From: Lineus longissimus | Lineage: Eukaryota > Nemertea > Pilidiophora > Heteronemertea > Lineidae | Assembly (NCBI RefSeq): GCF_910592395.1 | Contig: NC_088313.1 | Location: forward strand, 498,501-562,500 | Length of the DNA: 64,000 bases | Direction: 5' to 3' | Part shown: one piece after another, positions 1-64,000 of the stretch | How positions within the stretch are numbered: the stretch's first letter is position 1 | Layout: every line of letters starts with the position of its first letter | Program-made: the position numbers and the translations under genes | Notes under the pieces: generated by a model | Seen by the model: the letters and a program-made list of their open reading frames with translations, nothing else | The model's database searches: none | Told to the model about the DNA's origin: nothing

Positions 1-169
1 GTAACAGTAACACTCTTATGAAGATTGTGTTGATAAGCCTGTTGTTTTTCATTTATCCATCCCAGAACTTTTCTCTCTGACAAGTGAGCAGGGAGTACTG
101 TCCAGAGGGCTTCAAGACGCTCCACCTTTTTCAAATATTTCTAATTCAAATGTGTTTGTGTCTTTCCAG

Positions 170-3100
170 CGAATGTAAAAGGAGGAGAAGGATGTGTGGT
201 GAAACGAATGAGATCTCCGGGGACATTCCCGTCGATCTGGAACGATGTGTCAATCGTCTAAGGAACACGAATCCCGAAAAATTCCAGGAACTTTGCAAAA
301 TGCATTTATCATTCTTATTAGACTTTCCTTCGATAGAAGAATTCTTGAGTGATCCATTCACGAACACTACAGCTGAAGTGACGTCAAAAAATAAGAAGCT
401 TTTTACGCCGTTTTCAAAGAGGAAAAGTATGTCATAGTCTCTTTGTGATTCAAAAAAAGATGTACCGACATCTGAAATGGAACAGGAATTACTTTAGATT
501 TGATGCATGGGCTATCTCAAAACCACACAGTACCCATGCATGACATGTTCTTCAGACAACTCTATAAAAAGTTCAATTTCAGTTTGTGCTTGACCTTCAA
601 AAAGTTCAAGCTCGTCCTGAAATATAAATTCTTGCATAATCTGGTGAAAGTTTAAATCATGCCTTTGTCGAGGCTGCAAAACGCAAATCATCTTATTTTG
701 TCACACGACTAATCTGCTCCCTAATTTAAGATGCCCTGATAGCAACCAATGAAATTCTTTTTAGTTGCATAATTCTCGCTCATGCTGGCTTTCAGTTGGG
801 GAACTTTGCCACTGGCTATTGTTGGTAATCGCTATCTGGGGGCTGGATGGGTACCCCCCCTTTGTCTGCGGTACAAAGGACAGCAGGATCTCTCACTGTG
901 AGCTGCTGCCTATCGGCCAGAGAACATTGTCGCTCTGTAGCGCATCACTGCGTACTATAAGGCAAATCCAAACAAATATTCTTTATGATGAATGAGTGTA
1001 GCACGTGCGCAGCTTAGCAATATTACTTTTATCGTGCTTCAAGATACTGTTTGTGTAAAATCGTATAAATCTACATATGTGATTGTCACCGTTGGCGATT
1101 GCACTCAAAATGCGCTAACCTGCAGTGAATTGACCCATTGATCAAACAAATGATACCTATTTATTCATTCCAATTTTCAGATAAATGTTTACAAAATATT
1201 GGTGCTGCCCTCACAGAGAACTCAATAAACCAAATATACCAACTAGTGCAATATCTAGGAAGACCACACAGTAAGTTCAATTTTCATTCTATATTCTTGA
1301 ATACTTCAGCAATTTCATATTATAAAAACATGTCATAGTCAGTTAAAATATTCTGCACTTTATGTTCATTGGTTGAAATGCTTTCTTCATGTTCTTTATA
1401 TTCTTCCTTCTAATTATCATAGAGATTTTCTTTTAGTTCAAAAAATGCATTTCAAAAATATCAGCCATGTCTATGAATTTCTATGAGAATCAGACTGAAG
1501 TCATGAGCCTTGACCTCATCAATGATGCTTTACTAAACAAGGAGCGGCAACCATTGTCCTTGCCTTTTATTGGTGTCCAAAAAAATCCTGAGAGCTCAAC
1601 TGACAAACCACAAGTTAGGAAATATTACATAACTTCTGGTTTACCTCTTTGGGATAAGATCCTGAGATTTTCTGGAGCTGAAGATTGCTGAATAGAATTT
1701 GAAATGCCTTGTTTGACCAGGATTTTCCTTTTTAAATCTGTTCTAATCTTAGCTAACACTGATTTCCTTTGCAAATAGAGTCAACTATCAGAAGGAACTC
1801 TGCTATCTACCATGATTACATATTTCGTTTATGACAACTACATTTTTATGACATTTTACCTTACTGGGCGCTGGTTGGACCCCATTATCCAGCAGCATGA
1901 TTATAGAAACAGAAGCCCTTGCCTTTGCTCCCCATGTACACAACTTTGATTCAGTTTGAAATCCACTTGTTCTGTTGGGATCAGATTTGTTTGTTCATAC
2001 ATGTTTTAAAGAGGTTTTCAAGGATAGGTTGGCATCAAGATTAAGGGGCAGGATATAAAAGGAGGGCCATTTGAATGTCTGAGTGGTACAAGTGCATCAA
2101 TTGTTCTCCTTTGGCTGTGGACCCTCTCTAAGCCCTGGGCCATTCAACCTCTAAAAGCCTTATACCCAAGGGCTCAAACAATAATCCACTGCATGGATAT
2201 GTACAATAGACTAGTATGAATAGGCCAAGCTGAGATTTGCGAAGGATGTTTTCTTTCATCTTTACAAAAGCCCCAGGGCCTTTCTTGCTAATCTCTCTCC
2301 ATTGTGTGCCTGTTTCCTTAAGGAAAGGATGTACAATATGTACTTTACTGTGCATACATTCTTCAACGACTTCTTTACAACAGGGTTTTCAGTAAGATTA
2401 AGAATGCTTTTAGTTTTAAGCTGTGCACAGGTCCCAATTAGCTGTATTTTAGCAGGATATCAAGGTGTGCATCACCAGTTTTGCACTTTTTGAAATGAAG
2501 TCATTATCCTCCACCCCCAAATCTCTGGTTTAAGGATGTGCTCCTTCTTAACTTTGAGGAATTACCCTTCAAAATTTTACGACCCCTGCTAATGGCAGGC
2601 TTTGTTGGCCTGTGGAATATCCTTCTAAATCTGATGACCCATCTTTGAATGCAATTATGAACGTTTATTGTCCAGAAAATTGCTGTCCAATATCCTTTGT
2701 GACCTTGAAATCATCTTTGGCCAAAATTATATATCTGTGTCCTGGGTTGTCCTTGCTTAGAAAATCTCTTGTCAGTTTCTGAAAGAAACTGTCGCCAGGG
2801 CCTCCCTCTCACCTGGGGTGCCTCAAAAAGATTTTTTGAACTTTTTGTTTTCAAAATTTTGGGAGACTTGAACCTGCCAAAGTCAAGTGGTTGAAAAGTT
2901 GAGAAGACTGTGCAGACAATGGTCTACGTGCTATTGCTGGTCTGCCCAACTTTAATTACAGAATGATGAAGAAAGTTCAGGGTTATACCTCTGATGATAA
3001 AGTCACATTAAAAGTCGGCACACTTATCATGTGTCATACTTTTGTGAGCATTGACTAATGATGTTGCTGAGTCGTGGAGGGCAACGTTGGCCGCTCTTGC

Positions 3101-6100
3101 CCGTCTTTTGATACGGAATTAGAAGAATAGATGAAACCATCTGCCCCTTGTGACCTCTTGAGTACCATTAACTACCTTCACTTTTCATAACAATTACACC
3201 ATGTTGCTTTTTCTAAAGGAATCTATAACATTGGTGAAAGAGGAATTTTCACACCATAATTTGTTGATTTTCTGTGCAGTGTGATTCAATGCATTGTGCC
3301 CTGTAGAATGATATGCATAGATAATTGGTAAACTTGGGTTGAGGTGAGCTCAGAAATCACTTCTCCTCCCCCTTGGGGCTAGCATAGCAACAGGCAATAG
3401 CCTATGTCTCCCAGTGTCATCCTCTCCCTCTCTTCAGTTGTTTGGCTCAGAATTTTCCTTTTTTTCATTTTCTGATTAGATATTAAATAGAAATACTGAT
3501 ACTGTCGTCACCCATGCACCTGTGGCCAGGCACTTCAGTAAGTTCAGATCACCAAACTTTTTAAAATTTAGCTGTCTGCACTGCCACTGTTGCCTTATCA
3601 GTTCACGTTATCTAATATGAAGAAGGTCTCTTTACAACTTGTAATATTTATGGTACCCAGCCCCCATTAGAGTGAATAGAATCTTTGTGGTGATGTTATT
3701 CAGTCAGAAAGCGCTCGTCGCGTTCTACCCAGAGATGGCCCCTTCGTCTGGCTTTTCTGTGGGTCTACTGCAGCTCCAACGGAATAAAGCTTGAAAACAT
3801 GGGCTGATAATTGATACAAAGTTTAACACCTTTTTCTCAAATATCCTGCTATATGATCCTTTAGTCTACATTAATTAAGATAATTCAAATGAAATAATAC
3901 ATTATGAAGCAAAAAACACCTCCGTCTGGCAATGTCAACATTACACCTCTTTATCAAGGTTGATACCACAGAACTGTAATCATACGCAATTATTTGCTAA
4001 TACACAATGTCTTTTGCTAATATTTATTTCTGGCACTATATACACTTGTCTTCTGTACAACAGAGAACAAGTCCAGAGAAAATTGTGTTCTTTCAAAATT
4101 TCCTCACTTTCCTACCTCAGTGTCTGCCGATGCATCAAGTGCTATTGTAACCGGGCCGTCTGACCCAAATGTTGGGAGTGGTTGACCAGACAATACCCAT
4201 GCCACTATCCTTCAAAAGGAATTTTGTTTCCCCTTGTACTTGAGAATGTTCAGCCAGTATCCCTGTCCGAAACATGTATACATTACCTGTACAGAATGCA
4301 CTACAAATCTTAGCCAACTTAAACTGATGTGGTCCGACATTTGCATCAACCATTGTATATCTGAATGTGGACACCTTTATCAGTGTTACCAACTTTGCTA
4401 AATTTTCATTATATTTGTGAAATCTCCCAGTTCCTTTGCAATTTTCTTTGACAACATCAAATCCTCATCTAATTCAGTTCTTCTTATCGGTTACAATATT
4501 GAAAGTGAATGTTACAATGTTGATACTGGGAATTTCCAGGATTTCTGTGGCGGTCTTTGGTCTCGATTGGTCAGTCAAGCATCAATCATTGTGAAGTGAC
4601 CGGTTATTTGATTCATTTTCCTCTCTTGGTCAAATATTGGGGTTTGATTCTAAAGTTGGCTGAATAATCGAAATGTAAATAGAAGTGAAAGGATGTGGTT
4701 TTGTGTGAGCACAGCTTAAATTTTTCTGTGGGGGTTTATCCTGAATTAGTCAGTTAGGCTTGCTCCAGTGATCATGGACATTGCTTTTTTGGCAATATGT
4801 GTCCACCTCAGGTCATTGAGGCCCAGCAGTCACAGCCAGATTAGGCTCTTAAGCCTTTTGTTTTTGCCAGGTACTTAGTCATGTGGACATCCTGTTGCAA
4901 TTGTCCCTTACCTAATCCTCCACCTAATGGTTTTGTTATAGCCAAGTTGATTAGTCACTTAATAAACCCTTAATGCAGGAAGTGCATGATTCCTTTTCAA
5001 GAAGGTGGATATTACCACAGATAGTTCACTTCATTAGCTCTTTCTTCACCTGTATTTCCTGGCTTTGATTTGTTGGGTGCGGCATGGTAATTTCTTTCAA
5101 AAAGCAGCCAAAATGTGAATGCACTTTTCAAAATGCAGGAATTGGGCTGACAAGTTATGTACAGACCCTTTCCAGACCAGTTCGAAAATGAAAAAACCCA
5201 TCAAATTCTAGCCCCAATCTTGGATGTGATGACATGTCGCTTGAAAAAAAACCTTGCTGGCTTTACACCGAACAGCCCCAACTGAATAGGCACCTCCAAA
5301 CCAACCTGGGAGATTTCCCTCATCTATATTCTGTCAGGCTCCCTAGCTACCATCACAAGTTCTCACCAGTGGTAACTACAATGCCTTCCACTCATTCACC
5401 GCACCCAACACCCTCCATTTGACAACGATACACAGAATCCAATTAAGCCAAGGATGAGTTGAAATTAACAAAAGCATTAGTTGCCCAATTTGGAGGATTT
5501 CACGACTATTTCACGAGAATTCTCACATATTGTTTGACATCTCCTAGAAACGATTGTACGGTTTCCCGATTAATTCTAGATGAAGGAAATAAGAAGATTC
5601 CAAATTGTTGCCATTTACTTGAATTTCACAAGTTTTGAGTTCCATTCAGTTGTCAGGGTTGAGGCTGCAAAATGGCCATGTCCATATTCTCACGGGCACA
5701 GCAGTTTTCCTGGCTTTGGATATGAACAGTGTGAACTGGTATTAGAGCAAAATAGGCATGAAATCAAGTTGAAATATTCAGTAGTTTCGTTTCGGGTTAT
5801 AATGCCTCAACACAAGCAGTTGCATGAAATATTGGATTTTAGTTGGAGATGTCGACATGTTGAGATGTGCTTAGAAGTCGCCTGTTTCTGGTTGCATGGA
5901 CCTTCTGCCTAGAGCATGGCACTCCTGTCAGTGCAGCGCCGGCCGTGTGCAGAGTGTCATCAAGTGTCACCTCTTTCCACTCCCTGGATGGACCATCGCT
6001 GCTGTTTTCTCTTTGCATTAATGGAAATCACACTGTATCAAATCTGACATGTCCAAAATGGCCAAAATTAGCTGACCCATATCCTTTCAAAAATATCCAA

Positions 6101-9100
6101 ACGATAACCTCTTCTGAATTGCCTTTTTGTCCACACTAAAAGCTTTTCCTTGTTTTCTGTCATTGCCTACCCAAAGCTGAAAACCGCCTCAGGTCATTTT
6201 CAGTGTTTCAAAATATCAAGTGTCAAAAATTGAACGGAGGTTGATTGCGGGGACTTGACTTCCCCCAGGTCACGATCCGACTCTGATACAGTTGAAACGT
6301 GTGTCCGCTTCTGTATTTCAATATCCTTCGGGCGTAAATGGACTGGTTCTGAAAAATTGTGATTACGCTCACGGTTACGCAAAATCAGACTCATTCGTTA
6401 CCTGACTGCATCATCTGTATGGATGAATACTGGTTGTTCCGCTACTTTAGGGTGAGACCGCATCCCGATCCCCTGTTGAAATTTCTCATGACTTCGTCCA
6501 AAGTTGCGGGTAGTTGACAATAGGGCGGTTTAACCTTTCAACTGTGGTGTTATTTACTTAACCCATGTCCTGTAACCGCAATAAGAGAAGATCCCGTCAC
6601 CCGCGTCCAACTGCGTCATTGCATTGTCTCGATGGAGGAAATCTGCTGCCGATTCTGATGAGACCGTGTTCCAACCATCGCCCATCACGAGCCAGGGATA
6701 ACGTATAACGCAACTGATGATGAAATCTAACACAAAATACACTCCCTGGCAGTTTCTTTTTGAATTTTCAAAACTGAACAAACATGAAATTTACTGTTTC
6801 TATTTTTAGTAGGTTCTTATGACTTCAAGTGGTGCAAATTTGAATTTTCAAAAGTTATTTTTGGCAATTTGAATTTTGTACTGATTACAAGCAATTGATG
6901 AAATGAGATATGTGCAACTGGACCCTAAACAGGTGGATCAGCAGTCCAGATTTAGAACATGCAACCTGTTTCACAGAGTTCGGCCCTGTCATTTTGGGTC
7001 TTGAAATAGCCCATCTTGATTTGTTTATCCTGTTTCTTCAGGTTCTGAATGTTAGATGGGTGCAATATTGGCATATGATCTACATGTATCAAGCTGGTCA
7101 ATCTCCGGCATTTGAATACTTCTAACTTTTCATATTTCTGCCCGTCACATTTCAAATTTCATTCAGCCAAGTCGGGTGACAGGTGTCCAGAATCCCCGCC
7201 TTTCTTGTCAACCTGTTGCTGAGGCAGGAATCCTTTTATGACAAGATGCTGCTGCCGTTTGTGTGTCAGGGGTCAGAGATGGCGCTTAAGGGTTCATGGT
7301 TTACAATGCTGGGGCAAGACTTAGCAGGTTTCTGTACTCTATGTCAAGGAAACAAGATCTAGCCATCATTTCAATGGTGGTGAACTCATTGTCCTTCCCC
7401 ATCATGCTGTGGACGCTGGATGGGAGTCTAGTGATTTTGAAAATTACTCAACATCATCTTTCTTGTCCTGATAAAAGTTGTTGAATTACACACCCAGTAA
7501 CACTGCCCAGAACAGGATCCTGGTATCCAGGATACATCACACAGTTCTTTCCATGAATTTACGCTGCAACGGATGTTGTGAGAATCTTCTGGGTTTGTTA
7601 CCTCACTCTCATATCTGGAGCTTTAAGATTAAAATTCATTCAAAAGCATTCATCCTAACAATTAGAAGTGATATGAAGATGTCTTGTTGGCTTCTCATGT
7701 TTCCCCTTTAATACTCATTGCCACAACATGGTCAGCCATTGTGATATTTTGAAAAATCACAGCAAAATCCCATTCAGTAAAGTTCGGTGCCTCCTTTTAT
7801 TATAAGAGCACCCACAATCCAGCCTCAGCATCCAAAATTTATGAGACTCGATGTTATATTTGGTCCTTGGGCGATTATGTAGACATTCAACCTGTTGGCT
7901 GTATTGATACATGCTGGGCCCACCCACTCCCCGAATCAGGTCCTTTTCATTCAAAACCATTCAAAAACTTCCTATTCAAGTTCAACGCCCTATTTTTCAT
8001 GGGAGGTTGGTAACAGAGCCAACAACAAGTGTCTGCAGGCCGCATCAATAACCTGTCCCATCAACCTGCAATGCTTATCAGGTGCATAATATGGTAGTTT
8101 GATCAAGATTTCATTCATGAAATCTCCGTCTTTCATTCACAACCCTATTCATACACGTCCTCATTCATGGAAAATGCCGCATCCCGACCTCTGACCTTCA
8201 GGTTTGTTTGTATTCTTGGCACATCCTGTCTTTGCTTTGTCGGTGGACATTTAATGACCTAGAAACATATTAACCCCTGAACGAGCGCTGATGGTGTAGA
8301 CCAACCTTTCCTCTCTACATGACCCCTGTCTGATGACGTTTGAGTTGATCTCAAATTCGGCAAGTTTAGGCGACCTTGAAGTTGTCTTACCTCTGACCCT
8401 TTTACTGCATACAGGAAATCAAATATTAATATGGGGAAATCAGACCCAGTTACTGTTAGATCTGTTCACCCAACTTCCTGGAAGGGTCACCCTTTGAGAC
8501 ACCTGGTCTTACTGCTGGTTCAGAATTTCCAGTAGTTATAAAATCATTATGGAAAGCTATCAGTATGTATTTCTTTAGTCCTGTTGGCCAAGTAATACCA
8601 AAAATATACAACCAGCCCCTCCCTGAAACAACAGCATATCCCACAATGGGACATGCTTAATTGTATTGTGAATGTAAGCCCCTCAAAGGAACATTAAGAA
8701 AATCAGAAAATAGCCCTCAGCAGGTGATTTCCATATGACAATGAAATAATCAATGGATGCACAAGACCTCAGAGGAAGGTTTAAACCCTTTCAAAAAACT
8801 AGCATGATTTAAACCCCTCAAATATTGCTGCCTTTTAGACTTCCTATGATTAGGGATAGGCCAAAGTCAAACTGAAAAGGGATGACATGGGTCTTACTTT
8901 CATTGAAGAGGGTGCGATGGGGTTCGCTGGGTCAGTTGTGCTGGGATTATAAGGAATATGGAGTGGGCAGGCCTTTAGAAAAGAAGTCTTTGGCTGGCTT
9001 CCTCCTTTGGGCAGTAGACCTTAAAAAACTTTTGGAACAAAATGACCTGTTGCACTCCAGCCAACACTCCAGAAGCAGTGAATTGCGTTCTAATTCTAGA

Positions 9101-12100
9101 GAAAAAGTAAAAAAACCATGGCCATCTGATGATATTCTGGGGTCATGTAGTGCTGTGGTTTGTTTTCAATGTACCTCAGGCAGTGGAAGAAAGCGTTTTC
9201 TGGTAGTTTTCTTAACCCAGATGGGATCATCTTTCAGGAATTTCCATAACTCTCTCAGTCTCAGATGATTCCACCGTGACCCTTCTTTCACCCTGCATTC
9301 ATAATAATAAAATCTAAAAGGAAAATTTGTGTCAAAGTTTGAAGAAGAAATAAGTGAAAAAGGAGTAGTGGTGCGATTTTCTTTTGAAGTACCTGTTGAA
9401 TGTCCGAGGCTGGGGAGGGAGGGGTGGTTATGGCCCGTTAGATCGGGTCGAGTACTTCGAGTAAAAATATCGACCAGTACGTTTGACCTAGAATTAGAAA
9501 TGGTTGTTACACCGTATTATTCATACGTGGATTTCAGGTCAAGATATTTTTGAGAGGCGTTCTTCAACTTTTGGTTTGCCACCCATCAATTGTTAAAAAG
9601 AAACGTTCTCATGAGTGGGCAGCTGCTTACTGGGTTGTAACATTTTAAAAATGTCAACTGGAAGTTTCCAGAAATTTAATGTATACATTGCTATCATATT
9701 AGAGCAAATGTGGCGCCGGTTTATAACGAAAGCTCCTTTATCTGCTGCATTATGTCAGAAAGTGGTCTACCCCTCTGCTGAATACCACTGTGGGCTAACC
9801 CAGGTTAGCAACTTTAACAAAAATCTGAGCATAAACTGCAGTAAAAACATGAGTTGGGACTCTGCTCCTGTACCAACACTTGAGAAACTCTGAATAGGGG
9901 ACGAAAATATTGACATCCTCATGGAATTGGTGCAGGTTATTCAGTTGTTGAAAAAGGGTCTGAAATCAAGCAAGTTTTTCAATCACTTAGTCCATTTTGC
10001 TAGGGTTGTTGAGGAAGTTTAATTCTCACAGACTAGGATGGGAAGAAGGTACAACAAAGCTAACAAGAGGGTTGAAATAAGCTGATGTTGTCCTTTTTTA
10101 AAACGAGGGTATAAGACAATGATTGTACAGGATGTTTGTCCTGTCCGGCCAAAACATGTGGAGCTACCTTTCCTCAAGTTACTTGGTTGTTCTTTTCAAT
10201 TGTCCCTTTTCTTGTCTGTGGAAAGGGGGAAAATGAGTGTGATTAGGAGGTACTGTTTAACTGTTTAAATGACCAACAGGTGAAAGGACTTTTCTGGATA
10301 AAACAGATTATTTTTTTGTTTGATTCCGAGCAAGATGAATTGTGACTTTTCAAATCTTAGTCAGAACTGGTACAAGACCGTGACACTTAGGGGCAGTACA
10401 GTTAAGAATGTTTTAAGATTTACTGTTTCTTTCAATTTTCAACTTTTTTCTAACTATTTATGATATTTGCCAGTTTTTAAGTTTTACACAGTGAAAAAGT
10501 CCGTGTAACGTCGGTCGCCGACGTTAAATGCTAAAAATGGATAATTCCATCGAAGAAAATCCACTATTTTTAGAAATAAATCCTTCATGCCAGGGGCTTG
10601 AGCGTCTCGATAAAATGAATTTATTTTTACCAGTTTCTAAAAATCTTTTTTGCTGCGCTTCTGGCTATTCGTGACAATCATTCAATTCATTCCTGTCGAC
10701 TTGCATAGCTGGACAGTCTCCATCTTCATTTAGTGATTTCATAATCATCCCAACTGACATCCGCTCAACAGATGAAGATCCCCATGAGAATGATATTATG
10801 GTAACATAATCCGTTCACAAGACGGATAGCATTATGGTAACAGCACAGATTTAGCCACTCGTTTACAGCCAGTTAAATCAGAGACTCGATTAATCATAAT
10901 TGTTAAGCCGAAATTACACAAATGTTCTCGATTTTCAATATGCTGATGGTATGGTACGGTTGCGCCGGATCTAATCCGGCGAAGCGCGGCTCTTGCTCAA
11001 TTGTCCAGCTTCGAATAAATCTTGACGAAATCACACGGATTTCGTTGGAGTGACGCTGTTGAGCTCGATGAGAAGCTCGTTATGATGTAAGAAGTGGAAC
11101 ACGCCATTTCAAAGACGTGGAATTAAATTTTAGCGAGACCTGAATGATACTTGTGATACGGTCGACTGGTTCAGATGAATTTGGCCCAGTCTTGTCTGGT
11201 TCTGAGTGGGAACTGTCCAGTGATCATTTTGAGGAAGAACGATTATACTTCAGTGGTCCATTTAACTTCAAGTCCATGCTGTCTCGGTTTAGTGAGTAGT
11301 ATTAATGCTCTCTCACTGGCTCCTCCATGTTTAGATCTTCGGCTCAGGTTGCTGTTGAAAATATCAGGAAAATAGTTTGAAATGGGCGAGGTGGGTCATC
11401 TCATCACATCTGATTGAAAACTCTAGAAATAAACAGTAATACTTCACCATGTTGTTTTGAAGGCGAACGATCTTATCATCTTACCCCAAAAAGTCAAATT
11501 CCCACCATCATAACCATGCTTCATAACAGGCAGTTTTGGAACTATAGACCTCGATAAAGGGATTATAATCTGGTCCTTGGATTTCTCAATGTCCAGCCCC
11601 ACTGTGGGGACCTGTCTCCATATCTGACGGCCTCAACTTCTCATAACTGGTGTCAAACTGCCCGCACTTCATCCACTCTTGAATAGCTTGGTAAACTATC
11701 ACCGTTCAATTGAAGGGCTTGCCATCAGAGTACAAGGGTCATAAACGCGATGGACCATAGCTGGGCATTCAATTTGAGATTCTCTTCATTCAGTTTGAGA
11801 TATTTGTCTGCTCTTATGGCTACTGGTCAGCCCATATGGACCCTTATGCCTTTTGTAACAAGTGACAGGATTGGCTAAGACTTCACATTTTATTTTGATA
11901 TCAAAATACTAATGGAAATTTGATGCCTCATAATTTGAACTTTATAACCGAGCTTGGTGCATGATTCTTCTGATGGAATACCGTTTTATCCAAATTATGG
12001 ACTTTGGTGTCTTGCCTTGGAGACTGCTTTTGATATGTTTGTCATCATAGCGGCTCCTGATAGACATCAAAGGCCCAGTTACAAGCTACCTGAGTGACAC

Positions 12101-15100
12101 CCGCTGTGCAAAGATCTAAAAACCGACAAGCTCCCGGAGACCATTTTTATCAATGTTTGGCCAAACACCATGATGGACTTCGCACCAAAGACAAGTAATG
12201 CGCAAACCTGTCCAGTTACTGAGGAACCCTTCACTTGGTGAGGATAGCGTGTAGCACCCACAGGGCCTGTGAAAGACAGACAGATAGGCCTTACATTGTT
12301 TGGCCAAACGTCCTCAAAGATTTGTCACCTCCACACCAAAGGCTTGGACAATACAAACTCAGTCCAGTTACTGAGGAACCCCCCCAATGAGCACCCACTG
12401 GGCAACTGGGTCTGTGGGACCCCTTGGGTGTGTGTGAAAAACAGCCCAATAGGGCCTACATTGTAAGGTGGGCACTCAGCCACTTCCCAAGACCTCCACA
12501 GTTGTAGGCCTGAGAAGGTCCTTTGTAGAGGTATTTACACCTTCATTCATAAGAGGCACCAAGCAGGGAGAGGGCCTCTTTGAAGTTCAAGAGTCTTCAT
12601 TTGGTACAATGACCACATGGCTTGATTGTCAGATGCTTACAAGTCATTCACACCCATGCCCGTGGGAATTAACTTTAGGTCTTCCTTCTTTGATTGTTTC
12701 ACTTGGCCGTGACAGAGGATGAAAAGAGTTTGTTGTAACATCTTGTTCTTGGCTTGGAGTTGGAAGCCCTTGTCTTAGCGACTGATGGCTTACTGGGATG
12801 TTGATCTAAACATTTTACTAGTGATACAAATAGGCGCTTTGACTTCACATCTTCACATTTCCTGGCTATAGTCAATGTCTGGGTTTGCAGGCTCTGTTGA
12901 TGTCACCGGCTGTTAAGCTGCGGGGTATTGTTGTTTTTATGTGGCCAAAAATGGGTTTAGTTCTTAAAATATATCAGCAACTATACCATCTTTACACTCT
13001 TCCCAAGTTCAAGGACAAGATGCACCTGATTCATGAGATGCCAATGATGACATTGCACAATGGTCTATAAGTGTCTCATCAGGTTGTTTGAGCCAAATAA
13101 AGATGGTGAATCTTTTATTGAAAAACCTGCCAGAATCTTATGCCAAGAAAGGATGTCCATGACTTGTTTTCTTAACATTTCATTTGTATTCTCAAAATTT
13201 GTTTGAATTCAGAGTTCAATTCTATTTCTGCACTGGCGATAACTGAGAAGACTTCTTGACTTATTTTGAGACTTCAACCCGATTCTCCCCTTCAATATTC
13301 ATTCAAACTGTTCAAATCTCTATAAAAGGATGAGAAAATATCTGATTCGGACTCTGACCATTCTTCATCCTACCAAAGTAAGCCGCCTTCATTCTGTTAT
13401 CGTATGATTTGGGAGCCAAATTTAGCAACATAATTAATTTTATCCCCGTATCTGATGAAAAGGATCTGGGGTCTCATTCAGCCTCTCGGTCCAGACAGGT
13501 TGATGGGTAATTGCCATATTTACCATCCTTCCAACATGCAGCTTACAATTGGAATCTTTTATTGTCTGAAATCAGGTGTTTCGTGAGTTATCAGGACTTT
13601 CACAAGATTTGAAAATCACCTCTTGGCCGATAACGACGTGTGCAGTAGGCTAAGTTTGAAATACTGAAACTGTGGTAGAATAGTCGGAACATTTCATGTT
13701 GACGACAGCACCGTACTTCTTGAAGGGATTTTTGGGGGCTCTTCAGCAACAATGTCCCAGAGGCAACAAGGGACACTATTTGGGATGAATTTCATGCTCA
13801 ATTAGTCAGGATTTGGTAGTGGAACACGTTCTTCTCACATTTTTGAAAAACACAGCATGGTGCCCTCTTCAACAGGTGGGAAAAAAGAATTGACCTTGAG
13901 CCTGAAATTTCGAAAAGTTCAGAGGGTGTTGAACAAATTTGACAAGGATATCATTTTCTTCATCAGAGGCATTGGGAGCAGGTTCTTATTTGGATGCAGG
14001 TGCTTTGTTGTTGGGTTTGAATATCTTTGACAATAACCTGACCCTGGGTGGAATATTACAGCCTCGCAGACTCATATTGTGTTTCCAACCTTTGTTTTCC
14101 TACACCATTGTCCCTGTTTAGGAATCTGTGAGCAGTGTCAAGATAATTCTCCCAAAAAAGAAAATGGGACACAACAAAGGGCCGGGTCCATTAGACTGAT
14201 TCTTAATGAACCTGTTTGTGGGTAGTTCTTTCATTATAAAATGGTCCTTTCTCACAGGTGTATCCCTTGGGGAGGGCAGACTCCTGATTGGAGGGATATA
14301 GGGGTGGTTCTTCCATCTTCCTCCAAAGTTCCCTTCAAATTACGGTGCCGTTTGTACCTCTTGAGACAAGCGCTGCGGGACTGGATATTTAGTGATGAAG
14401 ATGGGGAAGGCCTGCTATTAAAATGAAACAACACATGGGTGAAAAATGAGTGATGGTCCATTGTGTTGTGCTGAAGGAGCAGGATGTTTGCCCTGACTTG
14501 TGCAATTGTGTTCTTATCAATATGACACTATAATGACGGGTCACTGTCAAAGGAGGTGACATCTAGGTGAGTCAGGTGGATTTCAAAATGTCACAAACCC
14601 AACTCCAGTAACATTTTCTTCAGGTGGCCCTGAAGGAATGTGCATTATTACTCCCTGGCCTGCAAGAACATGAACTCCAATGGAGAAATTTGTGAACCTG
14701 TTTCGGCCCTCTAGTTTCAACCCTTCAAACTATTTTCCTAACTCCTCGTCAAACCATATATTCCTTTTACTGGGCAAAAGTTTAGGATAAAAAGCTATAG
14801 GTATTTTTCTTTCTCATCTACAATCCCTTACCCCTGATCCCTTGAGCCCTGCAGAAAACAAATGCTTTTTCAATTGCCAATACATTTTTAACTAGCTTTC
14901 TATACCTTGAGTACAGAAAAAATCTTGAACATAAACAGATTACTTGCTGATTTGTTCTCCTCTACTGACCATGAAAAAAGGAAACAAAAATTCCAATGTC
15001 AATTGGTCCATTCTTTTGTTGAAAATTACATGTAAGTTGGTGACTGTTGTCAGGGGATTTTGTGCTCTTAAATTGTTCATAATATTGTGGTCATTCTTTG

Positions 15101-18100
15101 TTGCAGTAGGTTCCCTGTATATACTCAGTAAAGTATATTTTGGAAATGTGCATGTGTCTGTATTTATATATGTGTACCGGCCACCAAGGCCATCAATATC
15201 TGGCCAAATGTTTTCAGAACATTCAACATGATGATTTGTATTTGTTGAAATAGTTGAAAATCAACATTTCTGTGCCCTATTTGAATTGAATCTCATTTGC
15301 TATTCTCTCCATCTCATATTTGCCAGCTCAGATAATATTCCACCTGTCTTTGTAGTTCATTCAAGGAGTCCATCAGCCAGCACCCAATACTGTTGTCCCC
15401 TCATAGTCATATCGGCAGAAGTTCAACACACTGACATACTTTGTTTTATCTGCAGCTTACCCAATTTTCTACACCGGTTTGGGTGAAAAATTGGCCATCA
15501 CACTTTTGTATTTGTTGGTTCAGTCAGACCGATTAAAGGGTGTAATTGGCCTTATTCATTCCTTTTCTGTGGTGCAATATGGGACTCGATCACCATCTGT
15601 TACCGGCACAGGTTGGCCAGCTAATATTATGGTGTGGTGATTTTCATGCACCATATTTTCAAATGTTCATTGCCCCCAAGATTTGCAACCTAAAGTGTTA
15701 AATTTATCCTGTTACAAATACAATATCATGTTGATAGCTTCAAGACAAAACTATCACTTGAATAAGTTGTGTTTGTATGATATCTAAATCGCTGACCTGG
15801 GGACAATTCAGGCTGGACATTCTTCCAGCTGGGTGCATGACAAGGGCACAAAACTCATCAATCTTTGATAAATTACAAGAAAGGGATATGTAGGGACTCC
15901 TAATTGGCCAACTTTCTTTAGACTAGTCCTTCTGGGGCTTGAATGATGGGAAAACAATTGTATCTGGTCCGTAGAAAGCATCAGCAACTGTCCATCTTTG
16001 TCTAGTAATTGGACCAGAAAATTTCGCCTGACCCCTCAACACAACTGGATATCAAAGCTAACAAATTCTTTGTGTGCAGAAGATACTTTGGGCCAAAAAG
16101 TGCTGACCAGGGGGCAAAAACAACAGGGACCTGTTGCTAGTTTGTTGGAGATGAAACTCAAATAGGAAGAATAAGGACGCAGTATTTGCTTAGTGTTTGA
16201 ATCCATATTGCCTGTTCAGTTTTGGTAATCTTGGAGACGTCTGCTCGCTGGGCACGTCTGTTCTGTCGACTTCAGCCGGGTGCACCACACTGCCTTTTAA
16301 TATTGAGAAAAAAAGTAGAAAAAAGTCAAGAAAAAAAACTTCAATAAGAAGAGTTCTGTTGGTGTGGAAGCAAGTGAAATACTTTTGAAATATGAACTTT
16401 GCGTATTCCATTCTTGTTGACTGTATTTGTGATATGAATATGCTGTGGCCAGAGGGATGGGTAACCATGCATGACATTGCAGCCCTCATCATCCAATGAA
16501 AATTTTATTCATAGTAAATTGTCGTGGGTGACAGATGCAAACACTCCAATAGAAGTCTGTTGGTTTGTCTCCAGATGCATGTATACACTTTATCCATTGG
16601 ATTTTATTGTTTAACAGCCCTCAGTTTTATACCCAAGTGAATTGAGTTGATCCTGTCAAGCGTTTCAAATGTGTGGCCGTCATACTTGGTGACTGCTGCT
16701 CTTGCACCAAGCCAAAGAGTCATTACCTCCCAAATGGGTGATTTTCAACCGTTCCTTGCATTGGCCTCAAATGATTCCTGTAGAAATCGGACCAAATGGA
16801 CCATTTTTTCTCCCCTTTCCCTACATTGACCTCAAATGGATGCCAAGTCTCTCAAGACTGGTACAGCCAAGCCCGCACCCAATAAAAATAGATAAGATCC
16901 ACTTGGTGGATAAGTTAAATCTCCGTTTTGAATTTGATGCAGTGACAACAATTGATAGATTAAGGTCTAACTGTATTAATGGAATCTTCTCAAAAGTCTG
17001 ACTCATCCAATTTAATAACTGCATTAATAGCGTTAAAGTTCACCCATATTTCACGATAATTGCCCCCGAATGATACCTCTGACCACGGGCAGTCGTTTTC
17101 ACCTCTGTGAACAATAAGAGGACCTTAACTTAAGCCCTCTAATTAGGACCTTTGGTGTCCCGGGTCCAGGCTTAAGGGTCCGCTGTCAATGTGGCTGTCG
17201 CTGTTGTGATCATCTGATCCACTTGGACCCCTCGGCCAGGAAGTGTAGCAAAGCCATTGACACCATTGTTGCCAGGACAAGAAAATGTTAGAAAACTGCT
17301 ACAGAGTTCATTAAACTTATCATCCCGCATGGATTTATATGGCTGCACTTCTCTACCACTGTGGGAGAAGTTGGAATTGTGTTACTCTGTGTTTCAGTGG
17401 CTTCTCATTAGGTTTGAAGGATCGAGCATTTTCTCCTCAAACAATGCTGGATAAGTTGGGGTTTGATTGCTTCATAAAGAATGATTATAAAGCTCACGAT
17501 TCCAGCTTCCGTTCTTGCTTTATCAAGAATACTGATGAATCAATGTTTTCGTTTAAAATCTTCTCAGTTGTTGGGCAATGGTAACCGCGACCTCAGACCA
17601 TGATTTGATAATGTTTCTAGATGTGATCATTTCGGTCACACCCCAGGTTACCCAAGCTCGATTGTTGTCAGGGAATAGTTAGCTGATATCGTTGTCGCAT
17701 TAAAGATTAGAGGGTGGGGTCTCTTGACATGATAGTTTACCAATCTACTGCTGGGAGTCAACGGGTGGGAGAGCCGATCGTAACCTCATTTAGGTTGTCC
17801 AAATATAGCGGTGATTCTTGAGCAGTTCTGCCCAGGATACCAGGGCCTGCAGGTGACATCATGTTTTGATAATAGGTGATATGATTATGAAATTCTTTGG
17901 CTGAGAAGAGGATGATTGATTGACGAGATTTTTTTGCAGGTTCAAGAAAACATCAACAAAGTTCCTATTTGTGTTGTCTCCTCAGAGGAACGTCTGCTCT
18001 ATTTTCAATCTGTTATGTTTTTTTCATGGATTTTTCAAACTCTCTCTCTTCAGATATTAAACAAGAAGGGTTATTCCGTAAGACAGGACATCTGAACCGA

Positions 18101-21100
18101 CAGAAAGTGCTAAAAGACCGTCTCTACGCCGGCCAACCACTCCAGCTCGACAATGGCGACTTCAGCGCCCATGACTGTGCCAATGTGCTAAAATGTTTCC
18201 TTGGGGATTTGTCCGAACCCATCCTGAAGGACCGCTTCTACGAGGCTCACTGTCAAGTACCAGGTGAGTGTTCACACATATTTCAGTAGATTGAAAATGA
18301 AAATTCTCAGCTGTAGAAAAAACATCATGCGAGATAGATTTTGAGAAGTTGGAGGGGACAAGCAAGTTTTTAAATAGAATATTTGTCAAATAAAAATTGG
18401 AATTGCTACACTGCTGCAAATACTCATAAAGATCTACTCTCTGACATTCCTCTCAATTTCCTCTCCAGCCATGTTACCTGAGAACGCGACGACGGACGAT
18501 CGGTTCACACCAGAACTGATCCAGCTCAAAGTCACCAAACAACTCAAGACGGTGCAGTTACTATTCCACCTCCTCCCCGCGGAGAACTCCACTGTGCTAG
18601 AATGTATCCTCAAGTTGTTACACAAAGTCGCCGAAGAGGAAGAAAATAAGATGACGGCCGAGACGCTTGGGACACTCTTTGCACCTCATATCTTGTGTCC
18701 AAGAAAGGTTGGTATACCCTACTTGAAGGAACATTTTGAACACTCTCATGGACCTGTTCAGTTTTATAATCATTGTCTAGTGTTAGGATGTGTCCAACAA
18801 CGACTAATAATCTTGTAGCAACCAACCACCTTTTATCCGAATAAAATCAATCATATCTAATTATCCCATATTACTTTCAGATTACTGCTAATGAGCTCCA
18901 CGCCGCATCCAAGAACATCACACGTGCTATGTCATTCATGATCCGCCACACGCCAACCCTGCTCCAGATCCCGCGAGATCTCGCCCAGGATATTTCGACG
19001 TACTGGAAGCAAATGGAAGAGGAGCCGGTATCTCGTCCGAGCAGCAGATCATCTGAAGATGATCCAGATCTTGCTGTGGATACATTCGGAGTGAGTGCGC
19101 AAAAATATCTCATTTACTAAATTTCGATACTGAAATAAGTTTATTGCCGAACCCATCTTGAATCATCAAGGTCTCCTGTCGTATTCACATCTTGATCTTA
19201 ATATCAAGTCGGAATGTTTACCCTTGAAGTTGTGACGCACTAGGGGGCAGCACCTGCTGATAAACTTCCACATTATCTCATCAAAAACTAATTTGTATAT
19301 TTGGTTTTTTTTCAGCTACGTCATCAAGAATCTGTTGTCATCAACACGTGTGTGCAATTCGTTGACCGTAAGGGGTCTCAAGAAGCGTCTGAGAAAACGG
19401 ACACGGAAGTTGCCCTTGCTCAGCTTTACGCTTATGTGCAATCTTTACCTGAGTCGAGCAAGAAGAGGAAATTATTGAAACAGGTGAGTTACTGTTTCTG
19501 CGGAGGTTTGGTTTGTGATCAGTGTGATAAGTTTGAAACTGTTTCAGGAGTAGAAAATGGGATAAAAGTAATCATATATGGTTCTATTACTGACTTATAG
19601 TAATAACTACATTAACTTGCTGAATCTTTGGGTGTCCTACTGAGTGTCCAAAGTATCATATGTTGTTGGTGTCAAACAGTCCTTAACTGCAGTGATAGAT
19701 GAATCCATCGTAGACAACAACTTCAATTTGTCACATTTTCTTTTGCAGTTTAACAAGGCTAACAACCCATATGGCGCCGGATTATCCACAACGAACCCAT
19801 CCACTCCCTCATCTATCAAACACAAGCGTACAAAGTCTATTGGAGCGTCCCTAAGAGTAAGCAAATTTCTCTGAGAATGCTTCCCAATATTGCAACTTTT
19901 CACAAATTTCAGTTTCAACTTTTGTTGGCAGGTGGCAGCACTTCCCAGTCGGCTGTGCATCTGTTGACTTGCTGAGAGATTCCCATTGACATTCAATCAC
20001 ATAACGACTTCAATCACATAAAAATCTATAAAAATTATTAATATGTTTGATGTGTTATTCTGATGGTCCACCTTGTTCTTTTTACAGAAAAAGTTCACCA
20101 AGAAAAGGGAGAAAGTTGACTTTGGCACAAGCACATACCGTGGCTTCAACTTGTCGAATGATTATGGTCTGAGCAACAACAGTGAGAACATGCTTAACTG
20201 CTCCAGTATATCAAGTGATAACATCCTTTCTAGTCAAGTAAGTAGACAAATCAAATTACTCAAAATATTTTTCGAACTCCCCTAAAAAACATCTTGGGCT
20301 CCTAACAAAATTTCAAGTTGCATGGTTTGGTGACTGTTTTGAATTCTGTTTTAACAACGAATTTTTCAAGTTTGATTCCTTCATTTCATTCCCATCTTAA
20401 CTTTTCTTTACAATTTCCAAATTCTCATGGTTTTGTGTTTCAATCCTTTATTCTCGAAGAAAAAGGAAAATCCTTCCTGTGTTTTGAAGGGGAGATGCAT
20501 GAATTGATAGATCATACTGCAATAAATGAAACAATGAAATATGCAGCCCATAAGGTCTGCAGTAATCTTCTGCCAGATATTCCATCATGTCAAGTAAAAC
20601 AACGATATCTCTACATGCATCTCTGCCTCAAAAATATATCCAACCTTTTCTAACCAATTCCGCTTTACCCCATCCTTGCATGTAACTTACTTCCTGCATG
20701 GTTTTCTTTTGTTCAGCTAACACCCCTTGATAAACAATACTATCACTTGCGAAGTCTAACATGCCCCCGGCCAAGGACACCTTGTACTCGAACACCTGTC
20801 ACACGGTTATTCAGTAATGAACATGATAAGAAAAGTGTTAAGAGTGTAAGTATAAAAATGTGTGTTCAGCATCGGACCCCAATCTCCACTCGTTATGAAA
20901 ATGTCTTGTTCCAAATAAACCTTGGCTTTAGATATTACTGAAATACTCTTATAAGGGTAAAGATCTTAGTTTCTGGCACTTTTGTGAATCACTTTGAAAT
21001 TACTGATTATCGTTTCTAACCATTGATCTTCGTCTCATTTTAGTCAAACGACAAAGTCTGCATCGTCGATCTGAACCTGTCTGCACCCCTCCTGTCTCCC

Positions 21101-21731
21101 CCGGACACACGCAAACGTAAACCCCTCGAGGAGAGTGTCTTGAACCGACTCAATGAAGCATGTGAACCACCGGCAAAAAAGGAGAGGCGCTTCACCGATG
21201 AAGTTGGAAAGAATATTGAGGCACTGTTGTCCCCTATCCCACACCAGTCTTCCTTAGGCAGAGTAAGTATCAAAGAGTCTGGAAAAAATCTATTTTTGTA
21301 GCGCTCGAGTTGGGCTTTTTAAATTGATGGTTCGTTTGCCAAAATATGAACCTACTTTTTGAAGTGGGTCGATTATCCATCTCGGGCCCTTGACATTGGG
21401 TACCAGCCGGGTGATGTTACCCGGTAGTCAAAATTGTGAACCACTCAAGTGTTTTGTTTATCATCACCATCACAGATCCGTGCACATCTGCCATTAATGG
21501 TTTCAGTTTCTTAACATATGATGCTAGTCCTTCGTAAAATGATAAGGATATGTCGATGATCATAGTATCAATTCTCTCCATATGCCATACTAACAGAATC
21601 ATTTCCTTTTCCAGCGTAATATGCTCACCCCACGCTGCAGAGTTCCGATCGTCATGTGCCATTCACCCGATCTTTTGAACCAGGAAACCCGCTGTTCACC
21701 GTTGAAGTTCTCCAAGCTCGCATGGCAGTGA
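170..21731 (+). CDS. ARHGAP19: Rho GTPase-activating protein 19 orthologue, 5'-partial, 11 exons
   Basis: Coding exons with consistent phases lie at 170-426, 1181-1270, 18054-18263, 18469-18707, 18881-19090, 19316-19483, 19749-19856, 20088-20237, 20717-20845, 21044-21262 and 21615-21731 (TGA). All have AG/GT borders. From the first in-frame ATG (192) this gives 624 aa. An acceptor at 168-169 and an open frame above the ATG mean that more N-terminus may lie upstream. The RhoGAP domain spans about residues 90-270. It has EGLFR with the catalytic arginine finger R117, LKCFLGDLSEPIL with K155, and LFAPHILCP. Known family: RhoGAPs stimulate GTP hydrolysis by Rho GTPases, and ARHGAP19 acts on RhoA in mitosis and cytokinesis. 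Glycine instead of arginine after CFL, a VQSLPESSKKRKLLKQFNK segment and a basic KRTKSIG segment match human ARHGAP19 as I recall it. The tail carries TP sites (RTPCTRTPVTR), possible CDK targets. Confidence 0.93.
1465..1691 (+). other. possible alternative terminal exon of ARHGAP19
   Basis: An AG at 1463-1464 is followed by a frame that continues the phase of the exon ending at 1270 (A plus CC gives Thr, then ATG at 1467). It runs 75 codons to a TGA at 1689-1691. The pyrimidine tract is poor and no AATAAA is seen close downstream, so this could be chance. If used, it would give a short protein without a RhoGAP domain. Confidence 0.2.
10507..11045. other. CpG-rich intronic block with three short inverted repeats
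   Basis: Perfect short hairpins occur at 10507-10525 (AACGTCGG / CCGACGTT, 3-base loop), 10963-10981 (CGCCGGAT / ATCCGGCG, 3-base loop) and 11025-11045 (ACGAAAT / ATTTCGT). The block also has a duplicated ATTATGGTAACA near 10794 and 10829. CpG is more frequent than in the surrounding intron. It may be an enhancer or an old element; no gene is visible. Confidence 0.35.
12155..12470. repeat. diverged tandem duplication, about 143-bp period
   Basis: Two adjacent units begin GTTTGGCCAAAC (near 12155 and 12298). Both continue with CACCAAAG, then GTCCAGTTACTGAGGAACCC and a CCCAC/GGCCTACATTGT-like end. They differ by many substitutions and small indels, so the duplication is old. Confidence 0.55.
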
Positions 21732-22864
21732 GGTCAGAGGTCAAGGAACTATCGATCATGGGTGCTTTTGGGGGGCCTTCTCCACGACGCTAAACGTTCA
21801 CTGCTGCAGAGAAGACTCGGCGTAAAGGAATTTGACAATTTTATTCCAAATCAAGAAAGTCATTTGGAAAAAAGCATAACAGGAACTATTCATGGATGAC
21901 TGAAATAGACATTCAAGAACAATTTCATGTTAAATCTTAATCGCAATCAGTGTCCTCAGAAAGATTTTGATTCATTGGCCGGTTACATCTCTAGTTAAAT
22001 TCTTCATTGTTCAAGTTGGAAATTAAGAAAGTAAAGATTTATTGAAAATTAAGTGCAATACTTAGTGCATAAAGATGTTAATTTAGTTTAGCACAAGTAG
22101 GACATATAGTTAGATGTCAGGTTGTAGATTTAGGTTATTGTAGTGGTGGAGATGGTGGAGATGAACCCCCAGTTTGTTCAACTCACTTTGCCAGAAGAAC
22201 ATGTTCATTCATGGAGAAACCCCTTGTTACGTCATTGTTTTTCTTGCAAGGTTTGTTGGCCACAAACAATGATATCGTGCAAATTGCTTAGAGAATATTC
22301 CCAACTGCCAAAATACATGTATGTATACTGCCAGCTAGCAGCAGATTGAGGAATTGAAGAGTTGAGACTGGTCTGGCCTTCATCGAGTTGTAGTAAGTTT
22401 GGAAATACTGTTCTTTATCAATGTTTTATTCTGCTTTTTAAATTCAATTCCACAGAAGGGGTTGGCTATTGAAACTCAAGCTTTCTTTCCATGAATCAGC
22501 TCTTGGCATTTGTGCTCAAAATCTCTTCATTTGAAAGAGATATAAAATCTTTTAAAAAGATTCTATAGCAATTTGTTCTGTTAAAATTTTGCTTCCAATC
22601 AGACATTTGGAAGTTTAAGGAAAGTGTAGAATCAAGTTATGGCTTTTTGCTTTCACAGCCTTTTAGATTTTTACTGTTAAAAGTTTATAGTTCATTTTAA
22701 TCACACTTGTAAAATATCTCCTTGTTGAAAATTCTTTTATGATTTAGAATCTTTGACCATCGTTTTCATTTCTCCAGAGACTGGTTCTGTCTGCATTGTA
22801 ACATTTTTCTGTTGTCAATGAAAATTTCTGTAAAAGGCTACATTAAACTTGGCGAAATAATAAA
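21732..22864 (+). other. 3' UTR of ARHGAP19 with poly(A) signal
   Basis: After the TGA at 21729-21731 there is AT-rich sequence without a sizeable frame. The best AATAAA is at 22859-22864, giving a 3' UTR of about 1.15 kb. A further AATAAA at 24245-24250 could support a longer form. Confidence 0.5.
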
Positions 22865-23385
22865 ACTTGAGTAAAAGCAGTACCATGTTGTGCTGAGTTT
22901 GGGCCAAGTGTAAGCAATTTAGATTAAATCAGAAAACATAATGTGTGGTTTTTTAAAAGGAGAAAACAGATGTTGTGTGAATGTTTTTGTTGTGATTGTT
23001 GGAATGAGTGTGATTCTGTGCACGTGAATGAAATGTTGTATATAGCTTTGGCTTAAAGGTCAAAAATAGATAATATCTCTTTCAATCGATCTAGATGTAC
23101 TACTACACGATACAAGATCTAGATGTACTGGTACACGATATTGTATCATTTTTGATTAACTAGAAGTAAAATTATCAAATCAATCTATGTGCTTTTAAAA
23201 TTCCATAATCATCAATGTTGTACATAGTGACATAGTATTTGTGAATTATTTGTTGTGAAGATTGCTGTTGTAATCTGACTACTTAATTGGCCAACAGTTT
23301 TTTTTCTGATGATTCACTCCAAAATTCCTCTGTGAGACATTCTTTAATCATTGTCCCTTGCAGTGAATTCCTGTTAGCATAGTCC

Positions 23386-23540
23386 AATAGAGGTTCTTCA
23401 AGTGACGTCACAATGTGACGTTTTGACGGCACCCTGCCAATGCATTTCCTTTTCGCCGAGACCACGTGTGACGGCCAATGTGGCAGTGCAAAACAATTGG
23501 TAACGTCATCATGTGACGTCAGTGAAGAACTTGTATAGAA
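23386..23540. mobile_element. MITE-like element with imperfect TIRs carrying TGACGTCA
   Basis: The left end (CAATAGAGGTTCTTCAAG, then TGACGTCA at 23403-23410) is mirrored by the right end. Read in reverse complement, the right end gives CTATACAAGTTCTTCA and then TGACGTCA (23514-23521). Both arms continue with ACAnTGACGTT-like sequence. The arms are 35-50 bp and imperfect and the total is about 155 bp with no coding capacity, so this is a small non-autonomous DNA element. I could not define a target-site duplication. Confidence 0.55.
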
Positions 23541-23555
23541 TTTTATTTGGCAAAA

Positions 23556-23643
23556 ATACACAGAATACATATTATAATTAAAGAGTATCTGAGCTGAATA
23601 TACACAGAATACATATTATAATTAAAGAGTATCTGAGCTGAAT
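23556..23643. repeat. exact 44-bp tandem duplication
   Basis: Bases 23556-23599 are repeated without change at 23600-23643 (unit begins ATACACAGAATACATATT). Perfect identity suggests a recent slippage or duplication event, or an assembly artefact. Confidence 0.9.
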
Positions 23644-23725
23644 CTTTCCAGCATCATAAGCCTCGTTGATTACAATAAATTTGGTTTCGGTTTTTCAATA
23701 CTCAATTAAAACATTATTCTCAATA

Positions 23726-23893
23726 CAGCAGAACCTCTCTGTGAAGGACGTCCCTCGGGCTGACAAGTGCTGTCCTTAAGAGGTGTCCTGATTAGAGTGG
23801 TTGAATGGAAACAACCAATTTGGTGCCAAAACTAGTGTCCTTATAGAGAGGTTGTCCTTAATAGAGAGGTGTCCACTAAGGGAGGTTACACTT
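23726..23893. mobile_element. TA-flanked MITE-like element
   Basis: The left end CAGCAGAACCTCTCT and the right end (reverse complement AAGTGTAACCTCCCT) form imperfect terminal inverted repeats. Each is flanked by TA (23724-23725 and 23894-23895). The interior repeats AGAGAGGT/GTCCTTA motifs. TA duplication with CAG-type ends fits a Tc1/mariner or pogo-type non-autonomous element; the family assignment is inference. Confidence 0.55.
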
Positions 23894-24629
23894 TATATCC
23901 ATATCCTTTTTCATGACAGGGGATTGTAGTGCACATTTTACTTGGCGAAACCTGAACACCAAGTTCATCAAGCGGGTGCCGTTACATAGTGTTGAATTGT
24001 TGTGACTACGTGATGTAAATTTTAGTGGAAATCAGCACCGCCAGTTGGTATGCCCAATCTGGCCCTATTATTGACCGAAAAGATAACCATGTCTTTGAGA
24101 AGTAAGGATTATTGTAGATTTTGTATTTAGACTTCTATAGGAACTGCTTGCATTTGTGTATATCTGTTGTTTTTGTAAATTTGGTTCCAGTCAAGCACTG
24201 TACAAAAAAGGATGAGCACTGTCAGCTAAAAGCTCTATTGTATAAATAAAGATTCAAATAATAGAACACACATTTTTGATACAATTTAGTTTCATGAAAG
24301 GGTACGACTAACCAGCTGGCAGAGTTTTTAGGTTGTGTCAAGGCCTTCACAATCTGAATAGATAAGCAGCTGGCAGAGGTTGATTGTTTCCACATCCCAC
24401 AGACCATGCAGACAGAAAGATATTGGGATTTCACCAATCACAATTGCCGTTGCCTGTACCATGACAGAAGACGGACAATAGTGCGATGGGCTTCATGATT
24501 TTGCTTGTGTTGGGGAGTTTCTGGGCTGATAAGGGCAGACATACATTGGGTCAGGTCAAGTATTGGGGTTGAGAAAGTGTTAGGTGTTGGTGTAGGGGGC
24601 CTACCCTAAGGATAAAATAATGTGTCTCA

Positions 24630-24810
24630 ATTTCACCATGGCAATCTGACAGCACTTCACCATAGTGAATTGGGACGGTGAAATATTTTACCATGGTGAG
24701 CATGGTAAATTCTACATTCATGGCGAGCATGGTAAACTTTGAATTCACCATGGTGAACGCTGCATTCACCATGGTGAGCATGGTCAACTCCGATTTTACC
24801 ATGGTGAATC
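24630..24810. repeat. cluster of the perfect palindrome TCACCATGGTGA
   Basis: TTCACCATGG, CACCATAGTGAA, TTACCATGGTGAGCATGGT, TTCACCATGGTGAA, TTCACCATGGTGAGCATGG and TTACCATGGTGAAT follow one another at roughly 15-50-bp intervals. The core is a 12-bp perfect palindrome centred on CCATGG. The spacing is irregular, unlike a simple satellite. Confidence 0.75.
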
Positions 24811-25308
24811 TGAGATTTTTTTCTTAAGGGTCATCTCCATCCAAACCAATTCACCGACTTAACGTTGCCCTCTTTTAAGGCAACAAAATAATGAAAACAG
24901 ATGCAAAGACAGGAGACTAAAGACGGAATACAATGTACAGAACACAGCCTTGTTATTCATGAAACATAGACTCTTGTCGACAACAAACAGTCAACAGAAT
25001 TTTGGCAGGATTTTTCAAAATAACAATGATGTGAAGTGAAAAAATACATAAAAGTAAGTCACTCTATTGCAAATTACTTCCCACTAACAAGTTGAGGTGT
25101 GCCCACAAGTTGCTCGACAATCAAAATGGATTGATATGACGAACACCAGAGTTCAAAGGCGAGAAAGGATTAACTTTTTGCCCACATCAACGCATCATTC
25201 ATTGAAATCGCTGTTGATCGAGGAGCGACACGTGGCCATCGGAGTGACTAGGGAGATGAGAGCTGGCGATTCAGTCCATGCCTGTTCGAACAGGCCACCA
25301 TTCCTCTC

Positions 25309-25378
25309 CTACACTGCTTGGAGTCTTTGGTAAACTTTGATGAGATCATCAGTGGGTGGCGACTTCTTCCTAGATTTT
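25309..25378 (-). CDS. possible C-terminal exon of an unidentified minus-strand gene
   Basis: On the minus strand a polypyrimidine-CAG acceptor (just right of 25378) precedes a frame reading KSRKKSPPTDDLIK then VYQRLQAV and TAG (25309-25311): a basic stretch followed by an amphipathic helix, as at many C-termini. The next candidate exon upstream ends in phase 0, whereas this frame needs two carried-over bases. Either an exon between them is missing from my model or this is a decayed gene. Product not recognised. Confidence 0.35.
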
Positions 25379-25489
25379 CTGAAGACAGAAAATAGAATTC
25401 AATTCAATACAGTACATGATTGTGGCAGAGCAAGGGACAAGGATGTGACGTGACAAGATCGAAGAGCAAGACCAGCGTGAATCTACACG

Positions 25490-25670
25490 ACACACTATGG
25501 ACTAGTGGCTCAGATTCTCAACTAGAGGTCAAGAGGTCCCTGGTTCGAATCCTACAGTCGGTGAGAGACTCAGGCAGGTCTCTTAGACACATGCCTCACT
25601 ACCCAGATGTATAAATGGGTTCTGGCGCTGGGCATATGGACAAATGGGACAGCATTTTTTCCTTCTTTTT
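25490..25670 (+). mobile_element. tRNA-derived SINE-like element
   Basis: An exact polymerase III B-box GGTTCGAATCC lies at 25542-25552. About 40 bp upstream is a degenerate A-box region (AGTGGCTCAGATTCTC). Downstream comes a tail with CCCAGATGTATAAATGGGT, typical of invertebrate SINE tails, and a T-rich end. The head does not fold into an intact tRNA, so it is a SINE copy and not a tRNA gene. It lies between two candidate minus-strand exons, that is, in a presumptive intron. Confidence 0.6.
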
Positions 25671-25681
25671 TTGTTACTAAC

Positions 25682-25769
25682 AGGATTGTGTGCAGCCCAG
25701 GCTTCAATCTCTTCATCTATCTGGGCCCTCGACGATGGCACCTTTGGTCCTTCCTTTTCCAACAAGTGT
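25682..25769 (-). CDS. possible internal exon of the same unidentified minus-strand gene
   Basis: Minus-strand acceptor TTTCAG (right of 25769) and donor GTTAGT (left of 25682) frame 88 bases reading HLLEKEGPKVPSSRAQ, IDEEIEAWAAHNP. The composition is typical of real protein (acidic helix, one Trp) and only this frame is open. It needs two bases from the preceding exon and ends in phase 0. The family is not recognised. Confidence 0.4.
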
Positions 25770-25929
25770 CTGAAACAGTGAAAACAAAAACACAGTGGAA
25801 ATCATTGACCGCGTTGTAGGTTAGACACTGCTGCTCAAATGATTTGAAATATTCTCCTCACAACCCAAAGAAGAAAACCTAGGTGGCTTTTTCGTTATGC
25901 ATTTCTTTGCAGTGAATTAACGAGTAAAC

Positions 25930-26125
25930 ATCGTCTCTCAGACACTTGGGAAACGCATCTGAGAGCATCTCAGTTTCAAAATTTTTCTGCTGGAGACCCC
26001 CAGACCTCCCTTCGTGGGTGAGCGCCTACTGCGCTTTCATGTGATTGTGAGGGCGAGCCCTCACCATATTCAGGCTTCGCCCTCAACGGGGCCCCCTCTA
26101 TCCAGCTGTGCTGGATCCACTCCCT
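25930..26125 (-). repeat. dispersed repeat with GGGGGTCT...AGAAAAATTTTGAAA motif
   Basis: Read on the minus strand it contains GGTCTGGGGGTCTCCAGCAG followed by AAAAATTTTGAAACTGAGAT and GAGATGCTCTCAGATGCG. I recall this GGGGGTC / AAAATTTTGAAA combination as a recurring repeat in invertebrate genomes. A genome self-search is needed to confirm copy number. Confidence 0.45.
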
Positions 26126-26143
26126 TATTTGATGGTGACCTAC

Positions 26144-26343
26144 CATGTGGTCCAGCCACCAGTCAGACAAGGATCCCCTTTTGCGATTTGTTGCTACTTC
26201 TGGCTGTACCGAGGCTACTTTTTGCTGGGTCACTGGATGTACCAAGTCATGCCCGCTGAAATGACGAGTGATCATATCAACATTGTTGTGGCGATACTCT
26301 ACACCATCCCTTCGCAATTCCCACAGCCCGTGATCACTGTTCA
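26144..26343 (-). CDS. possible internal exon of an unidentified minus-strand gene
   Basis: Acceptor TCTTTTAG and donor GTAGGT (minus strand) enclose 200 bases. The open frame of 66 codons contains GLWELRRDGVEYRHNN, MITRHFSGHDLVHPV and GSLSDWWLDHM. The amino-acid balance is that of a globular protein and other frames are closed by stops. It ends in phase 0, which does not join directly to the next candidate exon (25682-25769). Either a small exon lies between them or the locus is decayed. I do not recognise the family. Confidence 0.4.
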
Positions 26344-26686
26344 CTAAAAGATTGGAGAAACAAGTCGTCACAATTCCGTTGGCGTCATATGCAATTTGAA
26401 TTGCAGCAGACGTCGCGGTTTAACATAAGTTGTGTACCGGTGCTACCGAATACGCTGCATGACACAAGGGCCTTAACATCACAGTAGAAAAGAATCATAT
26501 TGAATTTGGCTAAATCACAGGGCTCTGAATCTGATGATCATGATGGGGGGCGGGCGAGGGGGTTGGTCCAGCAGCGGCTGGCAGCGGACATTTGTCTTGA
26601 CTCTTGTTTGCGCTGCTACAGCTTAAAGTCTTGTGGTACAGTCTAGAAGCAGTGTCATCATTGGCGAAATGGACCAAAGTTTGTGA

Positions 26687-26869
26687 GGGGCTGAGTTTCG
26701 TCCAAAATTAGATCTGTTTACACACTACGGCAATGGCGTATTGCAGGTACACGTCAACGGGTCATTGATTGTCGGACGTCAGTTCGCCAAGAAAACCAAA
26801 GGAATCGAAGGATTCATTGAACTCATCAACACATCATTAGTTTTCAGTGAAGTGCAACTGTATTCCTAG
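26687..26869 (+). other. 61-codon open frame, possible exon remnant
   Basis: An ATG-less frame following a TGA at 26684-26686 reads through LFTHYGNGVLQVHVNGSLIV and GFIELINTSLVFSEVQLY to TAG at 26867-26869. It alternates hydrophobic and polar residues like a beta-sandwich domain. It has no confirmed splice partners, so it may be a remnant or chance. Confidence 0.2.
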
Positions 26870-27458
26870 GTAAATCACTTTGGTATATAGAGAGTAAGAT
26901 TACAATTAACTCACGTTAAAGTTTGAGTTCCGGGGAGGTAGCGTTGTCAGTACGTTGGTTTAGGGGCGCAATAACCTAGCTTATAGCGAGCAATTAGTAC
27001 ACTAAGATTTCAGTGATTAACATAATAGTTGCAAGTATTTGGCATTTTAGACTCATAATTCGTGCTATAATAACTACGTTGTAAACATAATGCTCAAAAT
27101 TGATTCATGAAAAAGTTGTTAGGGCAATATCAAGCAAGCAATAATGGAAAAAAGTGTAATTCCATTAACTGAATATTGTTTTTAGACACTATAACATTTT
27201 AGGCCTACTTTTCCGTAAACCACGAGAACAATGTATGTGAAAAAAACAACACATATAAGTGAGGCGCCGAGTATACAGTAATTGTAAGGTAAAGAAAAGC
27301 TCGGTCTCTAAAGTCTGGAGGTCCGGAGTCCGTAAATGTGACGGTCACGAGAGTGATTTGTTCTTACGGATAGATCGAGAGGGCGGTTTGGGGTTCCGCC
27401 GACGGTGCTCGCATGCATTAGTCGTATCCCCGAAACCTTTACAACGCGAACAAAGCTC
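26870..27458. other. intergenic, no gene seen
   Basis: AT-rich to about 27260, then a more GC-rich stretch (27290-27458) leading into the satellite. No supported frame or repeat was found. Confidence 0.5.
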
Positions 27459-28026
27459 GTGGCATCCATGACGGTATAGGAATTGACGGTGAGGTAACAA
27501 AAAAACTCGTGGCATATCGGATGCGCATCCGATGACGGTAAAGAAATTGACGGTAAAGGATCTCGTGGCATATCGGATGCGCATCCGAAGACGGTAAGGG
27601 AATTGACGGTGAAGGATCTCGTGGCATATCGGATGCGCATCCGATGACGGTAATTGACGGTAAAGGATCTCGTGGCATATCGGATGCGCATCCGAAGACG
27701 GTAAGGGAATTGACGGTGAAGGATCTCGTGGCATATCGGATGCGCATCCGATGACGGTAATTGACGGTAAAGGATCTCGTGGCATATCGGATGCGCATCC
27801 GAAGACGGTAAGGGAAATTGACGGTGAAGGATCTCGTGGCATATCGGATCCGAAGACGGTAAGGGAATTGACGGTGAAGGATCTCGTGGCATCGGATGCG
27901 CATCCGAAGACGGTCAGGGAATTGACGGTAAAGGATCTCGTGGCATATCGGATGCGCATCCGAAGACGGTAAGGGAATTGACGGTAAAGGATCTCGTGGC
28001 ATATCGGATGCGCATCCGATGACGGT
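27459..28026. repeat. satellite array with an 18-bp palindrome, 51/56-bp units
   Basis: About ten units carry ATCGGATGCGCATCCGA, then GACGGTAA, ATTGACGGT and AAGGATCTCGTGGCAT. Two length variants (56 bp with AAGACGGTAAGGGAATTG; 51 bp with ATGACGGTAATTG) alternate in the middle of the array, giving a higher-order period of about 107 bp. The core ATCGGATGCGCATCCGAT is a perfect palindrome. Variation at the edges (one unit lacking TGCGCA, one with a shortened ATATCGG) suggests array ageing. The first unit is degenerate. Confidence 0.92.
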
Positions 28027-28062
28027 TTTATATATACATATATATATATATTATATAAATTT
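28027..28062. repeat. TA-rich microsatellite
   Basis: A run of TATATA repeats with minor interruptions directly abuts the palindromic satellite. Confidence 0.85.
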
Positions 28063-28088
28063 TAGTTTTACACTATTATGTAAGTGCA

Positions 28089-29562
28089 AGCTCTAGTGAG
28101 CTCACACAACTGTTTGACAGTCCTGGCTCCTCCATCGTGCTGACAACATGATGAGAGATATGAGACAGTCACAGCCAGGCAAAATAAGTCTTGGCTGCTC
28201 TGCCAAGTTGTCAACATGGTGAGAGAGATGAGGAAGTCACAGCCAGGCCGAATCAGTCCTGGCTGCTCCACCGTGTTGACAACATGATGAGAGAGATGAG
28301 GAAGTCACAACCAGGCCGAATCAGTCCTGGCTGCTCCACCGTGTTGACAACATAATGCGAGTGATGAGACAGTCACAGCCAGGCCGCATCAATCTTCGCC
28401 GCACTGCCTAGTTGTTGATAAGGCGAGAGAGATGAGACAGTCAGAGCCAGGCCGAATCAGTTCTGGCTGCTCCACCGTGTTGACAATAATTATGGTGAGA
28501 GAGATGAGACAGTCACAGCCAGGCCAAATCAGTCTTGGCTGCTCTGCCAAGTTGTCAACATGGTGAGAGAGATGAGGCAGTCACAGCCAGGCCGAATCAG
28601 TCCTGGCTGCTCCACCGTGTTGACAACATGATGAGAGAGATGACGAAGTCACAGCCAGGCCGAATCAATCCTGGCTGCTCCACCGTGCTGACAACATGAT
28701 GAGAGAGGTGAGGAAGTCACAGCCAGGCCGAATCAATCCTGGCTGCTCCACCGTACTGACAACATGATGCGAGTGATGAGACAGACAGCCAGTCACAGCC
28801 AGGCCACATCAATCTTCGCCGCACTGTCTAGTTGTTAATATGGCGAGAGAGATGAGACAGTCACAGCCAGGCCGAATCAGTTCTGGCTGCTCCACCGTGT
28901 TGACAATAATTATGGTGAGAGAGATGAGACAGTCACAGCCAGGCCAAATCAGTCTTGGCTGCTCTGCCAAGTTGTCAACATGCCGGGTGAGAGAGATGAG
29001 GAAGTCACAGACAGGCCGAATCAGTCCTGGCTGCTCCACCGTGTTGACAACATGATGAGAGAGATGAGGAAGTCACAACCAGGCCGAATCAGTCCTGGCT
29101 GCTCCACCGTGTTGACAACATGATGAGAGTGATGAGACAGTCACAGCCAGGCCGCATCAATCTTCGCCGCACTGCCTAGTTGTTAATATGGCGAGAGATA
29201 TGAGACAATCACAGCCAGGCCAAATCAGTCTCGGCTGCTCTGCCAAGTTGTCTACATGGTGAGAGAGATGAGAGACAGTCACAGCCAGGCCAAATCAGTC
29301 TTGGCTGCTCTGCCAAGTTGTCTATATGGTGAGAGAGATGAGACAGTCACAGCCAGGCGGCATCAGTCTTCGCCGCACTGCCTAGTTGTTAATATGGTGA
29401 GAGAGATGAGACAGTCACAGCCAGGCCAAATTAGTCTTGGCTGCTCTGCCAAGTTGTCAACATGGTGAGAGAGATGAGGAAGTCACAGCCAGGCCGAATC
29501 AGTCCTGGCTGCTCCACCGTGTTGACAACATGATGAGAGAGATGAGATAGTCACAGCCACAG
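28089..29562. repeat. satellite array of about 68-bp units with a built-in stem
   Basis: Roughly 21 units carry CAGCCAGG, a 10-base loop and CCTGGCTG (perfect 8-bp arms in the best copies), then GTTGnnAACATG and GTGAGAGAGATGAG. Three subtypes are interspersed: TCCTGGCTGCTCCACCGTG, TCTTGGCTGCTCTGCCAAG and TCTTCGCCGCACTGCCTAG. The array ends next to a reverse-transcriptase remnant whose frame runs into the last unit. Confidence 0.92.
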
Positions 29563-29717
29563 TACTTCGATCGTTTCTCCTCCGCACGTGCTAGGACGTG
29601 TCTGTCGGAGCTGACAGCTATCTCGATGATTAGGACCTCCTTTTCCTTCTCATAGAAGACGAGCATGTCGGGGTGCCGGTGTTTTATAGCCGGGCCCGTG
29701 GGGACTCGCGAGTCCCA
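29562..29717 (-). mobile_element. remnant of a non-LTR retrotransposon reverse-transcriptase C-terminus
   Basis: A 52-codon minus-strand frame reads WDSRVPTGPAIKHRHPDMLV, then FYEKEKEVLIIEIAVSSDR and AEEKRSKY. This fits the pattern W-D-x-x-I..KPDIVL.DK....LIIDVAVPxDxNV..KExEK..KY, which I know from the C-terminal part of many invertebrate retrotransposon ORFs. No RT catalytic motif is present, so it is a short dead fragment. Confidence 0.55.
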
Positions 29718-30637
29718 GCTAGAGCAATCTCAGCTTCTTTCTAGAGTACGAGTGGTCATTGGAACCGGCTTCTCAAGACCACATACCGATGGTATCCATC
29801 AATATGTGTCTCCTTGACTGATGTAAACAGTACCGGTACCATTATATAGAGGATGTAGGGGCATGCAATGGGAGGATAGGTCATGCCCCAGACATCAACA
29901 ATCGGTGATCCTCAATATTGGTCACCATGGCATGCATGCATGCATATCTTAGAATAAATTAACTATGTTGCATATACATGGCTGTATAGCAAAATAGTCA
30001 AAATTAGCAAAGATATGCACATGTCACTGTGCTACGAGTATTTGGTCAGCAGGCGTTCGTCTATTACGCGATCACGACTACTTCAAAACGTTGAGCAGAT
30101 AAACGAAAGTTTGATACCTAACTAATTTCTGAAAGATCAATATTTTGGTTTTGCTAATGTGCCTTCACTAATATGTTCTTTCGTTTTCATCTCAAGAAAT
30201 ATCAACCTGAAAGTGATCTTGATTTTATCGATAGATACCTATTACACCAATTAATATTCTTATGTAAGAGTTTTTTAATATATTTGTCATAACAATTTTA
30301 CAATACCCAAAATATGGGTCATACCAGCAGACCACAGGCCTAGTCTACATATAGCCCCCTACTATAAATCAGATACCTGGTCGTGGTCAATTGGACAGAT
30401 TACCACTCGGAAGAGATTGTCCCCATGTTTATTAGAAATGTCTTTAGGACCGACTGACTGATGAGACTGCCCATATGATTATTGGAGGTGTCTATTGGAC
30501 AAATTTCTCTTCGAGTAATTTCTAATTGAGGAGCCAGCACAATTAAATACTCCATTGGCATGTGTGATGTTATCATCAGTATCTTTGTCACAATTCTGTA
30601 TCCACTTTCATCTCGGTTGTGTTGGCATTTGTTTCAG
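29718..30637. other. intergenic, no gene seen
   Basis: Unique-looking AT-rich sequence with a short GCAT microsatellite around 29931-29945. No coding frame, repeat array or RNA gene is supported. Confidence 0.5.
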
Positions 30638-30796
30638 GTATCGCACATTCCCAGAAACCCAATGTTCTGTTGATTGTTGTGGATGATTTGAGACCAGCTA
30701 TTGGCTGCTAGTGCTACGGCTAAAAATCAAACGAGGACTGACAACGAATTTGAGGGCTTCTTTCCAAAATTACACTGTAGACAAATTGATCAAGTA
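30638..30796 (+). pseudogene. broken exon resembling iduronate-2-sulfatase
   Basis: After an intact-looking acceptor (TGTTTCAG ending at 30637) the frame reads QKPNVLLIVVDDLRPAIGC and then hits TAG at 30709-30711, with the duplicated-looking TGCTAGTGCTACGG. N-V-L-L-I-x-V-D-D-L-R-P-x-x-G-C-Y-G is the N-terminal sulfatase block characteristic of IDS, and the two Asp residues ligate the active-site metal in the family. After about 55 disrupted bases, 30767-30795 reads KL(x)nIDQ-like sequence, which may be the rest of the exon. No other IDS exon is seen, so I call it a gene fragment. Confidence 0.6.
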
Positions 30797-30921
30797 AAGT
30801 ATTTTTATGTAGATATTGACGTCATTTTGATGGCACGTTTAAGATGACTGTGGTCCCAAGCAGTACTCAAGTTGTACTTAAAGAGTTGTCAGGTAGATAT
30901 TGTGTACTGCCAGTCTCGTGA

Positions 30922-31280
30922 GATCAGATAACCAGCTGGCAGAGGTTGGTTGTTCCATTGTCCGTCCTTGTTAGATGATTACCACGGTACAACCAAATCA
31001 GTTGTCTTGTATCACAGTGTAATGTTGTCTTGTACAGCTAAAGGACCCTTTGATAAGTTGTGTCAATGTCTTCCCAACCTGATCAGATCCCGCTGGCAGA
31101 TGTTGGTTGTTCCCTTGTCCGTCCTTGTGAGATGATTACCACGATACAACCAAATCAGTTGTCTTGTACCACCCATGTAGAACGCAAGTGTAATGTTGTC
31201 TTGTACAGCTAAAGGACCCTTTGAAGGTTGTGTCAATGTCTTCCCAACCTGACCAGATAACCAGCTGGAAGAGGTTGTTT
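30922..31280. repeat. imperfect tandem repeat, about 160-170 bp, two and a bit copies
   Basis: Units start GATCAGATAACCAGCTGGCA at about 30922, 31081 and 31251 (last partial). They share GGTTGTTCCnTTGTCCGTCC, CAACCAAATCAGTTGTCTTG and GCTAAAGGACCCTTTGA. A diverged relative (CCAGCTGGCAGAG, GTTGTGTCAAGGCCTTC) occurs near 24310-24390, so the unit is dispersed as well as tandem. Confidence 0.7.
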
Positions 31281-31468
31281 GTAATGTTATAAAATGGCAT
31301 AAAAATGTGCATGTATCTATCCCAATTAATTACAAAATGTAGCCTTTGGACTATAGTTCATGTCTGTCACAACAAACTTGTCCACATTGAGAGTGCTCAC
31401 ACTCAGTCCAAGAGGAGAAGGTTTTTAAAACTAAAGAACAAATGGGAAGTGAAATTACTGGGAAAATT

Positions 31469-31474
31469 TTTATT
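31469..31474 (-). other. poly(A) signal candidate for ATP5ME
   Basis: TTTATT on the plus strand is AATAAA on the minus strand, about 330 bases after the ATP5ME stop codon. Confidence 0.4.
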
Positions 31475-31805
31475 ACAACACACAATATCAATCTTATTAG
31501 AAGAACTCTGAACATTTGCCTCAAGCTGTTGTTTTATATAGAATGTCCACTACATCTGAATGCCGATTCTTCTTCTAATGAATATGTACAAGAGTCCAGT
31601 GTGTGAAGTCAATGACATGTTAATTACAGCAAATCTATCCCATCCTTGGTTCACTAAAATCACATGTACATTACATGTGGAAATTTCCCATCAAGCACAT
31701 GTAACATTGGTAAACAGGGCTTCAAACAAATGTTCAACACAAATTCTATTGGGCTACAGCATACATAAAACACATCTTATTCAGAAATCCTAGCCTCGAC
31801 TGTCA

Positions 31806-33471
31806 TCACTTCGTCACAATCCCCAATTCCTTGGCTAAAGCATCCATCTCAACTGAAAGGTAAAGAACATATTTTGTTAGTTTTGATTCAATACAGCTCA
31901 GTAAGCTGAACCTCTATTAGCAAGAATCACGTGCAACTTTGCCTCAATTCCAAGAGATTCGAGCTGTTATCGATCCCAAAGAAAAGAGACTGTTCATATT
32001 TTCATGAAAAATGATTTAAAGCTCTCCGAAGCCAATTTAACATTATGGGAGAAAAAACCCATTCTCCTTCAATTTTCAAATGTGAAGCATTGGCCTTGAT
32101 TTTAGAGTTGCCAGTAAGGGATGAACCTTGGGGTCTCCTTACCCTTCATTGCTGCTTCTTTCTCCATAGCAAGTTGAACCGCCTTTGCAGCCTTTACTTT
32201 GTTTTCACGCTCCTGAATCTTTTCTTCTTTGGCGCTCAAGCTCTCTGAAACAAAGACATAAACATCAACATCAGAGGAATGTTAGGTTTCTGAAAATTGG
32301 GCGAGATTAAACTTCTGCGTAGGTGTAGGGAGATAAGCGACATAGTGGTTATAGATTAGAGCGCCGACCTCATTAGCAAAAGATTGGGGGTTTGAATATC
32401 AGAATGGGAAGGTTCACCACTGTTTCATCTTTGTGCCCTTGATGAGCAAGACACCCAACCATAAATTGCTTCGTCCTTTGATTGAGACGTAAAACCGTGC
32501 CTTGTTGTGTCTTTGCAAGTGAGCCCAATGGTTTAGGATCAAAGTAAAACTTCTTCATTCATTATCATAATATTAAATAATCAATTTCTTAAAATGTTAA
32601 CTTTCCCCAGAAGGACTGAATTTAGTAATAACACTGCAACCTTATCATCTTTTAAACTTACTGAGTCGGTAAGAGCCATATCCTAATCCAGAGAAAAGGG
32701 CAGCATATCGGCAGAACTAAAAAGAAAAGACATACAAAAATTAATCAAAAGTAATTGAAGCTAATTAGTAATTGTTGTGGCCAGCAGTGGCTTCCTCCGC
32801 CTGGTGTAATGTAAGGGACTCTATTGAAGACATAATCATAAACAAACATACCGGTCGAGTCTTGACAATAACTTTAGCTGCGCGATATTGTATGGCCACA
32901 TCGTGAGAAGATCAATGCAATATAGCATCACTTCTTAATGGGAATTATTAATGTCATGACGTAATGGCGATATTAAGCAGTCAGCGAAAAGAAGTGGTGC
33001 TGCTACAAGTACAATCAATCACGCAACGTCAGCATGAGCATGTGAGCTGCGACAGAGAAAAAACTCTTACTGACAGTGACGCCTCCTACACTTAGTTCTT
33101 GATTTTGTATTATTTTATTGTGCCGTGGCATATAACCTTGATTGATTTTCCCAAAACTGCCAAAGATGTCAAGTCACTACCTCTTGCCGCAATAGCTCGG
33201 CCAGGGTCCCACAGGCATGACAGGCACACAGTGGTCAGTGCAGTGCATGCATGCAATGATGCATGGATGGAGTGCACTGTATTTTTGCACGCGCACAAAT
33301 CTACATTTAGCGTCGAATCAAAGGGTAAATCTGCATTCATTTCGAGATGCATCGATACACATTAATGCTGTGAGGAATCTAACGTAAGGTGGGTGGGCTG
33401 TAAATTATCATTTAATCCAGATTTACCCGAATAAGTGGAGAAACAGCCTTCGGAGCCGCAAGTGCCGACAT
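31806..33471 (-). CDS. ATP5ME: mitochondrial ATP synthase subunit e, complete, 4 exons
   Basis: Exons in transcription order are 33471-33427 (ATG), 32716-32662, 32244-32143 and 31852-31806 (TGA). Phases match exactly (45+55+102+47 = 249 bases, 82 aa) and all introns are GT-AG. The N-terminal part reads SPLIRFCRYAALFSGLGYGS, with the single membrane helix at about residues 16-31 and its GxGxG-type motif (G-L-G-Y-G), the known dimerisation motif of subunit e. A basic, helical SLSAKEEKIQERENK segment and the tail MDALAKELGIV follow. Length and order match the family (about 70-85 aa). Subunit e sits in the membrane sector of complex V in the inner mitochondrial membrane and supports ATP synthase dimers. 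The gene lies head-to-head with the giant gene at 34776. Its second intron carries a SINE-like insertion. Confidence 0.93.
32331..32560 (+). mobile_element. tRNA-derived SINE-like element within an ATP5ME intron
   Basis: The head TAGTGGTTATAGATTAGAGC resembles a tRNA A-box region, and GGGTTTGAATATC (32388-32400) is a mutated B-box. The body contains CAAGACACCCAACC and AAATTGCTTC, then GAGACGTAAAACCGTG, resembling conserved central parts of animal SINEs. It is older and more diverged than the copy at 25490. Orientation is opposite to the host gene. Confidence 0.55.
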
Positions 33472-33669
33472 TTTGTTTTCGGAAGGTCAAAAGAAGTGCT
33501 CGGTAAAACCCGGTAATTTCCGGAATGGCAAGCACCGGTACCATGCTCCAAGCGTCGTCAAACGTGACCAATGCAAATAAGATTTACTCGACCTACTGAC
33601 TATGTGAGAATTTCAGCGGGCGCATGTAAAATTCGACAGACGGATCGAAGACCGGGATATTGCACCGGT

Positions 33670-33765
33670 ACCGGTCGTTTCGCTCAATGACCTTTTCGCC
33701 CCCAGACGTTTCGCTCCAAATCGAATTCGGTTCGCTCCAAATCGTAGTCATTTCGCTCATTGGGA
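33670..33765. repeat. short degenerate tandem repeat TTTCGCTCcAAaTCG
   Basis: Four or five imperfect units (GTTTCGCTC, GTTTCGCTCCAAATCG, GTTCGCTCCAAATCG, ATTTCGCTC) lie in the intergenic region. Confidence 0.65.
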
Positions 33766-34116
33766 CGTGGTGGTGGTTTTATTCAACATTTAGGACTTGC
33801 ATACTCATATATAAATCTCCCAAAGAGGCCTGATCAGCTAGCATTGGCTTTTCTTATTCATCATGTAGCTCGCCATGTTGCCAGAGTACCAAGTCTTTGC
33901 TGGTTGTGCCATGCCCCTTAGTCACTATGCGTACTCTGTCTGATCTACATGTGTACTCTCCTAACGTAGTGTACCATGTTTCTACAGGGTGGACCTTGTC
34001 TCCACCCAAAATGTGTCTCATTTTCACATGGCGAATACCTGATCATTTTCATAAAGGGATTGCATGAAATCAGAACACTAGACCTGAAGAGACAGCAGGG
34101 ATCAACCATACCATAA

Positions 34117-34362
34117 CATGCTGCCACAACCAGACCTGATAATACGGCATATGCTGTCACAACCAGACCTGATGAGATTGCAGATACTGTCACAACCAGA
34201 CATGGCGAGATAACAAATGCTGTTACAGTACCCAGAGCCAAGGGCAGCACGAGCAGATCCACACCTGATAATTCATCTCAAAGCAGACCGATGAACGAGC
34301 TCGATAGCAAAGATTACTTCGGAGCAATCCTCAACCCGCGTTCATGTTTTGAAACATACTGA
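34117..34362 (+). other. 82-triplet open frame (TGA included) containing a 33-bp repeat, status unknown
   Basis: After TAA at 34114-34116 an ATG-less frame carries three 33-bp units translating as AVTTRPDEIAD-like 11-mers. It continues through SQSRPMNELDSKDYFG to TGA at 34360-34362. It lies on the strand of the giant gene and upstream of its first exon, and the in-frame period echoes that gene's style. It could be an alternative 5' exon, a remnant or chance. Confidence 0.25.
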
Positions 34363-34710
34363 ACCTATAATGTGACCAGGCCAATAGGTAGGATAGAGGC
34401 CCAAGTGTGAGGGAATCCATGTTTTAATTACATTGTGCCAGCTTATATAGGAATCTGTAAGCACTTCTGCCAAGAAATGTTAAGGGAAAATCATCAATAT
34501 AGTATTGTAGGGCAGTTATGGAATGACAGGGAGGGGATGAAAAGGTCAGGGAGCGAAACAACCGCAATTCGCAAGCACCAATTTTGAGATGCCCCCCTTA
34601 TCCGCAGTGGCCAATGAGATTGCCTGATTCAGCCGCACCTAGCAACGCGTCAGTTGCCAACGCGGCCATATCGAAATTAGTTTTCACCATGTATTCATGC
34701 GTGCGTGGAA

Positions 34711-34770
34711 ATGTCGCTCGATTTATTTGCATTTTTGCAAATCTTTGATAATTTATTTACGTTGAAATAA
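34711..34770 (+). CDS. possible upstream ORF of the giant gene
   Basis: ATG at 34711 opens a 19-codon frame ending in TAA at 34768-34770, five bases before the presumed start codon at 34776. Further upstream ATGs occur near 34689 and 34698. If the transcript begins upstream of these, they would be expected to lower translation of the main frame. The transcription start is unknown. Confidence 0.3.
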   Translation: MSLDLFAFLQIFDNLFTLK

Positions 34771-34775
34771 GTTTT

Positions 34776-37700
34776 ATGGATTCAAGTTATATTCGTGAGT
34801 ATATCTGTCCAATTTTGTGATATTTGCCGGTTTAGTTTTGATATTTGGGGAAGTTATTGATGGCGCAGAAATCAGCTGGTCTGGGAATGGGATAGGCCTA
34901 TCAGTATCATTAATCACAATTCAAATCATCGATAAATGATATAATGGAAACTGTATCATCTGCTTCCTGTCATCTCCAGTTGTGATACAATTATTAAAAG
35001 TAGGCCCGAGGCTGTCAATCATCAGATATTGTTCATCTGTCTCCAGTTGTGACACGAACAAAAAACATCGCAAGTATGAGTCTATGACGCTTCAGGAATC
35101 GGGTTGTGACACACACATTGCAAGTAGGTCTAGCCTATCATCAGTGTGACTATGAGACTAGAGTATGATGCTACGACTACGTGTGCCGTCGCTAGACTTC
35201 GGTGATGCACAAGATTGTATCTAGTTGTATGGTTCGCATAACTTCATTTCAGGTTTAAAATCAAATCGTAGTAGTGTGCCTCGCCATCAAATTGACACCA
35301 AGTTTTTTGATGTGTATGATGAGACGAGACGCATCACTGGTAAGCTTTTAAAACTGTCAAAATTCATCCCTTACCACTAGTTTGGAATTTTAACAAAATA
35401 AATAGACCCCTTGGCTTAATTGATTGAAAGGAGGGCCATTGCCAAATGAATTTTTGTATGAACACAAATCCACTTGTGTTGGTTTGTATCTTCAGACTCA
35501 GTGGCTGATTTGGAGGGGTGTGGTTGTGACAAACAATACAGAGGGGGCACATGAAGCGTGAGCATGCACCCCCCCTCACACTTTTCTGTCTGAGAGCAAT
35601 GATTTAGCTCTCAGAGACAGATGCACCCAAAGTCCCAAATTTTTTCTAGGAGGGGACCCCCTGCCCACTCACTTCAATCACCCATTTGGGCTCTCAAGCT
35701 TCGACTGTCATAACTGCCCCCACTTCCTAAAATTTTTGGACTTTATTCTGCATTGATGATCATGATCGATGTTCTTATAAATTGATATGACAGAGTTTGG
35801 GTAGATCACCCAATTTATGCAAAATGGTCCCAAGTTTGAGATCTGCTGACATTCCTTTTCAGCTCAGAAAAAAGCGTTTGATGATCTGAGCAAGTATGAC
35901 ACCCCCTCCAAAATCCCAACTCTGTCCAGGTCTCACACTGCTGGAAGGCCGGACAGTGCTGATGCTAGACCAACCCATGGTGAGTACAGGGGCTGACCAA
36001 GAAACTTGGGTCCCCATGCAATAGGTTCCACATTGTGTTTCTCAAAGTAAAAAGCACTTGCAGTTGCACAATGAAAAAAGTTTGAAAAAAAGAAATCTTT
36101 AATCTTGAGGTTTGAGGTTAAGTAGTGTGCTGGTACATCACCAGGCACTTTAACTGGGGGCAGGGGGTCTGGACTCCCTTGACCCCCCTCCCTCCTCCTA
36201 TTAGTCCAATTTGTGCACCTTGACTGGCTGGAGTACATTATCATTCCAGCTGTTGGCCTGTTTATTCCAGATTCAAGTTAAGTTCCTGGGGGAGTATCAC
36301 TGTATGGCATTCTTTTTCAGCTCCAACGAATGCCTCCAACCTTGGAGGCCAAAGCAAGAAGCATGACTTCAAAACCTCCCACAGCTCATCCCTGTCCAGC
36401 TCTATGACTGGAAGCTGGGATAGTGCTAAGGATAGCTACAAACAAAACCATGGTGAGTCGAGCAATTTGGGATCTGGTTGCAAGGATCATCAAGTTCTTT
36501 TGCAAAAAATCTTTTGGTTGCTTTATCAACATCAATCATCATCATCATCATGAAGAATGGTAGTTCATTCAATCTTTATGCCGAAATGAAAATATTTTCT
36601 TTCCCTTCCAGATGTGTTAAAGAACAAGTTTACTCCCAGTATGTCAGATCATAGCAAGGATCAGTATGTTCCCGGGAGTTACTCTGCCAGATGTTCCACA
36701 ACTACTGAAGATAGCGGGATCGGCTTGACATCAAACAGATACAGAAGCAGTTATGAAGCGTCTCAAGGTAGGGTTTAAGTCTCAGTGGTGACAGATTCGA
36801 CAAAATGCTGATTCAACTTTTGCAGCTAGTTCTGGCCAATGTGTGCAAGTTGCCAGGGCAAGTGGCCACTTGATGATGTGCTCTTCTGAAAAACAGTCAT
36901 GGAATCCATTCTCATTTGTGACCAGCTCAGGCAAAAGTTGGCCCTTCTCACAAATGGAGAAAAGGGAGAAAAGTGAAAAATCTATTTTACCTTGCCTTTT
37001 TCTTCAAGAAAATGATTGTATAACTATAAGTCCTATGAACTTCCTAAGTTCTTTTCAAGTTGCCTGCTGGAGGGTAGTATTTAAAGTCGAGTAAGGTATC
37101 TCTCATGAGTCATGCAGTAGCACTGATGCGGGATCTTCGTTACCATTATTTTACCAAGAATCCATTTCAAAATATCTTAATCTTGCTTTCAGACTAGTGA
37201 AAGGTATTTACTAGATGTACAGTTCCTATAATTTGAGTTTTTTCTGTCTTTTAACAGTAACAACTAACATACCTTACACTTCCCCCATCACTGTGTCTTT
37301 CACAGAGATTTTACTGTTATTTCATTAGTTTCTTCAGTTTAGCTAACAAATAACCAGGTTACCAGCCAGACAATAATCCCAGTTTTGTGAGTTGTCTCCA
37401 AATTGGGCTATGAAACCTCAAAACTCCTCATTGACTATGCCAGGCTAGGAGATGGAGATATCTATGAATATATCAAAACATTTAGTGATTTACATGCATA
37501 AGAAATGTGGGTGTGATATATTGCGGAATAAATCTCACCTCACAAACCCATTTCTAGAAATGGCACAGGTTGTTAAGATGGCAGAAGCGCACAACTGTTG
37601 AAGTTGAATTTGCAAGAGTGCAAAATCAGGCTACAACTCACCTTCTGGGGATCATTGTCTGACTGGTTATATCAGCTTGCTAGCGAATGTACGCGACCTG

Positions 37701-40700
37701 CTTACATTTTGTTCGTGACCTGCTCACATTTTGTACGCGACCTGCTAACATTTTGTTTATTGTTGTATTCACATATTTTTGTGTTTTTGTTTTGAATATT
37801 CTGTTCCATGTGTATTTTTATATTATTTTGCCTTTGATATCAGAAAGCTTGCCATATCTATTTTTGCTCACATTTTGGTGTTATTTTTGCGACATCTTAT
37901 CTGAATTGATTGATCATTTTCAGCTGGTAAGGTTAGTACACATGTTTCAAGCACTCAGTTCGAAGACTGTATGTCTTTGGAAACCTTTGAGCTAGACAGA
38001 AGAGTGCGAAAAATATTGGATGTGACAAGCAGAGTTTCACCGGTAACTCCAACGCTGGATAGAATTTCGCCCGTAGTTGCCTCCTTTGATGAATGCATGA
38101 CAAAGCTTACCACTGGTGACTGCGTGTTGAACAATTACATACCTTCACCTGAACTGGCACGGATGCTTCTCAATCCCAATGATGTGATAGCCAAGATGGA
38201 CTTTTATACCAAGGAGATTATAAAAGTGACCACGTCGACCATCGAGATCAATTTACGGAACAAGCGTATTGCTATTATGCCGTACGGTGTGTTTTGTTCA
38301 CCATTTTACCAAGGACTATATGGAAAGGAGAAAGATGAGTACTACCTAAATTTCATTTGCGAGAAGGGCGAGAGGATGGGGATATTAAGTGGTGATCGGA
38401 GTGAAAAAAGACAGAAAGAAGTTTACTTTACTTGGTACTCAGCAGGATTCCATTCTTCAGACAAGCTGGATGAATTATACCACAGGTATATGTACTGTCT
38501 TGAGGACTTTATGCAAACGGCAAAGTACAGTGAATTGTACTGTACTAGAGGTCGGTTTCGTCAGTCGAGACCTGAGTACATTGCGAAGGCGACACCAGCT
38601 TGGACTAGTACTGAGATGAATACCTGTCAGTCTGAGACCACAGTGCAAGACAGAAGGATACACCTTGTTGAAGAGCTGAGAATGGCCAGTTTGAACAGTC
38701 CAGTGGAAGATCTTGCTCGAGCGAGGATTGATGCCAGAAGACTTGCCGCAGCTCTTACCCCAAGCCCAACCTGCATGCAGTACACCAGGACTGAAGTTGC
38801 TGGGGACCCTACCTACGGTGTTACAACTCCAGTGGATACAGAGCAAACTCTTGTTGCGGACACTTGGACTAACTCTCCAATTGTTGCTGATGATGTTTCA
38901 AAGCCTGTCCCTGAGACACCTGTCCCTGAGACACTATATGTTCCAGACAGAGTCTCCAGAGTGATTATTGAAAGCTTTCCAGGATATTTCCCAGAAGGGA
39001 CCAGAATCAATCCTGACACCAGTGAAATAGAGCCACCGATTGAGGACGTTATCCGAGAGAATGCTGCATACATTGCTCCTCCACCCTACATTCCTAGACC
39101 TGCCTACACTACAACTCCATTCATAACTTCGGAAGAGTCTGTTGCTGAAGTACCAAGTCATGATATCAAACCAGTCCCAACTATTGGTAGTGGAATGACC
39201 ATTCAAGAACGCTACAGCCAGGCGTCTACTTCAGTTCCAAGTTCAACCTACTCCCAGCTTCGAAGTGTTGATATCGCCAGGACTCCTGAAAAGGACCACC
39301 AAGCTTATCCTTCAGTTGCAAGTCCAGCCTACTCTTCAGTTCCGAGTGTTGGGAATGCATGGACCACTGGAAAAGACTACAGTGAAGCTTCCACTTCAAG
39401 TCCAGCCTACTCTTCAGTTCCAAGTGTTGGGAATGCATGGACCACTGGAAAAGACTACAGTGAAGCTTCCACTTCAAGTCCAGCCTACTCTTCAGTTCCG
39501 AGTGTTGGGAATGCATGGACCACTGGAAAAGACTACAGTGAAGCTTCCACTTCAAGTCCAGCCTACTCTTCAGTTCCAAGTGTTGGGAATGCATGGACCA
39601 CTGGAAAAGACTACAGTGAAGCTTCCACTTCAAGTCCAGCCTACTCTTCAGTTCCGAGTGTTGGGAATGCATGGACCACTGGAAAAGACTACAGTGAAGC
39701 TTCCACTTCAAGTCCAGCCTACTCTTCAGTTCCGAGTCCAAGTACAGCCTGCTTCTCAGATCCAAGTGCAGACAATAGAAGCACCGCTGGAAAGGACCAT
39801 GGCCATGAGTACCCATCAGTTCCATGTCCAGCATACTCTACTCTTCCAAGTCGTGATATTGTAGGGACAATTGGGAGAGACTATAGTCAAGCGTACTCTT
39901 CACTTCATAGTAAAGCCTTCTCTTTAGTCTCAAGCCCTGTTGACACTTCAGTTCCAACTGTCGATGGTGCATGGACCATTGAAAAAGACGTTGATCGAAA
40001 GTATGCTTCAAGTGAAGATGCATGTTTTTCCCCTCCAGTAAACATTAATACCTCTTCTGAAACCATGACTGAAGTGGCAACCGATGTGGCAGATACCCTC
40101 AGAGATACTTTCACTTTGTCAGCTTCCATCAAGATGCAAAGAAACCCTGAAGAAGTTCATCCAGTTTCCTGTTCAGTAGGAATCCAAGCAGATGCAGATG
40201 AAATTCTGAGGGAGACTGGTTCAAATTCTGTACATGCTGCGTCGCAGGTGGAGTCAAGTACGATTCTGGAGGAAACCAAGGCTTACCCTCGATCAGAAAC
40301 TGTGGGGCCAAAGGTAACCTACAACTCTGTTGCTGTCCAGGTAGATTCAAAGTCTTTATTGGAAGAGACAATCGAATTGAGGTTCGGATCAAATGCTGAA
40401 AGGTTCCACAGCATGGATGAGAAAATCCAGAAAATGCAAGACTTGCTTGACATGAATAGCTTTGTTTTTGTTGACGTTATTCCATGCTCATGCAAGCTCC
40501 CAGTTAGTCATGATGAAGAGAGGATGACACGCAGCTCTGCAATCCCCTCACCATTTGATGTTGAACATGCATCAATTGAAGGTCTGGCTGATGAGGATTA
40601 TCCAGATCCAGTCATGACTTCAGCAGATTCGGACAAGTCTGGAGGCATTTGGGAGGATTTGGAGGTGAAAAGTCCAAAAGAGGATGCAAAGCCGTCGGGC

Positions 40701-43700
40701 AAGTTCATTCCTGCAGACTCCAAAGCTGCTGCAGTTAAAGTTGCCCCTGCTGTTGAAGAGATGAGTACAGCCAAGTCTGAAAAGGATGATGACATTTGGG
40801 ATGATTTTGGAGTTGAAAGTCCACCAGAGGATACAAGGCTTCTGGGTGAAGTTGGACTTGTTGACTCATCATTGCAGGTCAATGAGGATGCTCCAGCTAT
40901 CTATATAATCAAGGATGATGAGTATTGTGATGATGTATCTCGAAGTTCTTTTCAAATCTCATGCTCTGAGACACACAGTTCCAGCTACTCACATAGTACT
41001 TCCAATGTTATCACGAACCAGACACCAGATGATGAAGAAGATAAGAGCGCCGAATCAATCATTGAGACTGAAAGCGACTTGAATGGTGAAAGTGAGCTCG
41101 AGGATGAGATGGATGTCTTGGACCTTGATGCTGGTCCAAAGGAAGATACAAGATCACTTGTTGAAATAGCACCATCAGAGACTCCAGTTACAGCCGATGA
41201 GGATGGTTCAATTGCTGAAATGCTCAGTACTGCAGATTCTGACAAGGACGATAACTGTTGGGATGATTCAGAACTTGATTGTCCCCAAGAACAAGATTTA
41301 ACGCCTAAAGATATGGTTGACATTCCAGATGCAGCCAATAAGGATGATAGATCTGTTGAAGTCTTGAGTTCAACAAAATTGGACGAGGAAGATGATTTTT
41401 GGCATGACAGTAGTCTTACAAAAAAACCACGAGACAAGATTAGACCTGTATACTGTTCAGGAGCATCCATTGCTAATTGGCAACCTGTTGCAAGTACCAG
41501 TGCAGTTGTATGTGCCGAGTGTTTCAAGCCAAAGGATGAAAGTGAGAATACTTCATCTCCAGTGATGGAGTCAACGTCAACCAAGGATGAGGATGAGGAC
41601 ATGATGTCTGAATCAATCATTGAGACTGAAAATGACTTTTATAGTGATAGTGAGATTGAGGATGAACTGAATGTCTTGGATCTGGATGCTGATCAAAAGG
41701 ATGATACAAAGGCCTTGGATGAAGTTTCTCACGTCGACTCTACAGTGACATTCGGCGAGGATACTCTACCGATTGAAATTGTGAGTACTGTCGAATCGAA
41801 CAATAAAGGTGACCTTTGTGATGATAGACCTGATAGTCCCAAGGAAGATGCAAAGCTGTTGGACGATAGTGTGCCTGCAAAGTCTCTAGTTCCAGCCCAC
41901 AAGGATACTGCAGCTGTTGAAGATGTGAGGGCGGTAGATTCTGACTTTTGGAATGACAGTAGTCACACAGATGAAGTAAAGTCTGTTGACGATGCTGTGA
42001 GTGTAGAACTTCCGCTCGCAGCAAATGAGAGTGCTGAACCTGATAACGGTTTGAGTGCAGCAGAAGCGGTTGAGTATGATTCCGTGTCCAGTGATTTCGG
42101 AGACAGAGGTTCCACGGAGAATGTAAATCTGATGGATGAGATCGAGTTAGAAAAGATGGATACAAAGCCTACTGAGGATGATGAAGAGAGTATTTCTGAG
42201 TCAATCATTGAGTCTGAAAATGAGTTTGATTGTGATAGTGAAATTGGAGGTGAGCTAAAGGTCCTGGTCCTTGATGCTAATCAAGATAATGTTACGAAGC
42301 CACTCAATGAGGTAACACCACTAGAATCTCCAGTTCCTGGTATGAAGAATGCAGCAGCTGCTGAAATCCGTTCAGGAAAGGTTTTTGAAACTGAAAATGA
42401 GGTTGTTAATGAGTCGAATATGTGCGACCTTAATGCTGGCTTAAAAGATGTGTTGGCACCAGGCAGAGGTAGTGATGAGGATGAGTTCCAGTGCAGCACA
42501 CTTGAACCAACCAGGGTTTCCTCAGATGATCAAAGCTTCCTGCGGCCTCCCACTGAGGTAGTAGACGAGACTGACAAAGCTGGTACACAAAATCTCAATA
42601 ACACAATTCGGTCACTGAAGGGAAAAGGTGTCCAATGGCGTTCAAGGAAAATACCAACCAAGGTAGAACTTGAAAGTGGAGAGGAGGAGAGCCAGATTTA
42701 CATCTTTGCACCAAAAAGGGTAGCACCTCCACCGCCTTCCTCCAGTGAGTCAGAAGAATCTGGTACAGATGAAGACCAAGACAAAGTTGGCAATGAAGAG
42801 AAGGTTGACACCAAGGAGGTTGTCTGGTCAGATGATGAGGAAGAGGAACGGAAGAAAGTCTCAGATGATAGAGAAGTTAAAGACAAGTGGGCATGGTTAG
42901 ATGAATTTAGCGATAAAGCTATTGAATATGTGGATTCCGATGCTGATATCACCCCGACTCCCCCCACTGAGGAGTACTCCATCCCTGAAGTCGAAAATGC
43001 TGGTGTTATCCTGAATGGAGGCATTCTTAGTAATACAAAGACTAAAAAGATTTTAAGTGGTCTAAATGGGGAGAAGAAGGCTACAAAGAAGAGTGTCAAG
43101 ATTGGCAAACACAAGCTACGCGTTCAGTTCTTTGAAGAAAACGCATACGGTGAACAAAAGGATTTGCAGTGGGAGGAGCACGACTGGGACGAGATACCTG
43201 TCCGAAAGATGTTTATGGATCCAATGACAATACCAGAGGAAGATCGTTTCCCACACTACAAAATGGACTACAACATTATATCTGCTGAAGAGCAGGTCTT
43301 GAGAGACACTAAGTATGATCAGCTGAATGCAGATGAAGCTGATGATCATTACGAGGAGGACTTTGAAGAAGAAGTGTCTGCTGATATCATTGGGTCTTCT
43401 CTACCGCTTGAAGAAGAAACTAATGAAAACACAGAGGATGACATTGATTCTATTGCTTCAGATGTCCCAGAGTTAGAGTTAGATGAGTTTGAGGACTTTG
43501 ACTGGGAACAAAATGGAACTAATCTGGTAAAAAACAAGGATCAGATGACGAAGGGTTCCAAGACTCAGTCTGAAACAGTAGCTACAAAACCTGCTGATTC
43601 TGAAGTCTACTCAAATCCTGATGAAGAGGCCAGTCTGGCTGAGTCAGACATAGAAACTGAGGATATCAGCATTGAAGAGGATGTGAACTACAGAAATACA

Positions 43701-46700
43701 GAAAATGTTGTTTGGTTTGACATTGAAAGGACTGAGACGACTCAGGCCAAGGACCCACCCAGGAGGTCTGCTGATTCTGAAGACAAGTCAGACCTTGATG
43801 AAGAGGCCAGTCTAGCAGAATCAGATGTCCAAACTGAGGATATCAGCATTGATCAGGATGTGGACTACAGAAATACAGAAAATGATGTTTGGTTTGACAT
43901 TGAAAGGACTGAGACGACTCAGGCCAAGGACCCACCCAGGAGGTCTGCTGATTCTGAAGACAAGTCAGACCTTGATGAAGAGGCCAGTCTGGCAGAATCA
44001 GATGTCCAAACTGAGGATATCAGCATTGAAGAGGATGTGGACTACAGAAATACAGAAAATGATGTTTGGTTTGACATTGAAAGGACTGAGACGACTCAGG
44101 CCAAGGACCCACCCAGGAGGTCTGCTGATTCTGAAGACAAGTCAGACCTTGATGAACAGGCCAGTCTGGCAGAACCAGGTGTTCAAACTGAAACAGAGGC
44201 CAAGGCCAAAGCTGTGAATAAGCAGAGTGAAACAACTGAGGCCGAGGTCAAATGTGTCAATAAGCTGAGTGAGTCAGTGGCACAGGTAGAGGATGTGAAT
44301 GAGTTGAGTGAAACAGAGGCCAAAGCAAAAGGGGCTGTAGCTGCAGCAGGCATTGAGCCTCTAGAATTGAAGCCAGCAGCTCTGCCATTTTTCCTGAAAC
44401 CAGCCTTAGGAAAGAGTATTGGAGGTCTGGAATCAAGAGGAGTTCTACCTTCCTTAGCAGGAATAGGCAGCAACCAACAGTTACCTGGACTTCTTGGCAT
44501 TGAGCCCATTGCTCAAGGAAAGAAAAAGAAAAAATCAAAAAAAGCGGGGAAAAAGAAGAAAAAGGCGCAGACTGAGTCGACCGAGTGTGATATTGAAAGG
44601 AAAGAAGTCAATGATATTGTCAGTGTGAAAAGGGGTGATTCCTTGTTGACTAGTGAAAGTGAACAAGGTTATGTTGATAGTGTGACTGGAGAGACAGTTG
44701 TCAACGAGGTCAGAGTGGAAGGTGTGAATGAGCTGAGTGAAGTTGAGGTTGAAGTTGATGTTGTGAAAGAGCCAAGTCAAGCACAGACACATATAGAAGT
44801 TGTGAGTGGTCTGAGTGAAACAAATAGCAGTTCAGACATTGTGAGTGAGCCGCATGAATCAGAGGTCAAAGCAGAAGCTTTCCATGACTTGAGAGAGACT
44901 GTCATTGGCGAGAATGTAAAAGAGGCTGAAGATGAGATAGACAGTGAGGTCAAAGTAGAAATGGAGGACATTGACAAATATTCCAAGGCCAATGTCAAAG
45001 TCAAAGAGGGAGAGATCAGACAAACTTTAGCTAATGTAAAAGAAACAGTAGCTGTGACATCGCCTGAGGTCAGAGTAAAGAGTAAGATGATAGAGGTCCG
45101 TAAATCACACAACGCATCAACATATAGTTGTGAGTGGCAGGTGGATGCTGATTCATCAGATGATGAAATTGAAGCGATGTTGGCAATGATCTCTCAGCAG
45201 TACGCATCGAACACAGTGACCCCTGTGTTGCCAAGCCAGGCAGTTGAAATAGCCGAACTGAAAGAGGAGATTGCAGAAGAAACGGTCCTACCTGATATCA
45301 TGCAAGCAGAAAAAGATGATGTGAATGGCCAAAGTGAAATAGAGGTCAAAGCAGAGGTTGTGAATGGGCTGAGTGATACCAAGGCTGCTGTCAACATTAG
45401 AAATGCAACGAACGAAACAAAGACCAAAGTAGAAGATGCAAATGAGCTGATTGAAAAAGATGGCATTGAGGCCAATGTAGAGGTTGAACAGAATGATACA
45501 GGTGCAGAATTAGCAGATCCCAGTATCTTCCCATTGAGCAAGGAGATTGAAGACATCCAATCAGAGGTTGATGACATCCAATCAGAGGTTGATGACATCC
45601 AATCAGAGGTTGATGACATCCAATCAGAGGCTGAGGCAGAGGAGAAAGGTCTGGATGAACTGTATGATATATCTGATGCCACTAGCCTAGAGGATGTACC
45701 ATCCTCCTACTCCCATAATTCCAGAAACAAGTCATATGATTCAGGTGATTCTTATAGCTTTGTTGGAAATGAGTTGAATGAAACTCTCGTGTCTCTTCCG
45801 ACTGCTGAATATTCCATGGCAGAAGGTTCTCAACAGGCCCCAGCTTATGGACCAGCCAACCCGATATCAGATAAACCTGTTAGTGATGGTCAAGTCTCCA
45901 GAGGTGATAGACCACAAGAAAGTGATATCATGGAACAAAACTCAACATTGACAGTGTCCGCACCGCACGAGGTTCAGCTTTCAAGTGATGCTTTTGTTGA
46001 GGACTTCTTGAACTATACAGTGCAATATGTAGAGAAGATTGAGGCTGCTGAAGTTCAAGATGAAGAAAAAATTCAGACTCAGACATTTAACTTCAAGTGG
46101 CAGGCGTTGGAGGACAAAGACAAAACTGGAAATGCAGAAATAATAAATTGCGAGGAAGAGAAATGTAGTGAAATAGGCAATGAGAGTGGCACAGAGTCAG
46201 AGGACAGTGACGAAGAGTGGTCCAAGGCACTACAAGAGACAAAGCCTACAGAGGGCTTAGCAGATATAAGAGGTGGAAGTGTGAGTGAGAGTTGTCCTTC
46301 TATTGAAGAGGACATTGGTATTATCTCTTTGGAACTTGCTCAAAAAAGGGTAGTGGCATTTTGTGAAAAGCTTAGAGAGGACTTGCCAGAGCAGCTCCTA
46401 AACAAAGATATGAAATTACCTTCGATGTCACCAGAGCTGGTGGAGCAATTTGATGACATTGAACTTGTTGACAATTGGTCATTGGATTCATCGGATTCTT
46501 GGGCTGATGACTCACAGGATGAAATAATGGAGATCATGAAGCCACTCCAGGGTAGCTTCTTAGACTTGACAAATGAATTCAATCCCAATCAGAATGACGA
46601 GAAAATGAAAATTGAGGCCCAGTCTGAGCCAGCGGAGAGTTGTCCAGACAAGAAGGAGGATACCTTCATTAACTTTATGTGGCAAGCTCTGGAAGCGGGA

Positions 46701-49700
46701 AAGAAGAGGTCAGCTGTTGCTCCAGATAAAGCCGTAGATAACGCGGATAAAGAAATTGAATTCAGTAGAGGCAGAATTGTGCGCACAAGCTCACTCAGAA
46801 AGGCTATTGAAAGTGTTGCCAGTGGTCAACTGAGAGGATCAGCATCAAACGAGTTGTTGACACAAGAGTTGTCATTGGCCTACACTGAGCAGCTGTCAAG
46901 TGGTGCATTTATTGATGAATTTCTCAAGTATACAGTGAAATTCGAAGAAGAACAAAGGGCCACTGAGGCACACCACAGACAGAAGGCAACTGAGGAGCAA
47001 GACACACAACAAGAGACAACTGAGGACGAAGACAAATGCAAACAAAAAACTACTGAGGATGAAGATGGAAAACTCAGTCAGACGACAACATTCCGTTTCA
47101 AGTGGAAGGCACTAGAAAAGAAGGAAAAGGAAAAACCTAAAACTGAAAAATTAGGCGTACCAAGTGATACTGTATCTGATGAAGACAAAGTGTTGTCTGC
47201 TACTCCTGAAAATTTGAGTCCATGTGGCTTGAAAACAAAGGAAGCATTGACTGCAGAGGTCCAATTGCCATTAGAAAAGCTAAAGGCAGCCTTTGGAAGT
47301 ACTGTCAGAAGAGTGCTTTCTGATGGAGAAGTTGTGGAGGGAAAATCCAGTACTGACAGCTCCATTCATGCTGCCTCAAAAGAACCAAAGCACTCATTGT
47401 CATCAACGTCTGTTAAAGGACAGGCTTTCATACCACATGACAAGTATGAGGAGGACCAATTGGGCCATTCTTTCAACATTGCGATGAAGCTACCAACAGT
47501 GTCCCCGGGAGTGATGAATATTGCAAAGCAGGTGAGAATGGCCGATGAAGGCGATCTTCTTCAGTATCAAATGCATGCGTCTGTTTCGTTGGATGATGAA
47601 TCAGATGATGAGATCATTGCCATTGTCAACCCACTGCATGAAAACAGCCCTGAATTAAAGGACCATCAGTTGACTGAGGTCAGTGGGGAAAATGACATGC
47701 ATGCTTTCAGTGTAGTAGAGCAAGAAATGCCAGAGAAGAGGCTGCCTACAAGAGAGGAGGCTGTTGGACCAGAAGACCTGGTAACGCAAGGGAAGGAAGT
47801 TCCCTTGTCAAGTGATGCATTTGTGGAAGAATTCCTCCATTACACAATTGATTATGAAGAGAAGAAACGGACTGCTGAAGATCAAAATGAGGAGAAAGTT
47901 CAGACAGAAACATTCAATTTCAAATGGCAGGCTTTGGAAGATATGCAAGCAACCAAGAGTGTTGACAGAGGCAAATGTGTGAAACCTGAAGAATATGATG
48001 ATTCAGAGCAATGCCTGGAAAGAGATTTCAAGTTACCATCACGTGCTCCACGAGTGCAGAACATCGCAGAGCAGATCAGGAAAATGGATGAAGACATGCT
48101 GCCTGATTCCGAGCAGTTGGGTTCATCTGATTCTTGGGAAGATGTGTCAGAGTCAGATATTGATGAGGCGATCATTGAAATTGTCAATCTCAATGCAGTG
48201 AATGAAATCATCCCTGACTTGGTGAGTGAACCTGACCACGGGCAAAGTTGCAAGGAAAAAGATAATTACAACAACAACCTGAACACGACAAAGAGACCGA
48301 CCAATATGGACAAGATCACAACAGTTCTCGAAGATGAAAAAGACCAAGTTGAGGATTCTGTCGAAAGAGTATTCAAGTTACCATCGAGGTCCAAAAGAGT
48401 GTGGAACATCGCAGAGCAGATCAGGAAAAAGGATGAAGACAAGCTGTCTGATTCCGAGCAGTTGGATTCATCTGATTCTTGGGAAGATGTGTCAGAGTCA
48501 GAGTCAGACCCTGCTGATGAGATCATTGAAATTGTGAATCCAGATTATGAAGACGGTCCTGAGCTGATGGCTGAAGCTGACCCCATGCAGCATGGTGAGG
48601 AAGAAGAGGATGCTGACATGGCAAACAACACGAAGGAAACACAAGACACACCTGCAGTTTCCATCGACGAGATGGAGAGAGCTACTACTCCTCTTATTGA
48701 TGACGACTTTAGCTGCAGCTTAGTTTGTGTTAGTACTAGTACACTATCTGGTGAATCTTTTCCTGACCTTCCTGATGACGTCATGGAATATATCAATGAG
48801 GTTTACCCAGGCCCAGTCCCTAGTTGGGATGGTACAGGAGTTGTACAAGATATTCCCTCATTTCGAGAGTCATTTTACATGGAGGCAGAAGAGAATACCA
48901 AGACACGACGTGGGAATGCAGAGGAGAGCAGTAAAGCAGTGATCTGCAGGAGTGAGGAAAATGCTGATGTGGCAAACGTTGACAGATACAAAGGCAAACC
49001 AGTTGAAGTAAAAACTGCCAGAGACAGTTTAGAACCTAATAAAATTACCAAAGAGTATACCCAATATCCAGCTGCCAAAGACAGGTGTGAAGGCAATACT
49101 GCCAAAGACAAAACAATAGAAGTGAAAGCTGCCAAAGACAGTTCAGAATTTAATCCTATCAAACTAAGTACCCATGATCCAACTGCCAAAGACAGTTGTG
49201 AAGACAAAACTGCCAGAGACAGTCCTATTGGTCTCGCTGCCAAAGACAGTGATGACAAGAAGCCTGTATTTGTATCTGAAGGAAGGATGAATGTTTCACA
49301 GCAAGGAACTAATTCCTGTAGAATTGAGGTTGCAGTCACCAATGATACTAAGAAGGATGTATCCATTAGGATCATAGATGAAGTGGACTCTGTTAATGAA
49401 TCAGCAGAGGCTCCTTGTGTTCAGAGGGAAAGCCATACTCCAGCTCCCAGTGAGCCAGCTGTTGAAAACGAGATTGACGATGATGAGAATAGCTGGGATG
49501 AGGACTCTGTGAGTGAATCAGCAGAGGCTCCTTGTGTTGGTAAGGAAAGCCATGCTCCAGCTCCCATGGAGTCAGATGTTGAAAACGAGATTGTCGATGA
49601 TGAGAATAGCTGGGATGAGGACTCTCAGAATGAATCAGCAGAGGCTCCTTGTGTTGGTAAGGAAAGCCATGCTCCAGCTCCCAGTGAGCCAGCTGTTGAA

Positions 49701-52700
49701 AACGAGATTGTCGATGATGAGAATAGCTGGGATGAGGACTCTGAGAATGAATCAGCAGAGGCTCCTTGTGTTGGTAAGGAAAGCCATGCTCCAGCTCCCA
49801 GTGAGCCAGCCATTGAAAACGAGATTGACGATGATGAGAATAGCTGGGATGAGGACTCTGAGAATGAATCAGCAGAGGCTCCTTGTGTTGGTAAGGAAAG
49901 CCATACGAGAGCTACTACTCCTCTTATTGAAGACGATGTTAGCTGCAGCTTAGTTTGTGTTAGTACTAGTACACTATCTGGTGAATCTTTTCCTGACCTT
50001 CCTGATGACGTCATGGAATATATCAATGAGGTTTACCCAGGCCCAGTCCCTAGTTGGGATGGTACAGGAGTTGTACAAGATATTCCCTCATTTCGAGAGT
50101 CATTTTACATGGAGGCAGAAGAGAATACCAAGACACGACGTGGGAATGCAGAGGAGAGCAGTAAAGCAGTGATCTGCAGGAGTGAGGAAAATGCTGATGT
50201 GGCAAACGTTGACAGATACAAAGGCAAACCAGTTGAAGTAAAAACTGCCAGAGACAGTTTAGAACCTAATAAAATTACCAAAGATTATACCCAATATCCA
50301 GCTGCCAAAGACAGGTGTGAAGGCAATACTGCCAAAGACAAAACAATAGAAGTGAAAGCTGCCAAAGACAGTTCAGAATTTAATCCTATCAAACTAAGTA
50401 CCCATGATCCAACTGCCAAAGACAGTTGTGAAGACAAAACTGCCAGAGACAGTCCTATTGGTCTCGCTGCCAAAGACAGTGATGACAAGAAGCCTGTATT
50501 TGTATCTGAAGGAAGGATGAATGTTTCACAGCAAGGAACTAATTCCTGTAGAATTGAGGTTGCAGTCACCAATGATACTAAGAAGGATGTATCCATTAGG
50601 ATCATAGATGAAGTGGACTCTGTTAATGAATCAGCAGAGGCTCCTTGTGTTCAGAGGGAAAGCCATACTCCAGCTCCCAGTGAGCCAGCTGTTGAAAACG
50701 AGATTGACGATGATGAGAATAGCTGGGATGAGGACTCTGAGAATGAATCAGCAGAGGCTCCTTGTGTTGGTAAGGAAAGCCATGCTCCAGCTCCCATGGA
50801 GTCAGATGTTGAAAACGAAATTGTCGATGATGAGAATAGCTGGGATGAGGACTCTCAGAATGAATCAGCAGAGGCTCCTTGTGTTGGTAAGGAAAGCCAT
50901 GCTCCAGCTCCCAGTGAGCCAGCTGTTGAAAACGAGATTGTCGATGATGAGAATAGCTGGGATGAGGACTCTGAGAATGAATCAGCAGAGGCTCCTTGTG
51001 TTGGTAAGGAAAGCCATGCTCCAGCTCCCAGTGAGCCAGCCATTGAAAACGAGATTGTCGATGATGAGAATAGCTGGGATGAGGACTCTGTGAGTGAATC
51101 AGCAGAGGCTCCTTGTGTTGGTAAGGAAAGCCATGCTCCAGCTCCCAGTGAGCCAGCCATTGAAAACGAGATTGACGATGATGAGAATAGCTGGGATGAG
51201 GACTCTGAGAATGAATCAGCAGAGGCTCCTTGTGTTGGTAAGGAAAGCCATACGAGAGCTACTACTCCTCTTATTGAAGACGATGTTAGCTGCAGCTTAG
51301 TTTGTGTTAGTACTAGTACACTATCTGGTGAATCTTTTCCTGACCTTCCTGATGACGTCATGGAATATATCAATGAGGTTTACCCAGGCCCAGTCCCTAG
51401 TTGGGATGGTACAGGAGTTGTACAAGATATTCCCTCATTTCGAGAGTCATTTTACATGGAGGCAGAAGAGAATACCAAGACACGACGTGGGAATGCAGAG
51501 GAGAGCAGTAAAGCAGTGATCTGCAGGAGTGAGGAAAATGCTGATGTGGCAAACGTTGACAGATACAAAGGCAAACCAGTTGAAGTAAAAACTGCCAGAG
51601 ACAGTTTAGAACCTAATAAAATTACCAAAGATTATACCCAATATCCAGCTGCCAAAGACGGGTGTGAAGGCAATACTGCCAAAGACAAAACAATAGAAGT
51701 GAAAGCTGCCAAAGACAGTTCAGAATTTAATCCTATCAAACTAAGTACCCATGATCCAACTGCCAAAGACAGTTGTGAAGACAAAACTGCCAGAGACAGT
51801 CCTATTGGTCTCGCTGCCAAAGACAGTGATGACAAGAAGCCTGTATTTGTATCTGAAGGAAGGATGAATGTTTCACAGCAAGGAACTAATTCCTGTAGAA
51901 TTGAGGTTGCAGTCACCAATGATACTAAGAAGGATGTATCCATTAGGATCATAGATGAAGTGGACTCTGTGAATGAATCAGCAGAGGCTCCTTGTGTTCA
52001 GAGGGAAAGCCATACTCCAGCTCCCAGTGAGCCAGCTGTTGAAAACGAGATTGACGATGATGAGAATAGCTGGGATGAGGACTCTGTGAATGAATCAGCA
52101 GAGGCTCCTTGTGTTCAGAGGGAAAGCCATACTCCAGCTCCCAGTGAGCCAGCTGTTGAAAACAAGATTGACGATGATGAGAATAGCTGGGATGAGGACT
52201 CTGTGAGTGAATCAGCAGAGGCTCCTTGTGTTGGTAAGGAAAGCCATACTCCAGCTCCCAGTGAGCCAGCCATTGAAAACGAGATTGTCGATGATGAGAA
52301 TAGCTGGGATGAGAACTCTGTGAGTGAATCAGCAGAGGCTCCTTGTGTTGGTAAGGAAAGCCATACTCCAGCTCCCAGTGAGCCAGCTGTTGAAAACGAG
52401 ATTGTCGATGATGAGAATAGCTGGGATGAGGACTCTGTGAGTGAATCAGCAGAGGCTCCTTGTGTTGGTAAGGAAAGCCATGCTCCAGCTCCCAGTGAGC
52501 CAGCTGTTGAAAATGAGATTGTTGATGATGAGAATAGCTGGGATGAGAACTCTGTGAGTGAATCAGCAGAGGCTCCTTGTGTTGGTAAGGAAAGCCATAC
52601 TCCAGCTCCCAGTGAGCCAGCTGTTGAAAACGAGATTGTTGATGATGAGAATAGCTGGGATGAGGACTCTGTGAGTGAATCAGCAGAGGCTCCTTGTGTC

Positions 52701-55700
52701 GGTAAGGAAAGCCATACTCCAGCTCCCAGTGAACCAGCTGTTGAAAACGAGATTGTCGATGATGAGAATAGCTGGGATGAGGACTCTGTGAGTGAATCAG
52801 CAGAGGCTCCTTGTGTTGGTAAGGAAAGCCATACTCCAGCTCCCAGTGAGCCAGCTGTTGAAAACGAGATTGTCGATGATGAGAATAGCTGGGATGAGGA
52901 CTCTGTGAGTGAATCAGCAGAGGCTCCTTGTGTTGGTAAGGAAAGCCATACTCCAGCTCCCAGTGAGCCAGCCATTGAAAACGAGATTGTCGATGATGAG
53001 AACAGCTGGGATGAGGACTCTGTGAATGAATCAGCAGAGGCTCCTTGTGTTGGTAAGGAAAGCCATACTCCAGCTCCCAGTGAGCCAGCCATTGAAAACG
53101 AGATTGTCGATGATGAGAATAGCTGGGATGAGGACTCTGTGAGTGAATCAGCAGAGGCTCCTTGTGTTGGTAAGGAAAGCCATACTCCAGCTCCCAGTGA
53201 GCCAGCCATTGAAAACGAGATTGTTGAAGATGAGAATAGCTGGGATGAGGACTCTGTGAGTGAATCAGCAGAGGCTCCTTGTGTTGGTAAGGAAAGCCAT
53301 ACTCCAGCTCCCAGTGAGCCAGCTGTTGAAAACGAGATTGTCGATGATGAGAATAGCTGGGATGAGGACTCTGTGAGTGAATCAGCAGAGGCTCCTTGTG
53401 TTGGTAAGGAAAGCCATACTCCAGCTCCCAGTGAGCCAGCTCTTGAAAATGAGATTGTTGATGATGAGAATAGCTGGGATGAGGACTCTGTGAGTGAATC
53501 AGCAGAGGCTCCTTGTGTTGGTAAGGAAAGCCATACTCCAGCTCCCAGTGAGCCAGCCATTGAAAACGAGATTGTCGATGATGAGAATAGCTGGGATGAG
53601 GACTCTGTGAATGAATCAGCAGAGGCTCCTTGTGTTGGTAAGGAAAGCCATGCTCCAGCTCCCAGTGAGCCAGCCATTGAAAACGAGATTGTCGATGATG
53701 AGAATAGCTGGGATGAGGACTCTGTGAATGAATCCGCAGAGGCTCCTTGTGTTGGTAAGGAAAGCCATGCTCCAGCTCCCAGTGAGCCAGCCATTGAAAA
53801 TGAGATTGTCGATGATGAGAATAGCTGGGATGAGGACTCTATGAGTGAATCAGCAGAGGCTCCTTGTGTTGGTAAGGAAAGCCATACTCCAGCTCCCAGT
53901 GAGCCAGCCATTGAAAACGAGATTGTCGATGATGAGAATAGCTGGGATGAGGACTCTGTGAGTGAATCAGCAGAGGCTCCTTGTGTTGGTAAGGAAAGCC
54001 ATACTCCAGCTCCCAGTGAGCCAGCCATTGAAAACGAGATTGTCGATGATGAGAATAGCTGGGATGAGGACTCTGTGAATGAATCAGCAGAGGCTCCTTG
54101 TGTTGGTAAGGAAAGCCATGCTCCAGCTCCCAGTGAGCCAGCCATTGAAAACGAGATTGTCGATGATGAGAATAGCTGGGATGAGGACTCTGTGAGTGAA
54201 TCAGCAGAGGCTCCTTGTGTTGGTAAGGAAAGCCATACTCCAGCTCCCAGTGAGCCAGCCATTGAAAACGAGATTGTCGATGATGAGAATAGCTGGGATG
54301 AGGACTCTGTGAATGAATCAGCAGAGGCTCCTTGTGTTGGTAAGGAAAGCCATACTCCAGCTCCCAGTGAGCCAGCTGTTGAAAACGAGATTGTTGATGA
54401 TGAGACAAGCTGGGATGAAGACTCAAACAATAGTGCAGCAGAGATAGATGAAGGAAATAGCTTGGATGAGGTGAATGACATTTCGACAGATAGCAGAGAA
54501 AATCATTCTTCTGTCTCTGTGATTGATAACGAGGAGAAGAGCTGGGATGAGGGCTCGATAAATGATGTGGCAGCAATTACCCTAGTCACCAAGGAAAATC
54601 AGGTCCCTTGTCCTTCAGACCCAGCGTTTGAAAACAGTTGCAAAATAGAGTTTGCAGTTGCACATTGCACTGATTTAAGAATGAAGGACGCACAAGAGAC
54701 TACTTCATCTGTCACTGAAGATATCAGGTGTGATGAAGACCTAGAGATGTCTGTTGAAGTGATAAGTACAAGAGATGAGACTGGGAAGAAGATAACGGAT
54801 TTAAGCCCATTGCTTGGAAAGAACAAAGCAGCATTGCCAGCTTTGGGAATCGGCAGAAGAGCAGATCCTTTTGGAAAGAAACCTCTTCCTGATCCCTTCC
54901 TTATGAGGACTGAAGAAAATATTCCTGAACTTGGACAGAAGGATGCAATCGAGGGTGCTGCCCTTGAACCTTCACAAGACGTGCTGAAACAGTTTGTACG
55001 GCAGATTGATCGCACTGAAGAAGAGAAATCAACAAACTGCAATTTAAGTTCAGATATTGAAGAGAGGGACCTCTCTCCAAAAACTATGACGGCTATTGAT
55101 CGAATTTGCAGCATATTTCAGGAATTGAAAGAAGATAGAGCCAACCGGATTGATGACATGGACCAAGATCATACAGGTGAACATGATCAGGTGCATGTTC
55201 CCTCCTCACCTTCTGAGATGGCTGTTGAGCGCAGTTGCAAAAAAGAGTCAGAATCTGTAGAAGAACCAGAATTTCTACCTGGTCACCAGGAAATTTGCAC
55301 TTCTGACGACAGTCAGTGCAGTATTCTTTGGGATAAGAAACGACGTTGTTATGTTCTTAACCCTGCTAAATGTGATGTTCTTGATGGTTTGGACAAAGGA
55401 ACTGGTCTGAAATCTGCCTCGAATAAAGATTCAGAGAAGTTGAAGCCTGCGGTGCCTGAAATAGCTAATAGAGTAGATTCTTCTGGTAAGAAGTGGGATG
55501 AAGGATCAAACATTGGATCTGTCTCATATGAAACTTCTGATGAATTGAAGCCCCAGGCACCGGAAATTGCCCAGGAAGCAGATGATTTTGATGAGAAGAA
55601 GTGGGATGAATGTTCGTCATCAGATATGGATTCTGTCTCCTATGAAGCTTCGGAGGAGATGAAGTCCCCTCCACGAGAAATTGCCAGGGAAGAGGATGAT

Positions 55701-58700
55701 TTTGTCAAATGCGAGTGGGATGAATGTTCGTCATCAGATATGGAGTCAGTCTCCTATGAGGCTTCAGAGGAGATGAAGCCCCCTGCACCAGAAATTCCAA
55801 AGGAAGCGAAGGATTTAGTGGAAAAGCAGTGGGATGAACGTTCATTATCAGATATGGATTCTCTCTCCTATGAAGATTCGGAGGAGATGAAGTCCCCTGC
55901 ACCAGAAATTCCCAAGGAAGCGAAGGATTTAGTGGAAAAGCAGTGGGATGAACGTTCATTATCAGATATGGATTCTCTCTCCTATGAGGCTTCGGAGGAG
56001 ATGAAGCCCCCTACACCAGAAATTGGCACAATGGCCGAATCCTCTGAGAGGAAGTTAGATGAAGGATCAAATATTCGATTCGTCTCATATGAAGATTCAG
56101 AGGGGATCAAACCACAGGCAACAAGTATTTTCAAGAAAGCAGATCTGTTTGCAGAAAAGCCCGCACCTGATCCCTTCTTTATGAAGCCTAAAGACACTGA
56201 TGCTCAGCAGAGACTTACTGATCCAATCAGTGGTAATTCACCCAAGTTGAAACAAGGCATGCAGCAAAAGAAAAGACCAGATCCTTTTGGAGAGAAGCCA
56301 AAGCCTGATCCCTTCTTCTTGAAGCCTAAAGAAGTTGATGCCCAACAGACAAAAAAGGATCCAATCCGTCCAACTGGGCTGGCACAGGTCGGTGAAAAAG
56401 TGATATTATCAAAATATTCTGCTGCGCTGCCTAGCATACAAGTAGCTGAGCCTTCAAATAAGGCAACAAATGGGCTGGGCCTGTTACCAATTAGTAGACC
56501 TATTCTGAATTCATTGAATAACTCAGAAATTATCAATGATAGTGTTCATCAGAGAGGTTCAGGTGGCACGCCTGTGTTTTCAACTTACAAAGTCCTTGGA
56601 GCTAAAAGAACACAACCACCTCAAGTTGAACAAGATCCTGCTAAATTCTTGGAGCAGATTGGAATACAGAGAAGTTTTGATCAAAGAGAAAGCGATGGAA
56701 TGCATTTGGACTCTCTGGATGAGCAACCGAGGAAAAGTTCAAAACATGGAAAGGCTAAGCGTATGGAGGATAAAAGCAAAGTCATTAAGCACGATCCATT
56801 AAACTTGAAGAATGGTGGAGAGCCAAAAGCTCACCATGATCCAACCGCACCTAGTCAGGTAGAAGATCAGAGATATTTAGTTGAAGATGCTACTGTCTTA
56901 GTTGAGCAGAGTCTTATCAAGCCACAATGGAATTTGGGTCTGGTTCATGATGAACAGCCAGCACCCTCTCCACCCAGGCAACCAAAAAAGAAATCGTATT
57001 TGCAGAAGTACTTGGAGAAGCAAAGAGCAGCAAAGCACTCTGACCCTGGTAATAAACCGATAGGGACGCCCCCAAGGGTGTATTCCCCACAAAGATATGG
57101 GCAAGGCAGTTGCAGTCCTAGACAGGTAAGAAGTCCAGCTGCTTCAGTAAAAGCCACAAGTTCCCTGGCAAGAGGTCCAGCTGCATTGGCAAAAGCTGAA
57201 TATTGCCTCAAGAACAGTGCATATTCTAAAACGTCCAAGACAGGAATAGTTGCATCACCTTCTTCCAGAGAGAAGAAATTACATCATGATCAAGCAGATG
57301 CCAATGCAGAATTGGCAAAAGTCGATGCAGCGAAAGAAATAATGATGGCAGAGGATGATCCCAGAACAGAGGAGGAATCCAATGAAAATTTGCTGAAAGC
57401 AGCGGCTGAACGAGTCAAGGCTGATACTCGGCGCTTTTTGAAAAAGAGTGAGAAGACAGATGCTGTAGAAAAGTTTTCCTATGTTGATCAACTGAAGTTG
57501 TTCCAAGCTGAGGCAGAACAGGAATTGATTGATCTTGTGGAGGCTTCCGAACGTGAAGCTGCCTTACAAGAACTTAACAATCCAAGACGCTTCCTGAAAA
57601 AGAGTGAAAAACCAAAAGCTTCTACTCCAGAACCAATTGCAGAACAACAAGTAGGGTGGGAGGTTGATGGAAAGTTTGCCTCTATTGAAGAACTAGTGAT
57701 TCAGATGATACCAGACCAAGCTAAAACATGGGAGGAATTGGGTCATTTTGTAGAGCCTGACAAAAGTGAAGTTCCCCTACAAGAACAACCTCCAGTCGTG
57801 AAAAATGATCCCAAACGCTTCCTGAAGAAGAGTGGAAAGGCTAAAACAGAAAGCATACCGAAGCCTTTTACTCCTGAACCAATTCAAGAACCACAAGAAG
57901 AGTGGGAAGACCATGGAAAGTTTGCCTCTGCAGAAGACTTGATGAAGTCAGACCATGCTAGTGCACAGCAGAAATTGGCTGATCTTGTAGAGTCTGCCCA
58001 AAGTAAAGTTCCACTGCAAGCACAACCTTCAGTCGGGAAAAATGATCCAAAACGCTTCCTGAAGAAGAGTGGAAAGGCTAAAACAGAAAGCATACCAAAG
58101 CCTTTTACTCCTGAACCAATTCAAGAACCACAAGAAGAGTGGGAAGACCATGGAAAGTTTGCCTCTGCAGAAGACTTGATGACGCCAGACCATGCTAGCG
58201 CACAGCAGAAATTGGCTGATCTTGTAGAGTCTGCCCAAAGTAAAGTTCCCCTGCAAGAACCTTCAGTAGCGAAGAATGATCCAAAACGCTTCCTGAAGAA
58301 GAGTGGAAAGGATAGGACAGAAAGCATACCGAAACCTTTTACTCCTGAACCAATTCAAGAACCACAAGAAGAGTGGGAAGACAATGGAAAGTTTGCCTCT
58401 GCAGAAGACTTGATGACGCCAGACCATGCTAGCGCACAGCAGGAATTGGCTGATCTTGTAGAGTCTGCCCAAAGCAAAGTTCCACTGCAAGCACAACCTT
58501 CAGTCGGGAAAAATGATCCAAAACGCTTCCTGAAGAAGAGTGGAAAGGCTATAAGAGGAAGCATGTCAAAGCCTTGTACTCCTGAGGCAAGGACACAAGA
58601 CCGAGATCAACCATTTGAGTTGGAAGATGACGGGAGGTTTGCCTTTTCAGAAGAACTGATGATGTCAGGAAATGCTATAGCAGAGCGGGAATTGTCTGCT

Positions 58701-61700
58701 GAGTGGGAAGAGGATGAACGACTAGCTGTAGCAGATGACCTGGTGATGGTGCAGCATCCTTGTGCACAGCAGGGATTGGCTGCTCCGTGGCAAGATGATG
58801 AAAGGCTAGCAGAAGAGCTTATGAGGTACGAACATTTTAGAAATTGCGAAAATTCTGAAGATGATAAAAGACTGACCCTAGAAGAAGAAGTGGAGATGTT
58901 GCAACAAGTTTGTGAACAGCAGGGATTGAGTTTTGATTTGGAGGATGATGAAAGGCTAGCCTATGCAAAAGAACTGATGATGTTGCAATATGCTTGTGCA
59001 CAGCAGGGATTGGCTGTTGAGTGGAGTGATGATGAAAGGCTAATTGTAGCAGAAGGAATGATGATGTTGGAACATAATAGAGCACAGCAGGAATTGGCTG
59101 ACCAAAGGCAGAGTGCAGCATCTCAAAAGCATCTTCCATCACAAGAGTCCTCAATTGTGAAGAAAGATCCAAAGCAATTCCATAAGAAAAAGTCTAAAAC
59201 TGATGACATGGCAAAGCCTTCTGCTCCTGAGACAGCACAAAATCCAGAACAACAAGTTTCCAGTGAAAATGATGGAAAGTTCTCCTTTGCGAATGACCTG
59301 ATGTCTGTGGAACGTCCTACACCTCAGCAAGTTCTAGCCGACAGTGCCCAGTTAGTAATACCTCAAAGGAATGATTACCCAGAGGATCTATCATTACTGG
59401 GAAGAAATGATCCGCAGCGTTTCCTGAATAAGAGTAAAAAGCCTAAAACAGAAAGCATGATGAAGTCTTTTGCTTCAGAGGCAAGAAAACCAGATCAAGT
59501 ACAGGAGAATTCATGTGAGGTTGCGAAAAAGTTCTCCTTGGCGAATGACCTGATGGCTGTAGAACGTCCTTCACCTCAGCAAGTTCTAGCTGACTGTGCC
59601 CAGTTAGTAATACCTCAGAGGAACGATTACCCACATGATCCATTTGCTCCTGAAGCAAGGATACAGAATCCCGACCAACCAGTGGAGTGGGAAGACGATG
59701 GGAGGTCGGCCTTTGCAGAGGAACTGATGATGTTGGATCATGCTAGGGCTGAGCAGGAATTGGCTGATCATAGGCGGAGAGCAGCTGCTCAAGGAAATGT
59801 ACCACAGCAAGGAAAGGATCCAAATCGCTTCCTGAAGAAGAGTGGAAAGTCTAAGAAGCCTAGCACAGAAGATGTGGTAGTGCCAGATGCTCAATTTCCT
59901 GCTGAAGTTGAACCAATCTACGATGCAGAGGAAGCAATGTTGTTGGAGAATGCTCAGGCACAGCAGATGGGCAATATTCCACAACCACTTGACAGCAATA
60001 TCGAGGAAATGCAACAAGACACAACTGATGATTCAGAAGTTGATGAATATATGAAAAAGGCGGGGTGGTCAGGACATTATTGCAGACCGGACAGAGCTAT
60101 GGCCCCTCCATCACTGAGGAATATTGCTACTGATCCGCAGTGGGAGGAATTAGATGATCCAGACTTAGCAGATAAGCTTCCATCGGTTCCAAATCAATTT
60201 GAACATCTGCCTTCAACGGGTCCGTTTCTACCCATGCCTCCATCAGGCCAATTTGTGCCTATGCCTCCATTAGGAGCCACTCAATTCACACCTGTACCTC
60301 CATCAAGTCAGGCTCAGTTTACACCTATGCCTCCAACAGGTGCAGCTCAGTTCACACCTGTACCTCCATCAGGTGCAGCTCAGTTCACACCTATGCCTCC
60401 ATCAGACGCAGCTCAGTTCACACCTATGCCTCCAACAGGTGCAGCTCAGTTCACACCTATGCCTCCATCAGGTGCAGCTCAGTTCACACCTATGCCTCCA
60501 TCAGGCGCAGCTCAATTTGCACCTAAGCCTCCATCACTGCCTTCACCAGGTGAACATGTACCAAGAGAAAGGCTTAGGCCATCTCCCAGAAACATTGACC
60601 ATGATTTCTATGGAGGTGAGATCAGTTTGGGTGCACTTCCTGATGATGTGGTACAATATCTGCAGGAAGATTTTCCTCATCAAATGATGCCGCATCACAT
60701 TGAAATGAGAGGACACCAAGGATTAGAACAATTTGAGGATGAATATTATGAAGAAGTTCCAATGGGTGCCACCTCTATGCTTGCACCACCTATAAACATG
60801 ATGCGAAACATTCACCCTCCACCCCAGCGCATAGAAATGATTCCGGATCGACCAGTTGTGAAGATGCAGAATCGTGAGAATGACCTCCCACCTCTTGGCA
60901 ACAAAGGACAACGACCACATACAGCAGCATTAAATCGTAGAGAGATGCTGCAGCCGATCGGTGGGCCAAGCATACCAACAAATAAGAAGACCATGGCTTC
61001 ACAGCAGAGCCCACTGGGGCCAATTTCTCCAAGAGGTCAAAGCCAAAATGCAATTTTGGCACCTGTACCTCCAAAGGGGGCACCACAAGGACACCGGAGA
61101 GGTAACCAGGGTGCGGTTAAGCGTTGGCCTGCTCAAGATTTTGCAGAAGATCGCACAATTTTTATGCAGCAAAATGGACCAGGTGGAATGTCCAGGCCAA
61201 TACCACCTCCAAGGAACGTTGACAAATTCTCGGGAGGTAGGCAAGATACGGGTGGATTTCTTGATCCCATGGTCCAGAGGCGGCACCCTCATGCAGTGCC
61301 ACCTATTGTTGAACTTGGTGGACACAAAAGAAAAGAACGCTTCCACGAGGAAAGTAACCGCCTTCCACCGTTTTCGGGAGCCTCCGTTCTGGCACCACCT
61401 ACATGGCAAGACTCCTTGCCTTCTTTCAAGAACAATGAACAACGACCGCCTCCAATGGCAATGAGGAGACAAGAGATGTCATTGCAGCCGGTAAATAGTC
61501 CACAAAAACCATTGCAGTCAATCAAGCCAAGGACGGAGTCAAAGGCAATGAGGAGACAAGAGATGTCATTGCAGCCAGTGAATAGTCCACAAACACTATT
61601 GAAGCCAATCAAGCCTAGGAAGGAGACTGAGGCAATGAGGAGACAACAGATGTCATTGCAGCCAGTGAATAGTCCACAAACACTATTGAAGCCAATCAAG

Positions 61701-62171
61701 CCTAGGAAGGAGACTGAGGCAATGAGGAGACAACAGATGTCATTGCAGCCAGTGAATAGTCCACAAACACTATTGAAGCCAATCAAGCCTAGGAAGGAGA
61801 CTGAGGCAATGAGGAGACAAGAGATGTCATTGCAGCCAGTGAATAGTCCACAAACACTATTGAAGCCAATCAAGCCTAGGAAGGAGACTGAGGCAATGAG
61901 GAGACAACAGATGTCATTGCAGCCAGTGAATAGTCCACAAACACTATTGAAGCCAATCAAGCCTAGGAAGGAGACCGAGGCAATGAGGAGACAAGAGATG
62001 TCATTGCAGCCGGTGAATAGTCCACAAACACTATTGAAGCCAATCAAGCCAAGGAAGGAGACTGAGGCAATGATGAGACAACAGATGTCATTGCAGCCAG
62101 TGAAAGGTCCATATAAACCGTTGCAGCCAATCAAGCCGAAGAAAGAGACAAAGCAGAAGATGAAAAAATGA
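34776..62171 (+). CDS. giant repeat-built acidic protein, 8,252 aa, 6 exons, unidentified
   Basis: Exons are 34776-34794, 35253-35339, 35863-35979, 36321-36452, 36612-36767 and 37924-62171 (TGA). All five introns are phase 1 with GT/AG borders and the frame is continuous. The last exon is 24,248 bases. Residues 1-186 are Ser/Thr-rich. About 215-380 look globular (TSTIEINLRNKRIAIMPYG, YYLNFICEKGERMGIL, VYFTWYSAGFH). The rest is low-complexity and strongly acidic, with many repeat families listed separately. It also has a Lys-rich run (GKKKKKSKKAGKKKKK, about 2370-2386; possible nuclear signal), a Pro-rich zone (about 7600-7710) and a basic repeated tail. No signal peptide, membrane segment or long heptad coiled coil is evident. 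I do not recognise an orthologue; a multivalent scaffold role is inference. The start ATG is weakly placed (U at -3) but is the only one giving this exon chain. Confidence 0.88.
37693..37758. repeat. 22-bp minisatellite, three copies, in the last intron of the giant gene
   Basis: GCGACCTGCTTACATTTTG-like units repeat three times (start positions 37693, 37715, 37737) with few changes, about 165 bp before the giant exon. Confidence 0.85.
39321..39740 (+). repeat. 78-bp (26-aa) in-frame repeat, five copies plus part
   Basis: Units start at 39321, 39399, 39477, 39555 and 39633, with a partial at 39711. Each encodes SSPAYSSVPSVGNAWTTGK then DYSEAST. Copies differ by almost nothing but one A/G (CCA/CCG), so expansion is recent. 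Ser/Thr-rich, about residues 637-776 of the giant protein. Long open frames on the other frame and strand here are by-products of the in-phase repeat. Confidence 0.95.
43590..44180 (+). repeat. 177-bp (59-aa) in-frame repeat, three copies
   Basis: Each unit carries DEEASLAESDVQTEDISI, VDYRNTENDVWFDIERTET and AKDPPRRSADSEDKSDLD. Exact 177-bp spacing is seen (for example 43766 and 43943). The first copy is the most diverged. Each holds a Trp set in acidic residues. Confidence 0.93.
45545..45635 (+). repeat. 21-bp (7-aa) repeat, four copies
   Basis: Four consecutive units encode IQSEVDD, the last drifting to IQSEAEA. The DNA copies are identical apart from the end, so this is simple slippage within the giant exon. 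Confidence 0.92.
45961..48545 (+). repeat. zone of two alternating diverged modules in the giant protein
   Basis: Module one (SSDAFVEEFLHYTIDYEEK ... ETFNFKWQALED) occurs near 45975, 46890 and 47805, with an extra FINFMWQALE half near 46660. Module two (FKLPSRAPRVQNIAEQIRK ... SSDSWEDVSES ... DEIIEIVNP) occurs near 46405, 47480, 48027 and 48370. Copies share 30-80% of residues, so this is an older layer than the central array. The conserved aromatic positions suggest short binding motifs; function unknown. Confidence 0.8.
48678..54419 (+). repeat. nested tandem array: 708-bp module x3 with 117-bp units x30
   Basis: A 708-bp (236-aa) module starts at 48678, 49908 and 51255. It encodes ATTPLIDDDFSCSLVCVST, LPDDVMEYINEVYPGPVPSW and several A-K-D-x-x-x repeats. 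After each copy come 117-bp (39-aa) units with SESAEAPCVGKESHTPAPSE then PAVENEIVDDENSWDEDS: four full plus 54 bp (49386-49907), five full plus 54 bp (50616-51254) and 21 full (51963-54419). The larger periods are therefore 1230 and 1347 bp, differing by exactly one unit. DNA copies are nearly identical including synonymous sites, indicating recent duplication or gene conversion. Confidence 0.96.
54857..56340 (+). repeat. DPF-containing repeats (three clusters)
   Basis: ADPFGKKPLPDPFLM near 54860, EKPAPDPFFMKPKDTDAQQ near 56155 and PDPFGEKPKPDPFFLKPK near 56277 are related units flanking the 38-aa repeats. DPF is a known binding motif for the alpha-adaptin ear of AP-2; whether it is used here is unknown. 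Confidence 0.75.
55490..56060 (+). repeat. 114-bp (38-aa) repeat, about five copies
   Basis: Units carry KWDECSSSDMDSVSYEASEE then MKPPAPEIPKEAKDLVE. WDE codons are spaced 114 bp apart at 55602, 55716, 55830 and 55944, with a slightly shorter first unit (108 bp from 55494). A degenerate sixth follows. Each has the W-D-E motif. Confidence 0.9.
57421..59900 (+). repeat. RFLKKS repeat region (about 78-79 aa units) with inserted WEDDERLA repeats
   Basis: Near-identical units with NDPKRFLKKSGKAKTESIPK, PEPIQEPQEEWEDHGKFAS and AEDLMTPDHASAQQKLADLV begin at 57804, 58041, 58275 and 58512 (spacing 237, 234, 237 bp). Older copies lie before (57428, 57587) and after (about 59160, 59407, 59815). Between 58600 and 59110 a related 35-40-aa motif (WEDDERLAVADDLVM ... 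CAQQGLA) is repeated about five times. Confidence 0.9.
60205..60540 (+). repeat. 33-bp proline-rich repeat
   Basis: About ten units of GAAQFTPMPPS (11 aa) with small changes (TPVPPS, APKPPS), giving a flexible proline-rich linker before the LPDDVVQYLQEDFP motif near 60636. Confidence 0.93.
61461..62156 (+). repeat. 87-bp (29-aa) C-terminal basic repeat, eight copies
   Basis: Units start at 61461, 61548, 61635, 61722, 61809, 61896, 61983 and 62070. They encode MRRQEMSLQPVNSPQTLLKP then IKPRKETEA. The exact spacing and near-identical DNA indicate recent expansion. They end at KKETKQKMKK and the stop. The high Lys/Arg content contrasts with the acidic centre. Confidence 0.96.
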
Positions 62172-62281
62172 CAAGCCAAGCTGATACCAATCTAAAGACT
62201 TCTTGAGACAAATGTCTCAAATTGTATATAAGTTAAATGTTCGATTTGCAAAAACAAAATATGGTGCAAAACTACCAAAAA

Positions 62282-62287
62282 AATAAA
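62282..62287 (+). other. poly(A) signal of the giant gene
   Basis: AATAAA lies 110 bases after the TGA at 62169-62171, in AT-rich sequence, giving a short 3' UTR. A later AATAAA at 63200-63205 is an alternative. Confidence 0.7.
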
Positions 62288-62289
62288 TA

Positions 62290-64000
62290 TTTAAAAACCC
62301 ATATAATCTTTTTGTTTGTTTATAAAAGTTTGATATACTAACCTAACAGGAAATTTCATGTGTTTAGATGTAGTACAATTAATGATGTTGTACAATGTCA
62401 TGGTTGTATAACAATATTTGGCATCATTTTGGAACAATAGCAGAGTTATGATGTCAACTTCGGTGACTGGCATGTGATGTGACCGGATATTTTGGCCACT
62501 TTTGGTGAACAAAAAGGACACGCCGTCATAATGGAATAGGAAAAGTGCATTTTCGTCTCCTCCAAGAGAAACCCTGTCGTTTGTTCTCACTGAATGTGTG
62601 TCTGTTTCTATTCAGAGCAGCACTGATTGAGTTGGAACCGAGGACTTGGGTGCTTTCAGCAAGTCTAGCCTTCATGTACCATTTAGTAGTTATTACATTA
62701 TTAATGGCATTATTTGCATCAGCCACTAGATTTTCTGGTGAATTTCCAATGGCAAAAATCAATGGTTGCATGCCAGATAATGTGCCTGTTCATTTGTTAG
62801 GCCTATATGAGCCAAAGGCCTCCGATCACTATGCTTTTACCACCGGTGCTCGGGAGAACCATCTTAGAGGAGGGTCTCTGGGGGTGTTTGTACAGCACAG
62901 AGTGGAAGTTAGGGATCACTATGCTGGCAGAGGAAGTGTTAAGGGTTGACCATGGGTACATTGACACGGAATAGTCTTGCCGAGGTCCACAGCCGAGGCT
63001 CTTTGTAGCTGAACTTAAATCAGCTTGAAGAGATGACACAAGGAAAATGTAAGTTCTTTTCACCTTTCCTGATCTGAATTGCCGACTTCAGACCATGTTC
63101 CTTGCATGCGCGGACATCCACATCCAACAATCACTTCTATAATTTCCGAATGGCTGGTTTCGGTCAAAGAGATTTTTCAATTTTGTATGTTGAAGTGTTA
63201 ATAAAAGTGGCACACAAAGTCACTTTGTGAAACTTGCTCAGCATTCCGATATGATAATTGACGAGTCCAAGAACTTTCTGGTGCAGCTCCTTTCTCATTA
63301 TCTCGACGACAAAATACACTTAACACCAACATTTTAGTTAACTGAATTTAATAAGTCCATGAACAATTAGATAAAAATTAGCTCAACAAAACAATTCTAC
63401 AGATAACAAAAGACAACAAGGAGGATCAAGTCCTCTGAGAAAGTTACATAGACTGAAAGACTTAACTTTGACACAACAATACTTTTCTGCTGTATTGCAA
63501 GGCCAAAGAGTCGAGCAGTTTGTCACTCAGACCCGTCCCCCCTAAAGGCCTTATCGAGTCGGCAAATATTAAGATAAGCACGAATCTGATGTCACTCAAC
63601 AGATCCTGTCATGGCTTATAACGTTCCCAAAGACAAATTGTTTTTCGTTTTCTGGCGTCACCCAAATTCTCAGATGGCCATAACTGTATATTTTTTATTG
63701 CCGATGGTTAATCGAGATCCATGCAAGGTCAACCCTTCCTACAAGTTCACTAAATAAAACAATATCACAGATGAAAATACAACATGACTGAGACAGTATC
63801 ACAGAGACATTCATAAACCTGTAACAAAGTTGAAGGAAACATCTAGAACCGTTTTGGTACTTGTACATGTAAGTTCAAGCCTAATTTTGGCAGAAGAATT
63901 TTTGCCGATTTCAAAAACAAACTAAAAATCCTATTAGTGTTACGACAAACACAATGAAAACCACTCATATCACAGATCAAGACAGCTACAGTACAGAGCT
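62290..64000. other. downstream intergenic sequence, no supported gene
   Basis: The longest frame (62545-62949, plus, 134 aa) has no recognisable motif, although CAG at 62612-62614 follows a pyrimidine tract. Remaining sequence is AT-rich with no repeat array or RNA gene that I can support. Confidence 0.45.

Follow-up and report, generated by a model that had tools for sequence, protein, structure and literature searches.

The 64,000-nucleotide stretch of DNA analyzed here (hereafter the window) raised the question of whether a very long open frame within it belongs to a real gene as one exon and, if so, what kind of protein that gene would produce. An ORF scan of the window identified this frame on the + strand at positions 37914–62171, comprising 8,085 codons, and three other frames uninterrupted between stops reached 250 aa, with lengths of 795, 629 and 300 aa. 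A preliminary description of this DNA had proposed an unbroken coding exon of 24,248 nt at 37924–62171, preceded by five small exons with matching phase-1 junctions and followed by a poly(A) signal, and our analyses bore out each of these proposals. The giant terminal exon ends in a stop codon at 62169–62171, with the motif AATAAA at 62282–62287. In the spliced model the small coding exons are located, also on the + strand, at 34776–34794 (19 nt of coding sequence with the ATG), 35253–35339 (87 nt), 35863–35979 (117 nt), 36321–36452 (132 nt) and 36612–36767 (156 nt). An in-frame TAA at 34749–34751 (+ strand) is 27 nt before the ATG, and the donor of the first exon is the weakest of the five (score 3.9). 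All five introns had GT-AG ends, every junction was in phase 1, and the six exons were spliced to 24,759 nt, encoding 8,252 aa and a stop. Based on this gene structure, we infer that the locus is a real protein-coding gene of animal type, and the sequence suggests that the giant exon would be read as a single exon in a single transcript. Small introns within it may nonetheless exist.

The predicted product is acidic, with a pI of 4.4 and a mass of ~912 kDa. Hydropathy analysis identified no membrane- or signal-peptide-type hydrophobic segment (the maximum Kyte-Doolittle value over 19 aa was 1.25, at residue 3586), and 16% of the 101-aa windows scored as folded. Judged by its composition, the protein is probably mostly disordered, and it is likely to be intracellular. 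A candidate folded region, unrepeated and within the highest-scoring non-disordered stretch, comprises spliced residues 215–380 (38055–38552, + strand). Two AlphaFold models of this N-terminal region, produced without an alignment, had mean pLDDT values of 36.0 and 35.6, and in both low-pLDDT models strands preceded a helix, an order to which we give no weight. The suggestion of a PH-like or polo-box-like domain here, which drew on these models at pLDDT ~36, was dropped.

Residues 1–562 of the spliced protein are non-repeated, open and spliced in phase. The remainder of the exon contains many repeats, all on the + strand, with tandem periods of 15–237 nt (5–79 aa), mainly of 39 aa. The tandem-repeat scan identified a 78-nt (26-aa) array of 5.4 copies at 39319–39737 and a 177-nt (59-aa) array of 3.4 copies at 43591–44191. 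Module alignment of 45960–48572 revealed degenerate modules with the cores TFxFKWxALE and KLPS...SSDSWED...DEIIEIVNP, the first of which was identical in all three aligned copies. A block of 1,228 nt is present three times (48677–49904, 49907–51134 and 51254–52481, spanning 48677–52481), and relative to the first copy the identity is 99.2% for the second and 97.3% for the third. The 117-nt (39-aa) arrays, whose W-acidic core is SWDE, are at 49385–49904, 50615–51251 and 51962–54424, and a 114-nt (38-aa) array of 4.5 copies with the core WDE is at 55514–56025. Eight RFLKK/RFLNK cores lie between W-acidic motifs at 57414–59855, which also holds 237-nt and 84-nt arrays, and the C-terminal part (60213–62168) is proline-rich, has a net charge of +2 then +35, and holds 33-nt and 87-nt arrays. 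The two antisense ORFs of 629 and 795 aa overlie a tandem array of the giant exon. An earlier claim that almost the whole protein is built from repeats was supported as to repeat content, with a qualification as to extent: the self-matches at E<=1e-3 (blastp, protein in fragments) covered 89% of the protein, which is an upper figure because composition correction was off. The best explanation for these patterns is that the repeats arose through layered in-frame tandem and segmental duplication, by which the last exon expanded to 24.2 kb.

Within the repeats, the pN/pS values were 0.40 for the 21-copy 117-nt array, 0.48 for the 177-nt, 0.55 for the 114-nt, 0.49 for the 33-nt and 0.38 for the 87-nt arrays. 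The newest segmental copies (1.07, 1.50 and 1.19), two other 117-nt arrays (1.62 and 1.02) and the 84-nt pair (2.73) showed no purifying selection. The 21-nt family had zero synonymous differences and the 78-nt family a single variable position, and the value of 1.01 for the 237-nt family was set aside as its units had been cut in fixed steps despite indels. Without purifying selection on these copies and arrays, a large part of the body could be filler that evolves neutrally.

The feature that recurs across dissimilar repeats, above chance, is a tryptophan followed by acidic residues, in contexts that include NCWDDSEL, FWHDSSL and NSWDEDS. Of 38 dereplicated contexts, 16 had an acidic residue at +1 of the tryptophan and 18 had one at +2. 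None of 300 sets of non-W positions drawn at random reached this level, and the enrichment is to be read knowing that the contexts share some ancestry. None of ten other residues tested had an acid peak like that after W, and there was no enrichment of acid preceding W. Within the array units the tryptophan was invariant in 30 of 30, as were 24 other positions of the 39.

Together, we consider it an even call that the gene encodes one largely disordered, intracellular, multivalent scaffold with an AHNAK-like architecture that lacks the AHNAK PDZ domain. In such a scaffold, the small N-terminal region would anchor the protein, the acidic body would present dozens of W-[DE]-[DE] motifs on disordered linkers and so bind many molecules of a single partner, and a second contact could come from the basic proline-rich tail. 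A more specific version seems to us unlikely, namely a lineage-specific scaffold whose exon is among the longest animal coding exons and whose several dozen W-acidic motifs together act as a multivalent hub. Its partner would be of TPR or Arp2/3 type or another protein with a W pocket, and tandem duplication would adjust the copy number. The alternative that survives best, possible and still rather improbable, accepts the same gene and takes its repeats to serve as a passive spacer or an entropic spring in which length rather than motifs counts. The pN/pS values of the newest copies and the scarcity of hydrophobic residues in a strongly acidic sequence are as such a spacer would have them, but the recurrence of the W-acidic motif in dissimilar repeats and the identical cores kept in degenerate modules, such as TFxFKWxALE, argue against it.

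A different concern is whether the giant exon is in fact several exons or transcripts, with in-frame introns or exitrons that shorten the protein and yield large and small isoforms. No acceptor scoring at least 8.5 was found within the giant exon, by a strict cut-off below which four of the five accepted acceptors of the gene model also score, and no acceptor of at least 3 was present across 45725–54619. Acceptors of at least 3 numbered 20 in the exon, against a density of 51 per 24 kb over the 34 kb upstream. However, codon-shuffled sequence had comparable numbers (18.0 ± 3.7 at a score of at least 3, and 0.2 versus 0 in the exon at 8.5), so the scarcity follows from composition and is no proof that introns are absent. 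At a score of at least 1, the exon had 96 acceptors, above the 61.6 ± 6.8 of shuffled sequence. Donor-like sites of at least 6.5 were also more numerous (67 versus 53.6 ± 7.3 in codon-shuffled controls), and among the matches listed (60 of 67 in all) 28 were the same site within 117-nt units. These donors, and the giant and 17-kDa products of AHNAK described in excerpts of PMC10682155, favor division of the exon; the lack of acceptors of at least 8.5, or of at least 3 across 45725–54619, and the purine-first periodicity in all blocks oppose it, and we regard such division as distinctly unlikely.

The coding status of the giant exon is supported by absent stops, codon periodicity and frame-keeping repeat offsets. 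First-order Markov modelling of the exon predicted 482 stops and none was observed (log10 P ~ −216), with 368, 1,019, 329, 172 and 303 stops in the other five frames. Since 19,075 of its 24,218 30-mers were distinct, the openness of the exon does not simply reflect a single satellite. Purines were more frequent at codon position 1 than at position 2 in 17 of 17 blocks. Tandem-array periods were divisible by 3 in 14 of 14 rows inside the exon versus 7 of 13 outside, as were 145 of 148 self-match repeat offsets in the exon, in contrast to 5 of 25 offsets in the comparison set, the non-coding repeats at 27400–29700. A non-functional, satellite-like expansion open by chance, to which the recent near-identical tandem copies, the antisense ORFs across the same array and the part of the exon with pN/pS ~1 might point, is thus highly improbable given the frame-keeping offsets, the variety of 30-mers across 8,085 codons without a stop, and the unrepeated, in-phase first 562 residues.

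Searches of Pfam, NCBIfam and PDB gave no match strong enough for a family assignment. No match reached a curated cut-off when the exon was compared in six pieces with Pfam and NCBIfam, or when spliced residues 1–452 and the N-terminal region alone were compared with Pfam. The best Pfam matches of the exon, to DUF4992 (E 0.0015, 18.7 bits versus a cut-off of 29, no single stretch passing), LPP (E 0.0026, 18.5 versus 29.1 bits) and Pox_A12 (E 0.0062), were attributed to chance, as was the best one of the N-terminal region, to DUF5717_N (E 0.008, 14.5 versus 25 bits). So were two types of PDB match: beta sliding clamp to a 400-aa N-terminal piece (E 0.0015 and 0.0063, absent with the 141-aa region alone) and designed leucine-rich-repeat-type proteins, the top match of that 141-aa region (E 0.00041). 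Internal-module profiles searched against PDB returned no matches (A1) or three (A2, best E 0.14), Rfam returned none, and viral and prokaryote contigs gave 1 and 17 pattern matches with no relative among them. Raw counts made without controls were 15 for W..[LIV] and 6 for DPF, with SH3-type patterns likewise counted.

Should long reads confirm the exon, it would be longer than the cited titin and AHNAK2 exons, and a test case for how the spliceosome defines so large an exon, how the reading frame is preserved through layers of tandem duplication, and whether the repeats of giant disordered proteins act via motifs or length alone.

Several known systems invite comparison. The core of kinesin W-acidic motifs is hydrophobic-acidic-W-acidic, [LMVI][DE]W[DE]. 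The SKIP peptide TNLEWDDSAI is a kinesin light chain W-acidic cargo adaptor in excerpts of PMC6214655. As in such adaptors, W in our protein is followed by acid and often Ser; unlike in them, the full core fits one site among 91 W and acid is not enriched before W. The largest coding exon of MUC16 is ~22 kb. Excerpts of PMC11378355 rank the MUC16 exon second in length among those of the genome, its size not being stated there, and excerpts of PMC8520396 give 16,233 aa for the largest isoform of the giant Drosophila mucin Muc14A. Both are giant repeat proteins, as here, but our protein has no signal-peptide- or membrane-type hydrophobic stretch by hydropathy and its body is acidic. Titin, too, is a giant protein with a coding exon of great length; the difference is that Pfam found no Ig or FN3 domain in the six pieces covering our exon. 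The preliminary claim that the exon is longer than any of the largest coding exons of human genes agrees with the sizes printed in excerpts for titin (17,106 bp; PMC9845391, PMC12198301) and AHNAK2 (~17,559 bp; PMC10682155) versus 24,248 nt. Among the matches listed from open-licence PMC text, none was an animal coding exon of at least 24 kb, which is not proof of absence in print. The closest architectural precedent, omitted from the preliminary description, is the pair of vertebrate giant scaffolds AHNAK and AHNAK2. No PDZ domain was found here by Pfam (exon and spliced residues 1–452), the units are 5–79 aa versus ~128 (AHNAK) or 165 (AHNAK2), and the AHNAK2 exon is ~17.6 kb versus 24.2 kb. 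As excerpted, PMC10682155 describes small exons beside a giant exon, and a short N-terminal part, long central repeats and a separate C-terminal part; our gene, too, has one giant exon with adjoining small exons.

Splicing of the six proposed exons gave 24,759 nt encoding 8,252 aa plus a stop, with phase 1 junctions throughout, GT...AG boundaries in five of five introns and a poly(A) signal (AATAAA) at 62282; the protein length, junction phase and poly(A) signal agree with the preliminary description. Its long open frame was also confirmed on the plus strand (37914–62171; 8,085 codons), the other frames in the window that ran for 250 aa or more from stop to stop being of 795, 629 and 300 aa. 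An in-frame TAA was found at 34749, 27 nt upstream of the ATG. Two long antisense ORFs on the minus strand (51949–53838, 629 aa; 52115–54502, 795 aa) overlie the largest, 117-nt, repeat array and are probably incidental, the result of reading a repeat without stops in other frames.

Elsewhere in the window, RhoGAP domain exons were identified upstream at 17924–18815 (+; Pfam 6.7e-11 and 2.1e-11), in a gene that we take to resemble ARHGAP19. Two non-coding tandem arrays were observed. The one at 27506–28026 repeats every 56 and 107 nt and includes the palindrome-like TCGGATGCGCATCCGA; that at 28118–29559 has a 68-nt unit in ~21 copies, with higher-order periodicity at 204 and 276 nt. The CpG observed/expected ratio was 0.44 and that of TpG 1.35; together with the gene structure, these ratios and the RhoGAP gene point to an animal source.

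Several tests indicated that the giant last exon (37924–62171) is coding. In its frame, 482 stops would be expected under a first-order Markov model based on the exon sequence; the five other frames contained 368, 1,019, 329, 172 and 303. In all 17 blocks (up to 1.5 kb each), codon position 1 was richer in purines than position 2; the classical purine pattern was weaker towards the C terminus, as position 3 was richer still than position 1 in the last three blocks. Offsets were divisible by three in 145 of 148 self-matches within the exon (including 115/115 ungapped), compared to 5 of 25 in the non-coding repeats at 27400–29700, as were tandem-repeat periods in 14/14 rows inside the exon versus 7/13 outside, some rows overlapping. 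Together, the offsets, periods, periodicity and stops show that the reading frame has been kept across the exon; these same tests do not demonstrate amino-acid-level pressure everywhere in the protein.

Splice sites were scored on a consensus matrix. At the five accepted introns, donors scored 3.9–10.1 and acceptors 3.2–10.0. No acceptor in the giant exon scored 8.5 or more (codon-shuffled sequence, 0.2), and 20 scored at least 3, against 51 per 24 kb across the upstream 34 kb, with none between 45725 and 54619. This scarcity is a matter of composition, because codon-shuffled sequence was equally poor (18.0 ± 3.7). The exon had somewhat more donor-like sites (67) than did codon-shuffled sequence (53.6 ± 7.3). 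Among the 60 listed, at least 28 occupied the same place in 117-nt units (49540–54340; TTG|GTAAGG in 27, TCG|GTAAGG in one), and the 117-nt arrays contained no acceptor scoring at least 3. The simplest interpretation is one uninterrupted exon.

The predicted protein (912 kDa, pI 4.38) is rich in E (12.2%), S (10.7%), D (9.0%), A (7.8%) and P (7.6%). Its net charge was negative in every 400-residue block from residue 401 to 7600 (lowest, -114), and that of the last 252 residues was +35. The charge-hydropathy rule classed 16% of the 101-aa windows as folded, the best and longest stretch having window centres at residues 167–330. The protein has no membrane-type hydrophobic segment, and no piece scanned reached Pfam or NCBIfam cut-offs.

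Repeats of differing divergence were apparent. Degenerate modules at 45960–48572 (+) had in common the cores TFxFKWxALE (three copies aligned; 47% and 58% identity to the first) and KLPS...SSDSWED...DEIIEIVNP (four copies; 35%, 46% and 46%). A 1,228-nt block occurred three times, with 99.2% and 97.3% identity of the second and third copies to the first. Each copy contained or entered a tandem array of 39-aa (117-nt) units, the last array comprising 21 copies. There were 31 SWDE sites; across the 30 within the arrays compared, 25 of 39 positions were invariant, including S-W-D-E. The pN/pS ratio was 0.40 in the 21-copy array, 0.48, 0.55, 0.49 and 0.38 in the 177-, 114-, 33- and 87-nt arrays, and 0 in the 78-nt array, whose copies are nearly identical. 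By contrast, no pressure on the amino acids was evident in the two shorter 117-nt arrays (1.62 and 1.02), the 84-nt pair (2.73) or among the three 1.23-kb segmental copies (1.07, 1.50 and 1.19).

The protein contains 91 tryptophans, of which 38 contexts were left after removal of similar ones. Acidic residues occupied position +1 in 16 of these, +2 in 18 and both in 11, compared to means of 7.7, 8.0 and 1.8 for 38 dereplicated non-W positions (0/300 draws reached the observed values). For ten other residues, the acidic fraction was at most 0.25 at +1 and 0.27 at +2, and there was no enrichment of acid before W. The contexts share some ancestry, so inheritance instead of selection may account for part of this W-acidic signal. 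A basic core, RFLKK/RFLNK, occurred eight times among the W-acidic motifs (57414–59855). Possible look-alikes of the W-acidic motif are Argonaute hooks and the acidic tails that bind Arp2/3.

The nearest printed motif found was that of kinesin light chain adaptors, the SKIP peptide being a W-acidic example (PMC6214655), although the residues preceding W here do not fit it. According to PMC9825244, longer internal exons encode disordered regions more often; the giant exon is in line with that trend, though it is terminal, not internal. The layout places a small N-terminal region ahead of a very long acidic body, predicted to be disordered, in which short motifs recur, and it ends in a basic tail. 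It suggests a multivalent intracellular scaffold with an architecture like that of AHNAK, as described in PMC10682155.
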